Origin: a virus | Length of the DNA: 35,836 nucleotides | IMG/VR virus record: IMGVR_UViG_3300046003_007347 | Location: 1 to 35,836 of that record | Reading direction: 5' to 3' (one strand) | In this document: positions 1 to 35,836 of the stretch, piece by piece | How positions within the stretch are numbered: position 1 is the stretch's first letter | Layout: each line of letters begins with the position of its first letter | The notes under the pieces: model-generated | Seen by the model: the letters and a program-made list of their open reading frames with translations, nothing else | Told to the model about the DNA's origin: nothing | The model's database searches: none | Program-made: the position numbers and the translations under genes

Positions 1-1380
1 GGAATTCCACGAAGATGATTGGGTTTGAGTTGTAACTGTTGGAATTAATGAAGTCCAATCAGCAGTTAAAATACCTAATGCATTTGTAAGAGTTGCTCCA
101 GTTCCTTTTGATCCACTTCCTGACTGAAGTCTGAAGTCTGAATTTGTAGCATCCACAAAAAGAGGATCAGTTGTTATATTATTTGTATTAGTAAATGTCC
201 CTCCACCTTGATTAACATTTATGTTTGTATTATTGTGAGTATTACAATAATCAAAAACAACCACTCCATTAGTTCCATTAGGATTGACACATAAATTTAA
301 ATCTTTAAAGATTGTATTCTTAACGGTTACTCGCCCTTGAGCCGCAATTCCTCTTCCAACATTAGCGTTTCCTACAAATACACAATTATTCAAAGTTGAT
401 GTACCGTTGCCACTTGTTGAAACTGAATATACATTAGTTGTTCCAATATGTTTAAAAACACAATAGTCTAAATTAAAAACCGCATTACCGACATTTTTTA
501 CTTTTTGAACCAGATTCATCTCAAAATAAGTTCTTTCAATTTGAACTTTAGTGATGTCAGTTTGATAACTTGTTATGAATGAAGCGTTAGAATATTTACA
601 ACCCGATATAAAAATTCTACCAACATTAGAAATAAGAGTTTCTCCTGTTATCATAGTAGAATTAATCAGTTGTAAATTTGCAGTACTATTAGCTACTATT
701 TGCCCTCTTAATGTGCAACGTGTTGCAATAATTTGAGAATCATTATCATTTTTAAGGTCTTGAGTGTTATTTATGAAATTACAATCATTTGCATAAACTT
801 TACCACTTGAAATTGCATTGATAGCTTGAACGTTATTTTCAAAAGTACAATTGTTTGCAGTTATAATTGTGTTTGCATCATGAGAGCTAATACCATCATC
901 TGCACCGCCTCTGAAAGTACAACTATTATACTCAACCACACAAATAGCTCCACCATGCTGTGCCGTTTGATTTGTTGAAGTACTAAAAACAGAATTATTA
1001 ACGATACAACCAATACTGTTTTCTATTCTGATATTGTCAACTAAACCATTGTTACAAGTTATTCCGTTAACAGTAACATTGTTATAAGAAGTAATATTCA
1101 AACAAACTCTAGCACTTTGTCCATTAATAATACAAGGATCAAATAGATAATTTGCATTTAAGGTTACATCATTATTTAAAATAAATAATGTTTCTGTATG
1201 TGTTCCAAATGCATTTAATATATTTCCACCTATTAGTGTTTGGTTAATAGAAGTGAAACCACTCCATGCATTTTCGTAGGATCTTCCATCCCCTGTACCG
1301 TAAGTAGTGCCTGAAGGCCTTACAAAATATTGTAATTGAAAATTATACTGTCCCTGTCCTACTCCTAATAATGTTAACAT
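1..1380 (-). CDS. Right-handed beta-helix virion/adhesin protein, partial (3' end missing)
   Basis: An uninterrupted reading frame starts at ATG 1380-1378 and is still open at base 1, giving 460 codons without a stop, so the C-terminus lies outside the window. The product begins MLTLLGVGQGQYNFQLQYF. After about residue 50 it is dominated by Asn-rich repeats of roughly 20-25 residues, such as NNCTFENN, NDCNFINN, YCVFKHIG and NNCVFVGN. Near the right end of the visible part is DPLFVDATNSDFRLQSGS, the signature seen in parallel beta-helix (pectate-lyase-like, choice-of-anchor) proteins. In phages such proteins are usually tail spikes, fibres or other receptor- or polysaccharide-binding parts. 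The start is 1 base from the stop of the upstream gene. GC is visibly higher than in neighbouring genes (hand count 23/60 for bases 1-60), which fits an exchangeable host-range module. No catalytic residues can be assigned. Confidence 0.85.
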   Translation of the reverse strand, partial: MLTLLGVGQGQYNFQLQYFVRPSGTTYGTGDGRSYENAWSGFTSINQTLIGGNILNAFGTHTETLFILNNDVTLNANYLFDPCIINGQSARVCLNITSYNNVTVNGITCNNGLVDNIRIENSIGCIVNNSVFSTSTNQTAQHGGAICVVEYNSCTFRGGADDGISSHDANTIITANNCTFENNVQAINAISSGKVYANDCNFINNTQDLKNDNDSQIIATRCTLRGQIVANSTANLQLINSTMITGETLISNVGRIFISGCKYSNASFITSYQTDITKVQIERTYFEMNLVQKVKNVGNAVFNLDYCVFKHIGTTNVYSVSTSGNGTSTLNNCVFVGNANVGRGIAAQGRVTVKNTIFKDLNLCVNPNGTNGVVVFDYCNTHNNTNINVNQGGGTFTNTNNITTDPLFVDATNSDFRLQSGSGSKGTGATLTNALGILTADWTSLIPTVTTQTQSSSWNS

Positions 1381-1381
1381 A

Positions 1382-1723
1382 TTATTCGTATGTTAAATTA
1401 ATAATAACATCCCCAGCACCTATAGATCCAATATTATCATCAGCAGCACCACTTGTGATAGCAATAGCTATACCTAGTTCAAACCCAACACCTTTAAAAA
1501 AAGGAATGGCAACTCCTGCTCCTTGTGTATTTGCAGGAATTGGAATAGTCATTTTAGGAATATCTGTTCCTACTATTGGTGCTGTTGATTTTTCGTATAG
1601 CTTCAAATATCTTACATCCGATGTTAAACCAATTGCAATTATTGTATTTAAAAGTCCTCCACCAATTTTTACTGTATTTGCATTTGTTGAAGCAGTTGAT
1701 ATAAGTTTGTAAGTTTTTATCAT
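1382..1723 (-). CDS. Small virion-type hypothetical protein
   Basis: A 113-residue protein that resembles, from memory, a short protein family common in tailed phage structural regions. The family pattern is an N-terminal strand with STASTNANTVKIG, then RYLKLYEKSTAPIVGTD, then PIPANTQGAGVAIPF, and a Gly/Ala-rich end. The composition (many Thr, Ile, Gly, no Cys) suggests a compact beta protein, perhaps a decoration or fibre-associated protein. There is no signal peptide or membrane segment. It directly follows the endolysin: its ATG shares base 1723 with the stop of that gene. It directly precedes the beta-helix protein, so the two may work together on the virion surface. The frame on the opposite strand over the same bases is a shadow. 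Function is not established. Confidence 0.65.
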   Translation of the reverse strand: MIKTYKLISTASTNANTVKIGGGLLNTIIAIGLTSDVRYLKLYEKSTAPIVGTDIPKMTIPIPANTQGAGVAIPFFKGVGFELGIAIAITSGAADDNIGSIGAGDVIINLTYE

Positions 1724-2424
1724 TATTTTAATTTTAGAATTTGTCCTATCTTAATATTAGAGGAGATAAGTTTATTTAATAATATTATATCTGCTATAGT
1801 TATATTATTATTTTTTGCTATTTTAGTTAAAGTATCTCCCTTTTGAACTATATATACTGATTCTATATTTTCTTTAGAATATTCGTATAATATTTTAGCT
1901 ATATTTTCAGCTAATATGTTTTTATTTTTTTGATATTTAATCATATCTGATTCATTAGATATAAAACATACTTCTATAAGTATATTTTCTCCGTTTAATC
2001 TCATCCATCCTAATCTACCATGATGTGATTCTGCTTCTGTTCTTACTCCATTATTTCCTCTCTTAACTATATTTAATGTTTCAGATATAGTTGTAGCTAT
2101 ATTTCCGGCTAATTTTTTTTCAAAGGATGTATATGAAGAAGGTATTAATACTTCAGTACCTGTAGCTTTTGGAGTAGCTGCGTTCCAATGTATATCTAAT
2201 ACAATTGAATTAGATGAAGTTAAATTTTTAAATTTAATAATGGTTTCAGATAAAATATTTTGATTTTCATCAATAATAGGAGTTATTCCTAATTTTTTTA
2301 AGTTTGAAACAATAAGATCTCTTAATTCAACAGCTAATTCTCCCTCAATATATCCATTTCCAACTGCACCTCTATCTTTACCAACTTTATTACTATGTCC
2401 TGCTCCTATAAATACTTTACGCAT
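1723..2424 (-). CDS. Endolysin: N-acetylmuramoyl-L-alanine amidase with C-terminal LysM
   Basis: A 233-residue predicted lysis enzyme that cuts the amide bond between MurNAc and the stem peptide. Residues 1-182 form an Amidase_3 fold. The putative zinc ligands are His10 (in FIGAGH), Glu27 or Glu29 (IEGE) and His79 (LDIHWNA), and the catalytic Glu is probably Glu151 in LIEVCFISN. Residues 190-233 form one LysM peptidoglycan-binding repeat starting YIVQKGDTLTKIA. There is no signal peptide, so release probably depends on a holin. The upstream gene, a small two-helix membrane protein, overlaps it by 8 bases, consistent with a holin-endolysin pair. The cassette lies downstream of the nrdA terminator and a candidate late promoter. 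Confidence 0.92.
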   Translation of the reverse strand: MRKVFIGAGHSNKVGKDRGAVGNGYIEGELAVELRDLIVSNLKKLGITPIIDENQNILSETIIKFKNLTSSNSIVLDIHWNAATPKATGTEVLIPSSYTSFEKKLAGNIATTISETLNIVKRGNNGVRTEAESHHGRLGWMRLNGENILIEVCFISNESDMIKYQKNKNILAENIAKILYEYSKENIESVYIVQKGDTLTKIAKNNNITIADIILLNKLISSNIKIGQILKLK

Positions 2425-2686
2425 CTTGTTCTTCTTTTAAATTATTAACTTTATTCCTAACCTTATCCCATACAGTCATAGCCGAAGTACCACCAGCTAA
2501 TAATAAAAATCCATAAAAAACATCTATAGCATATTTATTTATTTCCTCAGAAAGAAAATAATCAGAAATAAGAATAAATATTCCAGATAATATAGCCATT
2601 ATCCATGCACTAAGCATAGTTAATGATTTTCTACTCCATTTCCCATCAGGTGATTTAAGAGTATCGTTTATTATTTGATTTATCAT
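2417..2686 (-). CDS. Holin-like membrane protein
   Basis: An 89-residue protein with two predicted membrane segments: about residues 21-44 (LTMLSAWIMAILSGIFILIS) and about 52-72 (AIDVFYGFLLLAGGTSAMTVW). The ends are charged and the C-terminal tail NKVNNLKEEQDA is hydrophilic. Size, topology and position fit a class II holin that would permeabilise the inner membrane at lysis: it is directly upstream of, and 8 bases overlapping, the amidase gene, and downstream of a membrane-anchored coiled coil. The assignment rests on context and topology, since holins share little sequence. An alternative is an unrelated virion or superinfection membrane protein. Confidence 0.7.
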   Translation of the reverse strand: MINQIINDTLKSPDGKWSRKSLTMLSAWIMAILSGIFILISDYFLSEEINKYAIDVFYGFLLLAGGTSAMTVWDKVRNKVNNLKEEQDA

Positions 2687-2694
2687 TGATTTTA

Positions 2695-3006
2695 TTATTT
2701 TATTCTAGTTAAAATTTCATTTTCCTTTTCTAAATATTTAACTTTAGTTTCTAATGTTGCTATTTGTCTAGTTAAATGAATTATGGTATCCACCATCTTG
2801 GATTTTTCTTTAGCAGATTCAATTAATAATTGTTCTAAATTATTGATTCTACTCCTTAAATCATCTCTATATGCATTTTCATCTACTTTTTCTTCAATTC
2901 TTTGTTTATCTAGTTTGTTTAATCTTGTATCGTAGAATTTCCAAGCTCCCGCTGATCCTAATACAGTTATTAATGTAATAATTATTGTTAAAAGATTTTG
3001 ATCCAT
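2695..3006 (-). CDS. Membrane-anchored coiled-coil protein, spanin-like
   Basis: A 103-residue protein with an N-terminal membrane anchor at about residues 4-22 (NLLTIIITLITVLGSAGAW), followed by a long, strongly charged heptad-like helix to the end (LNKLDKQRIEEKV, then INNLEQLLIESAKEK, then LETKVKYLEKENEIL). This is the architecture of an inner-membrane spanin (i-spanin, Rz-like), which links the inner to the outer membrane in the last step of lysis of Gram-negative hosts. It sits 8 bases upstream of the holin-like gene, and a candidate late promoter lies 26 bases before its start. No separate outer-membrane lipoprotein partner was found. Function is inferred from architecture and context only. 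Confidence 0.55.
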   Translation of the reverse strand: MDQNLLTIIITLITVLGSAGAWKFYDTRLNKLDKQRIEEKVDENAYRDDLRSRINNLEQLLIESAKEKSKMVDTIIHLTRQIATLETKVKYLEKENEILTRIK

Positions 3007-3032
3007 TATTATTTTTGTAGGTTAAATATGGT

Positions 3033-3042
3033 TATAAATATA
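3033..3042 (-). promoter_or_regulatory. Candidate late promoter for the lysis cassette
   Basis: Read in the gene direction the site is CTATATTTATAACC, carrying the TATTTATA core that recurs upstream of structural genes in this window. It lies 26 bases before the ATG of the spanin-like gene and immediately after the nrdA terminator hairpin, as expected where one transcription unit ends and the next begins. Evidence is motif recurrence only. Confidence 0.45.
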
Positions 3043-3062
3043 GAAGGCCCTATAAGAGGGCC
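3041..3062 (-). terminator. Hairpin after nrdA, probable terminator
   Basis: A perfect 6-bp stem GGCCCT/AGGGCC with a 5-base loop lies 29 bases past the nrdA stop. It is one of the few GC-rich stretches in the neighbourhood. In the nrdA direction it is followed by TTCTATATTT, a weak U-tract. On the plus strand it is followed by GTTCTTTTTT, a better one. It may therefore act in both directions, ending nrdA transcripts and blocking antisense ones. Confidence 0.6.
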
Positions 3063-3090
3063 GTTCTTTTTTACTTATTTTATTTATATT

Positions 3091-5433
3091 TTAACTACTG
3101 CAAAAAGTACATTCTTCATCCTCTTGTGGAGCGTTAAATACTCGTTCTTTAGGTTTTTCTATACCTAAAGATTGTAAAGCGGTTGATGCTCCTTGTGAAC
3201 GAAGATAATACATTCCCGTTTTTAAACCTTTTTTCCAAGCATACATATGCATGGAAGATAATTTACCATTAGTAGGCTCAGCCATCCATAAATTCATACT
3301 TTGAGATTGATCAATAAATACTCCTCTATCTGCTGCCATATCGATAATATCTTTCATCGACATTTCCCAAACCGTTTTATATCTCTCTCTAATATCTTTA
3401 GGTATATATTCTAACTTTTGAATTGAACCTCCATTGATAATTATATCATATTTAGTATGTTCATCCCACAAACCAATTTCTTCAAGATCTTTAACTAAAT
3501 GTTTGTTAGTTGTAATAAATTCACCCGATAACACTCTTCTAGTTCCAATTAATGATTTAAAAGGCTCAAATGCTTCATTATTACCCATAATTTGGGCAGT
3601 TGATGCAGTTGGCATTGGCGCCACTAACAATGAGTTTCTTACTCCATATTTAGATATATCTTTTCTTAAATTTTCCCAAGAAATAACTAAATCATTTAAT
3701 ACTTTATCAACAGTTTCTATATCCCAAAAATCTTGTTGTAATATACCTTTTGAAATTGGAGAACCTTCATAACTTTCGTAAACCCCTTCTTTTTCAGCTA
3801 AATCATTAGATGATCTTAACGCGGCATAGTATAAAGTTTCAAAAATATTTATATTTAATTGTTTAGCTTCTTCACTATTAAATGGTAATTTAAGTATAGC
3901 AAATACGTCTGCTAATCCTTGAACACCCCATCCAATTGGTCTATGTTTATTATTGGAATTTTCAGTTTCTTTGGTTGGATAAATATTTTTATCAATAACT
4001 GTATTAAGATTTTTAGTACCTCTATAAATAATATTAAATAATTTAAGAAAACTAAATTTTCCATTTACTATACATGAAACTAAATTTACTGATGCTAAAT
4101 TACATACAGCTTGTTCATCTGGTGATGAATATTCTATAATTTCCGTACATAAATTACTTGATTTAATTGTACCTAAATTCTTTTGGTTTGATTTTCTGTT
4201 CGCTGCATCTTTGTACAACATATATGGAGTTCCTGTTTCTGTTTGAGCATCTAAAATTGCTTCCCATAATTCACGGGCTTTAATTTTTTTACCAGGCATT
4301 TTTCCTTCCTCAATAGCATCTACTATTTTCATATATTCTAAATTAAATTCTTCATTATGAAGTTCATCTAATCTAGTAAACCCAGCTTTAATTTGTTCAT
4401 TAGGACAAGATAAATACCAATCTCCATCAATTTCAACCTGATTCATAAATAAATCTGGATTCCATAATGCCGGGAATAAATCTCTTGCTCTTAATTCCTC
4501 TTTACCATGAGTTTTTCTAATATCTAATAAAGTAAATACATCAGAATGCCAAGGTTCTAAATACATAGCGAATGAACCTTTACGTTTGTTACCACCTTGA
4601 TCCCAATATCTAGCTAACTCATTATATGTTCTTAAATATGGTAATATTCCATTTGAAGTACCATTAGTTGAGTGGATTTTAGAACCTGCTGCTCTTAAAT
4701 TAGATATTGATAATCCAATCCCTCCAGCAAATGAGGAAATAATAGAAACATCTTTAGCAGTATCCATAATTCCATCTTTACTATCACCTTTATTATTAAT
4801 TAAAAAACATGATGCTAATTGTTGACCTTTAAGACCTGAGTTAAATATTGTTGGAGTAGCATGAGTATATTCCCAATTAGATAAAGATTTATATGTTTCT
4901 AATGCATCTTCTAAAGTTTTAGTAACAGTAATAGCTTCCCTCATATACATATCTTGAGGTCTTTCTAATATTTTATCTCCAATTTTTAATAAATATGCTT
5001 TTTCTAAAGTTTTAAATCCAAAATAATCAAGCATAAAATCTTTATTATAATCAATTGTTTTTTGAATATTTTCAAATCCATAAGATTTTACTCTATCAAT
5101 ATATTCTTGATTTAATAATTTATTTTCTTCAAGAGAATTAAACACACCTTCAAAACTACCCAAAGTTTCTTTATGTAAAGCAGATATAGCAATATTAGAA
5201 GCTAATTTACTATAATCAGGATGATTTGTTGTTAAAGAAGCAGCTGTATCTGCTGCTAATTTATCTAATTCTGTTGTTGTAACCCCATCATATAATCCTT
5301 GAACAACTTTCATAGATACTTCAAGATGATTTACTTTTAATCCTGTACTAGCTTTTTTAATTCTTGTTTGAATTTTACCAAGGTCTATATTTACTAATCT
5401 TCCATTACGTTTTTTTACTTTTAATTCTTCCAT
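3091..5433 (-). CDS. nrdA: Ribonucleoside-diphosphate reductase, class I, large (alpha) subunit
   Basis: A 780-residue catalytic subunit that reduces ribonucleoside diphosphates to deoxyribonucleotides for phage DNA synthesis. It has an N-terminal ATP-cone (residues 1-90, beginning KVKKRNGRLVNIDLGKI). The active-site set is Cys209 (QLASCFL), Asn427/Cys429/Glu431 (SNLCTEI) and Cys444 (QAVCNLASVNL). The tyrosine pair of the radical pathway is in GMYYLRSQ, and the redox-active C-terminal cysteines are in EECTFCSS. Length matches the family, and all catalytic residues I know for class Ia are present. The presence of the cone suggests allosteric control by ATP/dATP. The start codon overlaps the stop of nrdB by one base (TAATG), so the subunits are translationally coupled. 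Confidence 0.97.
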   Translation of the reverse strand: MEELKVKKRNGRLVNIDLGKIQTRIKKASTGLKVNHLEVSMKVVQGLYDGVTTTELDKLAADTAASLTTNHPDYSKLASNIAISALHKETLGSFEGVFNSLEENKLLNQEYIDRVKSYGFENIQKTIDYNKDFMLDYFGFKTLEKAYLLKIGDKILERPQDMYMREAITVTKTLEDALETYKSLSNWEYTHATPTIFNSGLKGQQLASCFLINNKGDSKDGIMDTAKDVSIISSFAGGIGLSISNLRAAGSKIHSTNGTSNGILPYLRTYNELARYWDQGGNKRKGSFAMYLEPWHSDVFTLLDIRKTHGKEELRARDLFPALWNPDLFMNQVEIDGDWYLSCPNEQIKAGFTRLDELHNEEFNLEYMKIVDAIEEGKMPGKKIKARELWEAILDAQTETGTPYMLYKDAANRKSNQKNLGTIKSSNLCTEIIEYSSPDEQAVCNLASVNLVSCIVNGKFSFLKLFNIIYRGTKNLNTVIDKNIYPTKETENSNNKHRPIGWGVQGLADVFAILKLPFNSEEAKQLNINIFETLYYAALRSSNDLAEKEGVYESYEGSPISKGILQQDFWDIETVDKVLNDLVISWENLRKDISKYGVRNSLLVAPMPTASTAQIMGNNEAFEPFKSLIGTRRVLSGEFITTNKHLVKDLEEIGLWDEHTKYDIIINGGSIQKLEYIPKDIRERYKTVWEMSMKDIIDMAADRGVFIDQSQSMNLWMAEPTNGKLSSMHMYAWKKGLKTGMYYLRSQGASTALQSLGIEKPKERVFNAPQEDEECTFCSS

Positions 5434-6386
5434 TAAAAATCTTCATTAAATGTTATTCCACTTTTTTCTTGTCCTACACCAGCTTTTCTATAATCACTTA
5501 CTTTTTTCTCAAAGAAATTAGCTTGTCCTTGTAATGCAATCATTTCCATAAACCCAAAAGGTTGTTTTACATCAAATACTTTTTCACATCCGAAATCTGA
5601 TAGTAATCTATCTGTTACGAATTCAAGATATTGAGACATTAATTGAGAATTCATACCTATTAAAGAAACTGGTAAGCTTTCTAAGATAAATTCTTTTTCA
5701 ATATCTAAAGCGCTTAATATAATTTCTTTAATTCTTTCTTTAGGTACTTTATTAATTAAATGATGATTATGTAAATGAACCGCAAAATCACAATGCATTC
5801 CTTCGTCACGAGAAATTAATTCATTTGAAAAGGTTAATCCTGGCATTAATCCTCTATTTTTTAACCAATAAATTGCACAAAAACTACCACTAAAGAAAAT
5901 ACCTTCAACAGCAGCAAAGGCTATTAAACGTTCTGCAAATGATGGAGATTCAATCCATTTTAATGCCCAATCTGCTTTTTTCTTAATTGCAGAAAAATAT
6001 TCAATCGCTTTAAATAATTTATTTTTTTCTATTGGGTCTTTCACATAAGTATCAATTAATAACGAATAGGTTTCACTGTGGATATTCTCCATCATTACTT
6101 GGAATCCATAGAAAAATTTAGCTTCAGGATATTGTACTTCTGATAAGAAATTTTCTGCTAAGTTCTCGTTTACAATTCCATCAGATGCGGCAAAGAATGC
6201 TAAAATATGTTTTATGAAATATTGTTCTCCCTCATTTAATTCATCAAATTTATCATCTTTTAAATCAATTTCTTCCGCAGTCCATATTGATGCTTGTTGT
6301 TTTTTATACATATCCCATAAATCGGGATGTTTAATTGGAAAGATTACAAATCTATCCTTATTTTCCTGTAAAATAGGTTCAATCAT
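5433..6386 (-). CDS. nrdB: Ribonucleoside-diphosphate reductase, class I, small (beta) subunit
   Basis: A 317-residue ferritin-like protein that makes and stores the tyrosyl radical used by NrdA. Predicted di-iron ligands are Asp69 (AASDGI), Glu100 and His103 ([10 protein letters not shown]), Glu161 (AVEGIFF), and Glu195 and His198 (RDEGMHCD). The radical tyrosine is Tyr107, in the expected place after ENIH. The C-terminal segment, ending SGITFNEDF, is the expected interaction tail for the large subunit. Gene order nrdB-nrdA is the reverse of the common bacterial order. Its leader AAATTAAATAAAAAT is A-rich with no Shine-Dalgarno sequence. It follows the helicase gene at 35 bases and is probably co-expressed with the replication block. 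Confidence 0.97.
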
Positions 6387-6421
6387 ATTTTTATTTAATT
6401 TTTAAAGTGTAGAAATAAATA

Positions 6422-7795
6422 TTATTCAAATTTGAAGTTTTGCAATTTTTCAACTAAAAATTCTTTATCTTGTTTTGTTACTTCATTAAATGAAGATTTT
6501 TGGGGTTGTGGTTTGGATTTATAATCTTCCTCTTCATCATATTCACCAGTAATAGTAAAATTACCCATATCAATATCAATATCTACATTCCAAGTCATTC
6601 CATCCCCACCATATCTATTTTTCATAATATGCCATCTTCCAGTACCATTAACTTTATCCTTTTTCAAACGTGATAAAGACATACTAAAATCAACAACCAT
6701 CAATTTATCATATGAACCTGCTGATTTATCCCCTTCTACAACATCATCTTTTGCACCAGACCTATTAACTTGAGATACAGACCAAACAGGTTTTTGAAGT
6801 TTTTTAGCTAAACCTTTAGTTCCATAATATAAATCATCAATTTCAGCTTTTGCATCTTTTCTTCGGGTTGGAGGTTTTAATAAATCGACATAATCAATAA
6901 TAATTAAATCTGCATCAAATCCCATATCTTTACATTTTTGAATATGAGATTCAATAGTAGTTAAAGATGCATTTTTAGGAGCATATTCTCGTATAATTAA
7001 ATTATTTTGGAGTGTTTCCATTTTTAATTTAACAATATCAATATTTTCCTTCAATTGCCCCATAGGAATTTGAGTTAAAAAGGCATCATATCTTTTTCCA
7101 ACATAATCTTCACCTAATTCAAGAGTATAATGTATTACTTTATAACCAAGAGACATAGCTAATCCTCCAAGAGCAACTAAACTCCAAGATTTTCCTCCAC
7201 CAGGTCCTCCATATAATAATCCAAAATCTCCACTTCCTAAACCACCATCTAATAATTTATTTATTTCAGGCCAGGGTGTTGGTATTACATTTCTGTTTTC
7301 TTCTCTATATCTATGTTCAACATCTTTTTGATATTCATGTCCTATATTTTTGTCTTGACCTGCTTTAATTGCATTTTCAATTTTATTTCTAATTTCTTCA
7401 AATTCACCCGTATTTAATAAATCTACAGATTCTAAAAGAGCTTTTTTTAGTTTTTGATTAATACAAAAATTATCGAATTCTGTTTCAACATATTCATGAT
7501 CTTCATTAATAATAGAATATACAGATTTTAATTGTTCTTTAATTGCTGTTTGTAATACTTTATTATCAATTTTTTGAGATTCAATTTTAAAAAACTCAAT
7601 AGTTGGAGTTGAATGGTATAAATCAAAATATTTCATAGTTTGTTCAACAATCCAATAATGTCCTGGATGTTGGAAATATTCTAATTCAATTACATCTCTA
7701 ATGTTAAGTAAAAATTGTCTATTTTTTAATAATGAATGAATTACTTTTATTTGAAATTCTAAACCATAGTCGCTAAGACTTTTTAAATGAGTCAT
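6422..7795 (-). CDS. Replicative DNA helicase, DnaB/T4 gp41 family
   Basis: A 457-residue hexameric 5'-3' helicase of the DnaB/gp41 superfamily. The N-terminal 160 residues form a helical domain. The RecA-like motor domain follows, with Walker A GGPGGGKS at residues 196-203, a catalytic-type Glu in HYTLELGED (about 224-230), Walker B in DLIIIDYVDLL (Asp301) and the sensor motif SQVNR at 341-345. The C-terminus is acidic and Lys/Gln-rich. It would unwind the replication fork for the phage polymerase. It sits downstream of uvsX and the RNase H-like nuclease, as part of a complete replication block. The leader AAATAAAGAAT before ATG resembles those of the two small genes at 11269 and 11524. No primase (gp61-like) gene is in the window. 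Confidence 0.93.
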   Translation of the reverse strand: MTHLKSLSDYGLEFQIKVIHSLLKNRQFLLNIRDVIELEYFQHPGHYWIVEQTMKYFDLYHSTPTIEFFKIESQKIDNKVLQTAIKEQLKSVYSIINEDHEYVETEFDNFCINQKLKKALLESVDLLNTGEFEEIRNKIENAIKAGQDKNIGHEYQKDVEHRYREENRNVIPTPWPEINKLLDGGLGSGDFGLLYGGPGGGKSWSLVALGGLAMSLGYKVIHYTLELGEDYVGKRYDAFLTQIPMGQLKENIDIVKLKMETLQNNLIIREYAPKNASLTTIESHIQKCKDMGFDADLIIIDYVDLLKPPTRRKDAKAEIDDLYYGTKGLAKKLQKPVWSVSQVNRSGAKDDVVEGDKSAGSYDKLMVVDFSMSLSRLKKDKVNGTGRWHIMKNRYGGDGMTWNVDIDIDMGNFTITGEYDEEEDYKSKPQPQKSSFNEVTKQDKEFLVEKLQNFKFE

Positions 7796-7831
7796 ATTCT
7801 TTATTTATATTTTTAATATATGAAATTAAAT

Positions 7832-8848
7832 TTAAGATTCCAAAGATCCAAAAGTATCTTGTAACCAGAAATTTAAATTATTATTAATATTATTTTCTAA
7901 TCTATCTTGACCATTTAATTGAATAAATTTTGTTGGATTTAGTTTAAATGGTTTTTCATCAATAATTTTATCTAATTTCCTTTTTTCCTGTTCAGGAATA
8001 TTAGGATCAGATAAATCCATTAATTTTTCATTAATTTTTAATTGGTGTTTAAAATTATATATATTTCCATATAAAGGTTCATCATCACACATATCATAAC
8101 TTTTTTGAATTATTTCATCAAGTGTAACTTGTTTAGTCTCTGATAATTCTGGAAATAATTTATATAATTTTTTCTCACCTATTTTAGGAACTTTTGGAAC
8201 ATTATCTGATGTATCACCCAATATTATTTTTTTGTTAAGAAAATTACAAGGCCAACATTTAAATTCATCATAAACATCAATTTCAGTATAATATTTCTTT
8301 TTTATTGGAGAATACACTGTAATATTTTCATTTACCATTTGAAGGAAATCTTGATCAGCAGATACTATAATAGAATGTTCAAATTTAGGCGCTAAATAAG
8401 CGATTATATCATCGGCCTCTAATTTATCAATGACTGCTATGTTTACAGGAAGATTCTTTAGATAATCAATAAGTCTTAATAGTTGAGACTTTATTGAATC
8501 AGATTCTTCTTCAAGAGTGTCAAAAGAGGACCAATTTGTGATCCTCTTTATCTTTCTTGTTCCTTTATAATCTGAGTATAAATTCTTTTTATTAGTAATA
8601 TTTCCTTCTCCATCAAAAACTAAAATTACTCTTGTAGGTTGATGTTGTTTTATCATAAATCCTAATGAACGTAGATAACCTGTTAATCCACCAATATGAT
8701 GTCCTTGAGAATTTACTTTATTTATAACACTAAAGTTTCTTAAAAACATATTCATTGAATCTATTATAAGAACTCTATCATTTGGTTTTGATTTTAACTC
8801 TTTACTATTTTCAGTAATACTATCTAATAAATTTTTATATTTACTCAT
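7832..8848 (-). CDS. 5'-3' exonuclease / RNase H, FEN-type (T4 rnh-like)
   Basis: A 338-residue flap/5' nuclease of the PIN-like FEN family, which removes RNA primers and flaps from lagging-strand fragments. The metal-binding acidic residues are Asp30 (LIIDSMN), Asp79 (LVFDGEG), Glu144/Asp146/Asp147 (LEADDII), Asp165/Asp167 (SADQDF) and Asp212/Asp215 (LGDTSDNVP). Next comes the helix-hairpin-helix segment VPKIGEKKLYKLFPEL, which binds duplex DNA. Length is close to T4 RNase H. The start overlaps the end of uvsX by 8 bases. The C-terminal 60 residues are Asn/Leu-rich and may be the docking site for SSB or clamp, which is inference. Confidence 0.92.
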   Translation of the reverse strand: MSKYKNLLDSITENSKELKSKPNDRVLIIDSMNMFLRNFSVINKVNSQGHHIGGLTGYLRSLGFMIKQHQPTRVILVFDGEGNITNKKNLYSDYKGTRKIKRITNWSSFDTLEEESDSIKSQLLRLIDYLKNLPVNIAVIDKLEADDIIAYLAPKFEHSIIVSADQDFLQMVNENITVYSPIKKKYYTEIDVYDEFKCWPCNFLNKKIILGDTSDNVPKVPKIGEKKLYKLFPELSETKQVTLDEIIQKSYDMCDDEPLYGNIYNFKHQLKINEKLMDLSDPNIPEQEKRKLDKIIDEKPFKLNPTKFIQLNGQDRLENNINNNLNFWLQDTFGSLES

Positions 8849-9896
8849 TTACAAAATCGATTTCATTTTCAACCACATTTTCTTCTGTAAAGGTAAAATC
8901 CTCAGAACCCAACATTAATCCCCATTCTTTTTTATGTTCTTTTTTATAAGCATCTTGGGAAGATGGAGTATCTTTTATAAAACCATGAGCTGTACTAATA
9001 ATAGTTCCTTTACCAGTATTCCCTGTTACGTGATTTTTATCTACTTGGATTTTAGTTTTTAATCCCCATTCAATAATTTTTTTATCTTTAGTAACATTTA
9101 ATTTTTGAGTACCATCACTTGTTATATTACCAAATGTAATTGCTAAAGAACAATCATAATACATTGAATCACCATTTTTATTTTTCATTTTTGGTTGAGA
9201 CATAGGTGTTAATGCAGGTTCAACCCAAATTTTATTTACATAAAGAGCAGTATTAGTATATGGTTGAGATTCTTTTCTCGATAATACTATTTGTTGGTTA
9301 ACAAAATTTGCAAATTGTTGAGACAATGCTCCAGCATTCCACATAGGTGAATTTGACGATTTTTCCAAACTCATTCTACTTGGAATAGACCCAATAGAAT
9401 CCCATAAAAATAACAAGTCATGAGGGAGATTACCTTTTTTCTGCTCATTAATCATATCCATAATAAACTCGGCAACATCTTCAATACATTTTAACCTTTC
9501 AGAATCAACATAAATAAAAAAACCGTCATATGATATATTACCATCAACATCAATATTTTTACCTAAATCAAATCCCATAGTTTCCCAATGTTCCCAACTA
9601 TGTTTCATTTCCGTAATAATAATTACAGGAAGAATTCCATCTTTTTGTGCTTGGATAGCTTGTTCAATAAGTAAAGTTGTTTTACCAGTGTTACTTCTTC
9701 CTCTAATTAAAGTAGTATGTCCTTTTGGAACACCAGGTATTTGTAATACTTCTTTGATTGGTTCTGAAAAGGCAATCCACTCTTGTTTTTTGTAATTTGA
9801 ATTACTTTGTCCTAGATTTTTTCCGTTTTTGAATTTATCTAGACTGAATGTGGAGTTTATTTTTTTAGATACATCTCCACTTAGACTTTTTGCCAT
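8841..9896 (-). CDS. uvsX: RecA/UvsX-family recombinase
   Basis: A 351-residue strand-exchange ATPase acting in recombination-dependent replication and repair. Walker A is GRSNTGKT at residues 66-73. Walker B is LLFLWDSIGS with Asp166. The stretch ITEMKHSWEHWETMGFD corresponds to the region after strand 2 in UvsX/RecA. The C-terminus is acidic (FTEENVVENEIDF), as in many RecA-family proteins, where it tunes DNA binding. It is flanked by gp32-like SSB and the RNase H-like nuclease, matching the T4 functional group. I cannot fully exclude another phage RecA-fold recombinase subfamily. A terminator separates it from gp32, so it may have its own promoter, which I could not identify. Confidence 0.87.
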   Translation of the reverse strand: MAKSLSGDVSKKINSTFSLDKFKNGKNLGQSNSNYKKQEWIAFSEPIKEVLQIPGVPKGHTTLIRGRSNTGKTTLLIEQAIQAQKDGILPVIIITEMKHSWEHWETMGFDLGKNIDVDGNISYDGFFIYVDSERLKCIEDVAEFIMDMINEQKKGNLPHDLLFLWDSIGSIPSRMSLEKSSNSPMWNAGALSQQFANFVNQQIVLSRKESQPYTNTALYVNKIWVEPALTPMSQPKMKNKNGDSMYYDCSLAITFGNITSDGTQKLNVTKDKKIIEWGLKTKIQVDKNHVTGNTGKGTIISTAHGFIKDTPSSQDAYKKEHKKEWGLMLGSEDFTFTEENVVENEIDFVNE

Positions 9897-9912
9897 AAAT
9901 TTTCTGTTTTTA

Positions 9913-9938
9913 GTTTTAAAAACCCCTCTTACGAGGGG
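9913..9938 (-). terminator. Rho-independent terminator after the gp32-like gene
   Basis: In the gene direction, a perfect 6-bp GC-rich stem CCCCTC-GTAA-GAGGGG is followed by TTTTTAAAAC. It starts 7 bases after the gp32 stop and ends 17 bases before uvsX. It would let gp32 be expressed in excess over the downstream replication genes, as expected for a stoichiometric SSB. Confidence 0.85.
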
Positions 9939-9944
9939 ATTTTG

Positions 9945-10733
9945 TTATTTTTCTCCAAAAATTTCTTCAAACTCACTTTCAGTTATTACTTCTTTTGGTT
10001 TGGATTTTGGTGTAGAAACCGAAGATGTAGTATCAAAAGCTTTGTTTGCTTCTGTAGTTGTTGTTTCTTCTGGTGTTTCAGGGTTTAACCATTTTTCAAG
10101 GAATGTTTTAATTTCATCAAAACTATATTTTTTATAGTTTGAAATTAAATCTGGTTGTTCATTTAACCATTTTTCGATTAAATCTGCATCTTTAGATGCT
10201 GGTGAGGATTTCATTGTTGGTCTTACAGATGTTTCTGTATAGTTAGCCCCTTGGGTAACATCAACTTTAATATCTCTACCTTCACTTACATCAGTAAAAT
10301 CTAAAACTTCTTCATCAGCCGCAAGTGCTAATAATTCTTGGTAAACATTTTTACCAAATTCATACCATCTTGGTCCTTTAGCTTCATCATTTCTATCCAC
10401 AACAAGAGCAAAAGTTCTCATTTTTGGTTCTAGTTTTTTAGCTAATTTCCAATCTTCAGGATCTTTAGATTTTTTTAATGTTTTGGCAAATTCTACAATT
10501 GGGTCTTTTTCTCCATAAGAAATTGGAGATAACATTACTTTAGGTCCAACACCATAATGGAAATAAAGTTCCACAAATGGATTTTCTGCATTTTCCTTTA
10601 AAGGTACAAAACGTACTAAATGTTTACCGATTGCTGGTTTAAAAAACGTAACAGATCTGTCTACCTTTTCGAATTTTTTTGATTTTGGCGCTGTTAATTC
10701 ATCAAGCCTCGCTTGAATTTTTGAAATGTCCAT
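9945..10733 (-). CDS. Single-stranded DNA-binding protein, T4 gp32-like
   Basis: A 262-residue SSB. It has an N-terminal basic cooperativity segment (KSKKFEKVDRSVTFFKP), a central OB-type core (HLVRFVPLKENAENPF, then RTFALVVDRNDEAKGPRWYEFG, then GRDIKVDVTQG), a Thr/Ser/Pro linker (about residues 218-245) and an acidic tip (ESEFEEIFGEK), as used by gp32 to recruit replication partners. The protein contains no cysteine, so it cannot form the zinc site of T4 gp32, which is unusual for a close relative. The gene has its own terminator, and its 90-base leader holds two inverted repeats that may serve regulation. Confidence 0.9.
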   Translation of the reverse strand: MDISKIQARLDELTAPKSKKFEKVDRSVTFFKPAIGKHLVRFVPLKENAENPFVELYFHYGVGPKVMLSPISYGEKDPIVEFAKTLKKSKDPEDWKLAKKLEPKMRTFALVVDRNDEAKGPRWYEFGKNVYQELLALAADEEVLDFTDVSEGRDIKVDVTQGANYTETSVRPTMKSSPASKDADLIEKWLNEQPDLISNYKKYSFDEIKTFLEKWLNPETPEETTTTEANKAFDTTSSVSTPKSKPKEVITESEFEEIFGEK

Positions 10734-10775
10734 ATATATAAATTAATTGGTTACAAATTATATTGTATTATACGA

Positions 10776-10821
10776 ATTTGGATTTAGGTATCCAAATATT
10801 TTATGCGTCTCCTCCCATAAA
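10776..10821 (-). promoter_or_regulatory. Two inverted repeats in the leader of the gp32-like gene
   Basis: In the gene direction, the first element is TTTATG-GGAGGAGACG-CATAAA (plus-strand 10800-10821), whose purine-rich 10-base loop is exceptional in this AT-rich DNA. The second is ATTTGGAT-ACCTAA-ATCCAAAT (10776-10797), with a perfect 8-bp stem. They lie 43-88 bases before the start codon, with no U-tract behind them. T4 gp32 represses its own translation by binding an mRNA structure in the same place, so an analogous site is a reasonable hypothesis. A repressor operator is an alternative. Confidence 0.4.
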
Positions 10822-10822
10822 T

Positions 10823-11269
10823 TTATAAATTTATTATTGAATAGATTTTTGTAGGATATTTATTTAATAATCCATCAGATACTAATAGAATTGAATTTTT
10901 ATAATCACTCCATTCGATAGGATACATTGAATCCATTTTTCCAAAATTTAATTCTCTAATTAAAGCATTTAAAGAATTAATGGAATATAAGGTATTTGAT
11001 TCTTTTTTTCTATGAAGTAAAATTGTATTAGGAAGTACTTTATCTGAAATATTAAATGAGTCAACATTATATGTAGCTATAAGTTCATCTTTTCCTTCAA
11101 TTTTAAGAATAAAAATTTTATTATGTAATATAGTATATCTTCTTGTTATTTCTGCAATTGTTTGTTCTAATTCTTCTTCGTTGAAGAATGTTGTAAAAAG
11201 TTTACTCATTGTATGTGATGTAATATCGTAATTATCACATATAAATATATCATTTTGATGTAAATTCAT
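10823..11269 (-). CDS. Conserved-looking hypothetical protein in replication block
   Basis: A 148-residue soluble protein, function not recognised. From residue 20 on it has a mixed alpha/beta pattern: a helical stretch NEEELEQTIAEITRRYTIL, a beta pair KIFILKIEGKDELIATYNVD, then NTILLHRKKESNTLYSINSL, then LNALIRELNFGKMD and a last strand region NSILLVSDG. No catalytic motif or metal-binding set stands out. It is 9 bases downstream of the 81-residue gene, shares the leader AAATAAAGACT with it, and is followed by the gp32 leader. This suggests the pair and the polymerase-like gene form a unit. Low sequence complexity is absent and codon use matches its neighbours, so it is a real gene. Confidence 0.75.
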   Translation of the reverse strand: MNLHQNDIFICDNYDITSHTMSKLFTTFFNEEELEQTIAEITRRYTILHNKIFILKIEGKDELIATYNVDSFNISDKVLPNTILLHRKKESNTLYSINSLNALIRELNFGKMDSMYPIEWSDYKNSILLVSDGLLNKYPTKIYSIINL

Positions 11270-11278
11270 AGTCTTTAT

Positions 11279-11524
11279 TTATAATATTGTTGGTATTTCT
11301 CCTTTTTCATAAGCCTCCATACTAATAGTATGAACTCTCCTATTAAATTCTTCAGTTAAATCATCCACCATCTTTCCATCCATAGGTTGAATAGCATGTA
11401 TTTCTACTTTAATCCCTTTTCTAATTCCCTCATAAAAAGATTTTTGGAGGTGTTTTTTAAAATATTCTTTAGAATACCAAAATTCTTCAACACCATCTTT
11501 TTCCCTTATTAATATATCAGCCAT
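11279..11524 (-). CDS. Small hypothetical protein in replication block
   Basis: An 81-residue protein, function not recognised. It has an N-terminal strand (MADILIREKDGVEEFWYS), an amphipathic basic helix (EYFKKHLQKSFYEGIRKGI), a short strand (KVEIHAI) and a C-terminal helix (MVDDLTEEFNRRVHTISMEAY). There is no Cys and no membrane segment. It lies 5 bases after the polymerase-like gene and 9 bases before the 148-residue gene. Its leader AAATAAAGACT is the same as that of the 148-residue gene. Position suggests an accessory replication or regulatory role, but nothing in the sequence proves it. Confidence 0.7.
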   Translation of the reverse strand: MADILIREKDGVEEFWYSKEYFKKHLQKSFYEGIRKGIKVEIHAIQPMDGKMVDDLTEEFNRRVHTISMEAYEKGEIPTIL

Positions 11525-11529
11525 AGTCT

Positions 11530-12873
11530 TTATTTTAATTTAATTAAATTGTTATAATTTTTACCATATGAAACAGAAGATTGGAAACCAAATTCTTCTA
11601 TTATATTTTTTATTTCTTTTAAGATCTGTTTATCGTCCTCACTACTATAATCAATTAACATAGCATCATAGGAATATAATATACATTTACTTTTTTTATT
11701 ATCCAAATATTTTAAAAGGGAAGATAAAGTTTTTACATTATAATATGTTTCTGCTGATTGGATTATGTAATTATATACTTTTTGAGGTGTTGAGTTTTGG
11801 ATTTCTTTTAATAGTAGTTTTCTTCCACCGATAAGTTCAACAAATCCTGTTTTTTGTATTTCTTCCCATAAATTTTTAATATATTCCTCTAATTTGGACC
11901 AAAAGGGAACGTGTTTATATTGAGGGAAAACGCCTCCATTCATCATTTTAAATGAAAGTTGTTTTGACTTTTTATATTCTTCTTCTGTTAATTCTGTTTT
12001 ATTAAAATAAAATTTCCCTAATTCAGTATGAATATCTCCTTTAGGTAATTCAAAATTAATTAATTTAGCACTTAAATATAGATGATATGCTCTAAAATCA
12101 TATTCAAATAAATAATCTTCTTTTGGAATTATAAATTCTCTTGTGTTATCATTTTTATTTAAAGCAGCAAAATTTACTCCATTAAATGAGTTAGAAGGAC
12201 GGGTTGTAAAATTATATAAATTATATTTTGAATATATTTTATTATCTTTTATTGAAAATTTAGGATATTTTAGTTGAAAATGTTGATTAAAAACATCGTT
12301 ATTTAATGATATTCCCTGTTTTTCAATACAATACATGACCCACACATATTCATTATTATAAAACGTGTTAATTAATTGATTTCCAATATAATCTTGAATA
12401 TAATAATAGATAGATTCTTGTTCTTCATAATGTTTAGTAATTGGAATAAAAGAATTTAATTTAATATGAGATTTAAAAGAACCTTCAATATAATTAGCTA
12501 CAGTTTGTTTATAATCAGGTATTTCTAATTTAAATATAGTTTGTTCTAAATGGAGTAAATTTATATCTATAACTTTATTATTTTTAAATTCTTCCCCTAA
12601 AAAATATAATAATTCCTTTTTATCTAAACAATAAATTTGTTTATGTTTTAATAAAAATTCCTTTATTAAATTTAAATCAATATCAATACCATCATTATGA
12701 TTAATAGGAAACATAAACCCCTTACTATCTCCTTCAGCTCTATAATATATAAGTGAAATTGAGGATAATATGGGGTGATAATTATGGTTTAGAGGTATTA
12801 CATTAATATAACAAGATTTATTATAGGATAATTTATTTAATTGTTCTTCGTTTTCTATAATCCAAAATGACAT
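11530..12873 (-). CDS. Divergent family A DNA polymerase-like protein
   Basis: A 447-residue protein whose C-terminal half matches the order of family A polymerase motifs. TTRPSNSFNGVNFAAL (223-238) resembles the T-x-R-L-S-S...N-L-Q-N region. Motif A is EYDFRAYHLYLSAKL with Asp259. GDIHTELGKF is followed by motif B KKSKQLSFKMMNGG with Lys304 and Phe308. IGGRKLLL and VYNYIIQSAETYY resemble the later conserved helices. Motif C is LYSYDAMLI with Asp403. Both catalytic Asp are kept, but the motif A Glu is His264, the motif B Tyr is Asn, and the motif C His-Asp-Glu reads Tyr-Asp-Ala. Residues 1-170 occupy the place of the exonuclease domain but lack a clear DxE motif. It is much shorter than PolI (about 930) or T7 polymerase (about 700). 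It lies upstream of SSB, recombinase and helicase genes. Confidence 0.75.
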   Translation of the reverse strand: MSFWIIENEEQLNKLSYNKSCYINVIPLNHNYHPILSSISLIYYRAEGDSKGFMFPINHNDGIDIDLNLIKEFLLKHKQIYCLDKKELLYFLGEEFKNNKVIDINLLHLEQTIFKLEIPDYKQTVANYIEGSFKSHIKLNSFIPITKHYEEQESIYYYIQDYIGNQLINTFYNNEYVWVMYCIEKQGISLNNDVFNQHFQLKYPKFSIKDNKIYSKYNLYNFTTRPSNSFNGVNFAALNKNDNTREFIIPKEDYLFEYDFRAYHLYLSAKLINFELPKGDIHTELGKFYFNKTELTEEEYKKSKQLSFKMMNGGVFPQYKHVPFWSKLEEYIKNLWEEIQKTGFVELIGGRKLLLKEIQNSTPQKVYNYIIQSAETYYNVKTLSSLLKYLDNKKSKCILYSYDAMLIDYSSEDDKQILKEIKNIIEEFGFQSSVSYGKNYNNLIKLK

Positions 12874-12880
12874 ACTTCAT
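12833..12880 (-). CDS. Possible 15-codon upstream ORF overlapping the polymerase start
   Basis: An ATG at 12880, 7 bases before the polymerase ATG and in another frame, opens a 15-codon frame (MKYVILDYRKRRTIK) ending at 12833 inside the polymerase gene. The leader before this upstream ATG, ATAAAAGTT, is identical to the leader of the hub gene starting at 17024, while the polymerase ATG sits in a poorer context. It may tune polymerase translation, or may be chance. Confidence 0.3.
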   Translation of the reverse strand: MKYVILDYRKRRTIK

Positions 12881-12916
12881 AACTTTTATTTTTATAATAT
12901 ACAAAAATTTATTTTA

Positions 12917-13159
12917 CTATCCAAAAAATAAATAATATTTATTTTGGAATTTAATAATTTTAGAATTATATCCCTGTAAGTCCTCATCTCGTTGAATTTC
13001 AGCTTCTTTTGGGGTATCATAAAAATGAAGATAATGTAACCCAGTTTCATCTTGTATTCTATTAATAAATGAATCTTCAGTTTCTGGTTTTCTTACATTT
13101 ATTTCATTAATACCAGCAAGGTGTTGAAGTCTTTTTATCTCATTTAATAATTTGCTCAT
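12917..13159 (-). CDS. Small protein with putative capsid-targeting N-terminus
   Basis: An 80-residue protein. Residues 9-19 (KRLQHLAGINE) match the peptide found at the N-terminus of the 169-residue protein at 29874-30383 (NRLQYLAGLNE) and at the C-terminus of the scaffold (ARMQKLAGIK). The segment ends in Ile17-Asn18-Glu19, an (I/L)-x-E site of the type cut by the T4 prohead protease. The remaining 61 residues (from INVRKPETED, ending FQNKYYLFFG) form a small alpha/beta region with no known motif. By analogy with T4 internal proteins, it may be packed into the prohead and trimmed. It lies away from the head genes, between the hub region and the polymerase, and the 43-residue ORF overlaps its start by 20 bases. 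Confidence 0.6.
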   Translation of the reverse strand: MSKLLNEIKRLQHLAGINEINVRKPETEDSFINRIQDETGLHYLHFYDTPKEAEIQRDEDLQGYNSKIIKFQNKYYLFFG

Positions 13160-13271
13160 AGTGATATCTGTATTTATCTTTTGTTTGAGTTTGAATTCTC
13201 ATAGGAATTTTTAATAAAGATGCTAATAGCATTCCGAATCCAATTATTGTAAAAATTAGTTGTTTTTTCAT
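13140..13271 (-). CDS. 43-residue single-span membrane protein
   Basis: A short ORF starting at ATG 13271, which overlaps the stop of the preceding 197-residue gene in an ATGA arrangement, and ending with TGA at 13140-13142 inside the next gene. The product starts MKKQLIFTIIGFGMLLASLL, a typical positively charged N-terminus followed by one hydrophobic span, then a basic polar tail (KDKYRYHYEQIIK). It fills what would otherwise be a gap between two genes. The coupling arrangement is the main support. A role at the membrane is likely if translated, for example a small lysis or exclusion peptide, but function is unknown. Confidence 0.5.
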   Translation of the reverse strand: MKKQLIFTIIGFGMLLASLLKIPMRIQTQTKDKYRYHYEQIIK

Positions 13272-13861
13272 AATTTTGAGTATTTTGTTAAATCTGTTAA
13301 ATATTCTTTTAATCCAATAAAATTTTTATTTTTTATATCTATAATTCTTCTATTTTGCTGTTCTACAAAAGAAATGGGTAAATTCCCATCTGAAATGGTC
13401 CAAAACATTGAAATAACATCCCAACCAGCATAATTATATATACCTCCTCTATTATTTATATCATCAAAGGTTTCCTTATTTATTTCAATAATTTTAAATA
13501 TACGAATAATTCTTTGTTTTGCAAAATAACGAGTAATTTTTTTTAATTTATAATCTTCTAGGGTTGGTGTGGGAATAAATGGGATTGGTTCTTGTAAGGT
13601 TTGGATATTGATATTTGGGTTTAATTGGTTGTATTTTTTACTATTTAATGAAGGTATTGTTTTGGTATTTATGATTTCATCTTTAACCATTAATTTAATT
13701 AATGGTATACTATTTTTAGTTTGAGGATTTTCTCCACTAAAATATTTCCCATCAAAAGTAATATAATAAAACCCTAAATATTCTTTTCCATTAGGTAGAA
13801 TAAATTCTCCGGGATTAGATTTTAATCCTGTTATTATTCGAGATTGAGGATAATAAGCCAT
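13268..13861 (-). CDS. Conserved virion-type hypothetical protein, probably baseplate
   Basis: A 197-residue protein. Its beginning (MAYYPQSRIITGLKSNPGEF, then YLGFYYITFDGKYFSGENP) follows a pattern I recall from proteins encoded beside baseplate genes of large environmental myophages. That is a Tyr-rich N-terminal domain describing a folded beta unit with FTGxNP-type turns. The middle has a Pro/Ile-rich linker (PIPFIPTPTLEDYKLKK), followed by a basic segment (RYFAKQRIIRIFKIIEI) and a C-terminal helical part ending DLTKYSKL. There is no enzyme motif. It begins 1 base after the hub-lysozyme stop, so the two are co-translated, which supports a baseplate role. The exact position in the particle is not known. 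Confidence 0.65.
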   Translation of the reverse strand: MAYYPQSRIITGLKSNPGEFILPNGKEYLGFYYITFDGKYFSGENPQTKNSIPLIKLMVKDEIINTKTIPSLNSKKYNQLNPNINIQTLQEPIPFIPTPTLEDYKLKKITRYFAKQRIIRIFKIIEINKETFDDINNRGGIYNYAGWDVISMFWTISDGNLPISFVEQQNRRIIDIKNKNFIGLKEYLTDLTKYSKL

Positions 13862-13862
13862 T

Positions 13863-16800
13863 TTATATTTTGGTTATATAACAATTATAATATTCATATT
13901 TTTTAGTTCTAATATCTCCAACATTATATCCAACAGCATCTAATGCTTTTTCAAAATAATTAGAATCATATTGATTTGCTTTAACTCTATCTTTAAAATA
14001 AATAGCAGCTATCTTTGCACCTATTATAGGATCATTAACTAATTCTGGGTTGGATAAAATATTTACACCACTTAATTCGGAATATCTTTTATAGTTCCCA
14101 TATCCAGTTAATTGAATATATCCTCTTCCATAATATTTTCCTCCATCAGATATATTTCTATTTCCTACTCTAGTTGGATAATATTCTCCATATACTATAT
14201 TAAAAAATTCTTTTTTACTAATTCCTTTTTTTGTAGCTCTTTTATATTGATTTTCTGTTAGATTAGGATATATTTGTCTTAATCTTGATTCCGAATAAAT
14301 ATGATTTTCACTTTTTGGATTTAAACCAGTTTCTCCAGCAGCAATAGCTATTAAAGATGATATAGCTTGTGGGGATATTAATCCAATTTCTTTAGCTGAT
14401 TGTTTTAAATAGTTTATTGGAATATTAACTGTGGATGGAGAGAAGAATGAAGATGCTCTTCTAGTACATGTATTTGACGTTGTTGGTAATGTATATATTG
14501 GTTGAAAATCGTTAACTTTTTCTAGTTTAATTTTTGGAGTATATTCTGTTAAATCTTCTTTATCAAATCTTATATTAATGGTTTGTCCTGTTAGTTTTGT
14601 AATCCATTTATTATTTGAAAAATCTTGATTTATAGTATGTAATATAAATGCTATTTTTGGCTTACCATCCTTTGTTAAATATGAAGGAGGCAATAGATTT
14701 GATGGAATTGTAAATGCTGAGTTAGGGATTATTCCAGATAACCCATCCATACTCAAATTAAAATCTAAAGGAATTATAATAGAACCTCTGTTTGTTGGTT
14801 CTTCTTTTAATCTAAAATTAGCTAGTATTTCTCTATATGTATTATTTGAAGGTTCAATTAATGTTTGATTAATAATAAAATTAATCCCATCCCCACTAAT
14901 TATATTTTTTATATGGGTTTTTAAAGATTGTAAAGCTTCGTCATTTATGGTTTGTGTTGTAGATTCTTGATTGATTGTTGGTTCTGAAGTTAGTTTGTAT
15001 TTCATATATCTGTCTTCTAAACCCCTAGATAGATTACTTATAGCAAATGAATCTTCCCCTAATGTTGATGGATTAGCTTGAGCGGCTATTGTAATCATAC
15101 TAGCCAGATTAGAGCCTATTTTTGATTTAAAATTATAATCATATACTATACTATTTTTACCAAAAATTGGGAGTTCTGTATATTGATTAGAATCATCTGA
15201 TTCTTGGGTTGTTAATGTTCTGTTATCATCTATTATTCTAAATGATTTTGTTGAATCATCTACTAAAATTCTAAATTCATTAAAACCCCCTAAAGATCTA
15301 GATATACCAGATAAAATATTATTTAAAAATTCTGAGTATGGAACATTCCCTTTATCATCCTTCTCTCTTAGATTTCTCAAAACATCTGTAATAAAATTAA
15401 CATTTACTAATATACACATAACGTTAGCTCTTACTGTATTGTTAGTAGTAGATAAATAAGCGTTAGTAGTAGTACCAGATTTTTCTTCTGTTGTTATTTC
15501 AATTCTAACTCCATTACTTCTTTTAAAGGTTTTAGAAACTTTATTTTTATTAATTCTATCAAATAATTTATCTTCTATAACTCCTATATTAAATGGATCT
15601 TCAATACTATCTTGATTTCTTGGTATTAAACATATTTGAGGATCTAAAGATAATTGCCCTTTAAATGTTGAACAATAATTGAGAGAATCATTAAAATCAG
15701 CATATATATATGGATTTCCTTTTCCTTCTGAATTTGAATCATATATCATCCCAGTAGCAGTCATAAGTGCTAACATATTACCTAATGTTATATAGATTTG
15801 GGGTTGTAATCCGTCTATTGATGTAGAAGGGGAATTATCATTTATATTATACATAACTCCAAAAACATTGAATAATGTTTTTCTTAATATAGGTACATTA
15901 TTTAATTTATCCATATCAGATAGTATAGAATAATGGTTACCTCTCTTTGCTTTAAGGTTATTATCTTTTAAATTTCCATTTTCATCAAATTGGATGAATT
16001 CGTAAGGGCATTTAGAAAATATATTATTTAATATATTTCTATACCCTTCATCAATAACTCCATTAACCATTATTCCTTGTTCATATCCCATCTGCATATG
16101 ATATTGACTTATATCAAATAATGATCTATTAAATAATGATAAATCTCTATCACCTATTAAAGATGTTAAACTAGTTTTATCTTCTTCATTAATACCTGCA
16201 ATATCATTTTCAATTTTAGACGATAAAGAGGGTTGAATAAAATTAGTATCTTTACTTATAGCTTGATTTAATTTTAATGATTCTAAAATATCACCTGCTC
16301 CAACTAATTTTATATTACATATATATGAACCATCTTTTTGAAATTCCCATCCAAAATTAGAAACAGTACCATACATAGCATCATAGTTTCCGGAATGTAG
16401 TATTCTTCTATTTTGTATTTCTTTTATAATTTCTTCTTTAGAATAATATATAAATGGATTTATTGGGGATGGTTTTTGTAATTGATTTTGATTATCATTA
16501 TCTAAATAATAAGTATGTCCCCATTCCAATATCATAGAAAACCCTAATTTTAAATATAATGCTTCAAAAATTTCAAATTGTTCTAAATCATAACAAATAA
16601 ATTTAATATCAGCATATTGTAAAGTACCTAATTTACCAGCAGAAGATATATTAATAGATGTAATACCAGGTAATGGTTTTATTCCTTGGGGATTTAATGG
16701 GATATTACCATATAATTTATTTTCTCCAACTCCCCCTTTATTTATTATATTTCCATTAATATCTAATTCTACAGAACCTCCTTGAAGTATGTATTTTTTA

Positions 16801-17024
16801 GCTAATTCATCACCAGATTTGTTATGTTTTTTATAAATAGGGTGGTTTTGGGTTATATTAGTACCAGAAGTTAATCTTATCCAAGCATTTCTGTTATTTT
16901 GATATAATAAATAATTATTATTTCTCAATTGATGTGAATCAGATAAATATTTTTTTCTAACTTCTATTTGTTTAGCTACATATGGTTGAAATGGACTCCC
17001 AGCTATATTTGTAAATTGTTCCAT
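13863..17024 (-). CDS. Baseplate hub protein with C-terminal GH19-type lysozyme domain
   Basis: A 1053-residue protein. The first ~860 residues are a structural region rich in beta and Asn, beginning TNIAGSPFQPYVAKQIEVRK. It contains a gp27-like hub character (LQYADIKFICYDLEQFEIFE, then GFSMILEWGHTYYLD). Residues 870-1053 form a chitinase-like GH19 domain. The catalytic acid is probably Glu898 (IAAGETGLNP) and the second Glu906 (KSENHIYS). The substrate-cleft signature is YYGRGYIQLTGYGNY at about 964-978. In phages this fold usually cuts peptidoglycan, so the protein probably forms the tip that digests the cell wall at entry, as the T4 gp27-gp5 complex does with two or more polypeptides. It is encoded 5 bases after the gp53-like gene. 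Confidence 0.82.
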   Translation of the reverse strand: MEQFTNIAGSPFQPYVAKQIEVRKKYLSDSHQLRNNNYLLYQNNRNAWIRLTSGTNITQNHPIYKKHNKSGDELAKKYILQGGSVELDINGNIINKGGVGENKLYGNIPLNPQGIKPLPGITSINISSAGKLGTLQYADIKFICYDLEQFEIFEALYLKLGFSMILEWGHTYYLDNDNQNQLQKPSPINPFIYYSKEEIIKEIQNRRILHSGNYDAMYGTVSNFGWEFQKDGSYICNIKLVGAGDILESLKLNQAISKDTNFIQPSLSSKIENDIAGINEEDKTSLTSLIGDRDLSLFNRSLFDISQYHMQMGYEQGIMVNGVIDEGYRNILNNIFSKCPYEFIQFDENGNLKDNNLKAKRGNHYSILSDMDKLNNVPILRKTLFNVFGVMYNINDNSPSTSIDGLQPQIYITLGNMLALMTATGMIYDSNSEGKGNPYIYADFNDSLNYCSTFKGQLSLDPQICLIPRNQDSIEDPFNIGVIEDKLFDRINKNKVSKTFKRSNGVRIEITTEEKSGTTTNAYLSTTNNTVRANVMCILVNVNFITDVLRNLREKDDKGNVPYSEFLNNILSGISRSLGGFNEFRILVDDSTKSFRIIDDNRTLTTQESDDSNQYTELPIFGKNSIVYDYNFKSKIGSNLASMITIAAQANPSTLGEDSFAISNLSRGLEDRYMKYKLTSEPTINQESTTQTINDEALQSLKTHIKNIISGDGINFIINQTLIEPSNNTYREILANFRLKEEPTNRGSIIIPLDFNLSMDGLSGIIPNSAFTIPSNLLPPSYLTKDGKPKIAFILHTINQDFSNNKWITKLTGQTINIRFDKEDLTEYTPKIKLEKVNDFQPIYTLPTTSNTCTRRASSFFSPSTVNIPINYLKQSAKEIGLISPQAISSLIAIAAGETGLNPKSENHIYSESRLRQIYPNLTENQYKRATKKGISKKEFFNIVYGEYYPTRVGNRNISDGGKYYGRGYIQLTGYGNYKRYSELSGVNILSNPELVNDPIIGAKIAAIYFKDRVKANQYDSNYFEKALDAVGYNVGDIRTKKYEYYNCYITKI

Positions 17025-17029
17025 AACTT

Positions 17030-17332
17030 TTATATTTCGTTCTCTTGTAAAAATTTATTTATTATATTTTCTGTGGATTTTGGTATTCTTAATTGTATTC
17101 CTATTGGTGGAAACATTGAATCTCCTTCTAAATTATTTACTATTACTAATATCCACCAATATGATTCATTTCCCCAAAAATCATAAGCTATAAGATCTAA
17201 TCTATCTTGGGAACTTGTTATAATATATATATCATCTTCTGATTCTCCAATAGAAGGATAGTAAATTTGACGGTAAATTATTTTACCGTCATTTGTCTTT
17301 TCTGTAGGAATAGTTAAATATCTTGAAGACAT
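17030..17332 (-). CDS. Baseplate wedge protein, gp53/LysM-like
   Basis: A 100-residue protein. Its core, SQDRLDLIAYDFWGNESYWW followed by ILVIVNNLEGD and PPIGIQLRIP, has the layout of LysM-related tail proteins. These are a helix with RLDLIA, then YG/WG, a W-rich strand, then an N-x-I-x-D-P-like turn and a basic strand. That arrangement is seen in T4 gp53-type wedge proteins and in tail protein X. Lengths differ, since T4 gp53 is about twice as long, so this would be a minimal version. It stands between the tube-baseplate junction protein and the hub (3 and 5 bases from them), consistent with a baseplate part rather than a cell-wall hydrolase. Confidence 0.65.
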   Translation of the reverse strand: MSSRYLTIPTEKTNDGKIIYRQIYYPSIGESEDDIYIITSSQDRLDLIAYDFWGNESYWWILVIVNNLEGDSMFPPIGIQLRIPKSTENIINKFLQENEI

Positions 17333-17335
17333 AAA

Positions 17336-19066
17336 TTATAAATTTTGAAATGGGATTTTATCTTTAATGAAATTTTCAATGTCCCCTATATTATTTGAAA
17401 TTAAGGATGGGGTATCAAAATCATTTAATGTAATTGTTTTTGGTAATTCATGTAATATAGGAACAAAAGTAACACTTACATCAATAGCATGTGGTAATTC
17501 CATCATATCATTATCTCTACCTCCTTCAGGTTCGTCCATTTTTATCTCCCATGAATATTCATCTCTAACTGAAAAATTAAGGGATTTGATTATACCAGGT
17601 GTTCTATATAAATATTCTCCAATAGTAAGTCTATGAATATTACCTCTCATAAAACCATTTATTGGAGAGTAATCTGGGGTAAGAGTTGAATTTAACCAAT
17701 TTAATTTTTGCCATAATGGTTTCATTTCTTGTTTAGACTGTGCTAATACAGTAAAGTTGAAAGATATATTTCTATCAAAACCTTGATAAGTATACATATT
17801 ATCTCCTCTACCTGCATACCTTTTACCATCCCACTCAGCTGAATTATTATCTGTTAATCCTTTTAAAAATGCTCTAAAATGGGCTCTATAAGTATTATTA
17901 GGGTTATTATTATCTATAGTTTCAAATGCAAATTTTATTAAATCTCTTGTATTAGGGTCTTCTTCAACATTTTTATTAAAAGCACCATAATATATAGGGG
18001 TTAAATTTACTTTATCTTGGCCTGGTTCAAATATTTGATTTGTGTTTGTTCTTAAATCTTTGGGTCTAGCTCCAGGTGAACCTATCCCAACTCTTCTTTC
18101 TATATTAATAGTAGGAGAAGTATAATCTCTTGAAAATACACTACCTGATGGGGTAATATCTTTTCTAAAATCTGTAACAGGAGTACCTATTATATATTTT
18201 TCTCTTTTTAAATATCCTTCACCTAATTTTTGAACGAAGGTTGGATTTTGTTTAATATTATTTTCGTTTAAACCTAATTCTTCTTCAGAAATTTTGGGTT
18301 TTAGATAATTTGTAGCCCCAAATAAAGATAATGAACCTGTTGTTGGTAAACCTATATATCTAGAAATAGGTTCTATAAAAGGATTTGATGTATTTATAGG
18401 TTTTCCGGTATGATCTGTCGATTTAAATAATATAGTTTCTCCATCTCCATATAATGAATCTGGTCCACCTATATAATTCATTATTTGAAATTCATCAACA
18501 GCTATACCTAATTTAGATAATTTAGTAGTATTACTATTATCTCCTAATATTTTAGATTTATATAAATTAAATAATCTATTATCATCCAATGGTTTTTTTC
18601 CAACAATCGAAGCATATTTAACATCATCATCTAATAATGTAAGAGGAGTAGCTCCAGCTCTAGGATAATGAATCCCAGAACCTGCTGTCAATACAGATAA
18701 TAATAGGTTTGAATTTAAATTATATGTTCTTGTATTTATTCGCCCTCCATTTTCTCCAGTTTCAATTAATGGATTAGATTTTTGTAACCCAACTTGTTTT
18801 GCAGTAAAATTACTTCCTTTTGGAAAATCTGTTAAAAATTTACGTATTCTAATAGCATCCTCAGCTGCTGCTCTTACAGCATATAATCCACCACGAACAG
18901 GAAAATCTGTACTAAATTTAGCTGATTCTAAAGCTATTCTTTCTATAGGAGAAGATTTATCTGGAGTGGAAGTTTTTATATATGGTAGTCCACTATCCCC
19001 ACCACCAGGAGTATCTTTCCCGAAGCGTAAATCTTTAAGATTAGTTTGGAGATCTCTTAATGCCAT
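17336..19066 (-). CDS. Baseplate / tail-tube junction structural protein
   Basis: A 576-residue protein without enzyme motifs. The N-terminal 60 residues are Gly/Pro-rich and flexible (FGKDTPGGGDSGLPYIKTST). The C-terminal 200 residues carry the most recognisable part: KRYAGRGDNMYTYQGFDRNI, then SFNFTVLAQSKQEMKPLWQK, then LNWLNSTLTPDY, then RGNIHRLTIGEYLYRTPGII. This pattern is found in contractile-tail proteins that start the tube on the baseplate (gp48/gp54 functional class). Position supports that role: it lies between the tape measure and the gp53- and hub-type genes. I cannot say whether one protein here replaces both T4 gp48 and gp54. It could also be another wedge or hub component. Confidence 0.65.
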   Translation of the reverse strand: MALRDLQTNLKDLRFGKDTPGGGDSGLPYIKTSTPDKSSPIERIALESAKFSTDFPVRGGLYAVRAAAEDAIRIRKFLTDFPKGSNFTAKQVGLQKSNPLIETGENGGRINTRTYNLNSNLLLSVLTAGSGIHYPRAGATPLTLLDDDVKYASIVGKKPLDDNRLFNLYKSKILGDNSNTTKLSKLGIAVDEFQIMNYIGGPDSLYGDGETILFKSTDHTGKPINTSNPFIEPISRYIGLPTTGSLSLFGATNYLKPKISEEELGLNENNIKQNPTFVQKLGEGYLKREKYIIGTPVTDFRKDITPSGSVFSRDYTSPTINIERRVGIGSPGARPKDLRTNTNQIFEPGQDKVNLTPIYYGAFNKNVEEDPNTRDLIKFAFETIDNNNPNNTYRAHFRAFLKGLTDNNSAEWDGKRYAGRGDNMYTYQGFDRNISFNFTVLAQSKQEMKPLWQKLNWLNSTLTPDYSPINGFMRGNIHRLTIGEYLYRTPGIIKSLNFSVRDEYSWEIKMDEPEGGRDNDMMELPHAIDVSVTFVPILHELPKTITLNDFDTPSLISNNIGDIENFIKDKIPFQNL

Positions 19067-19069
19067 ATA

Positions 19070-19273
19070 TTATTGTGGAGGATTCGAAAGATAAGTTTGA
19101 GGTGTTATTCCATCTAAATCTAATCTTGAAGGTGATGGTAAATTTGGTAATGTTGGTGTACCATTAATTGAATATTCATTATGTTGTAATGAAGTTTGTA
19201 ATTCAGGAAGATTATTTTCTGTAATTCCTCCTCTTGATAAAGTAGATCCTACTTCTTGTCCTAATATTGCCAT
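19070..19273 (-). CDS. Small tail-region hypothetical protein
   Basis: A 67-residue protein, not recognised. It is rich in Leu, Pro, Ser, Thr and Asn (ITENNLPELQTSLQHNEYSI, then PTLPNLPSPSRLDLDGI) and has no charged helix, Cys or membrane span. It is likely extended or intrinsically disordered. It follows the tape measure gene after a candidate late promoter, 25 bases ahead of its ATG, and is 3 bases from the next gene. This placement implies a tail-assembly or baseplate accessory role. ATG 19273 is the only plausible start. Confidence 0.6.
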   Translation of the reverse strand: MAILGQEVGSTLSRGGITENNLPELQTSLQHNEYSINGTPTLPNLPSPSRLDLDGITPQTYLSNPPQ

Positions 19274-19298
19274 GATTTTTTTATTTTGTTTGTTTTTA

Positions 19299-19308
19299 TA
19301 TAAATATT
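19299..19308 (-). promoter_or_regulatory. Candidate late promoter upstream of the baseplate gene block
   Basis: The gene-direction sequence TTTAATATTTATATAAAAAC contains the AATATTTATA motif, 25 bases before the ATG at 19273. It overlaps the last codon and stop of the tape measure gene, so a new transcript could start exactly where that gene ends. Confidence 0.5.
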
Positions 19309-21634
19309 AAACTTTTCTATTTGCTATTGCAAGTGGTATTAATAATTCTTGAGAAACTTTATTCCCATCTAAATTAACAACCATACCTCTATTTATTGCT
19401 GATACTACATTATCTAATTTATTTATCATAACATCCATTTTGTTTCCTAAAGAGTTTGATAAAGTAGTTATACTACCATTATCTTTTTCTTTAAATAAAT
19501 CAGTTCCAGCTGTAATTCCATTCTTATTTCCAACAAATGTATCTTCAGAATCCATTTGTATTGAACCTTTAGGACCAGAAACTACTAATCCTCCAGAAGA
19601 ATCTATTTCTCCATCATCTATACCAATAATACTTTTCCCTGATTTTACCATAGGAGCATTTCCTAATGCTGTTGTATAACCATCCCAAGAACTAGCTGTT
19701 TTTGAATAATCAAAACTTCCCCCGGAAAAAATACTTACTATACCTTTTAATGTATCCAAAATAGCATTAACTATTACTCCAACCATTTTAAACGCAGGAG
19801 CCATTCCATCGCTAATAAAACTTATTATAGGTCCTAAAAGTGTAAATATTTCTCCAAATATATCTAATACAGGCATTAATGGTTCAGCTATTTGAGTAAA
19901 TATATCTTGAAGTTTTGACATAGTAGCTTGGAATCTTTCTTGTGCTGATGTAGATTTTAATTGATTAGATAATGTTTCGTTTCCTAATTCGTTTAAAAAT
20001 TGTGCTTCTCTTCCTTGGGCTTGAGCTAATGCTAGTTTTTCTTTTAAATCCCCAATATCTTTAGCTCCTACTTTTCTAATAGCTTCTTGTTCCATTAACA
20101 TATTAGCCATTTCTTCTCTGGACATTCCTAAAGCTTTGGCTTGAGCTTCTTGTTGGATAACATTCATTTTACCATATGTGGCAAAAGTTATATTTTGATC
20201 ATTAAGTTCTTTTGCTACTCCACCTAAATCACCCATTAACGCAGCATAACGTGCTCTTTCTAAGTTTAATTGTTTACCAGTGATTACTTCAGATTCAAAT
20301 TCAGAAGCAATAGAACTTTCAATATCTAATAATCCATTAGATATACTTTCTATTTGTTTTAATTCAAGACCTAATTTTTTGGCTTCAAATGCTGCTTTAC
20401 CTAATTCTGCTGGGTTTTTTGAGTAATTTAATAATGTAGCTTTAGATGTATTATTAATATCATTTAATAATGCTTTTTCATTAATAGCTAATTTATTTTT
20501 TATATTTTGAAGTTTAACTTGACCTAAGTAAGAAGCAGCAATATCTTTACTAGATTTATTTGTTATTAAAGATAATTTTGATAAAGTTGTGGCTGATTCA
20601 ACAGAATATCCAGCTTGTTGAGTTAATTCTGTAAAGTTAACTAACATTTCTCCACTTAACATAGTATTTGTACCCAAAGAATTACTTAAAGTCATGAAAG
20701 CTTCATTGATTTTTTGTGCATCAACAAATACATTACCTGTATTATAAGCAATAGCATTTACTTGATCATTTAAACCCCTTGCTTCATTATATGATATACC
20801 AAATTGTTTTGCTATTTCACCACTAGTTTTATCTAAACTCATCATAGCATCAACTAACATAGCTATTAATGCTAATGGACCTAATGATTTGGCTAAATTT
20901 GCTCCAAGATTTTTAGTTAAATTACCTGCTGTTTTTAAATTATTAACTAAATTAGTCCCCATTCCTCCATTATTCCCACTTTCTTGTTGAGATTTAACTA
21001 ATTCTTTGGCATATTCTCTGGTTTTTGATATAGCATCATCTAATCCAAGTTGATCTGATAGTCTTGAAAATCCTGTCTTTTTTAATATTTGCTGTAATCC
21101 ACCCGCAAGTGCATTGGTTAATCCTAATGCTTCATTTATTTTATTTTCTAATTCTAATCTTTCTTTTAAAATATTAATTAGTCTATCATTTTGTATTAAA
21201 TTATCTTCAGTAGCGTGTATTTGTTCTTGAGTTAATTCCCCAGATTTAATTGCTTCTGATAGTAAACCTTTACTTATTGTTGCTTTTTTTAATAGTTTTT
21301 CTATTTGATTTTTATCTAAAGTTAAAATTTCACTTTGCTCATTTTGTAATTGTTGAGTAATAGATACTAATTCTCTTGTAGTTTTTCTCGATTTTAATAA
21401 TTGAACGTTTGAATTAGTTAAATCATCTAAATTCGATTCTAAAATAGATTTTAAACCATTTAAATCATTATTTATTTCATTTAATTCATCCCCCCATTGA
21501 ACAAATGCTTCAGTAATTTCATTAGCATAAGATAAAGGATCATTAGACCAAAGATTATTTATTTTATAACCTAATTGATCTGCTAACTTTTGTAAATCAA
21601 GTAAATCTTTTTTAGCTTTTTCTTCTGGAGTCAT
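19307..21634 (-). CDS. Tail tape measure protein
   Basis: A 775-residue protein that fixes tail length and is ejected ahead of DNA. It is largely alpha-helical, with long heptad-like stretches at residues 1-200 (LDLQKLADQLGYKINNLW, then LLKKATISKGLLSEAIKSG) and Ala/Gln-rich helices at 440-560. There is a hydrophobic segment at about 243-263 (LGPLALIAMLVDAMM) and a second around 580-640 (PLMPVLDIFGEIFTLLGPII, then MVGVIVNAILDTLKGIVSIF), typical for membrane-active parts of tape measures. It lies directly downstream of the gp26/gp51-type pair with overlapping frames, the usual place of a tape measure gene. By the rough rule of about 1.5 angstrom per residue, the tail would be of the order of 115 nm. 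Confidence 0.88.
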   Translation of the reverse strand: MTPEEKAKKDLLDLQKLADQLGYKINNLWSNDPLSYANEITEAFVQWGDELNEINNDLNGLKSILESNLDDLTNSNVQLLKSRKTTRELVSITQQLQNEQSEILTLDKNQIEKLLKKATISKGLLSEAIKSGELTQEQIHATEDNLIQNDRLINILKERLELENKINEALGLTNALAGGLQQILKKTGFSRLSDQLGLDDAISKTREYAKELVKSQQESGNNGGMGTNLVNNLKTAGNLTKNLGANLAKSLGPLALIAMLVDAMMSLDKTSGEIAKQFGISYNEARGLNDQVNAIAYNTGNVFVDAQKINEAFMTLSNSLGTNTMLSGEMLVNFTELTQQAGYSVESATTLSKLSLITNKSSKDIAASYLGQVKLQNIKNKLAINEKALLNDINNTSKATLLNYSKNPAELGKAAFEAKKLGLELKQIESISNGLLDIESSIASEFESEVITGKQLNLERARYAALMGDLGGVAKELNDQNITFATYGKMNVIQQEAQAKALGMSREEMANMLMEQEAIRKVGAKDIGDLKEKLALAQAQGREAQFLNELGNETLSNQLKSTSAQERFQATMSKLQDIFTQIAEPLMPVLDIFGEIFTLLGPIISFISDGMAPAFKMVGVIVNAILDTLKGIVSIFSGGSFDYSKTASSWDGYTTALGNAPMVKSGKSIIGIDDGEIDSSGGLVVSGPKGSIQMDSEDTFVGNKNGITAGTDLFKEKDNGSITTLSNSLGNKMDVMINKLDNVVSAINRGMVVNLDGNKVSQELLIPLAIANRKV

Positions 21635-21648
21635 ATTTTATTATTTTA

Positions 21649-21658
21649 TATAAATATT
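21649..21658 (-). promoter_or_regulatory. Candidate late promoter of the tape measure gene
   Basis: AATATTTATATAAAAT in the gene direction, 14 bases before the tape measure ATG, directly after the hairpin that ends the upstream gene. If the motif is a -10 type element, the 5' untranslated leader would be shorter than 10 bases, so the tape measure mRNA would be nearly leaderless. Confidence 0.5.
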
Positions 21659-21685
21659 AAAGGTCCCTATTTTTTAGAGACCTTT
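21659..21685 (-). terminator. Hairpin terminator overlapping the end of the gp51-like ORF
   Basis: An 11-bp stem (AAAGGTCTCTA/TAGGGACCTTT, one G-U pair) with an A5 loop. It covers the last codons and the TAG stop of the 105-residue ORF. The following bases TTTAATATTTATA give a poor U-tract and coincide with a candidate promoter. Termination may therefore be partial. Confidence 0.55.
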
Positions 21686-21984
21686 GAATTATATTGATTG
21701 ATGGATGATGGTGGTTTAGATATATTAGATACTTTTGTTGTGTTAGTAACTATATTATTTTGTTCTTCAATAGCTTCATTCTTTTTTCTATATCTTTCCT
21801 CTATTTTTTTATATGTAAAATTTCTTAACCAGATAGGAAAATTATAAACTGTAGCCCAATCATATCCTTGACCATATGTAACTATTTCATCAATTTGAGA
21901 AAATAATTCTACTCTATATTGTTGATTCAGGCCAAAAAAAGTTAAGATTAATTGGTATACGGATGCCCTCCACGTCATCCTCAT
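21667..21984 (-). CDS. gp51-like / tail assembly chaperone second frame
   Basis: 105 codons can be read from ATG 21984, but the frame is open only from 21996 and overlaps the preceding gene by 71 bases in another frame. The sequence (FGLNQQYRVELFSQIDEIVT, then WATVYNFPIWLRNFTYKKIE) recalls the short gp51-type proteins encoded next to gp26 in T4-like phages, with a Lys/Glu/Asn-rich disordered tail. It is more likely expressed as a C-terminal extension of the upstream protein by frameshifting at the U7 tract than from its own ATG, which has no A-rich leader. The tape measure gene follows immediately, so the product may chaperone tape measure assembly. Confidence 0.75.
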   Translation of the reverse strand: MRMTWRASVYQLILTFFGLNQQYRVELFSQIDEIVTYGQGYDWATVYNFPIWLRNFTYKKIEERYRKKNEAIEEQNNIVTNTTKVSNISKPPSSINQYNSKVSKK

Positions 21985-21996
21985 TTTCCTTATATA
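21914..21996 (-). other. Probable programmed frameshift site (U7 tract)
   Basis: Within the overlap of the two frames the message reads AAC TTT TTT TGG CCT in the first frame; the U7 tract is at 21934-21940. Slipping forward one base after the second UUU re-pairs tRNA-Phe perfectly and continues GGC CTG AAT in the second frame, as would a -2 slip. A -1 slip would not enter that frame. The fused product would be about 337 residues: 249 from the first ORF and 88 from the second. The layout immediately before a tape measure gene is that of the G/GT chaperone pair of long-tailed phages. Confidence 0.65.
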
Positions 21997-22681
21997 TTAA
22001 GTCAACACCTGGTGAGACTCTCTTTATTTCATTTCTTAATTCTCTACTATCAATAGCTAACAATCCTTTATCAACAAATTCACGAATAGTTTTAGTATCT
22101 CTTTCACCTTCTACTGATGTTATGATGTATTTTAAACGTGTAGATAATTCTGGTTTTGGTTTGTTTGGAAATAATTTATTTAATCCTTCAATTTCTTTTC
22201 GGATTTTTTTCTCATCTCCATGTGTTAATAATTTGAATGTTATATTAGTTCCTGTATTAGGTAAGGTAAAGGTAAATTCGTTAGTTTTATCTTCATTTAA
22301 ATCTTTTTCATTAATTAATTTATCTTTTAATTTAGATAAATCTACTATCTTATCAACGTAATTCCCATTCTCATTAATAGCTTTAATTTTATAATCTTTT
22401 CCATATCCTAAAATACGAGCAGCTATCAATAAAGCATCTTTATCTCCTTGAAGTAAATCATCTACATTAATTTTAGTAATTAATAATGATTCAATTAATT
22501 TATCATAAACAGTACCATTAGCTATATAATTTTGGTTTGTTAAAATATCTTCCTCCAAAGCAGTCATATATTTCATTTCAACTTTACCTGATGATAATGG
22601 ATTGTCTTTTGGATATAGAAGACCTTGAGAAGGTAATTCTATTGTTTCTGTTGGTAGTTTAAATTTTGGTTCTTGACTCAT
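21914..22681 (-). CDS. Baseplate hub subunit, gp26-like / tail assembly chaperone first frame
   Basis: A 255-residue protein. It starts KFKLPTETIELPSQGLLYPK and continues SGKVEMKYMTALEEDILTNQ, a strongly conserved opening of gp26-type proteins in T4-like phages. The rest is mixed alpha/beta with Lys/Glu-rich helices and a late segment KYIITSVEGERDTKTIREFV. It ends PINLNFFWPESTI in its own frame, but the U7 tract 7 codons earlier allows a switch into the following frame. gp26 is known as a hub assembly factor in T4. Here position before the tape measure suggests a chaperone function. The gene is preceded by a terminator and a candidate late promoter. Confidence 0.82.
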   Translation of the reverse strand: MSQEPKFKLPTETIELPSQGLLYPKDNPLSSGKVEMKYMTALEEDILTNQNYIANGTVYDKLIESLLITKINVDDLLQGDKDALLIAARILGYGKDYKIKAINENGNYVDKIVDLSKLKDKLINEKDLNEDKTNEFTFTLPNTGTNITFKLLTHGDEKKIRKEIEGLNKLFPNKPKPELSTRLKYIITSVEGERDTKTIREFVDKGLLAIDSRELRNEIKRVSPGVDLIYKENEDDVEGIRIPINLNFFWPESTI

Positions 22682-22701
22682 AATGTTATTTATTGTTTAT
22701 A

Positions 22702-22711
22702 TATAAATATA
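22702..22711 (-). promoter_or_regulatory. Candidate late promoter of the gp26-like gene
   Basis: TATATTTATATATAAAC in the gene direction, 20 bases before the ATG at 22681 and immediately behind the U-tract of the tail tube terminator. This forms a compact terminator-promoter junction like the one at 23294-23335. Confidence 0.5.
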
Positions 22712-22713
22712 TA

Positions 22714-22748
22714 ATAAAAAGAAAAGACTCAACATTTCTGTTAAGTCT
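22714..22748 (-). terminator. Rho-independent terminator after the tail tube gene
   Basis: A 10-bp stem AGACTTAACA/TGTTGAGTCT (one G-U pair) with a GAAA tetraloop is followed by TTTCTTTTTATTA in the gene direction. It lies 22 bases after the stop of the tail tube gene. Confidence 0.88.
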
Positions 22749-22770
22749 CTTTAAAATATATAAGTATATT

Positions 22771-23259
22771 TTAGTAATTTAAAATACAATAATCCATAGC
22801 TAAAGTTAATTGGATTTCGTTTGCTGTATCTCCACTTGCCCAATCGAAATCACCAAAATTTGCTGTTTTAACAAATGCACCTTTAATAATCCATTCCGAT
22901 ACTACATCTCCTACTGGTCCTAGGAAATTTAAAACAATATCTTTTTTATAAAAATCTGAATAACCATCTCTACCTGTTACTGATTCATGAGCTAAACGAG
23001 CCCACTCCATAGTTGCTTGTGCTCCAGAAGGTGCGATGGGGTTGTATAAAGATATATTCATATCATTCCAATTAACTTTACCTTTAATTTTACGGTAAAC
23101 ATTAATATGGTCTAATTTAATTTCACCAGCATCAAATGATGGTGCAGTTACTTTTTTAATTAAATATGATGGAATACCATCTATATACATAATATGACGA
23201 TTAGCTACGATAGGTTCGAAAGCAGTAAACATCATCTCGTTGGTTGAAAGAACAGCCAT
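22771..23259 (-). CDS. Tail tube protein, gp19-like
   Basis: A 162-residue major tube subunit that stacks in hexamers inside the contractile sheath. It has the beta-sandwich layout of gp19/Hcp-type proteins: an N-terminal arm (STNEMMFTAFEPIVANRHIM), then strands IDGIPSYLIKKVTAPSF, then LDHINVYRKIKGKVNWNDMN, and a C-terminal pair (WIIKGAFVKTANFGDFDWAS, then IQLTLAMDYCILNY). Length equals that of T4 gp19 (about 163). It is encoded directly after the sheath and flanked by terminators on both sides, so it forms its own transcription unit, consistent with the high copy number needed. Confidence 0.93.
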   Translation of the reverse strand: MAVLSTNEMMFTAFEPIVANRHIMYIDGIPSYLIKKVTAPSFDAGEIKLDHINVYRKIKGKVNWNDMNISLYNPIAPSGAQATMEWARLAHESVTGRDGYSDFYKKDIVLNFLGPVGDVVSEWIIKGAFVKTANFGDFDWASGDTANEIQLTLAMDYCILNY

Positions 23260-23293
23260 ATATTTTGTTGTTTTTTAATTTTGTTATTATAAT

Positions 23294-23304
23294 AATAAAT
23301 ATAT
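23294..23304 (-). promoter_or_regulatory. Candidate late promoter of the tail tube gene (variant)
   Basis: TATATATTTATTAT in the gene direction, a variant of the recurrent motif with the last A of the core changed. It lies 34-35 bases before the tail tube ATG and directly follows the U-tract of the sheath terminator. The longer distance and imperfect match lower confidence, but the isolated position of the gene between two terminators requires a promoter here. Confidence 0.42.
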
Positions 23305-23335
23305 AGAGAAAAAAAAGACCTCGATAAGAGGTCTT
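23305..23335 (-). terminator. Rho-independent terminator after the sheath gene
   Basis: A perfect 8-bp stem AAGACCTC/GAGGTCTT with a 5-base loop is followed by TTTTCTC, running through eight consecutive T if the stem end is counted. It starts 5 bases past the sheath stop codon. Confidence 0.9.
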
Positions 23336-23340
23336 AATTT

Positions 23341-24993
23341 TTAAATATTAGTTCCTGTTGGATTTATATTAAAGTCTAATATAACAAATTCAACTGTTTT
23401 TGTAGGTTGGATAAATATTTGTCCTATTAATTGATTTCTATCTATTACATCACTAGTATTATTAGTATCATCCATTACAATTTTATAAGCATATAAACCA
23501 TCTCTTTGTTGAATTGAATCTAAATATGGTCTTATTTTAGCTTGAAAACTATTTCTTGTAGCAATTGTATTTTGTTCGAAAACAAATGTATTACCTACTT
23601 GTCCTATATATCTTTTTAATTCAATAAGTAATCTTCTTACATTAACTCTATCTAAAGCAGACGCTTTAGTTTGTAATGTTTTTTGTCCATATATTACAAT
23701 TCCTTGTCCTGGGAAAGTAGCTATTGGGTTTACTTTTCCTGCTTGTAAAGTATCTCTATCGGTTGGAGATAATTTTCTTTCAGTTTGAACTACACTAATA
23801 CCACCTCTTTTAAATCCTGCTGGGGCAAACCAAGGAGCTCCTGCTCTATCATTATATTCATATACAGCAGGTACTATTGTAGATGGTGGTACCCAAACTA
23901 ATTTTCCTGTTTGTGGAGAATTTACTTGAACCCAAGGATAATATGTTGCTGCATAACTTGAATCGATCTCACTAGCTTCTGCTACTGCTGTTAAAATATT
24001 ATCTCCTTTATCTGTTACATCTACTATAGCAATTGAATCCCCTCTATCAATACAAGTTTGAATTAAAGTCGCAACTACAGAACTATTTGTAGGTTGTGTA
24101 GCTCCTGGTGCAGTTAATATATCAAATTGAAATTCATCTTTATTAGCTAAAATAGCAAATGATGATGTATAAGCACTATCTGGAGTACCATATATAGAAG
24201 ATAAATTACCTGTTGCTCCACCAAAAGTTCCTGATGCTGCTACTGGTATAGAGGCAGTATATTGAGATTTTGCAACTCCATTGTTATCAAAATAATTTAA
24301 AGTTGGTGTATTAACTTGTTTTACTCTAATATATTTACTTTTTATTGAATAATCACCTTCTATTTGAATATAATTATCAGTTAATACTTTTGATTGATTA
24401 CCAATTACAGCTTCTATATAATTTGTTGAATTTGGGTCTAAAGATAAATTAGTCCATGACTCTAAAATAGATTTAGAATTAGTTAAATCATTACCTTTTC
24501 TAATTAAAAGATTAAAAGTACCTGATGATGTATTTGGAGAAGTTATTTCCCATCTTAAATTATCAGCAGAACCACTTACTAAAGCTCCATTAGTAGTTTC
24601 AGAACCGGAACTATTCATTATGGCTCCAGCAGATAATGTTTCTAATAAAAATGATGCAGATGCTGTAGCTTGGGAATTTAATATATTTGTTGAAGTTGCT
24701 GGTAAAAATGAACCAGAAACTACTCTAGTAACTAATAATCCTGTACCTCCTTGTTGGAAGTAATTATAAGCAGATATAGAAGTTAAATATTCATTTATAG
24801 TTGATCCGCTTTCAAATGTACCTCCAAATTTATTTAAATAATCACTATAAGAAGTAACTAGTGTTGGTATATTTACAGGACCTTTTACTGTTGGACCTAC
24901 AATAGCAGCTCCTGCTATTTGAGGACCTTGAACAATCGGTGATTGGTCATTTTCTCTGGTTAATATACCAGGGGATAATAAAGTTTCTGTCAT
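23341..24993 (-). CDS. Contractile tail sheath protein, gp18-like
   Basis: A 550-residue sheath subunit that contracts to drive the tube through the envelope. The N-terminus LLSPGILTRENDQSPIVQGP followed by AAIVGPTVKGPVNIPTLVTS is the classic sheath opening. It contains the extended handshake arm and a variable protruding domain (about residues 90-330, Ser/Thr/Asn-rich). The conserved C-terminal core contains QGIVIYGQKTLQTKASALDR, then VNVRRLLIELKRYIGQ, then FVFEQNTIATRNSFQAKIRP, and ends in an extended strand. Length is below T4 gp18 (about 659), due to a smaller protruding domain. It has its own candidate promoter and terminator. Confidence 0.95.
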   Translation of the reverse strand: MTETLLSPGILTRENDQSPIVQGPQIAGAAIVGPTVKGPVNIPTLVTSYSDYLNKFGGTFESGSTINEYLTSISAYNYFQQGGTGLLVTRVVSGSFLPATSTNILNSQATASASFLLETLSAGAIMNSSGSETTNGALVSGSADNLRWEITSPNTSSGTFNLLIRKGNDLTNSKSILESWTNLSLDPNSTNYIEAVIGNQSKVLTDNYIQIEGDYSIKSKYIRVKQVNTPTLNYFDNNGVAKSQYTASIPVAASGTFGGATGNLSSIYGTPDSAYTSSFAILANKDEFQFDILTAPGATQPTNSSVVATLIQTCIDRGDSIAIVDVTDKGDNILTAVAEASEIDSSYAATYYPWVQVNSPQTGKLVWVPPSTIVPAVYEYNDRAGAPWFAPAGFKRGGISVVQTERKLSPTDRDTLQAGKVNPIATFPGQGIVIYGQKTLQTKASALDRVNVRRLLIELKRYIGQVGNTFVFEQNTIATRNSFQAKIRPYLDSIQQRDGLYAYKIVMDDTNNTSDVIDRNQLIGQIFIQPTKTVEFVILDFNINPTGTNI

Positions 24994-25017
24994 TTTATAT
25001 GTTATATTTTATTTATG

Positions 25018-25027
25018 TATAAATATT
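25018..25027 (-). promoter_or_regulatory. Candidate late promoter of the sheath gene
   Basis: ACTAATATTTATACATAAAT in the gene direction carries the full AATATTTATA motif, 24 bases before the sheath ATG. The 61-base gap to the preceding gene contains no terminator hairpin, so read-through from the fibre module is also possible. Confidence 0.5.
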
Positions 25028-25054
25028 AGTAAGAGGTTTGAAATTAATAATTTA

Positions 25055-25924
25055 TTAAGGGTATAATTCTATTAATAATGAAGATTTATCTAATAAATTA
25101 TCTACTAAAGTGTCTGAACTATTAAATGTTGTTAAAATTATTTCATTTGTTCCTGAAGAGTAATCAAGTTGAAAAGAACTTAAACCACCATTATTAGGAC
25201 TACAAAATCCCCAGGTTTTATTTAAAGTAAAATTATTAATCATAGTTCCTATATATTCACCAAAATTTGTTCTGGTCCAAGTAATATTCCCTAATGTATT
25301 TTCTAAAATAATTACGGTTGGATCGTTTGTTCCTGTTTGGGATATAAGGGCTTTATATATTTTATTTTTTTCTATTACCAAATTACCACTTTGGGATGGG
25401 TAAGATATAAATATTTCAGAACTTTGAGATAAATGTTGTTTTATTGTTGTTTTACCTAAACTACTGGAAATGTAATTATATGGGAGACTCCCAGATGTAT
25501 TATTAAATGTTGTTACATTATCATTATTACCAATAGTAAAGGAATTAGGGTTTACCGTTACTTGAGAACTATAATTATCTCTTCTTATTTCAAAACTATT
25601 ATTACCTATATAAATCCCTTCAAGTTCATTTCCTATCTGTATATAATTTCCATCTTCTATATCAATACTTCCCGATATTGTTTGGTTATCCTTAAATATA
25701 TTTGAACCAGTTATTGCAAATGAACTAGTGTTGATATATCCACTCCCTGTTGGTAAATTAGTTAATAATGAACCATCCCCAATAAAGTAAGATGAAGTAA
25801 TGGAACCACTAATTTCTATTTGGATATTAGGTGTTTCACCAGATAGGGCATCTATAATCCTAGTAAGGTGTTCAGATTTTATTTGTTGTTGTGGAGCTAT
25901 TCCACTTGTAGAAATTTTTGCCAT
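25055..25924 (-). CDS. Fibre-like structural protein with GDGS motif
   Basis: A 289-residue protein. After a helical N-terminus (QQQIKSEHLTRIIDALSG) it carries SSYFIGDGSLLTNLPTGSG at about residues 43-63. This is the same turn motif that appears twice in the 822-residue fibre and is common in phage fibre shafts. The remainder is Ser/Thr/Asn-rich with strand repeats (QTISGSIDIEDGNYIQIGNE, then GIYIGNNSFEIRRD) and a distinct C-terminal beta domain (ENTLGNITWTRTNFGEYIGT). There is no enzyme motif. It probably forms a trimeric fibre or whisker on neck or baseplate. It lies upstream of the sheath with its own candidate late promoter 12 bases before the ATG. Confidence 0.72.
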   Translation of the reverse strand: MAKISTSGIAPQQQIKSEHLTRIIDALSGETPNIQIEISGSITSSYFIGDGSLLTNLPTGSGYINTSSFAITGSNIFKDNQTISGSIDIEDGNYIQIGNELEGIYIGNNSFEIRRDNYSSQVTVNPNSFTIGNNDNVTTFNNTSGSLPYNYISSSLGKTTIKQHLSQSSEIFISYPSQSGNLVIEKNKIYKALISQTGTNDPTVIILENTLGNITWTRTNFGEYIGTMINNFTLNKTWGFCSPNNGGLSSFQLDYSSGTNEIILTTFNSSDTLVDNLLDKSSLLIELYP

Positions 25925-25936
25925 GTTTTATTTTAA

Positions 25937-25946
25937 TATAAATATT
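25937..25946 (-). promoter_or_regulatory. Candidate late promoter of the 289-residue fibre-like gene
   Basis: TTTTAATATTTATATTAAAA in the gene direction, 12 bases before the ATG at 25924, the shortest spacing of the series. The site overlaps the stop codon of the preceding small gene. Confidence 0.5.
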
Positions 25947-26178
25947 AAAATTCTCCAGTCTCTAAATTAATATCTATATCTCCATATTTAGAAATAATAT
26001 ATTCTTTAAATGTTTTTTCTTCTGATTGGATATTATTTAATAATTTTTTCGCTTCTTCTTTTTTTTGATTTAAAATTATTTCATTAAATGAAATCTGTCC
26101 TAATTCTAAAAGAATACTATGAGATTTTGTTTGTAATTCTTGTAATTGTTTTAATTCTTGTTGTTCTAGTTTATTCAT
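25945..26178 (-). CDS. Small coiled-coil hypothetical protein
   Basis: A 77-residue protein made of two long charged helices (LEQQELKQLQELQTKSHSIL, then EAKKLLNNIQSEEKTFKEYI) and a short acidic tail (KYGDIDINLETGEF). The tail, with its GD-ID-LETGE pattern, resembles that of small helical proteins that I recall from large marine phages, whose function is unknown. It has no Cys and no membrane span. It sits between the two fibre genes, so it may be a fibre or collar accessory factor or a chaperone. Confidence 0.6.
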   Translation of the reverse strand: MNKLEQQELKQLQELQTKSHSILLELGQISFNEIILNQKKEEAKKLLNNIQSEEKTFKEYIISKYGDIDINLETGEF

Positions 26179-26260
26179 AATTTTATTTTTAAAGTTATTG
26201 ATTATTATTATTTTTTAATTGTTTTGTCCAAACTTTTGTTGGATTGATTTATTCTAAGTG

Positions 26261-26286
26261 AAAATATAGTTTTGCAAAAAGTCAAT
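26261..26286 (-). promoter_or_regulatory. Possible host-type promoter in the 130-base gap before 26178
   Basis: In the gene direction TTGAC (26285-26281) is followed after 12 bases by TATATTTT (26268-26261). The second box is close to the Bacteroidota -7 element TAnnTTTG and the first to its -33 TTTG/TTG element. Downstream, TCCAA/TTGGA arms at 26227-26243 could be an operator. This gap is the only sizeable one in the structural region, and it lacks the late motif. Weak, pattern-based evidence. Confidence 0.25.
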
Positions 26287-26308
26287 AAATAAAAATACGT
26301 TTCTTATT

Positions 26309-26563
26309 TCATATTAAAATCCCTATTATTAACCCACCTAAAACAGATAATAAAATATCAGTTTTGGAATAAGTTGCTTTATAATTTTTTACTTGTTCTG
26401 TTTCCCATAAATGACCGATTAAAGCACATAACCAACAACCGATTAATAAACCTAAAATATTAGATAAAAGTAAGTTTGGAATTAAAGCAATTAGAATACC
26501 TCCTACAATATGTAAGAGATTTCTATATTTCCATTTTTTTGTAAATTCAATTATTTGTTTCAT
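26309..26563 (-). CDS. Small multi-span membrane protein
   Basis: An 84-residue protein with two to three hydrophobic spans: about residues 17-33 (LHIVGGILIALIPNLLL), 36-50 (ILGLLIGCWLCALIG) and 70-84 (ILLSVLGGLIIGILI). The charged loop LWETEQVKNYKATYSKTD lies between the second and third. It resembles phage and prophage membrane proteins that I recall but cannot name functionally. The start overlaps the stop of the fibre-assembly-like gene by 4 bases (ATGA). It sits inside the fibre module, where membrane proteins can act in superinfection exclusion, but this is only a suggestion from position. Confidence 0.65.
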   Translation of the reverse strand: MKQIIEFTKKWKYRNLLHIVGGILIALIPNLLLSNILGLLIGCWLCALIGHLWETEQVKNYKATYSKTDILLSVLGGLIIGILI

Positions 26564-26877
26564 TTATACTTCTCTCTAATCGCTTGACGTTGTTCTAATA
26601 TTTCTGTTGGTATTGGAATCCCACGCTCTGCAAATCTTACAACATACCAATCAGTCGCTAATAGTTCAGTATATTGTTGTTGTTTCAATTGTTCTGTTTT
26701 TTCAGATTGAACTTGTGCAATTTCTTCACTTGTTGCACCTTCTACCAAGACACCATTTACCAAATGAGGTTTAATAAATTCAGTGTTCAAAAGTGGTGTT
26801 CCATTAATAGGACATTCCGCATGATTTTCGCAATACATAATAAATCCATTTTCGTCTAAAATTGAATATAGTGGCAT
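26560..26877 (-). CDS. Tail fibre assembly-like protein
   Basis: A 105-residue protein. The first half is a small beta unit (LYSILDENGFIMYCENHAEC, then LLNTEFIKPHLVNGVLVEGA). A helix follows (SEEIAQVQSEKTEQLKQQQY), and the end ATDWYVVRFAERGIPIPTEI then LEQRQAIREKY closely follows the C-terminal pattern of tail fibre assembly proteins and phage tail appendage proteins (TDWY-x-R-x-E-G-IP-x-x-R-x-IR). It begins 1 base after the stop of the 822-residue fibre gene, the usual position for a fibre chaperone. It may alternatively be a virion component at the fibre tip. Confidence 0.68.
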   Translation of the reverse strand: MPLYSILDENGFIMYCENHAECPINGTPLLNTEFIKPHLVNGVLVEGATSEEIAQVQSEKTEQLKQQQYTELLATDWYVVRFAERGIPIPTEILEQRQAIREKYK

Positions 26878-26878
26878 A

Positions 26879-29347
26879 TTATTTAGATATTAAAAGTTGT
26901 TTTCTTGTTACTGAATCAGAAGCGTTTCCTAATTGAACAGTTGTAAAAAAATAATTATCAATTGTTGGGTCAAAAGGGATAGATAAAGTTGCTACTGATA
27001 AACCGCCAATATCTGAAATAGCGTTTACATTTCCATCGACTCTACCATTCAATAAACCGCCTGTTATTTCAAAAGTTCTAATTATTTTCGCTGAAACATT
27101 TGCATTAGCCATTGCAAAGACAGCTATTACAGTAGCTCCTGTAAGTGTGTCGCTTGTATTGTGCCAAAGTCGTATCTGACAAGTTCCTAATCCAGCAGAT
27201 TTTTCAACCGCAAACGAATCTAAATTCATTAAATCTTCTGCACTAAAAGTATTTGCAGGAATTAAAATACTACTACCTATTTGAGTTCGTGAAGTTGTGC
27301 CTGTAACTGTTGTTGTTGGTGTGGTGTTTTTTACTAACCATTGCAAATTATTTTTATCATTTACCCACTCACGAGTTGCGACGCTCTTTGTTCCTCCCTC
27401 ATCTTCAAAATTGAAAGTTGTATTTTGACTTCTTGGAGTCGCTTTAATTATTGTTTCAGTAGCAGAAGATAAATCACCTAAAACAAAATCAGTAGTTGAA
27501 AATGTTGAGTAATAATTTTCACCTAATAAACTAAAATTTGCTGGTTGAATTGTTGTTGATTCAGATACACCAGTTATAGTTATATTATTTGTTGTAGCAC
27601 TCCCAACATCTGTAACTTGTTGAAAGTTGGGGGTATTACTATTAACCCACTCTTTTGTTACAAGTGATTTACCTGTAGTTTCATTATCTATAATAGAAAT
27701 CGTTAATCCAGGTGCTGTAATCTCTCTACTACTACTTAAAATTAAAATATCATCTGTATTAGATAAACTTGGTGTTGATGTATTTCCTAAAGTAAATATA
27801 GTACTACTATTATTTTTTCCTGATACTATATATAAATTGTTTGTAGAGTATAAAGCAGCATTTGTTCTAAATTTTGTAACAAAATAATTATCCCCAAAAA
27901 ATGCTAATTGGGTAGAATTAGTAAATGGTGCTCCGGAACCTTGTGCTGTAAAAGCGGAGATTGTTCCATTTCCAGTAGTATTAGAGTTTCTAATAAAATA
28001 TCCTGTATTATTATTAAGAGAACTTGATATAAAAAATCCAGAGTTAGTAGTTTTTGGTTGCAACCTAATTCCATAATAAGAATCAACTGGTGATGTTATG
28101 GTTTGGAGTAAGCTTTGTGATATTCCTGTTAATTGTGAACCATCTCCAATAAAACTCCCTGTAAAACTTCCTGTATTATAACTAGATGTAAAATTATTAA
28201 AGGAAGAAGTTAATAATAAAGAACTAGTATCAAAATTAAAATTATTAATTCTATTATCGAATGATGAGCTATCCTGATTATATGAACCTGTTAATATAAA
28301 ACTTCCTGTATCTATATTACTACCAGAAGGTAATGGTAGATTAGTTAAAAGAGAACCATCTCCTATAAAAGTACCATTAAATGTACCATAATATGCTACT
28401 CTATTATTGTTTTGATTTGTATATGTAATTACTTTGTTTCCTCCATTATCTGTAGATATAGGTAGAGGTGATTGGGCAAATTCTTTAAATAATAGTTTTG
28501 TTACATTATATGATTTTGGGGAAGGTGCTGCTTTTTGTACATTTACAGATTTTGGGATTATATATCCATTTACTACAAGAGTAAGTTCACTTTTTATTCC
28601 TCTATCATTCCCATTCTCAACTTGAATGGGAGTTGGAAATTGTGTTATACTTGCTCTGAATTGAAATCTTTCTTTATCTCCCCAATATGAATCAGAAGCA
28701 AATTCAATTGCTTCTATTATACTATTCATATGCTCTACATAATCAGTGAAAATAGTAAGTTTATATGTTAAAGTAATATAATCAGGAATTATACCAACTT
28801 GATATTCTTCACTAGGTTTTTGATTTTGTAAAACAGAGAAATTATCATAAGCATTTCGTTTTGAATAACCTGTTTTAAAATATTGTACATTTTGTACTTT
28901 ATTCCCATCTAATTTATTTCCTAATCTTCTATCTTTTTCAAACGATTCTCTCTTTATTGCTATAACAGGTATAAAAGCTTTACCATCTTTATCGCGAAAA
29001 AAACCGTCTTTTTGCATTGACTTCCATCTTTCAGGGGAACCGTATATAATAGGTACTTCGCGTTGATTTCCGTTAATTTCAACTGTTGGTTTTATATAAT
29101 TTTTTAAATAATATAAAATAGTATCATCATGATCTTCTAAAGTGATATTAATTATATTATTAATATCATCCTTCATAGAGATCTCATTACCTCTAATTAA
29201 ATTAGGTTCACCGGGTGTTGTGTATTTTGCGTTTGGATTAGAGTTATCGTATGGTTGTTCTATTTGCTCTGGAATCTGATATGGATCAGGCAAATTCTTT
29301 AGAAATTTCTCTCTGTTTATTGGAGTTGGTTTCTCTCTTTTAGCCAT
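26879..29347 (-). CDS. Chimeric structural protein / tail fibre
   Basis: An 822-residue protein with three parts. Residues 1-290 form a virion anchoring domain, with segments DDTILYYLKNYIKPTVEING, PIIYGSPERWKSMQKDGFFR and PDYITLTYKLTIFTDYVEHM, that looks like a conserved neck or baseplate attachment unit. Residues 320-560 are a Ser/Thr/Asn-rich shaft with FIGDGSLLTNLP (about 326-338) and FIGDGSQLTGI (about 396-408). Residues 560-822 carry two copies of a K-S-(L/V)-(V/A)-T-(K/R)-E-W-V-N motif and a compact beta domain at the tip (ILIPANTFSAEDLMNLDSFA, then TCQIRLWHNTSDTLTGA). Hand-counted GC rises from 14/60 in the shaft (28381-28440) to 27/60 in the tip (27121-27180), a sign that the tip was exchanged. 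A fibre-assembly-like gene follows. Confidence 0.8.
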   Translation of the reverse strand: MAKREKPTPINREKFLKNLPDPYQIPEQIEQPYDNSNPNAKYTTPGEPNLIRGNEISMKDDINNIINITLEDHDDTILYYLKNYIKPTVEINGNQREVPIIYGSPERWKSMQKDGFFRDKDGKAFIPVIAIKRESFEKDRRLGNKLDGNKVQNVQYFKTGYSKRNAYDNFSVLQNQKPSEEYQVGIIPDYITLTYKLTIFTDYVEHMNSIIEAIEFASDSYWGDKERFQFRASITQFPTPIQVENGNDRGIKSELTLVVNGYIIPKSVNVQKAAPSPKSYNVTKLLFKEFAQSPLPISTDNGGNKVITYTNQNNNRVAYYGTFNGTFIGDGSLLTNLPLPSGSNIDTGSFILTGSYNQDSSSFDNRINNFNFDTSSLLLTSSFNNFTSSYNTGSFTGSFIGDGSQLTGISQSLLQTITSPVDSYYGIRLQPKTTNSGFFISSSLNNNTGYFIRNSNTTGNGTISAFTAQGSGAPFTNSTQLAFFGDNYFVTKFRTNAALYSTNNLYIVSGKNNSSTIFTLGNTSTPSLSNTDDILILSSSREITAPGLTISIIDNETTGKSLVTKEWVNSNTPNFQQVTDVGSATTNNITITGVSESTTIQPANFSLLGENYYSTFSTTDFVLGDLSSATETIIKATPRSQNTTFNFEDEGGTKSVATREWVNDKNNLQWLVKNTTPTTTVTGTTSRTQIGSSILIPANTFSAEDLMNLDSFAVEKSAGLGTCQIRLWHNTSDTLTGATVIAVFAMANANVSAKIIRTFEITGGLLNGRVDGNVNAISDIGGLSVATLSIPFDPTIDNYFFTTVQLGNASDSVTRKQLLISK

Positions 29348-29874
29348 TATATACTTGTTCTTTTAAATGTATTTCTTATGAATTTAAGTTTTTGTAATAA
29401 ACTTGCTAAACGTTTTGTATCTTTGTAATCTTTTTTATAAGACTCTAATTTATTTATTAATATTGATAATTCTCTATGTAAGTCTTTATCAGTGATATCT
29501 TTATCTACTTTCCATGTAACTGATTGTGTTAATGGGTCTATATCAGTTACAGTAGTTTTTGATGTTCCAGATTGTGTAGTTTTTCCTATTTGAAAATCAT
29601 CAACATTTTCATTAATATTAAAATTAATTTCATCATCATTCCACCACATCTTGTTTGTGTTTTTTTCATTTGGAAATGAAATTAAACTCCATGTTACTTC
29701 TTCAGGATTTTCAAAATCAGGTAAAAATGGTTTATCTTTAATATCATTCCACTTTATACCTTTTTTATAAACTATTATATCATTTCTATCCCCAGTATTT
29801 AATACTGCTCTACGAGGTGGAGTGTTTATTTTTATTTCCGATAATAGGAAATTTTTACTATCTCTTATATCCAT
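29347..29874 (-). CDS. Head-cluster protein with MDI-type N-terminal peptide
   Basis: A 175-residue protein. It starts [20 protein letters not shown], nearly the same as the 95-residue protein at 30885-31172 ([20 protein letters not shown]), while the remainders are unrelated. Leu11-Ser12-Glu13 fits the (I/L)-x-E site of the T4 prohead protease, so the first 13 residues may be a removable capsid-targeting peptide. The body has an acidic Trp-rich middle (KMWWNDDEINFNINENVDDF) and a basic helical C-terminus (LESYKKDYKDTKRLASLLQK, then LKFIRNTFKRTSI). The latter would suit DNA contact inside the head. The start overlaps the upstream stop by one base. No known domain is recognised. Confidence 0.68.
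   Translation of the reverse strand: MDIRDSKNFLLSEIKINTPPRRAVLNTGDRNDIIVYKKGIKWNDIKDKPFLPDFENPEEVTWSLISFPNEKNTNKMWWNDDEINFNINENVDDFQIGKTTQSGTSKTTVTDIDPLTQSVTWKVDKDITDKDLHRELSILINKLESYKKDYKDTKRLASLLQKLKFIRNTFKRTSI
29838..29857 (-). repeat. 20-base direct repeat, copy 1
   Basis: CCGATAATAGGAAATTTTTA on the plus strand is identical to 31136-31155. It encodes KNFLLSE of the shared N-terminal peptide. Exact nucleotide identity in two otherwise unrelated genes points to recent duplication or recombination of the leader segment. Confidence 0.85.
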
Positions 29875-30383
29875 TATAAACTAGCTTTTAATTTTGATGC
29901 AATTTGAGAAATTTCAACTCCTTTAACACCACCTACAGCACTTTCAATGGCTTTAATTATAACAGAATCAGCAGTAAGTACTCCTTTAACAGCATAACCA
30001 GCAGCAACTGCTAATATTATAGCATAAATAACTTTGGAAGTTGTTTCTAATTTTTCTTCATTTACTCCATTTTCATCACTCCAAACACTTTTAGCTAAAC
30101 CTGTTATTTTAATTAATCTTTTAATTAAACCAAGATAAACATGTTCCCATTTATGGGCAAATTTTTCAATTGTTTGAGCTACTTCAGATTCATCACCGCT
30201 TTTAGAAAATTTCTTCGATATAGCTCCAATAGCTTTACCTACCCACTCTAATACTTTGGGTGCGGCTAATAAACCTCCAATAATTAAACTACCTACGGCT
30301 TCATCTAATTGTTGTGGTTCTTCTAATTGTGTATAATTTTCGTTTAAACCAGCCAAATACTGTAATCTATTTTGTTCTTTCAT
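29874..30383 (-). CDS. Putative internal capsid / membrane-active protein with LAGLNE peptide
   Basis: A 169-residue protein. It opens [20 protein letters not shown], sharing the LAG(I/L)NE peptide with the 80-residue protein and the C-terminus of the scaffold. Leu13-Asn14-Glu15 and Leu26-Asp27-Glu28 (before Ala29) both fit prohead-protease sites. The rest is helical with two hydrophobic amphipathic stretches, about 29-43 (AVGSLIIGGLLAAPK) and 117-137 (KVIYAIILAVAAGYAVKGVL), plus Lys-rich segments (SKKFSKSGD, then LIKRLIKITGLAK). A soluble precursor that becomes membrane-active after processing would fit an ejected internal protein. It is encoded between two head-type genes with one-base overlaps. 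Confidence 0.65.
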   Translation of the reverse strand: MKEQNRLQYLAGLNENYTQLEEPQQLDEAVGSLIIGGLLAAPKVLEWVGKAIGAISKKFSKSGDESEVAQTIEKFAHKWEHVYLGLIKRLIKITGLAKSVWSDENGVNEEKLETTSKVIYAIILAVAAGYAVKGVLTADSVIIKAIESAVGGVKGVEISQIASKLKASL

Positions 30384-30883
30384 TATATTCTTTCTTCTTT
30401 AATTCCTAATTTTTCAGCGCGTGTGTAATGTGCAGTTACTATAATAGATAATGAAGTACCTGTGTCTTCAACACCATCCCCAACCTTATAAGCGTATTCA
30501 GCATCTCTACCATGAACGGCTTGATTTTCGTTGATTTGGTTTATTTCAAAATATGATTCATTCCATAATAAAACATCTCCTATCATAGGAATAACATTAG
30601 CTTCTCTAAGATGTAATTTTAAAAATCTAACGACTAATGATCTTTCTCTATCCTGACCATAATCGTTGTCTGTTGTTTGAAAATCACCTCTTTCAATAAG
30701 ACAATTTATTAATATAGGACCTGTAAATTTTTTCTGTAATGATTCACCATATATATTTTCTTTTGTTTCTTCTAAATCAACAATATAATATCCTACTTTT
30801 TGTTCAATAATTTGACCTAAAAGTTCTTTATTTATATTATGGAAAAAATCTATATCCCTACTTCTACTCCAAAATGCACACAT
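30383..30883 (-). CDS. Conserved virion protein, probable neck / head completion
   Basis: A 166-residue protein. It begins [20 protein letters not shown] and continues [20 protein letters not shown] and [20 protein letters not shown], a pattern I recall from neck-region proteins of T4-like environmental phages. The second half has [20 protein letters not shown] followed by [15 protein letters not shown], a compact beta domain suited to the head-tail connector (head-closure/stopper type). Position between capsid and tail genes, near the neck protein at 31177, supports this. Which T4 neck gene (13, 14, 15 or 3) it corresponds to cannot be decided by eye. Confidence 0.65.
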
Positions 30884-30884
30884 A

Positions 30885-31172
30885 TTATTTTTGTTTTATA
30901 TATTTTAAATTAATAGATGCGTATCCTTGAGAATCATCATTTTTATATGGAATATTTTTAGAAATCAAATAATTTTCTAATTCTTCCCATTCTTCATCTT
31001 CTGTAAGAAATGAAATTTCATCTCCATCAATTTCTCCATATAATTTCCATCCATTATCTAATTTATAATATAATTTATTAGGATATTCTTGGTCTTTATA
31101 TAAATCTATACGAAAAGGATTAATTACTTTTATCTCCGATAATAGGAAATTTTTATATTTTAATATATCCAT
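30885..31172 (-). CDS. Small head-cluster protein with MDI-type N-terminal peptide
   Basis: A 95-residue protein with N-terminus [20 protein letters not shown], paired with the 175-residue gene 1.3 kb away. The predicted protease site is Leu11-Ser12-Glu13. The body is acidic and Tyr-rich ([20 protein letters not shown], then [19 protein letters not shown]), probably a small alpha/beta fold with no known motif. It lies 4 bases downstream of the neck protein and 1 base upstream of the next gene, so it is co-expressed with head-completion proteins. A T4 IP-like internal protein is a possible role; an anti-host-defence or DNA-associated function after ejection would be further inference. Confidence 0.65.
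31136..31155 (-). repeat. 20-base direct repeat, copy 2
   Basis: Second copy of CCGATAATAGGAAATTTTTA, inside the first codons of the 95-residue gene, in the same reading frame and orientation as the copy at 29838-29857. Similarity falls away quickly on both sides. Confidence 0.85.
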
Positions 31173-31176
31173 AATT

Positions 31177-32346
31177 TTAAGCTATAAAAATAGCCATTGG
31201 GAAATCAGTTAATGTTTGTTTTAAAGAAGCATTCTCTTCTTCTTTTCTTTTTAATTGTGCTCTTCTAGATGTTTCTTCAAGATCTTTTCTTAATTTTTCA
31301 ATTAATGCTGTTTTATCTTTATCTGATGAATTAAATAAATCCATAGAATTTAAAGATACACTATCTCCTGGAATTGGTGTGGTTTGATATTTACCTCTAA
31401 TGAAACCCAATAATTCTTTAGCCAACACTAACGTATATTCAAATATCCAAAATCTACCAGGTCCATTAATAGTAGAATATGTTATATTATTATATGGAAC
31501 ATTGGATAAATCTGTTACTAATCCATTTCCTGAACCATAACTTCCTGAAGGAGATAATACATTATTTTTTGAAGAATTTCTTACAAATTTAAAATATAGT
31601 GGGTGATTTCTTGTTGGAACTGGGAAAATTTGTAATTTATTATTAATTATATTAAATGAGAATCCTGATTTTCTAATAGTATCATTTAATTCAATTGCTT
31701 GTAATACAGATAAATCGAAGTTTAAAGGCATTAACATAAAATTAATTGCTGGTGATTGTGTTCCAAACCCAAAGGCATCTAATAACTGTTGAGAACCATA
31801 TCCTGTACCAGCATATGGATCAAAATACCTCATTATGGCTGGAATATTTTCATAAAATACTTGTTTTACTTCAATACTATCTCCAGGTAATAATGAAGCA
31901 GATGAAGATGCCCATACATTTAAATCGTATTCTTGTTGCCCAGGAATTAAATCAATAAAACCTTTTTCCCAATCTATATTACCACCAACACCTACTTCTG
32001 CTCCATAATCTTGTGAAATTTGGATTATATTATGTAATGATGGATTTATATATTGATTATTTAAATTTGATGAGGTAGGCATGGCTTCCATAGTAATGAA
32101 ATTATTTGTTATATTATTCATATAAACCTCATTACTATATGTAGAAATTGCTTGTTCAAAACAAGCAAAGAATTGATTATCACTCATTTCAACATCCATT
32201 GCTGGATACCCCATACGAGTAGCACAAAAACGTGCTACTCTAAGGGCGTCTGCTCTAAATTGTGAGTCATTATCGTAGAATCCAAATGGTGTTGATGATC
32301 CTGAAGTGAATATTGGATTATCATTCCAAATTACTGAATTAGCCAT
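31177..32346 (-). CDS. Neck protein, gp13-like
   Basis: A 389-residue structural protein. Its N-terminal domain (RVARFCATRMGYPAMDVEMS, then DNQFFACFEQAISTYSNEVY) has the helix pattern of T4-type neck/connector proteins, in which a four-helix unit binds the portal-side ring. The central beta part includes GFIDLIPGQQEYDLNVWAS, then SIEVKQVFYENIPAIMRYFD, and a later core (YFKFVRNSSKNN, then FWIFEYTLVLAKELLGFIRG). It ends in a long charged helix (LRKDLEETSRRAQLKRKEEE) and the tail FPMAIFIA. It is larger than T4 gp13 (about 309). It stands after PhoH with its own candidate late promoter 13 bases upstream. Confidence 0.75.
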   Translation of the reverse strand: MANSVIWNDNPIFTSGSSTPFGFYDNDSQFRADALRVARFCATRMGYPAMDVEMSDNQFFACFEQAISTYSNEVYMNNITNNFITMEAMPTSSNLNNQYINPSLHNIIQISQDYGAEVGVGGNIDWEKGFIDLIPGQQEYDLNVWASSSASLLPGDSIEVKQVFYENIPAIMRYFDPYAGTGYGSQQLLDAFGFGTQSPAINFMLMPLNFDLSVLQAIELNDTIRKSGFSFNIINNKLQIFPVPTRNHPLYFKFVRNSSKNNVLSPSGSYGSGNGLVTDLSNVPYNNITYSTINGPGRFWIFEYTLVLAKELLGFIRGKYQTTPIPGDSVSLNSMDLFNSSDKDKTALIEKLRKDLEETSRRAQLKRKEEENASLKQTLTDFPMAIFIA

Positions 32347-32359
32347 TGTTTAATTTTAG

Positions 32360-32369
32360 TATAAATATG
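32360..32369 (-). promoter_or_regulatory. Candidate late promoter of the neck gene cluster
   Basis: ACCATATTTATACTAAAATT in the gene direction, with the TATTTATA core, 13 bases before the ATG at 32346. The gap to PhoH is only 24 bases and holds no hairpin, so this would add to read-through transcription. Confidence 0.48.
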
Positions 32370-32370
32370 G

Positions 32371-33060
32371 TTAATCTCTAAATTCTTCGTATATATTTAA
32401 TATATCTTCAACAGCTTCATGTCTATTATTGGTTTTTAGAGTAACTATTTTTACATTTTTACTTCTTTCTTCTAATCTATTAAAAAATGAAATTCCAGAT
32501 TCTTTTTTGCTTTTTAAATCTGTTTGAGTTATATCACCACAAAATACCATAGTTCCTCCTTTTCCTAATCTACCCATCATCATTTCATTTTGTTTATGAG
32601 TAATATTTTGACATTCATCTACTATAATAAAAGCCTCTGGAAATGTTCTACCTCTCATAAATGCAAATGGGACAATTTCTATAGTACCATCTGTTAGTAA
32701 TTTATCAATTTTTTCTTTATCATATAATAAATATAAATTATGATAAATTGGTGCCAACCAAGGATCCATTTTTTCTTTTAAATCCCCAGGTAAAAATCCA
32801 ATTTCTTCATCGGATACTGTAGGTCTTGTTATAATAATTTTTTTAACTTCTTTTTTAAAGAGTAAATCTAAAGCAATTTGACAAACTAATAATGTTTTTC
32901 CAGAACCTGCCATTCCTTTTACTAAAGTATAGGGATGTGAAAGAATTAATCTTTTTCCTTCTTTTTGTTCCTCATTTAAAGAAATTTTGAATTTGATTTC
33001 TCCTTTAGGTTTACTTTGTTGGACATGAACCGGGTCTGTGTGTGGTCTTGATGATGCCAT
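32371..33060 (-). CDS. phoH: PhoH-like ATPase
   Basis: A 229-residue P-loop ATPase of the PhoH family, related to helicase superfamily 1 motors. Walker A is GMAGSGKT at residues 49-56. The conserved IITRPTVSDEEIGFLPGDLK follows at about 76-95, Walker B with DECQN (Asp148, Glu149) comes next, then VFCGDITQTDLK. Length matches phage PhoH. PhoH-family genes are very common in marine phages, and their role is unresolved, with RNA metabolism and phosphate stress both proposed. Here it lies alone between the capsid terminator and the neck gene, with a candidate late promoter, so it would be expressed late with head proteins. Confidence 0.93.
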   Translation of the reverse strand: MASSRPHTDPVHVQQSKPKGEIKFKISLNEEQKEGKRLILSHPYTLVKGMAGSGKTLLVCQIALDLLFKKEVKKIIITRPTVSDEEIGFLPGDLKEKMDPWLAPIYHNLYLLYDKEKIDKLLTDGTIEIVPFAFMRGRTFPEAFIIVDECQNITHKQNEMMMGRLGKGGTMVFCGDITQTDLKSKKESGISFFNRLEERSKNVKIVTLKTNNRHEAVEDILNIYEEFRD

Positions 33061-33082
33061 ATAATTATAAATTAATATTTAA

Positions 33083-33092
33083 TATAAATATA
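33083..33092 (-). promoter_or_regulatory. Candidate late promoter of phoH
   Basis: TTATATTTATATTAAATATT in the gene direction, 22 bases before the ATG at 33060 and about 34 bases after the capsid terminator. The strong terminator upstream makes a promoter in this gap necessary for phoH expression. Confidence 0.52.
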
Positions 33093-33125
33093 ATTAAAGA
33101 AGAGATAATATCAAAATTATTCCAA

Positions 33126-33157
33126 TAAAAAAGCCCGCAAAAGCGGGCTTCTTTTTA
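33126..33157 (-). terminator. Strong terminator after the major capsid gene
   Basis: A perfect 7-bp stem AGCCCGC/GCGGGCT with an AAAA (plus strand) loop. In the gene direction it is followed by TTTTTATTGG, and on the plus strand by TCTTTTTAAAA, so it can act both ways. It starts 17 bases past the capsid stop codon and is the most GC-rich element of the region. Confidence 0.93.
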
Positions 33158-33173
33158 AAATATTTAAGAAATA

Positions 33174-34817
33174 TTATACTGCGTCTAAGTCAGCTACAAC
33201 AACTTTAGCGTAGAATTCCGGACGAACCATTTTCTTAGCGTATCTTGTCATAATACCTTTACGAGGTGTAAATGTTTCTGGATCATATACTAATGGAGTA
33301 GTCATAATAGGAATATATGGAGCATAAACAGCACCTGTTTCAAGGAATTGGTTACCTCTATAACCCATTAAAATAGTATTTTCTAACATATAAGGGTTTT
33401 TATAAACTTTATATCTAGAATTTAATGAACCTACTTTTTGTACACCAAATGCATATGTTGATTTTTCTGCTGCACCATCTGTATCAGCTGCAAATCCTGG
33501 GATTGATTCTAAGATTGTAGCTACACTTGGAGATACTACCATAAAGTTAGCACCACCTCTTAATGTTTTCTGGTGAATAGCATTCGATACTTTTTGTAAT
33601 TTAATACCAATTGTTTGGAACCATGACATTTTAGTGTAATATAAACCTGCGTTATTTACATTTGAAAATGCACCACCAGCGTAATCTTGACCTACTTTAG
33701 CTGACCAATATTCTGTTGTTGGAGCGTTTTGAATTAACATATCTAAAATTTCCATATCAATCTCTAAAGATATATATTCTGACATTAAATCAGTAACTTC
33801 TGCCTCAGCATCAATTGATTGGAATGCATTTAAATCTTGAGAGAATTCTGGTGTCCAACTTGCTTTTAATTTTTTAGTTTTAGCAGCAATTGTATCAGAT
33901 TTCATTGAAATATTAAATTCTGGAATAACAATATCTGTTGCAGAAGCAGCATTTGGGATTGAGAATGTACCTGCTGTACTATCTTCATAATCACCTCTGT
34001 TATTATCTTTAGTTTGTTTACTATATAATACAGAAGCTGCTGTTAATGTAGGAGCTGAACCAGTATAATAGAAATCAATATTACCTGCTGCTGTAGTTCT
34101 AGTAAATGCTTGTAATAAGTTAGTTGGATTTACACCTGAACCTGAAATAGCAAATGATCTTACACCATTTTGATCAAAACTTGATAATGATGAAGTTGCT
34201 ACTGAGATTTTATAAATTCCTCCAGCTGCAATAGAAGCTGATAAGTTTGAATCATAATTAACATCAGCTAATGTTAATGAAGATGAAGCTACTGTTCCTG
34301 AGAATACTCCTGAAGCTGAAGCAATTGCGAATTGGTTTGTTGAGTAACCAAATCTACCTGCACCATATAATCCACCCTCTGCATCATTTGAAAATACATT
34401 TCCTAATGAATTTTTACCATATAATGAATCACCTTTAGCGAATGGAGATTTTGTATTACCATATTGGAAATCTAAGAAGAAGATTAAACCTGCTGGTAAT
34501 GACATTGGTTGTACAGAAACAAACTCTTTTGCTGCGATTTGACCAAATACTTTACGTACTAATGGTAATGCTACAGCTGCATATTGTTCACCTTGACCTG
34601 CTGTAAACGAAGCTCCACCTTGATTAGTTGTGTTATTTTCAACAACTAACTGTTTTGCTTGGTTTTCTAACAATACAGCCATATTTGCTTTTTCTGTATC
34701 GTTACTTAAATTTTCTAATAGACCTGATTTAGCCCATTTGTTAGCTAATTTCATAGCACCACTTAATTGTGAATTATATGGATTAGCGCTTTCTAATAAT
34801 TGATTTACTACTGACAT
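33174..34817 (-). CDS. Major capsid protein, gp23-like
   Basis: A 547-residue HK97-fold capsid subunit. The N-terminal 60 residues form a delta-type, Asn/Leu-rich helical arm. The mature start is probably after Glu60 (KQLVVE, then NNTTNQGGASFTAG), where the prohead protease cuts gp23 in T4. The alignment with gp23 resumes at ALPLVRKVFGQI, then SVQPMSLPAGLIFFLDFQYG. The insertion domain corresponds to the Ser/Ala-rich residues about 130-270. The C-terminal core has MSEYISLEIDMEILDMLIQN, NFMVVSPSVATILESIPGFA and ETFTPRKGIMTRYAKKM. Length is close to T4 gp23 (521). It follows the scaffold gene by 26 bases, as gp22-gp23 do in T4, and ends at a strong terminator. Confidence 0.95.
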   Translation of the reverse strand: MSVVNQLLESANPYNSQLSGAMKLANKWAKSGLLENLSNDTEKANMAVLLENQAKQLVVENNTTNQGGASFTAGQGEQYAAVALPLVRKVFGQIAAKEFVSVQPMSLPAGLIFFLDFQYGNTKSPFAKGDSLYGKNSLGNVFSNDAEGGLYGAGRFGYSTNQFAIASASGVFSGTVASSSLTLADVNYDSNLSASIAAGGIYKISVATSSLSSFDQNGVRSFAISGSGVNPTNLLQAFTRTTAAGNIDFYYTGSAPTLTAASVLYSKQTKDNNRGDYEDSTAGTFSIPNAASATDIVIPEFNISMKSDTIAAKTKKLKASWTPEFSQDLNAFQSIDAEAEVTDLMSEYISLEIDMEILDMLIQNAPTTEYWSAKVGQDYAGGAFSNVNNAGLYYTKMSWFQTIGIKLQKVSNAIHQKTLRGGANFMVVSPSVATILESIPGFAADTDGAAEKSTYAFGVQKVGSLNSRYKVYKNPYMLENTILMGYRGNQFLETGAVYAPYIPIMTTPLVYDPETFTPRKGIMTRYAKKMVRPEFYAKVVVADLDAV

Positions 34818-34843
34818 TCGTGTTTATTTAATTTTTATTTTTA

Positions 34844-35821
34844 TTATTTAATTCCTGCAAGTTTTTGCATTCTTGCTACAAAATCAACTGATTCTGTTAT
34901 TACTTCTTTTTTAGCAACACCTGCTGCTTTTGATGCAAATCCTCTATTTTCTACTAATGGAGATGATTTTTGAGATGTACCTATTGATTCTTTAATTGTT
35001 TGGAAAGTATTTTGTACTTCTTTAACATTTGCTGCTCTATCAAAAGCATTAATAACAGCTACTTTTTTAGATTCAGATAAATTAGTAGATTTAAATACTT
35101 TATTAACGTAAATTAATTTAGCATTTAATAAATTCATTTCAGATAATTGTTTTTTAACTTTAACAATTTCTTTTTTAGCTTCTTCTAATTCTTTAACTTC
35201 ACTTCTTAATGCTGCTCCGGCTCCTGCTGGTAAGCTTTTAATAAATTCAGCAATTTTTGATGCCATTTCTGGTGATTTTGCTATTGCCGATTTTACCATA
35301 TCAATGATATTATCTAAACCTGCTGCTGCTGCATTTGCTGGGTCTACTGATCCACCATTCATTTCAGCTAAAATTTCATCTAAATCGATATCTTCTTCCT
35401 CTTCTGTTTCCATTTCAGGTTCCATATCCATCTCAGATTCCATTTCTTCTTCAGTTTCACCACCTTCTAATTCCATCATTACATCGCGAATTACATCTTT
35501 TAATTCATCAACCGTAAGTTCAGCAACTTCGTCACCACCTTCTTCTTCACCAAATTCGTCAGTTTCTTCACCCATTTCTAATTCTGGTGTTTCAACCTCA
35601 GTTTCTGTTGTATCTTCAGTTTCCATTTCATTTAAAATTTCTTCTAAAGATTTTTCTTCGTTCATTTCTTCTTCTTCCATTTCGTTTAATTTTGTTTGAA
35701 GCATAGATTGAACTCTAGGAGCGAATGATTCAGCCATTGCTATTTTAGCTTGGGCTAAAGCTGCTTCTTTTAATTGCTTTGCTTCTGCTACTGCATCTAC
35801 AAATAATTTGTTTTTTGACAT
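34844..35821 (-). CDS. Prohead core scaffold protein, gp22-like
   Basis: A 325-residue protein around which the prohead assembles and which is normally degraded by the prohead protease. The N-terminal helix (NKLFVDAVAEAKQLKEAALA) is followed by a Glu-dominated region, residues 47-155, with many (I/L)-x-E type sites. Next is an Ala/Ile-rich helical part (AAAAGLDNIIDMVKSAIA, then EELEEAKKEIVKVKKQLSEM). The last residues 314-325, FVARMQKLAGIK, contain the LAG(I/L) peptide also found at the N-termini of two putative internal proteins. Position just before gp23 and composition fit gp22. The ATG is 15 bases from the right window edge, with an A-rich leader, and the protease and portal genes should lie beyond. 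Confidence 0.85.
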   Translation of the reverse strand: MSKNKLFVDAVAEAKQLKEAALAQAKIAMAESFAPRVQSMLQTKLNEMEEEEMNEEKSLEEILNEMETEDTTETEVETPELEMGEETDEFGEEEGGDEVAELTVDELKDVIRDVMMELEGGETEEEMESEMDMEPEMETEEEEDIDLDEILAEMNGGSVDPANAAAAGLDNIIDMVKSAIAKSPEMASKIAEFIKSLPAGAGAALRSEVKELEEAKKEIVKVKKQLSEMNLLNAKLIYVNKVFKSTNLSESKKVAVINAFDRAANVKEVQNTFQTIKESIGTSQKSSPLVENRGFASKAAGVAKKEVITESVDFVARMQKLAGIK

Positions 35822-35836
35822 TAAATTTTATTTCTC

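Follow-up and report, generated by a model that had tools for sequence, protein, structure and literature searches.

A compact family A DNA polymerase relative with a rebuilt active site heads a conserved replication block in T4-like phages

What does a compact relative of family A DNA polymerases do at the head of a T4-like replication block, and does it stand in for the gp43-type replicase? The stretch of DNA analysed here (the window) is a linear virus record of 35.8 kb with 28% G+C that encodes a T4-type Gp23 capsid protein, PhoH, and tail sheath and gp19-like tail tube proteins. The open reading frame for the mini-polymerase occupies exactly 11530–12873, as first annotated; we add that it lies on the minus strand, where it runs for 447 residues from an ATG start, while on the plus strand dozens of stops close the same interval. 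Its flanking genes share the minus strand, and leftward of it the block continues with a lineage-specific 81-aa ORF (11279–11524), a conserved 148-aa protein of no assigned family (10823–11269, minus strand, as are the next four genes), a gp32-like single-strand DNA binding protein (SSB; 9945–10733), a UvsX-like recombinase (8841–9896), a flap/5'-3' exonuclease (FEN; 7832–8848) encoded by a separate gene with an 8-base overlap with that of UvsX, a DnaB-like replicative helicase (6422–7795) and the small and large subunits of ribonucleotide reductase. Near the latter lies an endolysin with Amidase_3 and LysM domains (1723–2424, minus strand), and a 1053-aa tail-region protein (13863–17024, minus strand) ends in a C-terminal glycoside hydrolase 19 domain of chitinase/lysozyme type (E=5e-7). 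In a promoter and terminator scan promoters were no commoner than in shuffled sequence.

The mini-polymerase is a relative of family A DNA polymerases. It matches the Pfam family DNA_pol_A (PF00476) with E=6e-7 and 29.2 bits, below the curated cut-off of 34.3; its homologue in Flavobacterium phage immuto reaches 42.7 bits, above that cut-off, and PF00476 is matched by 33 of 53 homologues at E<=0.01. The PHROGs match of the window protein is to a 'DNA polymerase' family (5e-7), while phmmer against PDB sequences returned a chance match only. Motifs A, B and C of the family are collinear with those of E. coli Pol I in hmmsearch and hhalign comparisons; among the single sequences compared with the family profile, E. 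coli Pol I alone aligned, and T7 gp5, immuto gp199 and RM378 p092 did not. Four close relatives (67–72% identity) were found in IMG/VR and two in genome contigs, a profile search recovered more than 500 stretches with relatives, and among cultured or assembled phages the family occurs in immuto (gp001, 36%), an uncultured 484-kb phage and Microcystis phage Mel-JY01. The family alignment holds 53 sequences with 37–73% identity to the window protein; the alignment used for AlphaFold2 was made of window, IMG/VR and genome-contig rows only. One 11-kb contig binned with a Rickettsiaceae MAG (L124) carries the mini-polymerase, the 148-aa gene, an SSB gene and a hub-protein homologue, and is probably phage DNA inside a bacterial bin.

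The predicted structure extends this relationship to nearly the whole protein. The AlphaFold2 model (pLDDT 93.2, pTM 0.91) has palm, fingers and thumb of Pol I type and matches Pol I in Foldseek at E 8e-19. Superposition on Klenow, which the initial annotation had proposed as a check, places 434 of 447 residues on 1kfd (rmsd 3.4, Z 24.6); Bst polymerase gives a VIA Z of 26.7, and Klenow-type structures in general Z of ~25–27 over ~360–434 residues, so that the predicted fold can be regarded as well supported. The Pfam E-value, the 33 family members that match PF00476, the collinear motifs and the Klenow-type structure matches together exclude chance resemblance. Pol I structures are matched from residue 1 to residue 445, with model residue 1 aligned at Klenow 328. 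The protein is therefore a shortened Klenow fragment that includes the exonuclease position, rather than the stand-alone polymerase domain originally envisaged.

This N-terminal part (approximately residues 1–165, 12379–12873 on the minus strand) takes the place of the 3'-5' exonuclease domain and has lost its catalytic acids. The D-x-E that DEDDy exonucleases (DNA_pol_A_exo1) carry on their first strand is absent, and across the 53 sequences the strand at residues 21–27 has no conserved acidic residue; within residues 1–165 acidic residues occur in at least 80% of the sequences only at positions 7, 61, 103, 150 and 153, which is not the DEDD arrangement. The earlier observation that no clear exonuclease motif is present thus holds for the residues, but the domain itself survives as a fold. 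Given this pattern, proofreading by the N-terminal domain is very unlikely, and the model suggests a vestigial exonuclease domain kept as a scaffold.

Within the polymerase part (all coordinates on the minus strand), the alignment puts the E. coli Pol I residues R668, D705, E710, H734, R754, K758 and F762 at R225 (12199–12201), D259, H264, H282, Y300, K304 and F308, and Y766, N845, Q849, H881, D882 and E883 at N312, N368, Q372, Y402, D403 and A404. Motif A spans residues 255–268 (12070–12111), motif B residues 300–314 (11932–11976) and motif C residues 399–406 (11656–11679). The residues on which the initial annotation had based its view of a divergent active site (D259, H264, K304, F308 and Y402-D403-A404) are confirmed in position by both the translation and the 53-sequence alignment. 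R225, D259, H264, K304, F308, Q372, Y402 and D403 never vary, and eight of the 13 canonical sites fall among the 41 invariant columns (hypergeometric p=2e-6). Position 404 is Ser in 47/53 and Ala in 6/53, position 300 has lost its Arg and is Tyr in 45/53, and position 312 is Tyr in 48/53 and Asn in five, the window protein among them. Both catalytic aspartates and the equivalents of K758, F762, R668 and Q849 are also kept in three outgroups at 27–37% identity. To judge from this conservation, selection on the metal site is strong. All five family A enzymes taken as reference (those of E. coli, T7 and Enterococcus phage iF6, immuto gp199 and a full-length PolA from the relative G013) retain E710, R754, K758, H881 and D882 but differ among themselves at E883; measured against these five sequences the changes at 710, 754 and 881 are a family trait. 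Throughout the 53 sequences E710 has become His and the HDE of motif C has become YD(S/A), and since membership is assigned on fold and homology rather than on E710 or HDE, the mini-polymerase is counted as a variant member, not a canonical one. Taken together, the aligned sites describe an active site that is maintained and rebuilt, not decaying.

The mini-polymerase heads a conserved block of 148-aa protein, SSB, UvsX, flap exonuclease and DnaB, and the genes after it rarely depart from this order: among loci that extend far enough, the 148-aa protein follows in 74/76, SSB in 57/58, UvsX in 49/50, FEN in 40/40 and DnaB in 34/34. The 148-aa gene mostly begins no more than ~50 bases after the mini-polymerase, the window being an exception in which the 81-aa ORF intervenes. 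Its product has an almost invariant core, H-R-K-K-x-x-N-T-L-Y-x-I-N, with no Pfam match and only stray weak matches in PHROGs. The AlphaFold2 model (pLDDT 85) has one ferredoxin-like half, and against the PDB yielded nothing above Z 7.0 or better than a Foldseek E of 0.25. The 148-aa protein is the obvious candidate partner of the mini-polymerase.

Ten relatives encode a second polymerase, of family B in seven (G001, G002, G003, G016, G017, LR756508 and Mel-JY01) and of full-length family A, ~770–777 aa, in three (immuto, G011 and G013); a MAG whose similar PolA lies on a different contig (75% to immuto gp199) was left out of this count. Searching the contigs of close relatives with PF00136 revealed the family B enzyme in G001 (180 kb), G002 (85 kb) and G003 (45 kb), and in close relatives whose gene order is the same a split gp43-type PolB lies ~24–26 kb downstream of the mini-polymerase. 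The G001 gene (L035:9235-13062) is in two halves of 617 and 301 aa, both matching the gp43-type phrog_262, and a gp44-type clamp loader gene lies a few kb away; in G017 the gp43-type PolB also forms two ORFs (21410–23514). An HNH endonuclease gene sits between the G001 halves. In G002 the ribonucleotide reductase large-subunit gene (59469–63305, L025-L026) is itself broken into two ORFs with ~1 kb of small ORFs between them, perhaps by an intron or homing endonuclease insertion. G001 further has homologues of the immuto DnaG primase and exonuclease, so that with its clamp loader these roles are already filled. Immuto carries gp199, a canonical full-length PolA of 777 aa with its own exonuclease domain.

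Neither PolB nor full-length PolA was found beside the mini-polymerase of G005, a 111-kb fragment that may be incomplete, and the remaining contigs searched are short fragments, uninformative on a second polymerase. The window, a fragment of an incomplete genome, contains no PolB. It is however syntenic with G001 and G002, with roughly 50–93% identity between most of the proteins they have in common, and this synteny makes a split PolB likely in the window's own genome. Of the two observations that the initial annotation had held against its reading, a family B polymerase elsewhere is thus found in relatives, not in the window, and a fold unlike a polymerase is contradicted by the Pol I-type model. 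With a split PolB in syntenic relatives and a 777-aa PolA in immuto, the mini-polymerase is unlikely to substitute for gp43 in this phage, contrary to what the initial annotation implied. On the mini-polymerase tree the PolA and PolB labels require at least two changes, forced by well-supported branches, although long branches make the deep position of Mel-JY01 and LR756508 uncertain. These two forced changes imply that the main polymerase has been exchanged at least once while the mini-polymerase was retained.

Our results are best accommodated, with about an even chance of being right, by a model in which the mini-polymerase is an accessory Pol I-like enzyme that lacks proofreading and fills gaps alongside a separate replicase. 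It would be a compact Klenow-fragment homologue, with the proofreading domain surviving as a scaffold only, and would elongate primers, with no proofreading, at gaps and in recombination intermediates; the separate replicase in the window's lineage would be the split gp43-type PolB. The retention of the two metal-binding Asp, the triphosphate-binding Lys and His, the O-helix Phe and the minor-groove Arg and Gln suggests that the mini-polymerase most likely still adds nucleotides, while E710H, R754Y, H881Y and E883S/A point to altered handling of the sugar or the primer end; sugar or base selection may be altered, as initially proposed. The flap exonuclease a few genes downstream would remove 5' ends, and the pair could represent the functions of bacterial Pol I spread over separate genes. 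The gene neighbourhood suggests that the likeliest task is the filling and maturing of gaps, such as Okazaki junctions and UvsX/SSB recombination intermediates, in cooperation with FEN. Against this, T4 fills its gaps with gp43 and without such an accessory enzyme.

The main rival, which we consider unlikely, is a catalytically dead pseudo-polymerase acting as a DNA-binding scaffold or as a regulator of the replicase or of recombination. Inactive polymerase homologues with such roles are known in ImuB and in the inactive half of Pol epsilon. E710, R754, H881 and E883 are important in the family A enzymes that have been studied, and their loss together could cripple dNTP addition; here all four are replaced family-wide, the exonuclease is dead, and ten genomes have another polymerase. 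However, a scaffold would have no need of both metal ligands, and both catalytic Asp remain invariant in the 53 sequences, with the equivalents of K758, F762, R668 and Q849, and are kept in the three outgroups.

If catalysis is retained, as the accessory gap-filling model holds, the changed residues are also consistent with translesion or ribonucleotide-tolerant synthesis. An error-prone polymerase acting without proofreading at damaged templates, in a role like that of actinobacterial PolA2/APEX, would fit the vestigial exonuclease and the altered O-helix and steric gate, and PolA2 has been described as an accessory group within family A whose exonuclease is vestigial (PMC12926913). We regard this role as rather improbable: its neighbours belong to general replication and recombination, not to damage response, and as the protein is shorter than Klenow the large insertions of lesion-bypass enzymes are not expected. 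A further conjecture, held just as loosely, is that the mini-polymerase is a near-universal second polymerase of Far-T4/Immutovirus-type phages whose remodelled site, with its His steric gate and Tyr-Asp-Ser motif C, performs a substrate choice or chemistry new to family A, for instance incorporation of ribonucleotides or modified nucleotides, with the 148-aa neighbour as obligate subunit. The narrower proposal that replacing the steric-gate Glu710 by His and Glu883 by Ser would let the enzyme use rNTPs, for primer-like or mixed synthesis, is more doubtful still. The first substitution is found in 53/53 and the second in 47/53; Klenow E710A accepts rNTPs better, and motif C of T7 RNA polymerase reads HDS. 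On the other hand the His side chain is not small, the HDS form of motif C is also present in the PolA of Herelleviridae, and priming is covered by a DnaG-type primase in immuto and G001. That the mini-polymerase is itself the replicative polymerase is highly improbable, for although it adjoins SSB, recombinase and helicase genes and the window lacks a family B polymerase, the window is only a 35.8-kb fragment whose syntenic relatives have a split PolB ~24–26 kb downstream and other relatives a full-length PolA.

A widespread group of aquatic T4-like phages therefore keeps two DNA polymerases, and a mini-polymerase with a consistently rebuilt family A site has outlasted a switch of replicase between families. 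To judge from its neighbours, it is probably kept for a special job such as gap filling. The survival of the rebuilt site through a replicase change amounts to a testable natural experiment that could show which active-site residues family A enzymes can do without, and makes the mini-polymerase a candidate for unusual nucleotide selection. Surveys of viral polA and automatic 'DNA polymerase family A' labels may mistake such an accessory protein for the replicase.

In the literature searched we found no reports of experiments on the mini-polymerase, and a limited search on two-polymerase phages, Far-T4 phages and RM378, whose silence is not proof of absence, gave no description of the family. 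The same arrangement is seen in Far-T4 phages, which have phoH close to the structural genes and carry queuosine genes; their description (PMC4360716) refers to a DNA polymerase in general terms. Within the same family, immuto gp001 (YP_010114413; 36% identity over 96%) has the same gene order and is annotated 'DNA polymerase family A' with its altered site unremarked, in a genome that also has the canonical PolA gp199. The mini-polymerase shares with the E. coli and Bst Klenow fragments the domain order, the fold over nearly the whole protein and the equivalents of R668, D705, H734, K758, F762, N845, Q849 and D882. It differs in its 447 residues against ~601, in the lost exonuclease residues and in E710H, R754Y, H881Y and E883S/A, and, compared with intact Pol I, in having the 5' nuclease in a separate gene rather than fused. 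RM378, a T4-related phage whose polymerase and exonuclease are encoded separately, had been cited as a family A precedent. Its p092 is of family B (PF00136, E=2e-33), gives no alignment with the mini-polymerase family and is therefore an unrelated split polymerase, and the exonuclease of RM378, p024, is of PolB type (PF03104). The PolA of Herelleviridae (Twort, K and iF6) gives the best distant cultured-phage matches after immuto, LR756508 and Mel-JY01, although its own matches are partial; its motif C reads HDS, with the Ser that most mini-polymerases also have, but it keeps E710, R754 and H881 and is much larger. Among the systems compared, the closest role-model is PolA2/APEX of Actinobacteria (PMC12926913), an accessory family A polymerase with a vestigial exonuclease beside another replicase, but bacterial and described with a clamp-binding motif.

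Follow-up and report, generated by a model that had tools for sequence, protein, structure and literature searches.

Short terminal peptides that dock cargo or scaffold on a shell are known from the cargo-loading peptides of encapsulins and the coat-binding C-termini of phage scaffolds. The cargo peptide of encapsulins is not removed by a maturation protease, and we know of no case in encapsulin or phage-scaffold systems in which one peptide is common to the scaffold and many cargos. In bacteriophage T4, internal proteins are reported to carry a capsid-targeting sequence (CTS) that is not reported for other proteins of the core (PMC9958956); this sequence alone suffices for the loading of foreign proteins (PMC9026906, PMC9958956). 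The specificity of the T4 gp21 protease is L/I-x-E, and Alt is cut at both ends (PMC9026906). T4 internal proteins of this kind counter a host restriction enzyme or modify RNA polymerase (PMC9958956, PMC9026906). A 2023 review describes as still mysterious how certain proteins come to be placed in the T4 scaffolding core (PMC9958956).

The window analyzed here is the whole of a 35.8-kb virus record (IMGVR_UViG_3300046003_007347; 35,836 nucleotides) from a T4-like phage, with open reading frames (ORFs) obtained by simple ORF calling in place of a gene finder. The three related peptides described in the initial annotation are all present, in the ORFs of the scaffold and of two small, otherwise unrelated proteins of 80 and 169 amino acids (aa); they are referred to here as the LAG tag. 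The features are as follows:

12917..13159, minus strand: 80-aa LAG-leader protein, N-terminal KRLQHLAGINE
13103..13159, minus strand: leader of the 80-aa protein, MSKLLNEIKRLQHLAGINE; predicted cut after E19, second site LLNE7
29347..29874, minus strand: 175-aa protein with a leader of the KNFLLSE type; its homologue in G017 has a LAG leader instead
29874..30383, minus strand: 169-aa LAG-leader protein (d169 family), N-terminal NRLQYLAGLNE
30339..30383, minus strand: leader of the 169-aa protein; predicted cut after E15, further site LDE28
30885..31172, minus strand: 95-aa protein with the other leader type, ..KNFLLSE, followed by IKVxxP
33174..34817, minus strand: major capsid protein, gp23-like (phrog_138, E 5.6e-67)
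34844..35821, minus strand: scaffold, 325 aa, acidic and rich in [IL]xE sites, placed like gp22 just upstream of the major capsid gene, in synteny with relatives
34847..34876, minus strand: C-terminal tag of the scaffold, ARMQKLAGIK, its last ten residues
34892..34900, minus strand: ITE, a candidate site for the protease shortly before the scaffold tag

The predicted cut positions, which go back to the initial annotation, are correctly placed in the sequence. A six-frame search of the window for [LM]Q.LAG found no occurrence besides those in the scaffold and the 80- and 169-aa proteins; the motif is absent from the replication-type proteins (3091-12873). No protease gene was found in the record, which ends at the scaffold. 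Homologues of the 169-aa protein are located between protease and scaffold in some relatives. For the 80-aa protein, no homologues were found beyond the leader; the search returned only portal-like proteins of other phages, whose match to NEIKRLQH was attributed to chance and rejected. The 95- and 175-aa proteins have in common a second leader, ..KNFLLSEIK, followed by [IV]xxP, which resembles the T4 capsid-targeting type, and the downstream IK[VI]xxP of the 95-aa protein also occurs in LAG-leader proteins. Our main reading, to which we assign a probability of about 0.76, is that the LAG tag loads proteins into the prohead by imitating the scaffold tail and is cleaved off during maturation, leaving the cargo for delivery with the DNA.

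To place the window among its relatives, viruses were gathered by homology to the scaffold and the capsid protein and, in addition, with a DNA pattern encoding [NS]E-xx-R[LM]QxLAGI. The pattern occurs in at least 120 stretches of the viral collection, and all 87 of the matches read, among the matches listed, fall in ORFs, nearly all at the N-terminus and a few at the extreme C-terminus; their usual N-terminal form is M-K-x-x-[IL]-N-E-[IVA]-K-R-M-Q-Q-L-A-G-I-[IL]-[NTK]-E. In a scan of 3,237 ORFs from 20 related genomes or contigs, the octamer [RK][LMWIF]xxLA[GN][ILVM] was compared with zone-wise shuffles: the first 25 residues of the ORFs contain 46 copies (shuffle mean, 0.31), the extreme C-termini 25 (0.10), and all other positions 5 (2.3). 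The terminal counts show that the placement of the motif is not due to chance. The N-terminal count is inflated by contigs G010 to G024, which were picked by the pattern; the C-terminal copies on scaffolds were not selected for, and the genomes chosen by homology still give 8 N-terminal copies (2 in the window, 4 in G006, and 2 in Flavobacterium phage immuto). A strict DNA form of the leader matched 50 times in 43 viral loci and not once in 84,980 species genomes of bacteria and archaea. Among cultured phages, the leader was found in immuto only, in short-peptide searches of limited sensitivity. The candidate cargo proteins of immuto, whose host is Flavobacterium sp. LMO8, are of 154 aa (111675-112139) and 131 aa (25061-25456), with cuts predicted just after ITE. 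The LAG family, of which the initial annotation noted three copies while missing the other leader of the 95- and 175-aa proteins, comprises well over 100 copies in a large group of mostly uncultured T4-like bacterial viruses. Proteomic or structural data were looked for in immuto, the sole cultured cargo-bearing relative, and none were found. In the open papers searched, the letters of the peptide returned only unrelated articles, mostly on dinosaurs, and nothing was found on capsid targeting with a LAG motif, which leaves a prior description possible.

The tag is a fixed feature of the scaffold. All 19 scaffolds from the genomes and contigs end in R-[MWF]-x-x-L-A-[GN]-[IL] (RWQKLAGIIK in immuto), and in 17 of the 19 an [ILV]xE site lies within about 13 residues before the tail. 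More divergent tails read RMQKLADIS (LR756508), RIKRLAGL (Rhodothermus phage RM378), and TLKTLAGRKAK (LR756511). In an alignment of 27 scaffolds that includes RM378, the tail is conserved about as strongly as the best part of the core domain. Identification of this protein as the scaffold rests on the gene order protease-scaffold-capsid, which agrees with a gp22 identity, as profile comparison (hhalign) of the group scaffold with T4-type gp22 was not significant.

Wherever a genome read has LAG cargo and its scaffold is readable, that scaffold carries the tag, in G021 inside a fused ORF. In RM378, Mel-JY01, G001, G002, and G003, the scaffold tag is present, and a search for an N-terminal LAG protein found none. 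A scaffold tag that occurs alone in several phages and is always present where there is LAG cargo fits the idea that the scaffold copy is the original. At the variable position of the motif (M, L, W, or F), scaffold and cargo of one genome do not vary together: strict pairing, such as RW with RW, was considered and rejected, G012 having one match and most genomes none. The interaction therefore looks generic rather than paired, and the "docking code" of the initial annotation is only partly apt as a term. In G010 and G015, a scaffold LAN accompanies LAN at the C-terminus of other proteins, and the N-terminal leaders of these phages stay LAG.

Some head gene clusters showed peculiarities of their own. 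The fused ORF of G021 (27635-30475, minus strand, locus L273) joins scaffold and major capsid protein in 946 aa, with the junction NRWQVLAG|PYQDQLG in place of the normal scaffold stop and capsid start, and reflects either a genuine fusion or a fault of the assembly. G015 has two similar major capsid genes side by side (97830-101304), and the head gene cluster of Mel-JY01 includes an annotated gene for ribosomal protein S21 (rpsU; L003, 9543-9770).

The proteins that carry the tag at the N-terminus are diverse: once the leader is removed, 103 distinct proteins fall into 84 unrelated clusters (BLASTP, E<1e-3). In 91% of the 103, an [IL]xE site follows within 12 residues of LAG, against a background of 10%, and the DNA pattern for the leader made no demand for such a site. 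In the genome-scan set, whose search required neither Q nor E, 43 of 46 leaders retain Q, and [IL]xE follows in 42 of 46. The spacing from LAG to the site varies (INE, IITE, IKSLNE, IQTLKE), which suggests that the site is kept rather than an exact linker. A gp21-type protease (Peptidase_S77, PF03420) was detected in 15/15 group genomes tested; with the phrog_138 gp23-like capsid protein, it indicates T4-like head assembly. In G012, G014, G015, and G018, genes of LAG proteins are placed immediately between those of the protease and the scaffold. A Pfam scan of 20 LAG proteins gave none that passes the cut-off, and searches against PHROGs and the PDB gave nothing clear and no function. C-terminal LAG copies are also found on proteins other than the scaffold, and two proteins, of 760 aa (G029) and 445 aa (G011), recall T4 Alt in combining a CTS-like N-terminus with a LAG-like C-terminus. 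One family, with the LAG leader MNEIxRLQxLAGI followed by GHVDNERDMLR, FPHWWQAKIVKA, and DPSGVS, occurs in L102, L105, L116, L131, L150, and L152; in immuto, its core domain lies, without the leader, inside a longer protein of 842 aa.

[IL]xE sites flank the tag on one or both sides, 32 of the 46 leaders of the genome-scan set also having [ILV]xE within 7 residues before it, and the T4 scaffold is itself a protease substrate (PMC9026906). The tag could accordingly be an address for the prohead protease, or chiefly a recognition or degradation element, with its carriers trimmed or destroyed at maturation rather than kept as cargo. We regard this as unlikely: long mature parts follow the leader, in which the density of sites is not unusual (background, 7 to 10%), and cleavage needs no LAG octamer, as L/I-x-E suffices for T4 gp21 (PMC9026906).

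The loading reading gains further support from the exchange of leaders on homologous proteins. When only the mature domain of the 169-aa protein was used as the query, homologues with a LAG leader were found in the window, G012, G014, L100, L173, and L174, and homologues with other leaders were found in G005/G006 (MNNKLFVKHLILETLSE), G013, L104 (MKLMHLLLEAE), L138, Mel-JY01, and immuto. Similarly, the family of the 175-aa protein has KNFLLSE in the window, KNRLLSE in G018, MIKLMTILQE in G005/G006, and LAG in G017. MIKLMTILQE is in the exact register of the T4 CTS, with hydrophobic residues at positions 4, 7, and 8 and Glu at position 10. Decamers in this register are about 14-fold enriched in these genomes (66 versus 4.8 expected), and in T4 this test singles out the MKTYQEFIAE leaders. 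Many unrelated proteins of G006, G010 to G016, G024, immuto, and Mel-JY01 start with MIKLxx[IL]LxE, and both leader types lead into an IK[VI]xxP context in many proteins. Because homologous mature domains alternate between LAG and T4 CTS-like leaders, the two appear interchangeable.

This exchange also bears on the destination of the carriers. N-terminal amphipathic peptides of many kinds look alike, so the leader might direct its carriers elsewhere than to the head, for example to the host membrane or to a degradation machine, its resemblance to the scaffold tail being convergent. Such an explanation seems very unlikely given that R, Q, L, A, G, and I match the scaffold tail at the same spacing, that C-terminal copies occur on non-scaffold proteins, that the cargo genes are often beside head genes, and that the leader is swapped with CTS-type leaders.

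Nor does the repetition of the leader appear to be a matter of DNA. One short sequence before many unrelated genes, some of them neighboring LAG genes, is what a recombination module would produce if it shuffled genes and were kept at the DNA level, its peptide having no function. However, leaders within one genome differ synonymously, to the extent that in one G006 pair 7 of 11 identical residues have different codons; these differences argue that the peptide is what is selected and, together with the conservation of the scaffold C-terminal copy over great distance, make a recombination module hardly credible.

Loading by mimicry of the scaffold tail would proceed as follows. Within the prohead core, the LAG peptide would act as a short docking tag, probably a helix, with which the C-terminus of the scaffold may bind a fixed partner; the likeliest partners are the inside of the capsid shell and the lattice formed by the scaffold. 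Internal proteins of unrelated families, which are probably ejected, would bear a copy of the tag, usually N-terminal but in some cases C-terminal, and this likeness to the scaffold tail would bring them into the core as it assembles. During maturation, the gp21-type protease would cut at (I/L)-x-E beside the tag and so remove it, and the mature cargo would stay in the head and be delivered with the DNA. The prohead loading signal proposed in the initial annotation thus gains support at the sequence level from the fixed scaffold tail, the unrelated carriers often encoded between protease and scaffold, the [IL]xE sites that follow the tag, and the swaps with CTS-like leaders.

The LAG tag would work like the T4 CTS, and its sequence and its copy on the scaffold appear new. 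Like the CTS of IPI, IPII, and IPIII, it is a short N-terminal leader, here a predicted propeptide, that small proteins have in common although they are otherwise unrelated, and an L/I-x-E site comes after it; the LAG carriers are putative head proteins. Unlike the CTS, a decamer of the form M..Y..FI.E, the LAG leader is about 15 to 20 residues long with an internal R[LM]QxLAG[IL] block, and its spacing departs from the decamer register, into which the separate MIKL leader of these genomes falls. LAG also occurs at C-termini and forms the end of the scaffold, whereas the CTS is not reported on other core proteins (PMC9958956). Conversely, the MIKLxx[IL]LxE leader of the same phages, a CTS-register decamer that alternates with LAG on homologues, lacks the LAG block and was not seen on the scaffolds read.

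The T4-type gp22 scaffolds (T4, Aeromonas, Vibrio, cyanophage, and Methylophilales phage) similarly have a short conserved C-terminus, with an invariant Tyr, but they end in ..Y..A..R rather than LAG (..VYAKVASRF in T4), and the two scaffold families are not significantly related by profile. In L217, L326, L327, L328, and L331, the gp22 tail reads ..AYxxAxxR with the invariant Tyr, possibly the counterpart of the LAG tail. Tentatively, and with considerable doubt, scaffold-tail mimicry could be the general means of cargo choice in T4-like viruses, with the tags of each lineage copying the contact peptide at the scaffold C-terminus; T4 would be included, Tyr4 and Phe7 of its CTS mimicking the Tyr-x-x-hydrophobic tail of gp22. 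The LAG lineage would show the mimicry openly because its scaffold and cargo copies are still nearly identical.

Because many phages display both the tag and the scaffold tail, its likely model, a simple test of binding and packaging is within reach. As an annotation rule, the tag marks likely virion cargo among proteins that have no match in family libraries, in a widespread group of environmental phages, and phage-based delivery might gain a new loading peptide from it. For the viruses themselves, the finding suggests how they choose the proteins that are loaded into their heads.

Follow-up and report, generated by a model that had tools for sequence, protein, structure and literature searches.

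A probable tail assembly chaperone pair in a T4-like myophage, with the long form likely made by +1 slippage at a U-run

The window, by which we mean the whole stretch of 35,836 nucleotides analysed here, carries a block of tail genes on its minus strand in the order sheath, tube, tail assembly chaperone and tape measure protein, with the chaperone pair between the tail tube and tape measure genes. The sheath (23341..24993; phrog_23, E 1.1e-73) and tube proteins (22771..23259; phrog_4542, E 2.5e-20) were recognised by profile matches, and the tube gene is the upstream neighbour of a gp26-like open reading frame of 255 amino acids (21914..22681), the putative short chaperone, TAC-N. The tape measure protein (19307..21634, 775 amino acids) was identified by BLASTP against Flavobacterium phage immuto, whose annotated counterpart it matches with E 3e-55 and 27% identity over about 590 columns. 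Between the two lies ORF2, in the +1 frame relative to the gp26-like gene, open from 21996 (behind TAA at 21999-21997) with a first ATG at 21984 and a stop at 21669-21667. Only 32 bases separate its end from the tape measure ORF, congruent with the initial annotation, which had placed the pair directly before the tape measure gene, as for lambda G/GT. Terminator-like hairpins, found by consensus scan only, lie at 21659-21685, between the C-terminal segment and the tape measure gene, and at 22722-22751, between the tube and gp26-like genes; flanking the pair on the minus strand, they may uncouple its transcription from that of the tube and tape measure genes. Elsewhere within the structural module, a 447-residue minus-strand ORF (11530-12873) matches the DNA polymerase family phrog_5995 over 100 residues (E 5e-7).

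The gp26-like ORF and ORF2 overlap by 71 bases (21914-21984), and both this overlap and the opening of the second frame at 21996 were found as originally described. So was the AAC TTT TTT TGG at 21943-21932, where a forward slip of one base enters the second frame. Here AAC occupies 21941-21943, its third base, the C at 21941, forming the 5' bound of the U-run, followed by F248 (21940-21938), F249 (21937-21935), W250 (21934-21932) and then CCT GAA, while reading in the +1 frame continues from GGC (21933-21931). The segment read from this GGC (21667..21933, 88 amino acids) is the predicted C-terminal domain, TAC-C, of a 337-residue long chaperone, TAC-NC. ORF2 had been said to lack an A-rich leader before its ATG, which was incorrect: ttaatatataaggaaaATGaggATG precedes the ATG at 21984 and is A-rich and Shine-Dalgarno-like, containing AAGGA, and a further in-frame ATG follows at 21978. 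These two starts may additionally give rise to a C-part protein of its own.

The 255-residue product matches phrog_150 (E 2.5e-10) and PF12322, the latter with 21.9 bits (E 1.6e-4), just under the curated cutoff of 24.5 that the homologues from RM378, LIS04, GXN1 and LR756508 exceed. An AlphaFold2 model, covering the 0-frame product only, reached a pLDDT of 92.5 and a pTM of 0.87, and its top two matches among 999 PDB chains in VIA-align were 3klu (YqbN, a relative of the PBSX/skin-type tail chaperones; Z 5.9) and 2ob9, the tail assembly chaperone of HK97 (Z 5.1, rmsd 5.3, 84 aligned residues); scores of 5 to 6 are modest, and the other matches listed had Z of 4.0 and below. The predicted viral structural neighbours include T4-like hub assembly proteins. 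ORF2 alone returned nothing significant from Pfam and PHROGs. A profile of the C-part compared with that of the C-parts from -1-shifting phages plus the gp51 C-terminus gave an hhalign probability of 94% and a score of 39.6, versus 9.6 +/- 2.1 (maximum 14.7) in 60 column-shuffled controls. On this profile evidence the C-part is homologous to the C-parts of -1-shifting T4-like phages. The gp51 C-terminus alone scored 16.4 against the shuffled maximum of 14.7, too weak by itself; it does align with the -1-type C-parts, and PF12322 and phrog_150 each recognise T4 gp26 as well as gp51.

To collect relatives, IMG/VR was scanned with the gp26-like protein, with its alignment and with the homologues from Microcystis phage Mel-JY01, LR756508, Listeria phage LIS04 and RM378, complemented by tblastn on phage records, which together yielded 228 distinct junctions. 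Beyond the 0-frame stop, the +1 frame stays open for 60-108 codons in 217 of the 219 distinct relatives that are not truncated downstream, versus a median of 10 codons for the -1 frame in the same set. Intersecting the last upstream +1-frame stop and the 0-frame stop over 226 loci confines the switch to 17 nt, from -5 to +12 relative to the first base of the second Phe codon, and the conserved residues of the C-part (GLT..YR) start right at the slip. Past the 0-frame stop, 42 independent pairs differ at 405, 251 and 939 sites in +1 codon positions 1, 2 and 3, a third-position bias that indicates protein-level selection on the C-part.

The slip site itself reads TTT TTT TGG in 195 junctions, TTC TTT TGG in 11, TTT CTT TGG in six (immuto included), TTT TTT TAC in five and CTT TTT TGG in three. 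Single cases include TTC TTT CGT in Streptococcus phage GXN1, TTT CTA TTC in LR756508, and TTT TTT followed by AGT, CAC and CGT in LIS04, SP-15 and L310, respectively. The P-site codon is TTT at 219 of the 226 loci, CTT at six and CTA at one. Among pairs that share the amino acid, codon identity is 1.00 for both Phe codons, the most synonymously constrained in the gene, as compared to a gene mean of 0.57, a level of conservation that is not due to chance. The following Pro and Asp/Glu codons show 0.97 and 0.98, respectively; these two, unlike the Phe codons, are however translated in both frames. Conserved U-tract and frame relation, which the initial annotation had proposed to check by alignment, are what the relatives display, the Phe-Phe codons being identical in all such pairs. 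Overall, the comparison shows that both frames are coding, that the switch occurs at the U-run and that the site is under selection, which strongly supports the suggested programmed +1 join of the two ORFs. The codon after the slip (21932-21934 in the window) is TGG in 215-216 of the 226 +1 loci, with no Trp at the -1 sites, and slow decoding of UGG may stimulate the slip. A scan for conserved RNA structure around the slip gave no signal, the mean z of -0.6 being like that of other regions.

We then weighed other routes to the same arrangement. The two frames could be joined by a -2 shift with one extra Phe, as in phage Mu, whose tail chaperone uses -2 (PMC5009743), and at the window site, TTT TTT TGG, the P-site tRNA-Phe could re-pair on the U7 equally well by moving two bases back or one base forward. 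Re-pairing at +1 is possible at all 226 sites, whereas the 12 distinct TTC TTT sites, from two lineages (the L289 group and phage GXN1), cannot re-pair two bases back, where TCT would be met. Only two of the 226 sites would permit a tandem -1 slip. Because of the 12 TTC TTT sites, +1 is favoured and a -2 shift appears unlikely; for the window itself the direction would then be +1, not -2. The TTT CTT sites were also considered as evidence against -2, and were dropped since an allowed first-position G-U pair makes them non-discriminating. Equally, the long form might not arise by slippage on the ribosome but by that of RNA polymerase, as T runs can cause transcriptional slippage. Seven T is however short for such an event, a non-T base flanks the run in nearly all sites, and variants whose T runs are just three or four bases long (TTC TTT CGT, TTT CTT TGG and TTC TTT TGG) share the frame relation, which argues against a fusion mRNA and leaves it very improbable.

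ORF2 could also be an independent gene in an ordinary overlap, started from its own ATG. The two ATGs behind the AAGGA leader speak for this, and so do two relatives, L299 and L304, in which the C-part is a separate cistron with its own ATG. Yet in 80 of the 226 loci the stretch from the last +1 stop to the slip contains no ATG, GTG or TTG, and in 60 such starts remain absent until about 40 nt beyond the slip; the slip codons are kept where no start exists, and the conserved GLT residues begin at the slip, so we consider this reading distinctly unlikely. That the junction reflects an assembly or sequencing error, or a frameshifted gene in decay, is a natural concern given that homopolymers are error-prone. 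It is hardly credible here and already refuted by conservation of the site: the identical seven-T TTT TTT TGG occurs in 195 distinct junctions and in the isolates Rhodothermus phage RM378 and Microcystis phage Mel-JY01, establishing the run as genuine, and the C-part is under selection as protein.

Relatives with independent starts, which the initial annotation had set against its own reading, do exist, but as a minority. In L299 (identical to L312) and L304, both close to immuto, the separate C-part has an N-terminal extension and an ATG 2 or 8 nt after the gp26-like stop. The slip site has decayed to TTC TTG TAT in L299 and reads TTC CTT TGG CCA in L304, where a -1-frame stop overlaps the junction, so that re-initiation is needed. 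Their relatives L313 and L314 retain the +1 frame and TTT CTT TGG. We read the separate cistrons as a derived state, a natural loss of frameshifting.

Next, the base before the run was compared between +1 and -1 homologues. In the homologous gp26 of Kyanoviridae cyanophages (P-SSM2, S-PM2 and 65 environmental relatives), TAC-N and C-part are both homologous to those described here, yet the C-part is encoded in the -1 frame; the junction reads T TTT TTC in 65/65 distinct environmental sites, T thus directly preceding the U-run at every site of the -1 type. XacN1, RAS14, SCTP-2 and Melnitz likewise have their C-part in the -1 frame and a T ahead of the run; for HTVC008M the frame difference comes from phrog_150 only and is weak. 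By contrast, T precedes TTT TTT at 2 of 204 +1 loci, against about 110 expected from codon usage for the same amino acids, and AGC stands before the run 41 times despite making up only 5% of Ser codons; as related sequences are counted as independent, these flanking-base counts show consistency, not a probability. A T in this position would give U UUU UUU, that is, a -1 site and a longer run. Across all 226 loci the base before the slip pair is A in eight and T in six, A being rare although A-ending codons are common, and blocking of -1 slips does not account for that rarity. The -1 type known from T4-like phages (a T TTT TTC/TTT heptamer) was ruled out for the window, where the C-part is in +1 and the base before the run is C. 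On a tree, the three modes (+1, -1, separate genes) are clustered, requiring three changes versus 11.1 when shuffled, with the caveat that RM378 is a long branch of unsure placement; this clustering fits a single origin of +1 as well as several.

Taken together, the frame, the switch position, the codon constraint, the TTC TTT variants, the PDB matches and the homology of the C-part point towards a TAC-N/TAC-NC pair produced by +1 frameshifting. Judged from sequence comparison, we place the probability at about 0.91 that this is a chaperone locus of the lambda G/GT type in a T4-like myophage, with the long form generated by +1 slippage at the U-run; a chaperone function of the pair is what we infer. 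Normal translation would yield the 255-residue TAC-N. In a presumed fraction of the ribosomes at AAC UUU UUU UGG, where the second UUU holds peptidyl-tRNA-Phe and UGG occupies the A site, the P-site tRNA would slip forward by one base, from UUU 21937-21935 to UUU 21936-21934, and GGC would be read next, giving the 337-residue TAC-NC with its C-terminal domain. By analogy to lambda gpG/gpGT, many TAC-N and few TAC-NC may then coat the product of the tape measure gene that follows, with the C-domain recruiting tube subunits.

The analogy to lambda gpG/gpGT would lie in the position before the tape measure gene and in a minor-fraction extension of a short chaperone; it is drawn from layout, and lambda differs in shifting by -1. 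The RF2 gene (prfB) has a +1 site, CUU UGA, and there, as proposed here, the P-site tRNA slips forward onto an overlapping triplet ending in U. An RF2-like CTT T occurs at six sites of the +1 set, including that of immuto, although our sites have a sense codon, UGG, in the A site and, on informal inspection, no obvious internal Shine-Dalgarno sequence. T4 gp26 and gp51 belong to the same PF12322/phrog_150 family and differ in being two full, divergently transcribed genes that require no frameshift. In Campylobacter phage CPt10 (L094, FN667789) there are likewise two gp26-family genes, as for T4 26/51, one of them apparently fused to a C-part.

Vladimirov and colleagues are said to have identified T4-like tail chaperones in 2022. 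That work (Vladimirov, Gautam and Davidson, Virology 566:9-15), as represented in PMC10885494 and PMC12846349, already proposed the link of gp26/gp51 to G/GT; in PMC10885494 it is the reference for some T4-like phages having separate short genes and fused long genes, and in PMC12846349 for polyT -1 signals in T4-like TAC-N. The pairs so described resemble ours in the gp26-like short chaperone with a C-terminal extension before the tape measure gene and, in some groups, in a U-rich slip site, T4 having separate short (26) and long (51) genes. As cited they shift by -1, whereas here the shift is +1, with T as the fourth base in UUU U and a base other than T ahead of the run. More generally, tailed phages use -1, -2 or +1 at tail chaperones, with lambda at -1, Mu at -2 and occasional +1 shifts, T4 having been the exception (PMC5009743). 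The G/GT link is thus known, as are +1 tail chaperones in other phages, and of the earlier proposals the likening of gp26/gp51 to G/GT stands as a published one, while ORF2 would correspond to the C-terminal part of gp51 only, not to the whole protein. Similarly, frameshifting here in some T4-like phages was published in 2022; the large +1 lineage in T4-like phages and the flanking-base direction rule appear new, so far as the available literature shows.

Frameshifting in tail chaperone genes is a textbook example of recoding; we know of no general motif for +1 frameshift signals. The published gp26/gp51 link limits the surprise of the present locus. The analysis does correct annotation, as deposited genomes miss the C-domain: in immuto, only a 36-residue hypothetical protein is annotated inside the C-part (L082 3351-3461; MW353176.1 150607-150717), with no frameshift, and in Listeria phage LIS04 an unannotated gap between the hub and tape measure genes (L085 3212-3441) contains the +1-frame C-part. 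With more than 200 natural +1 sites, 65 homologous -1 sites and two relatives that lost the shift, it can now be asked which bases set the direction. Since homologues use a backward slip or separate genes, a simple sequence rule for slip direction becomes testable, and we give even odds to shift direction being an evolvable trait that can be read from sequence.
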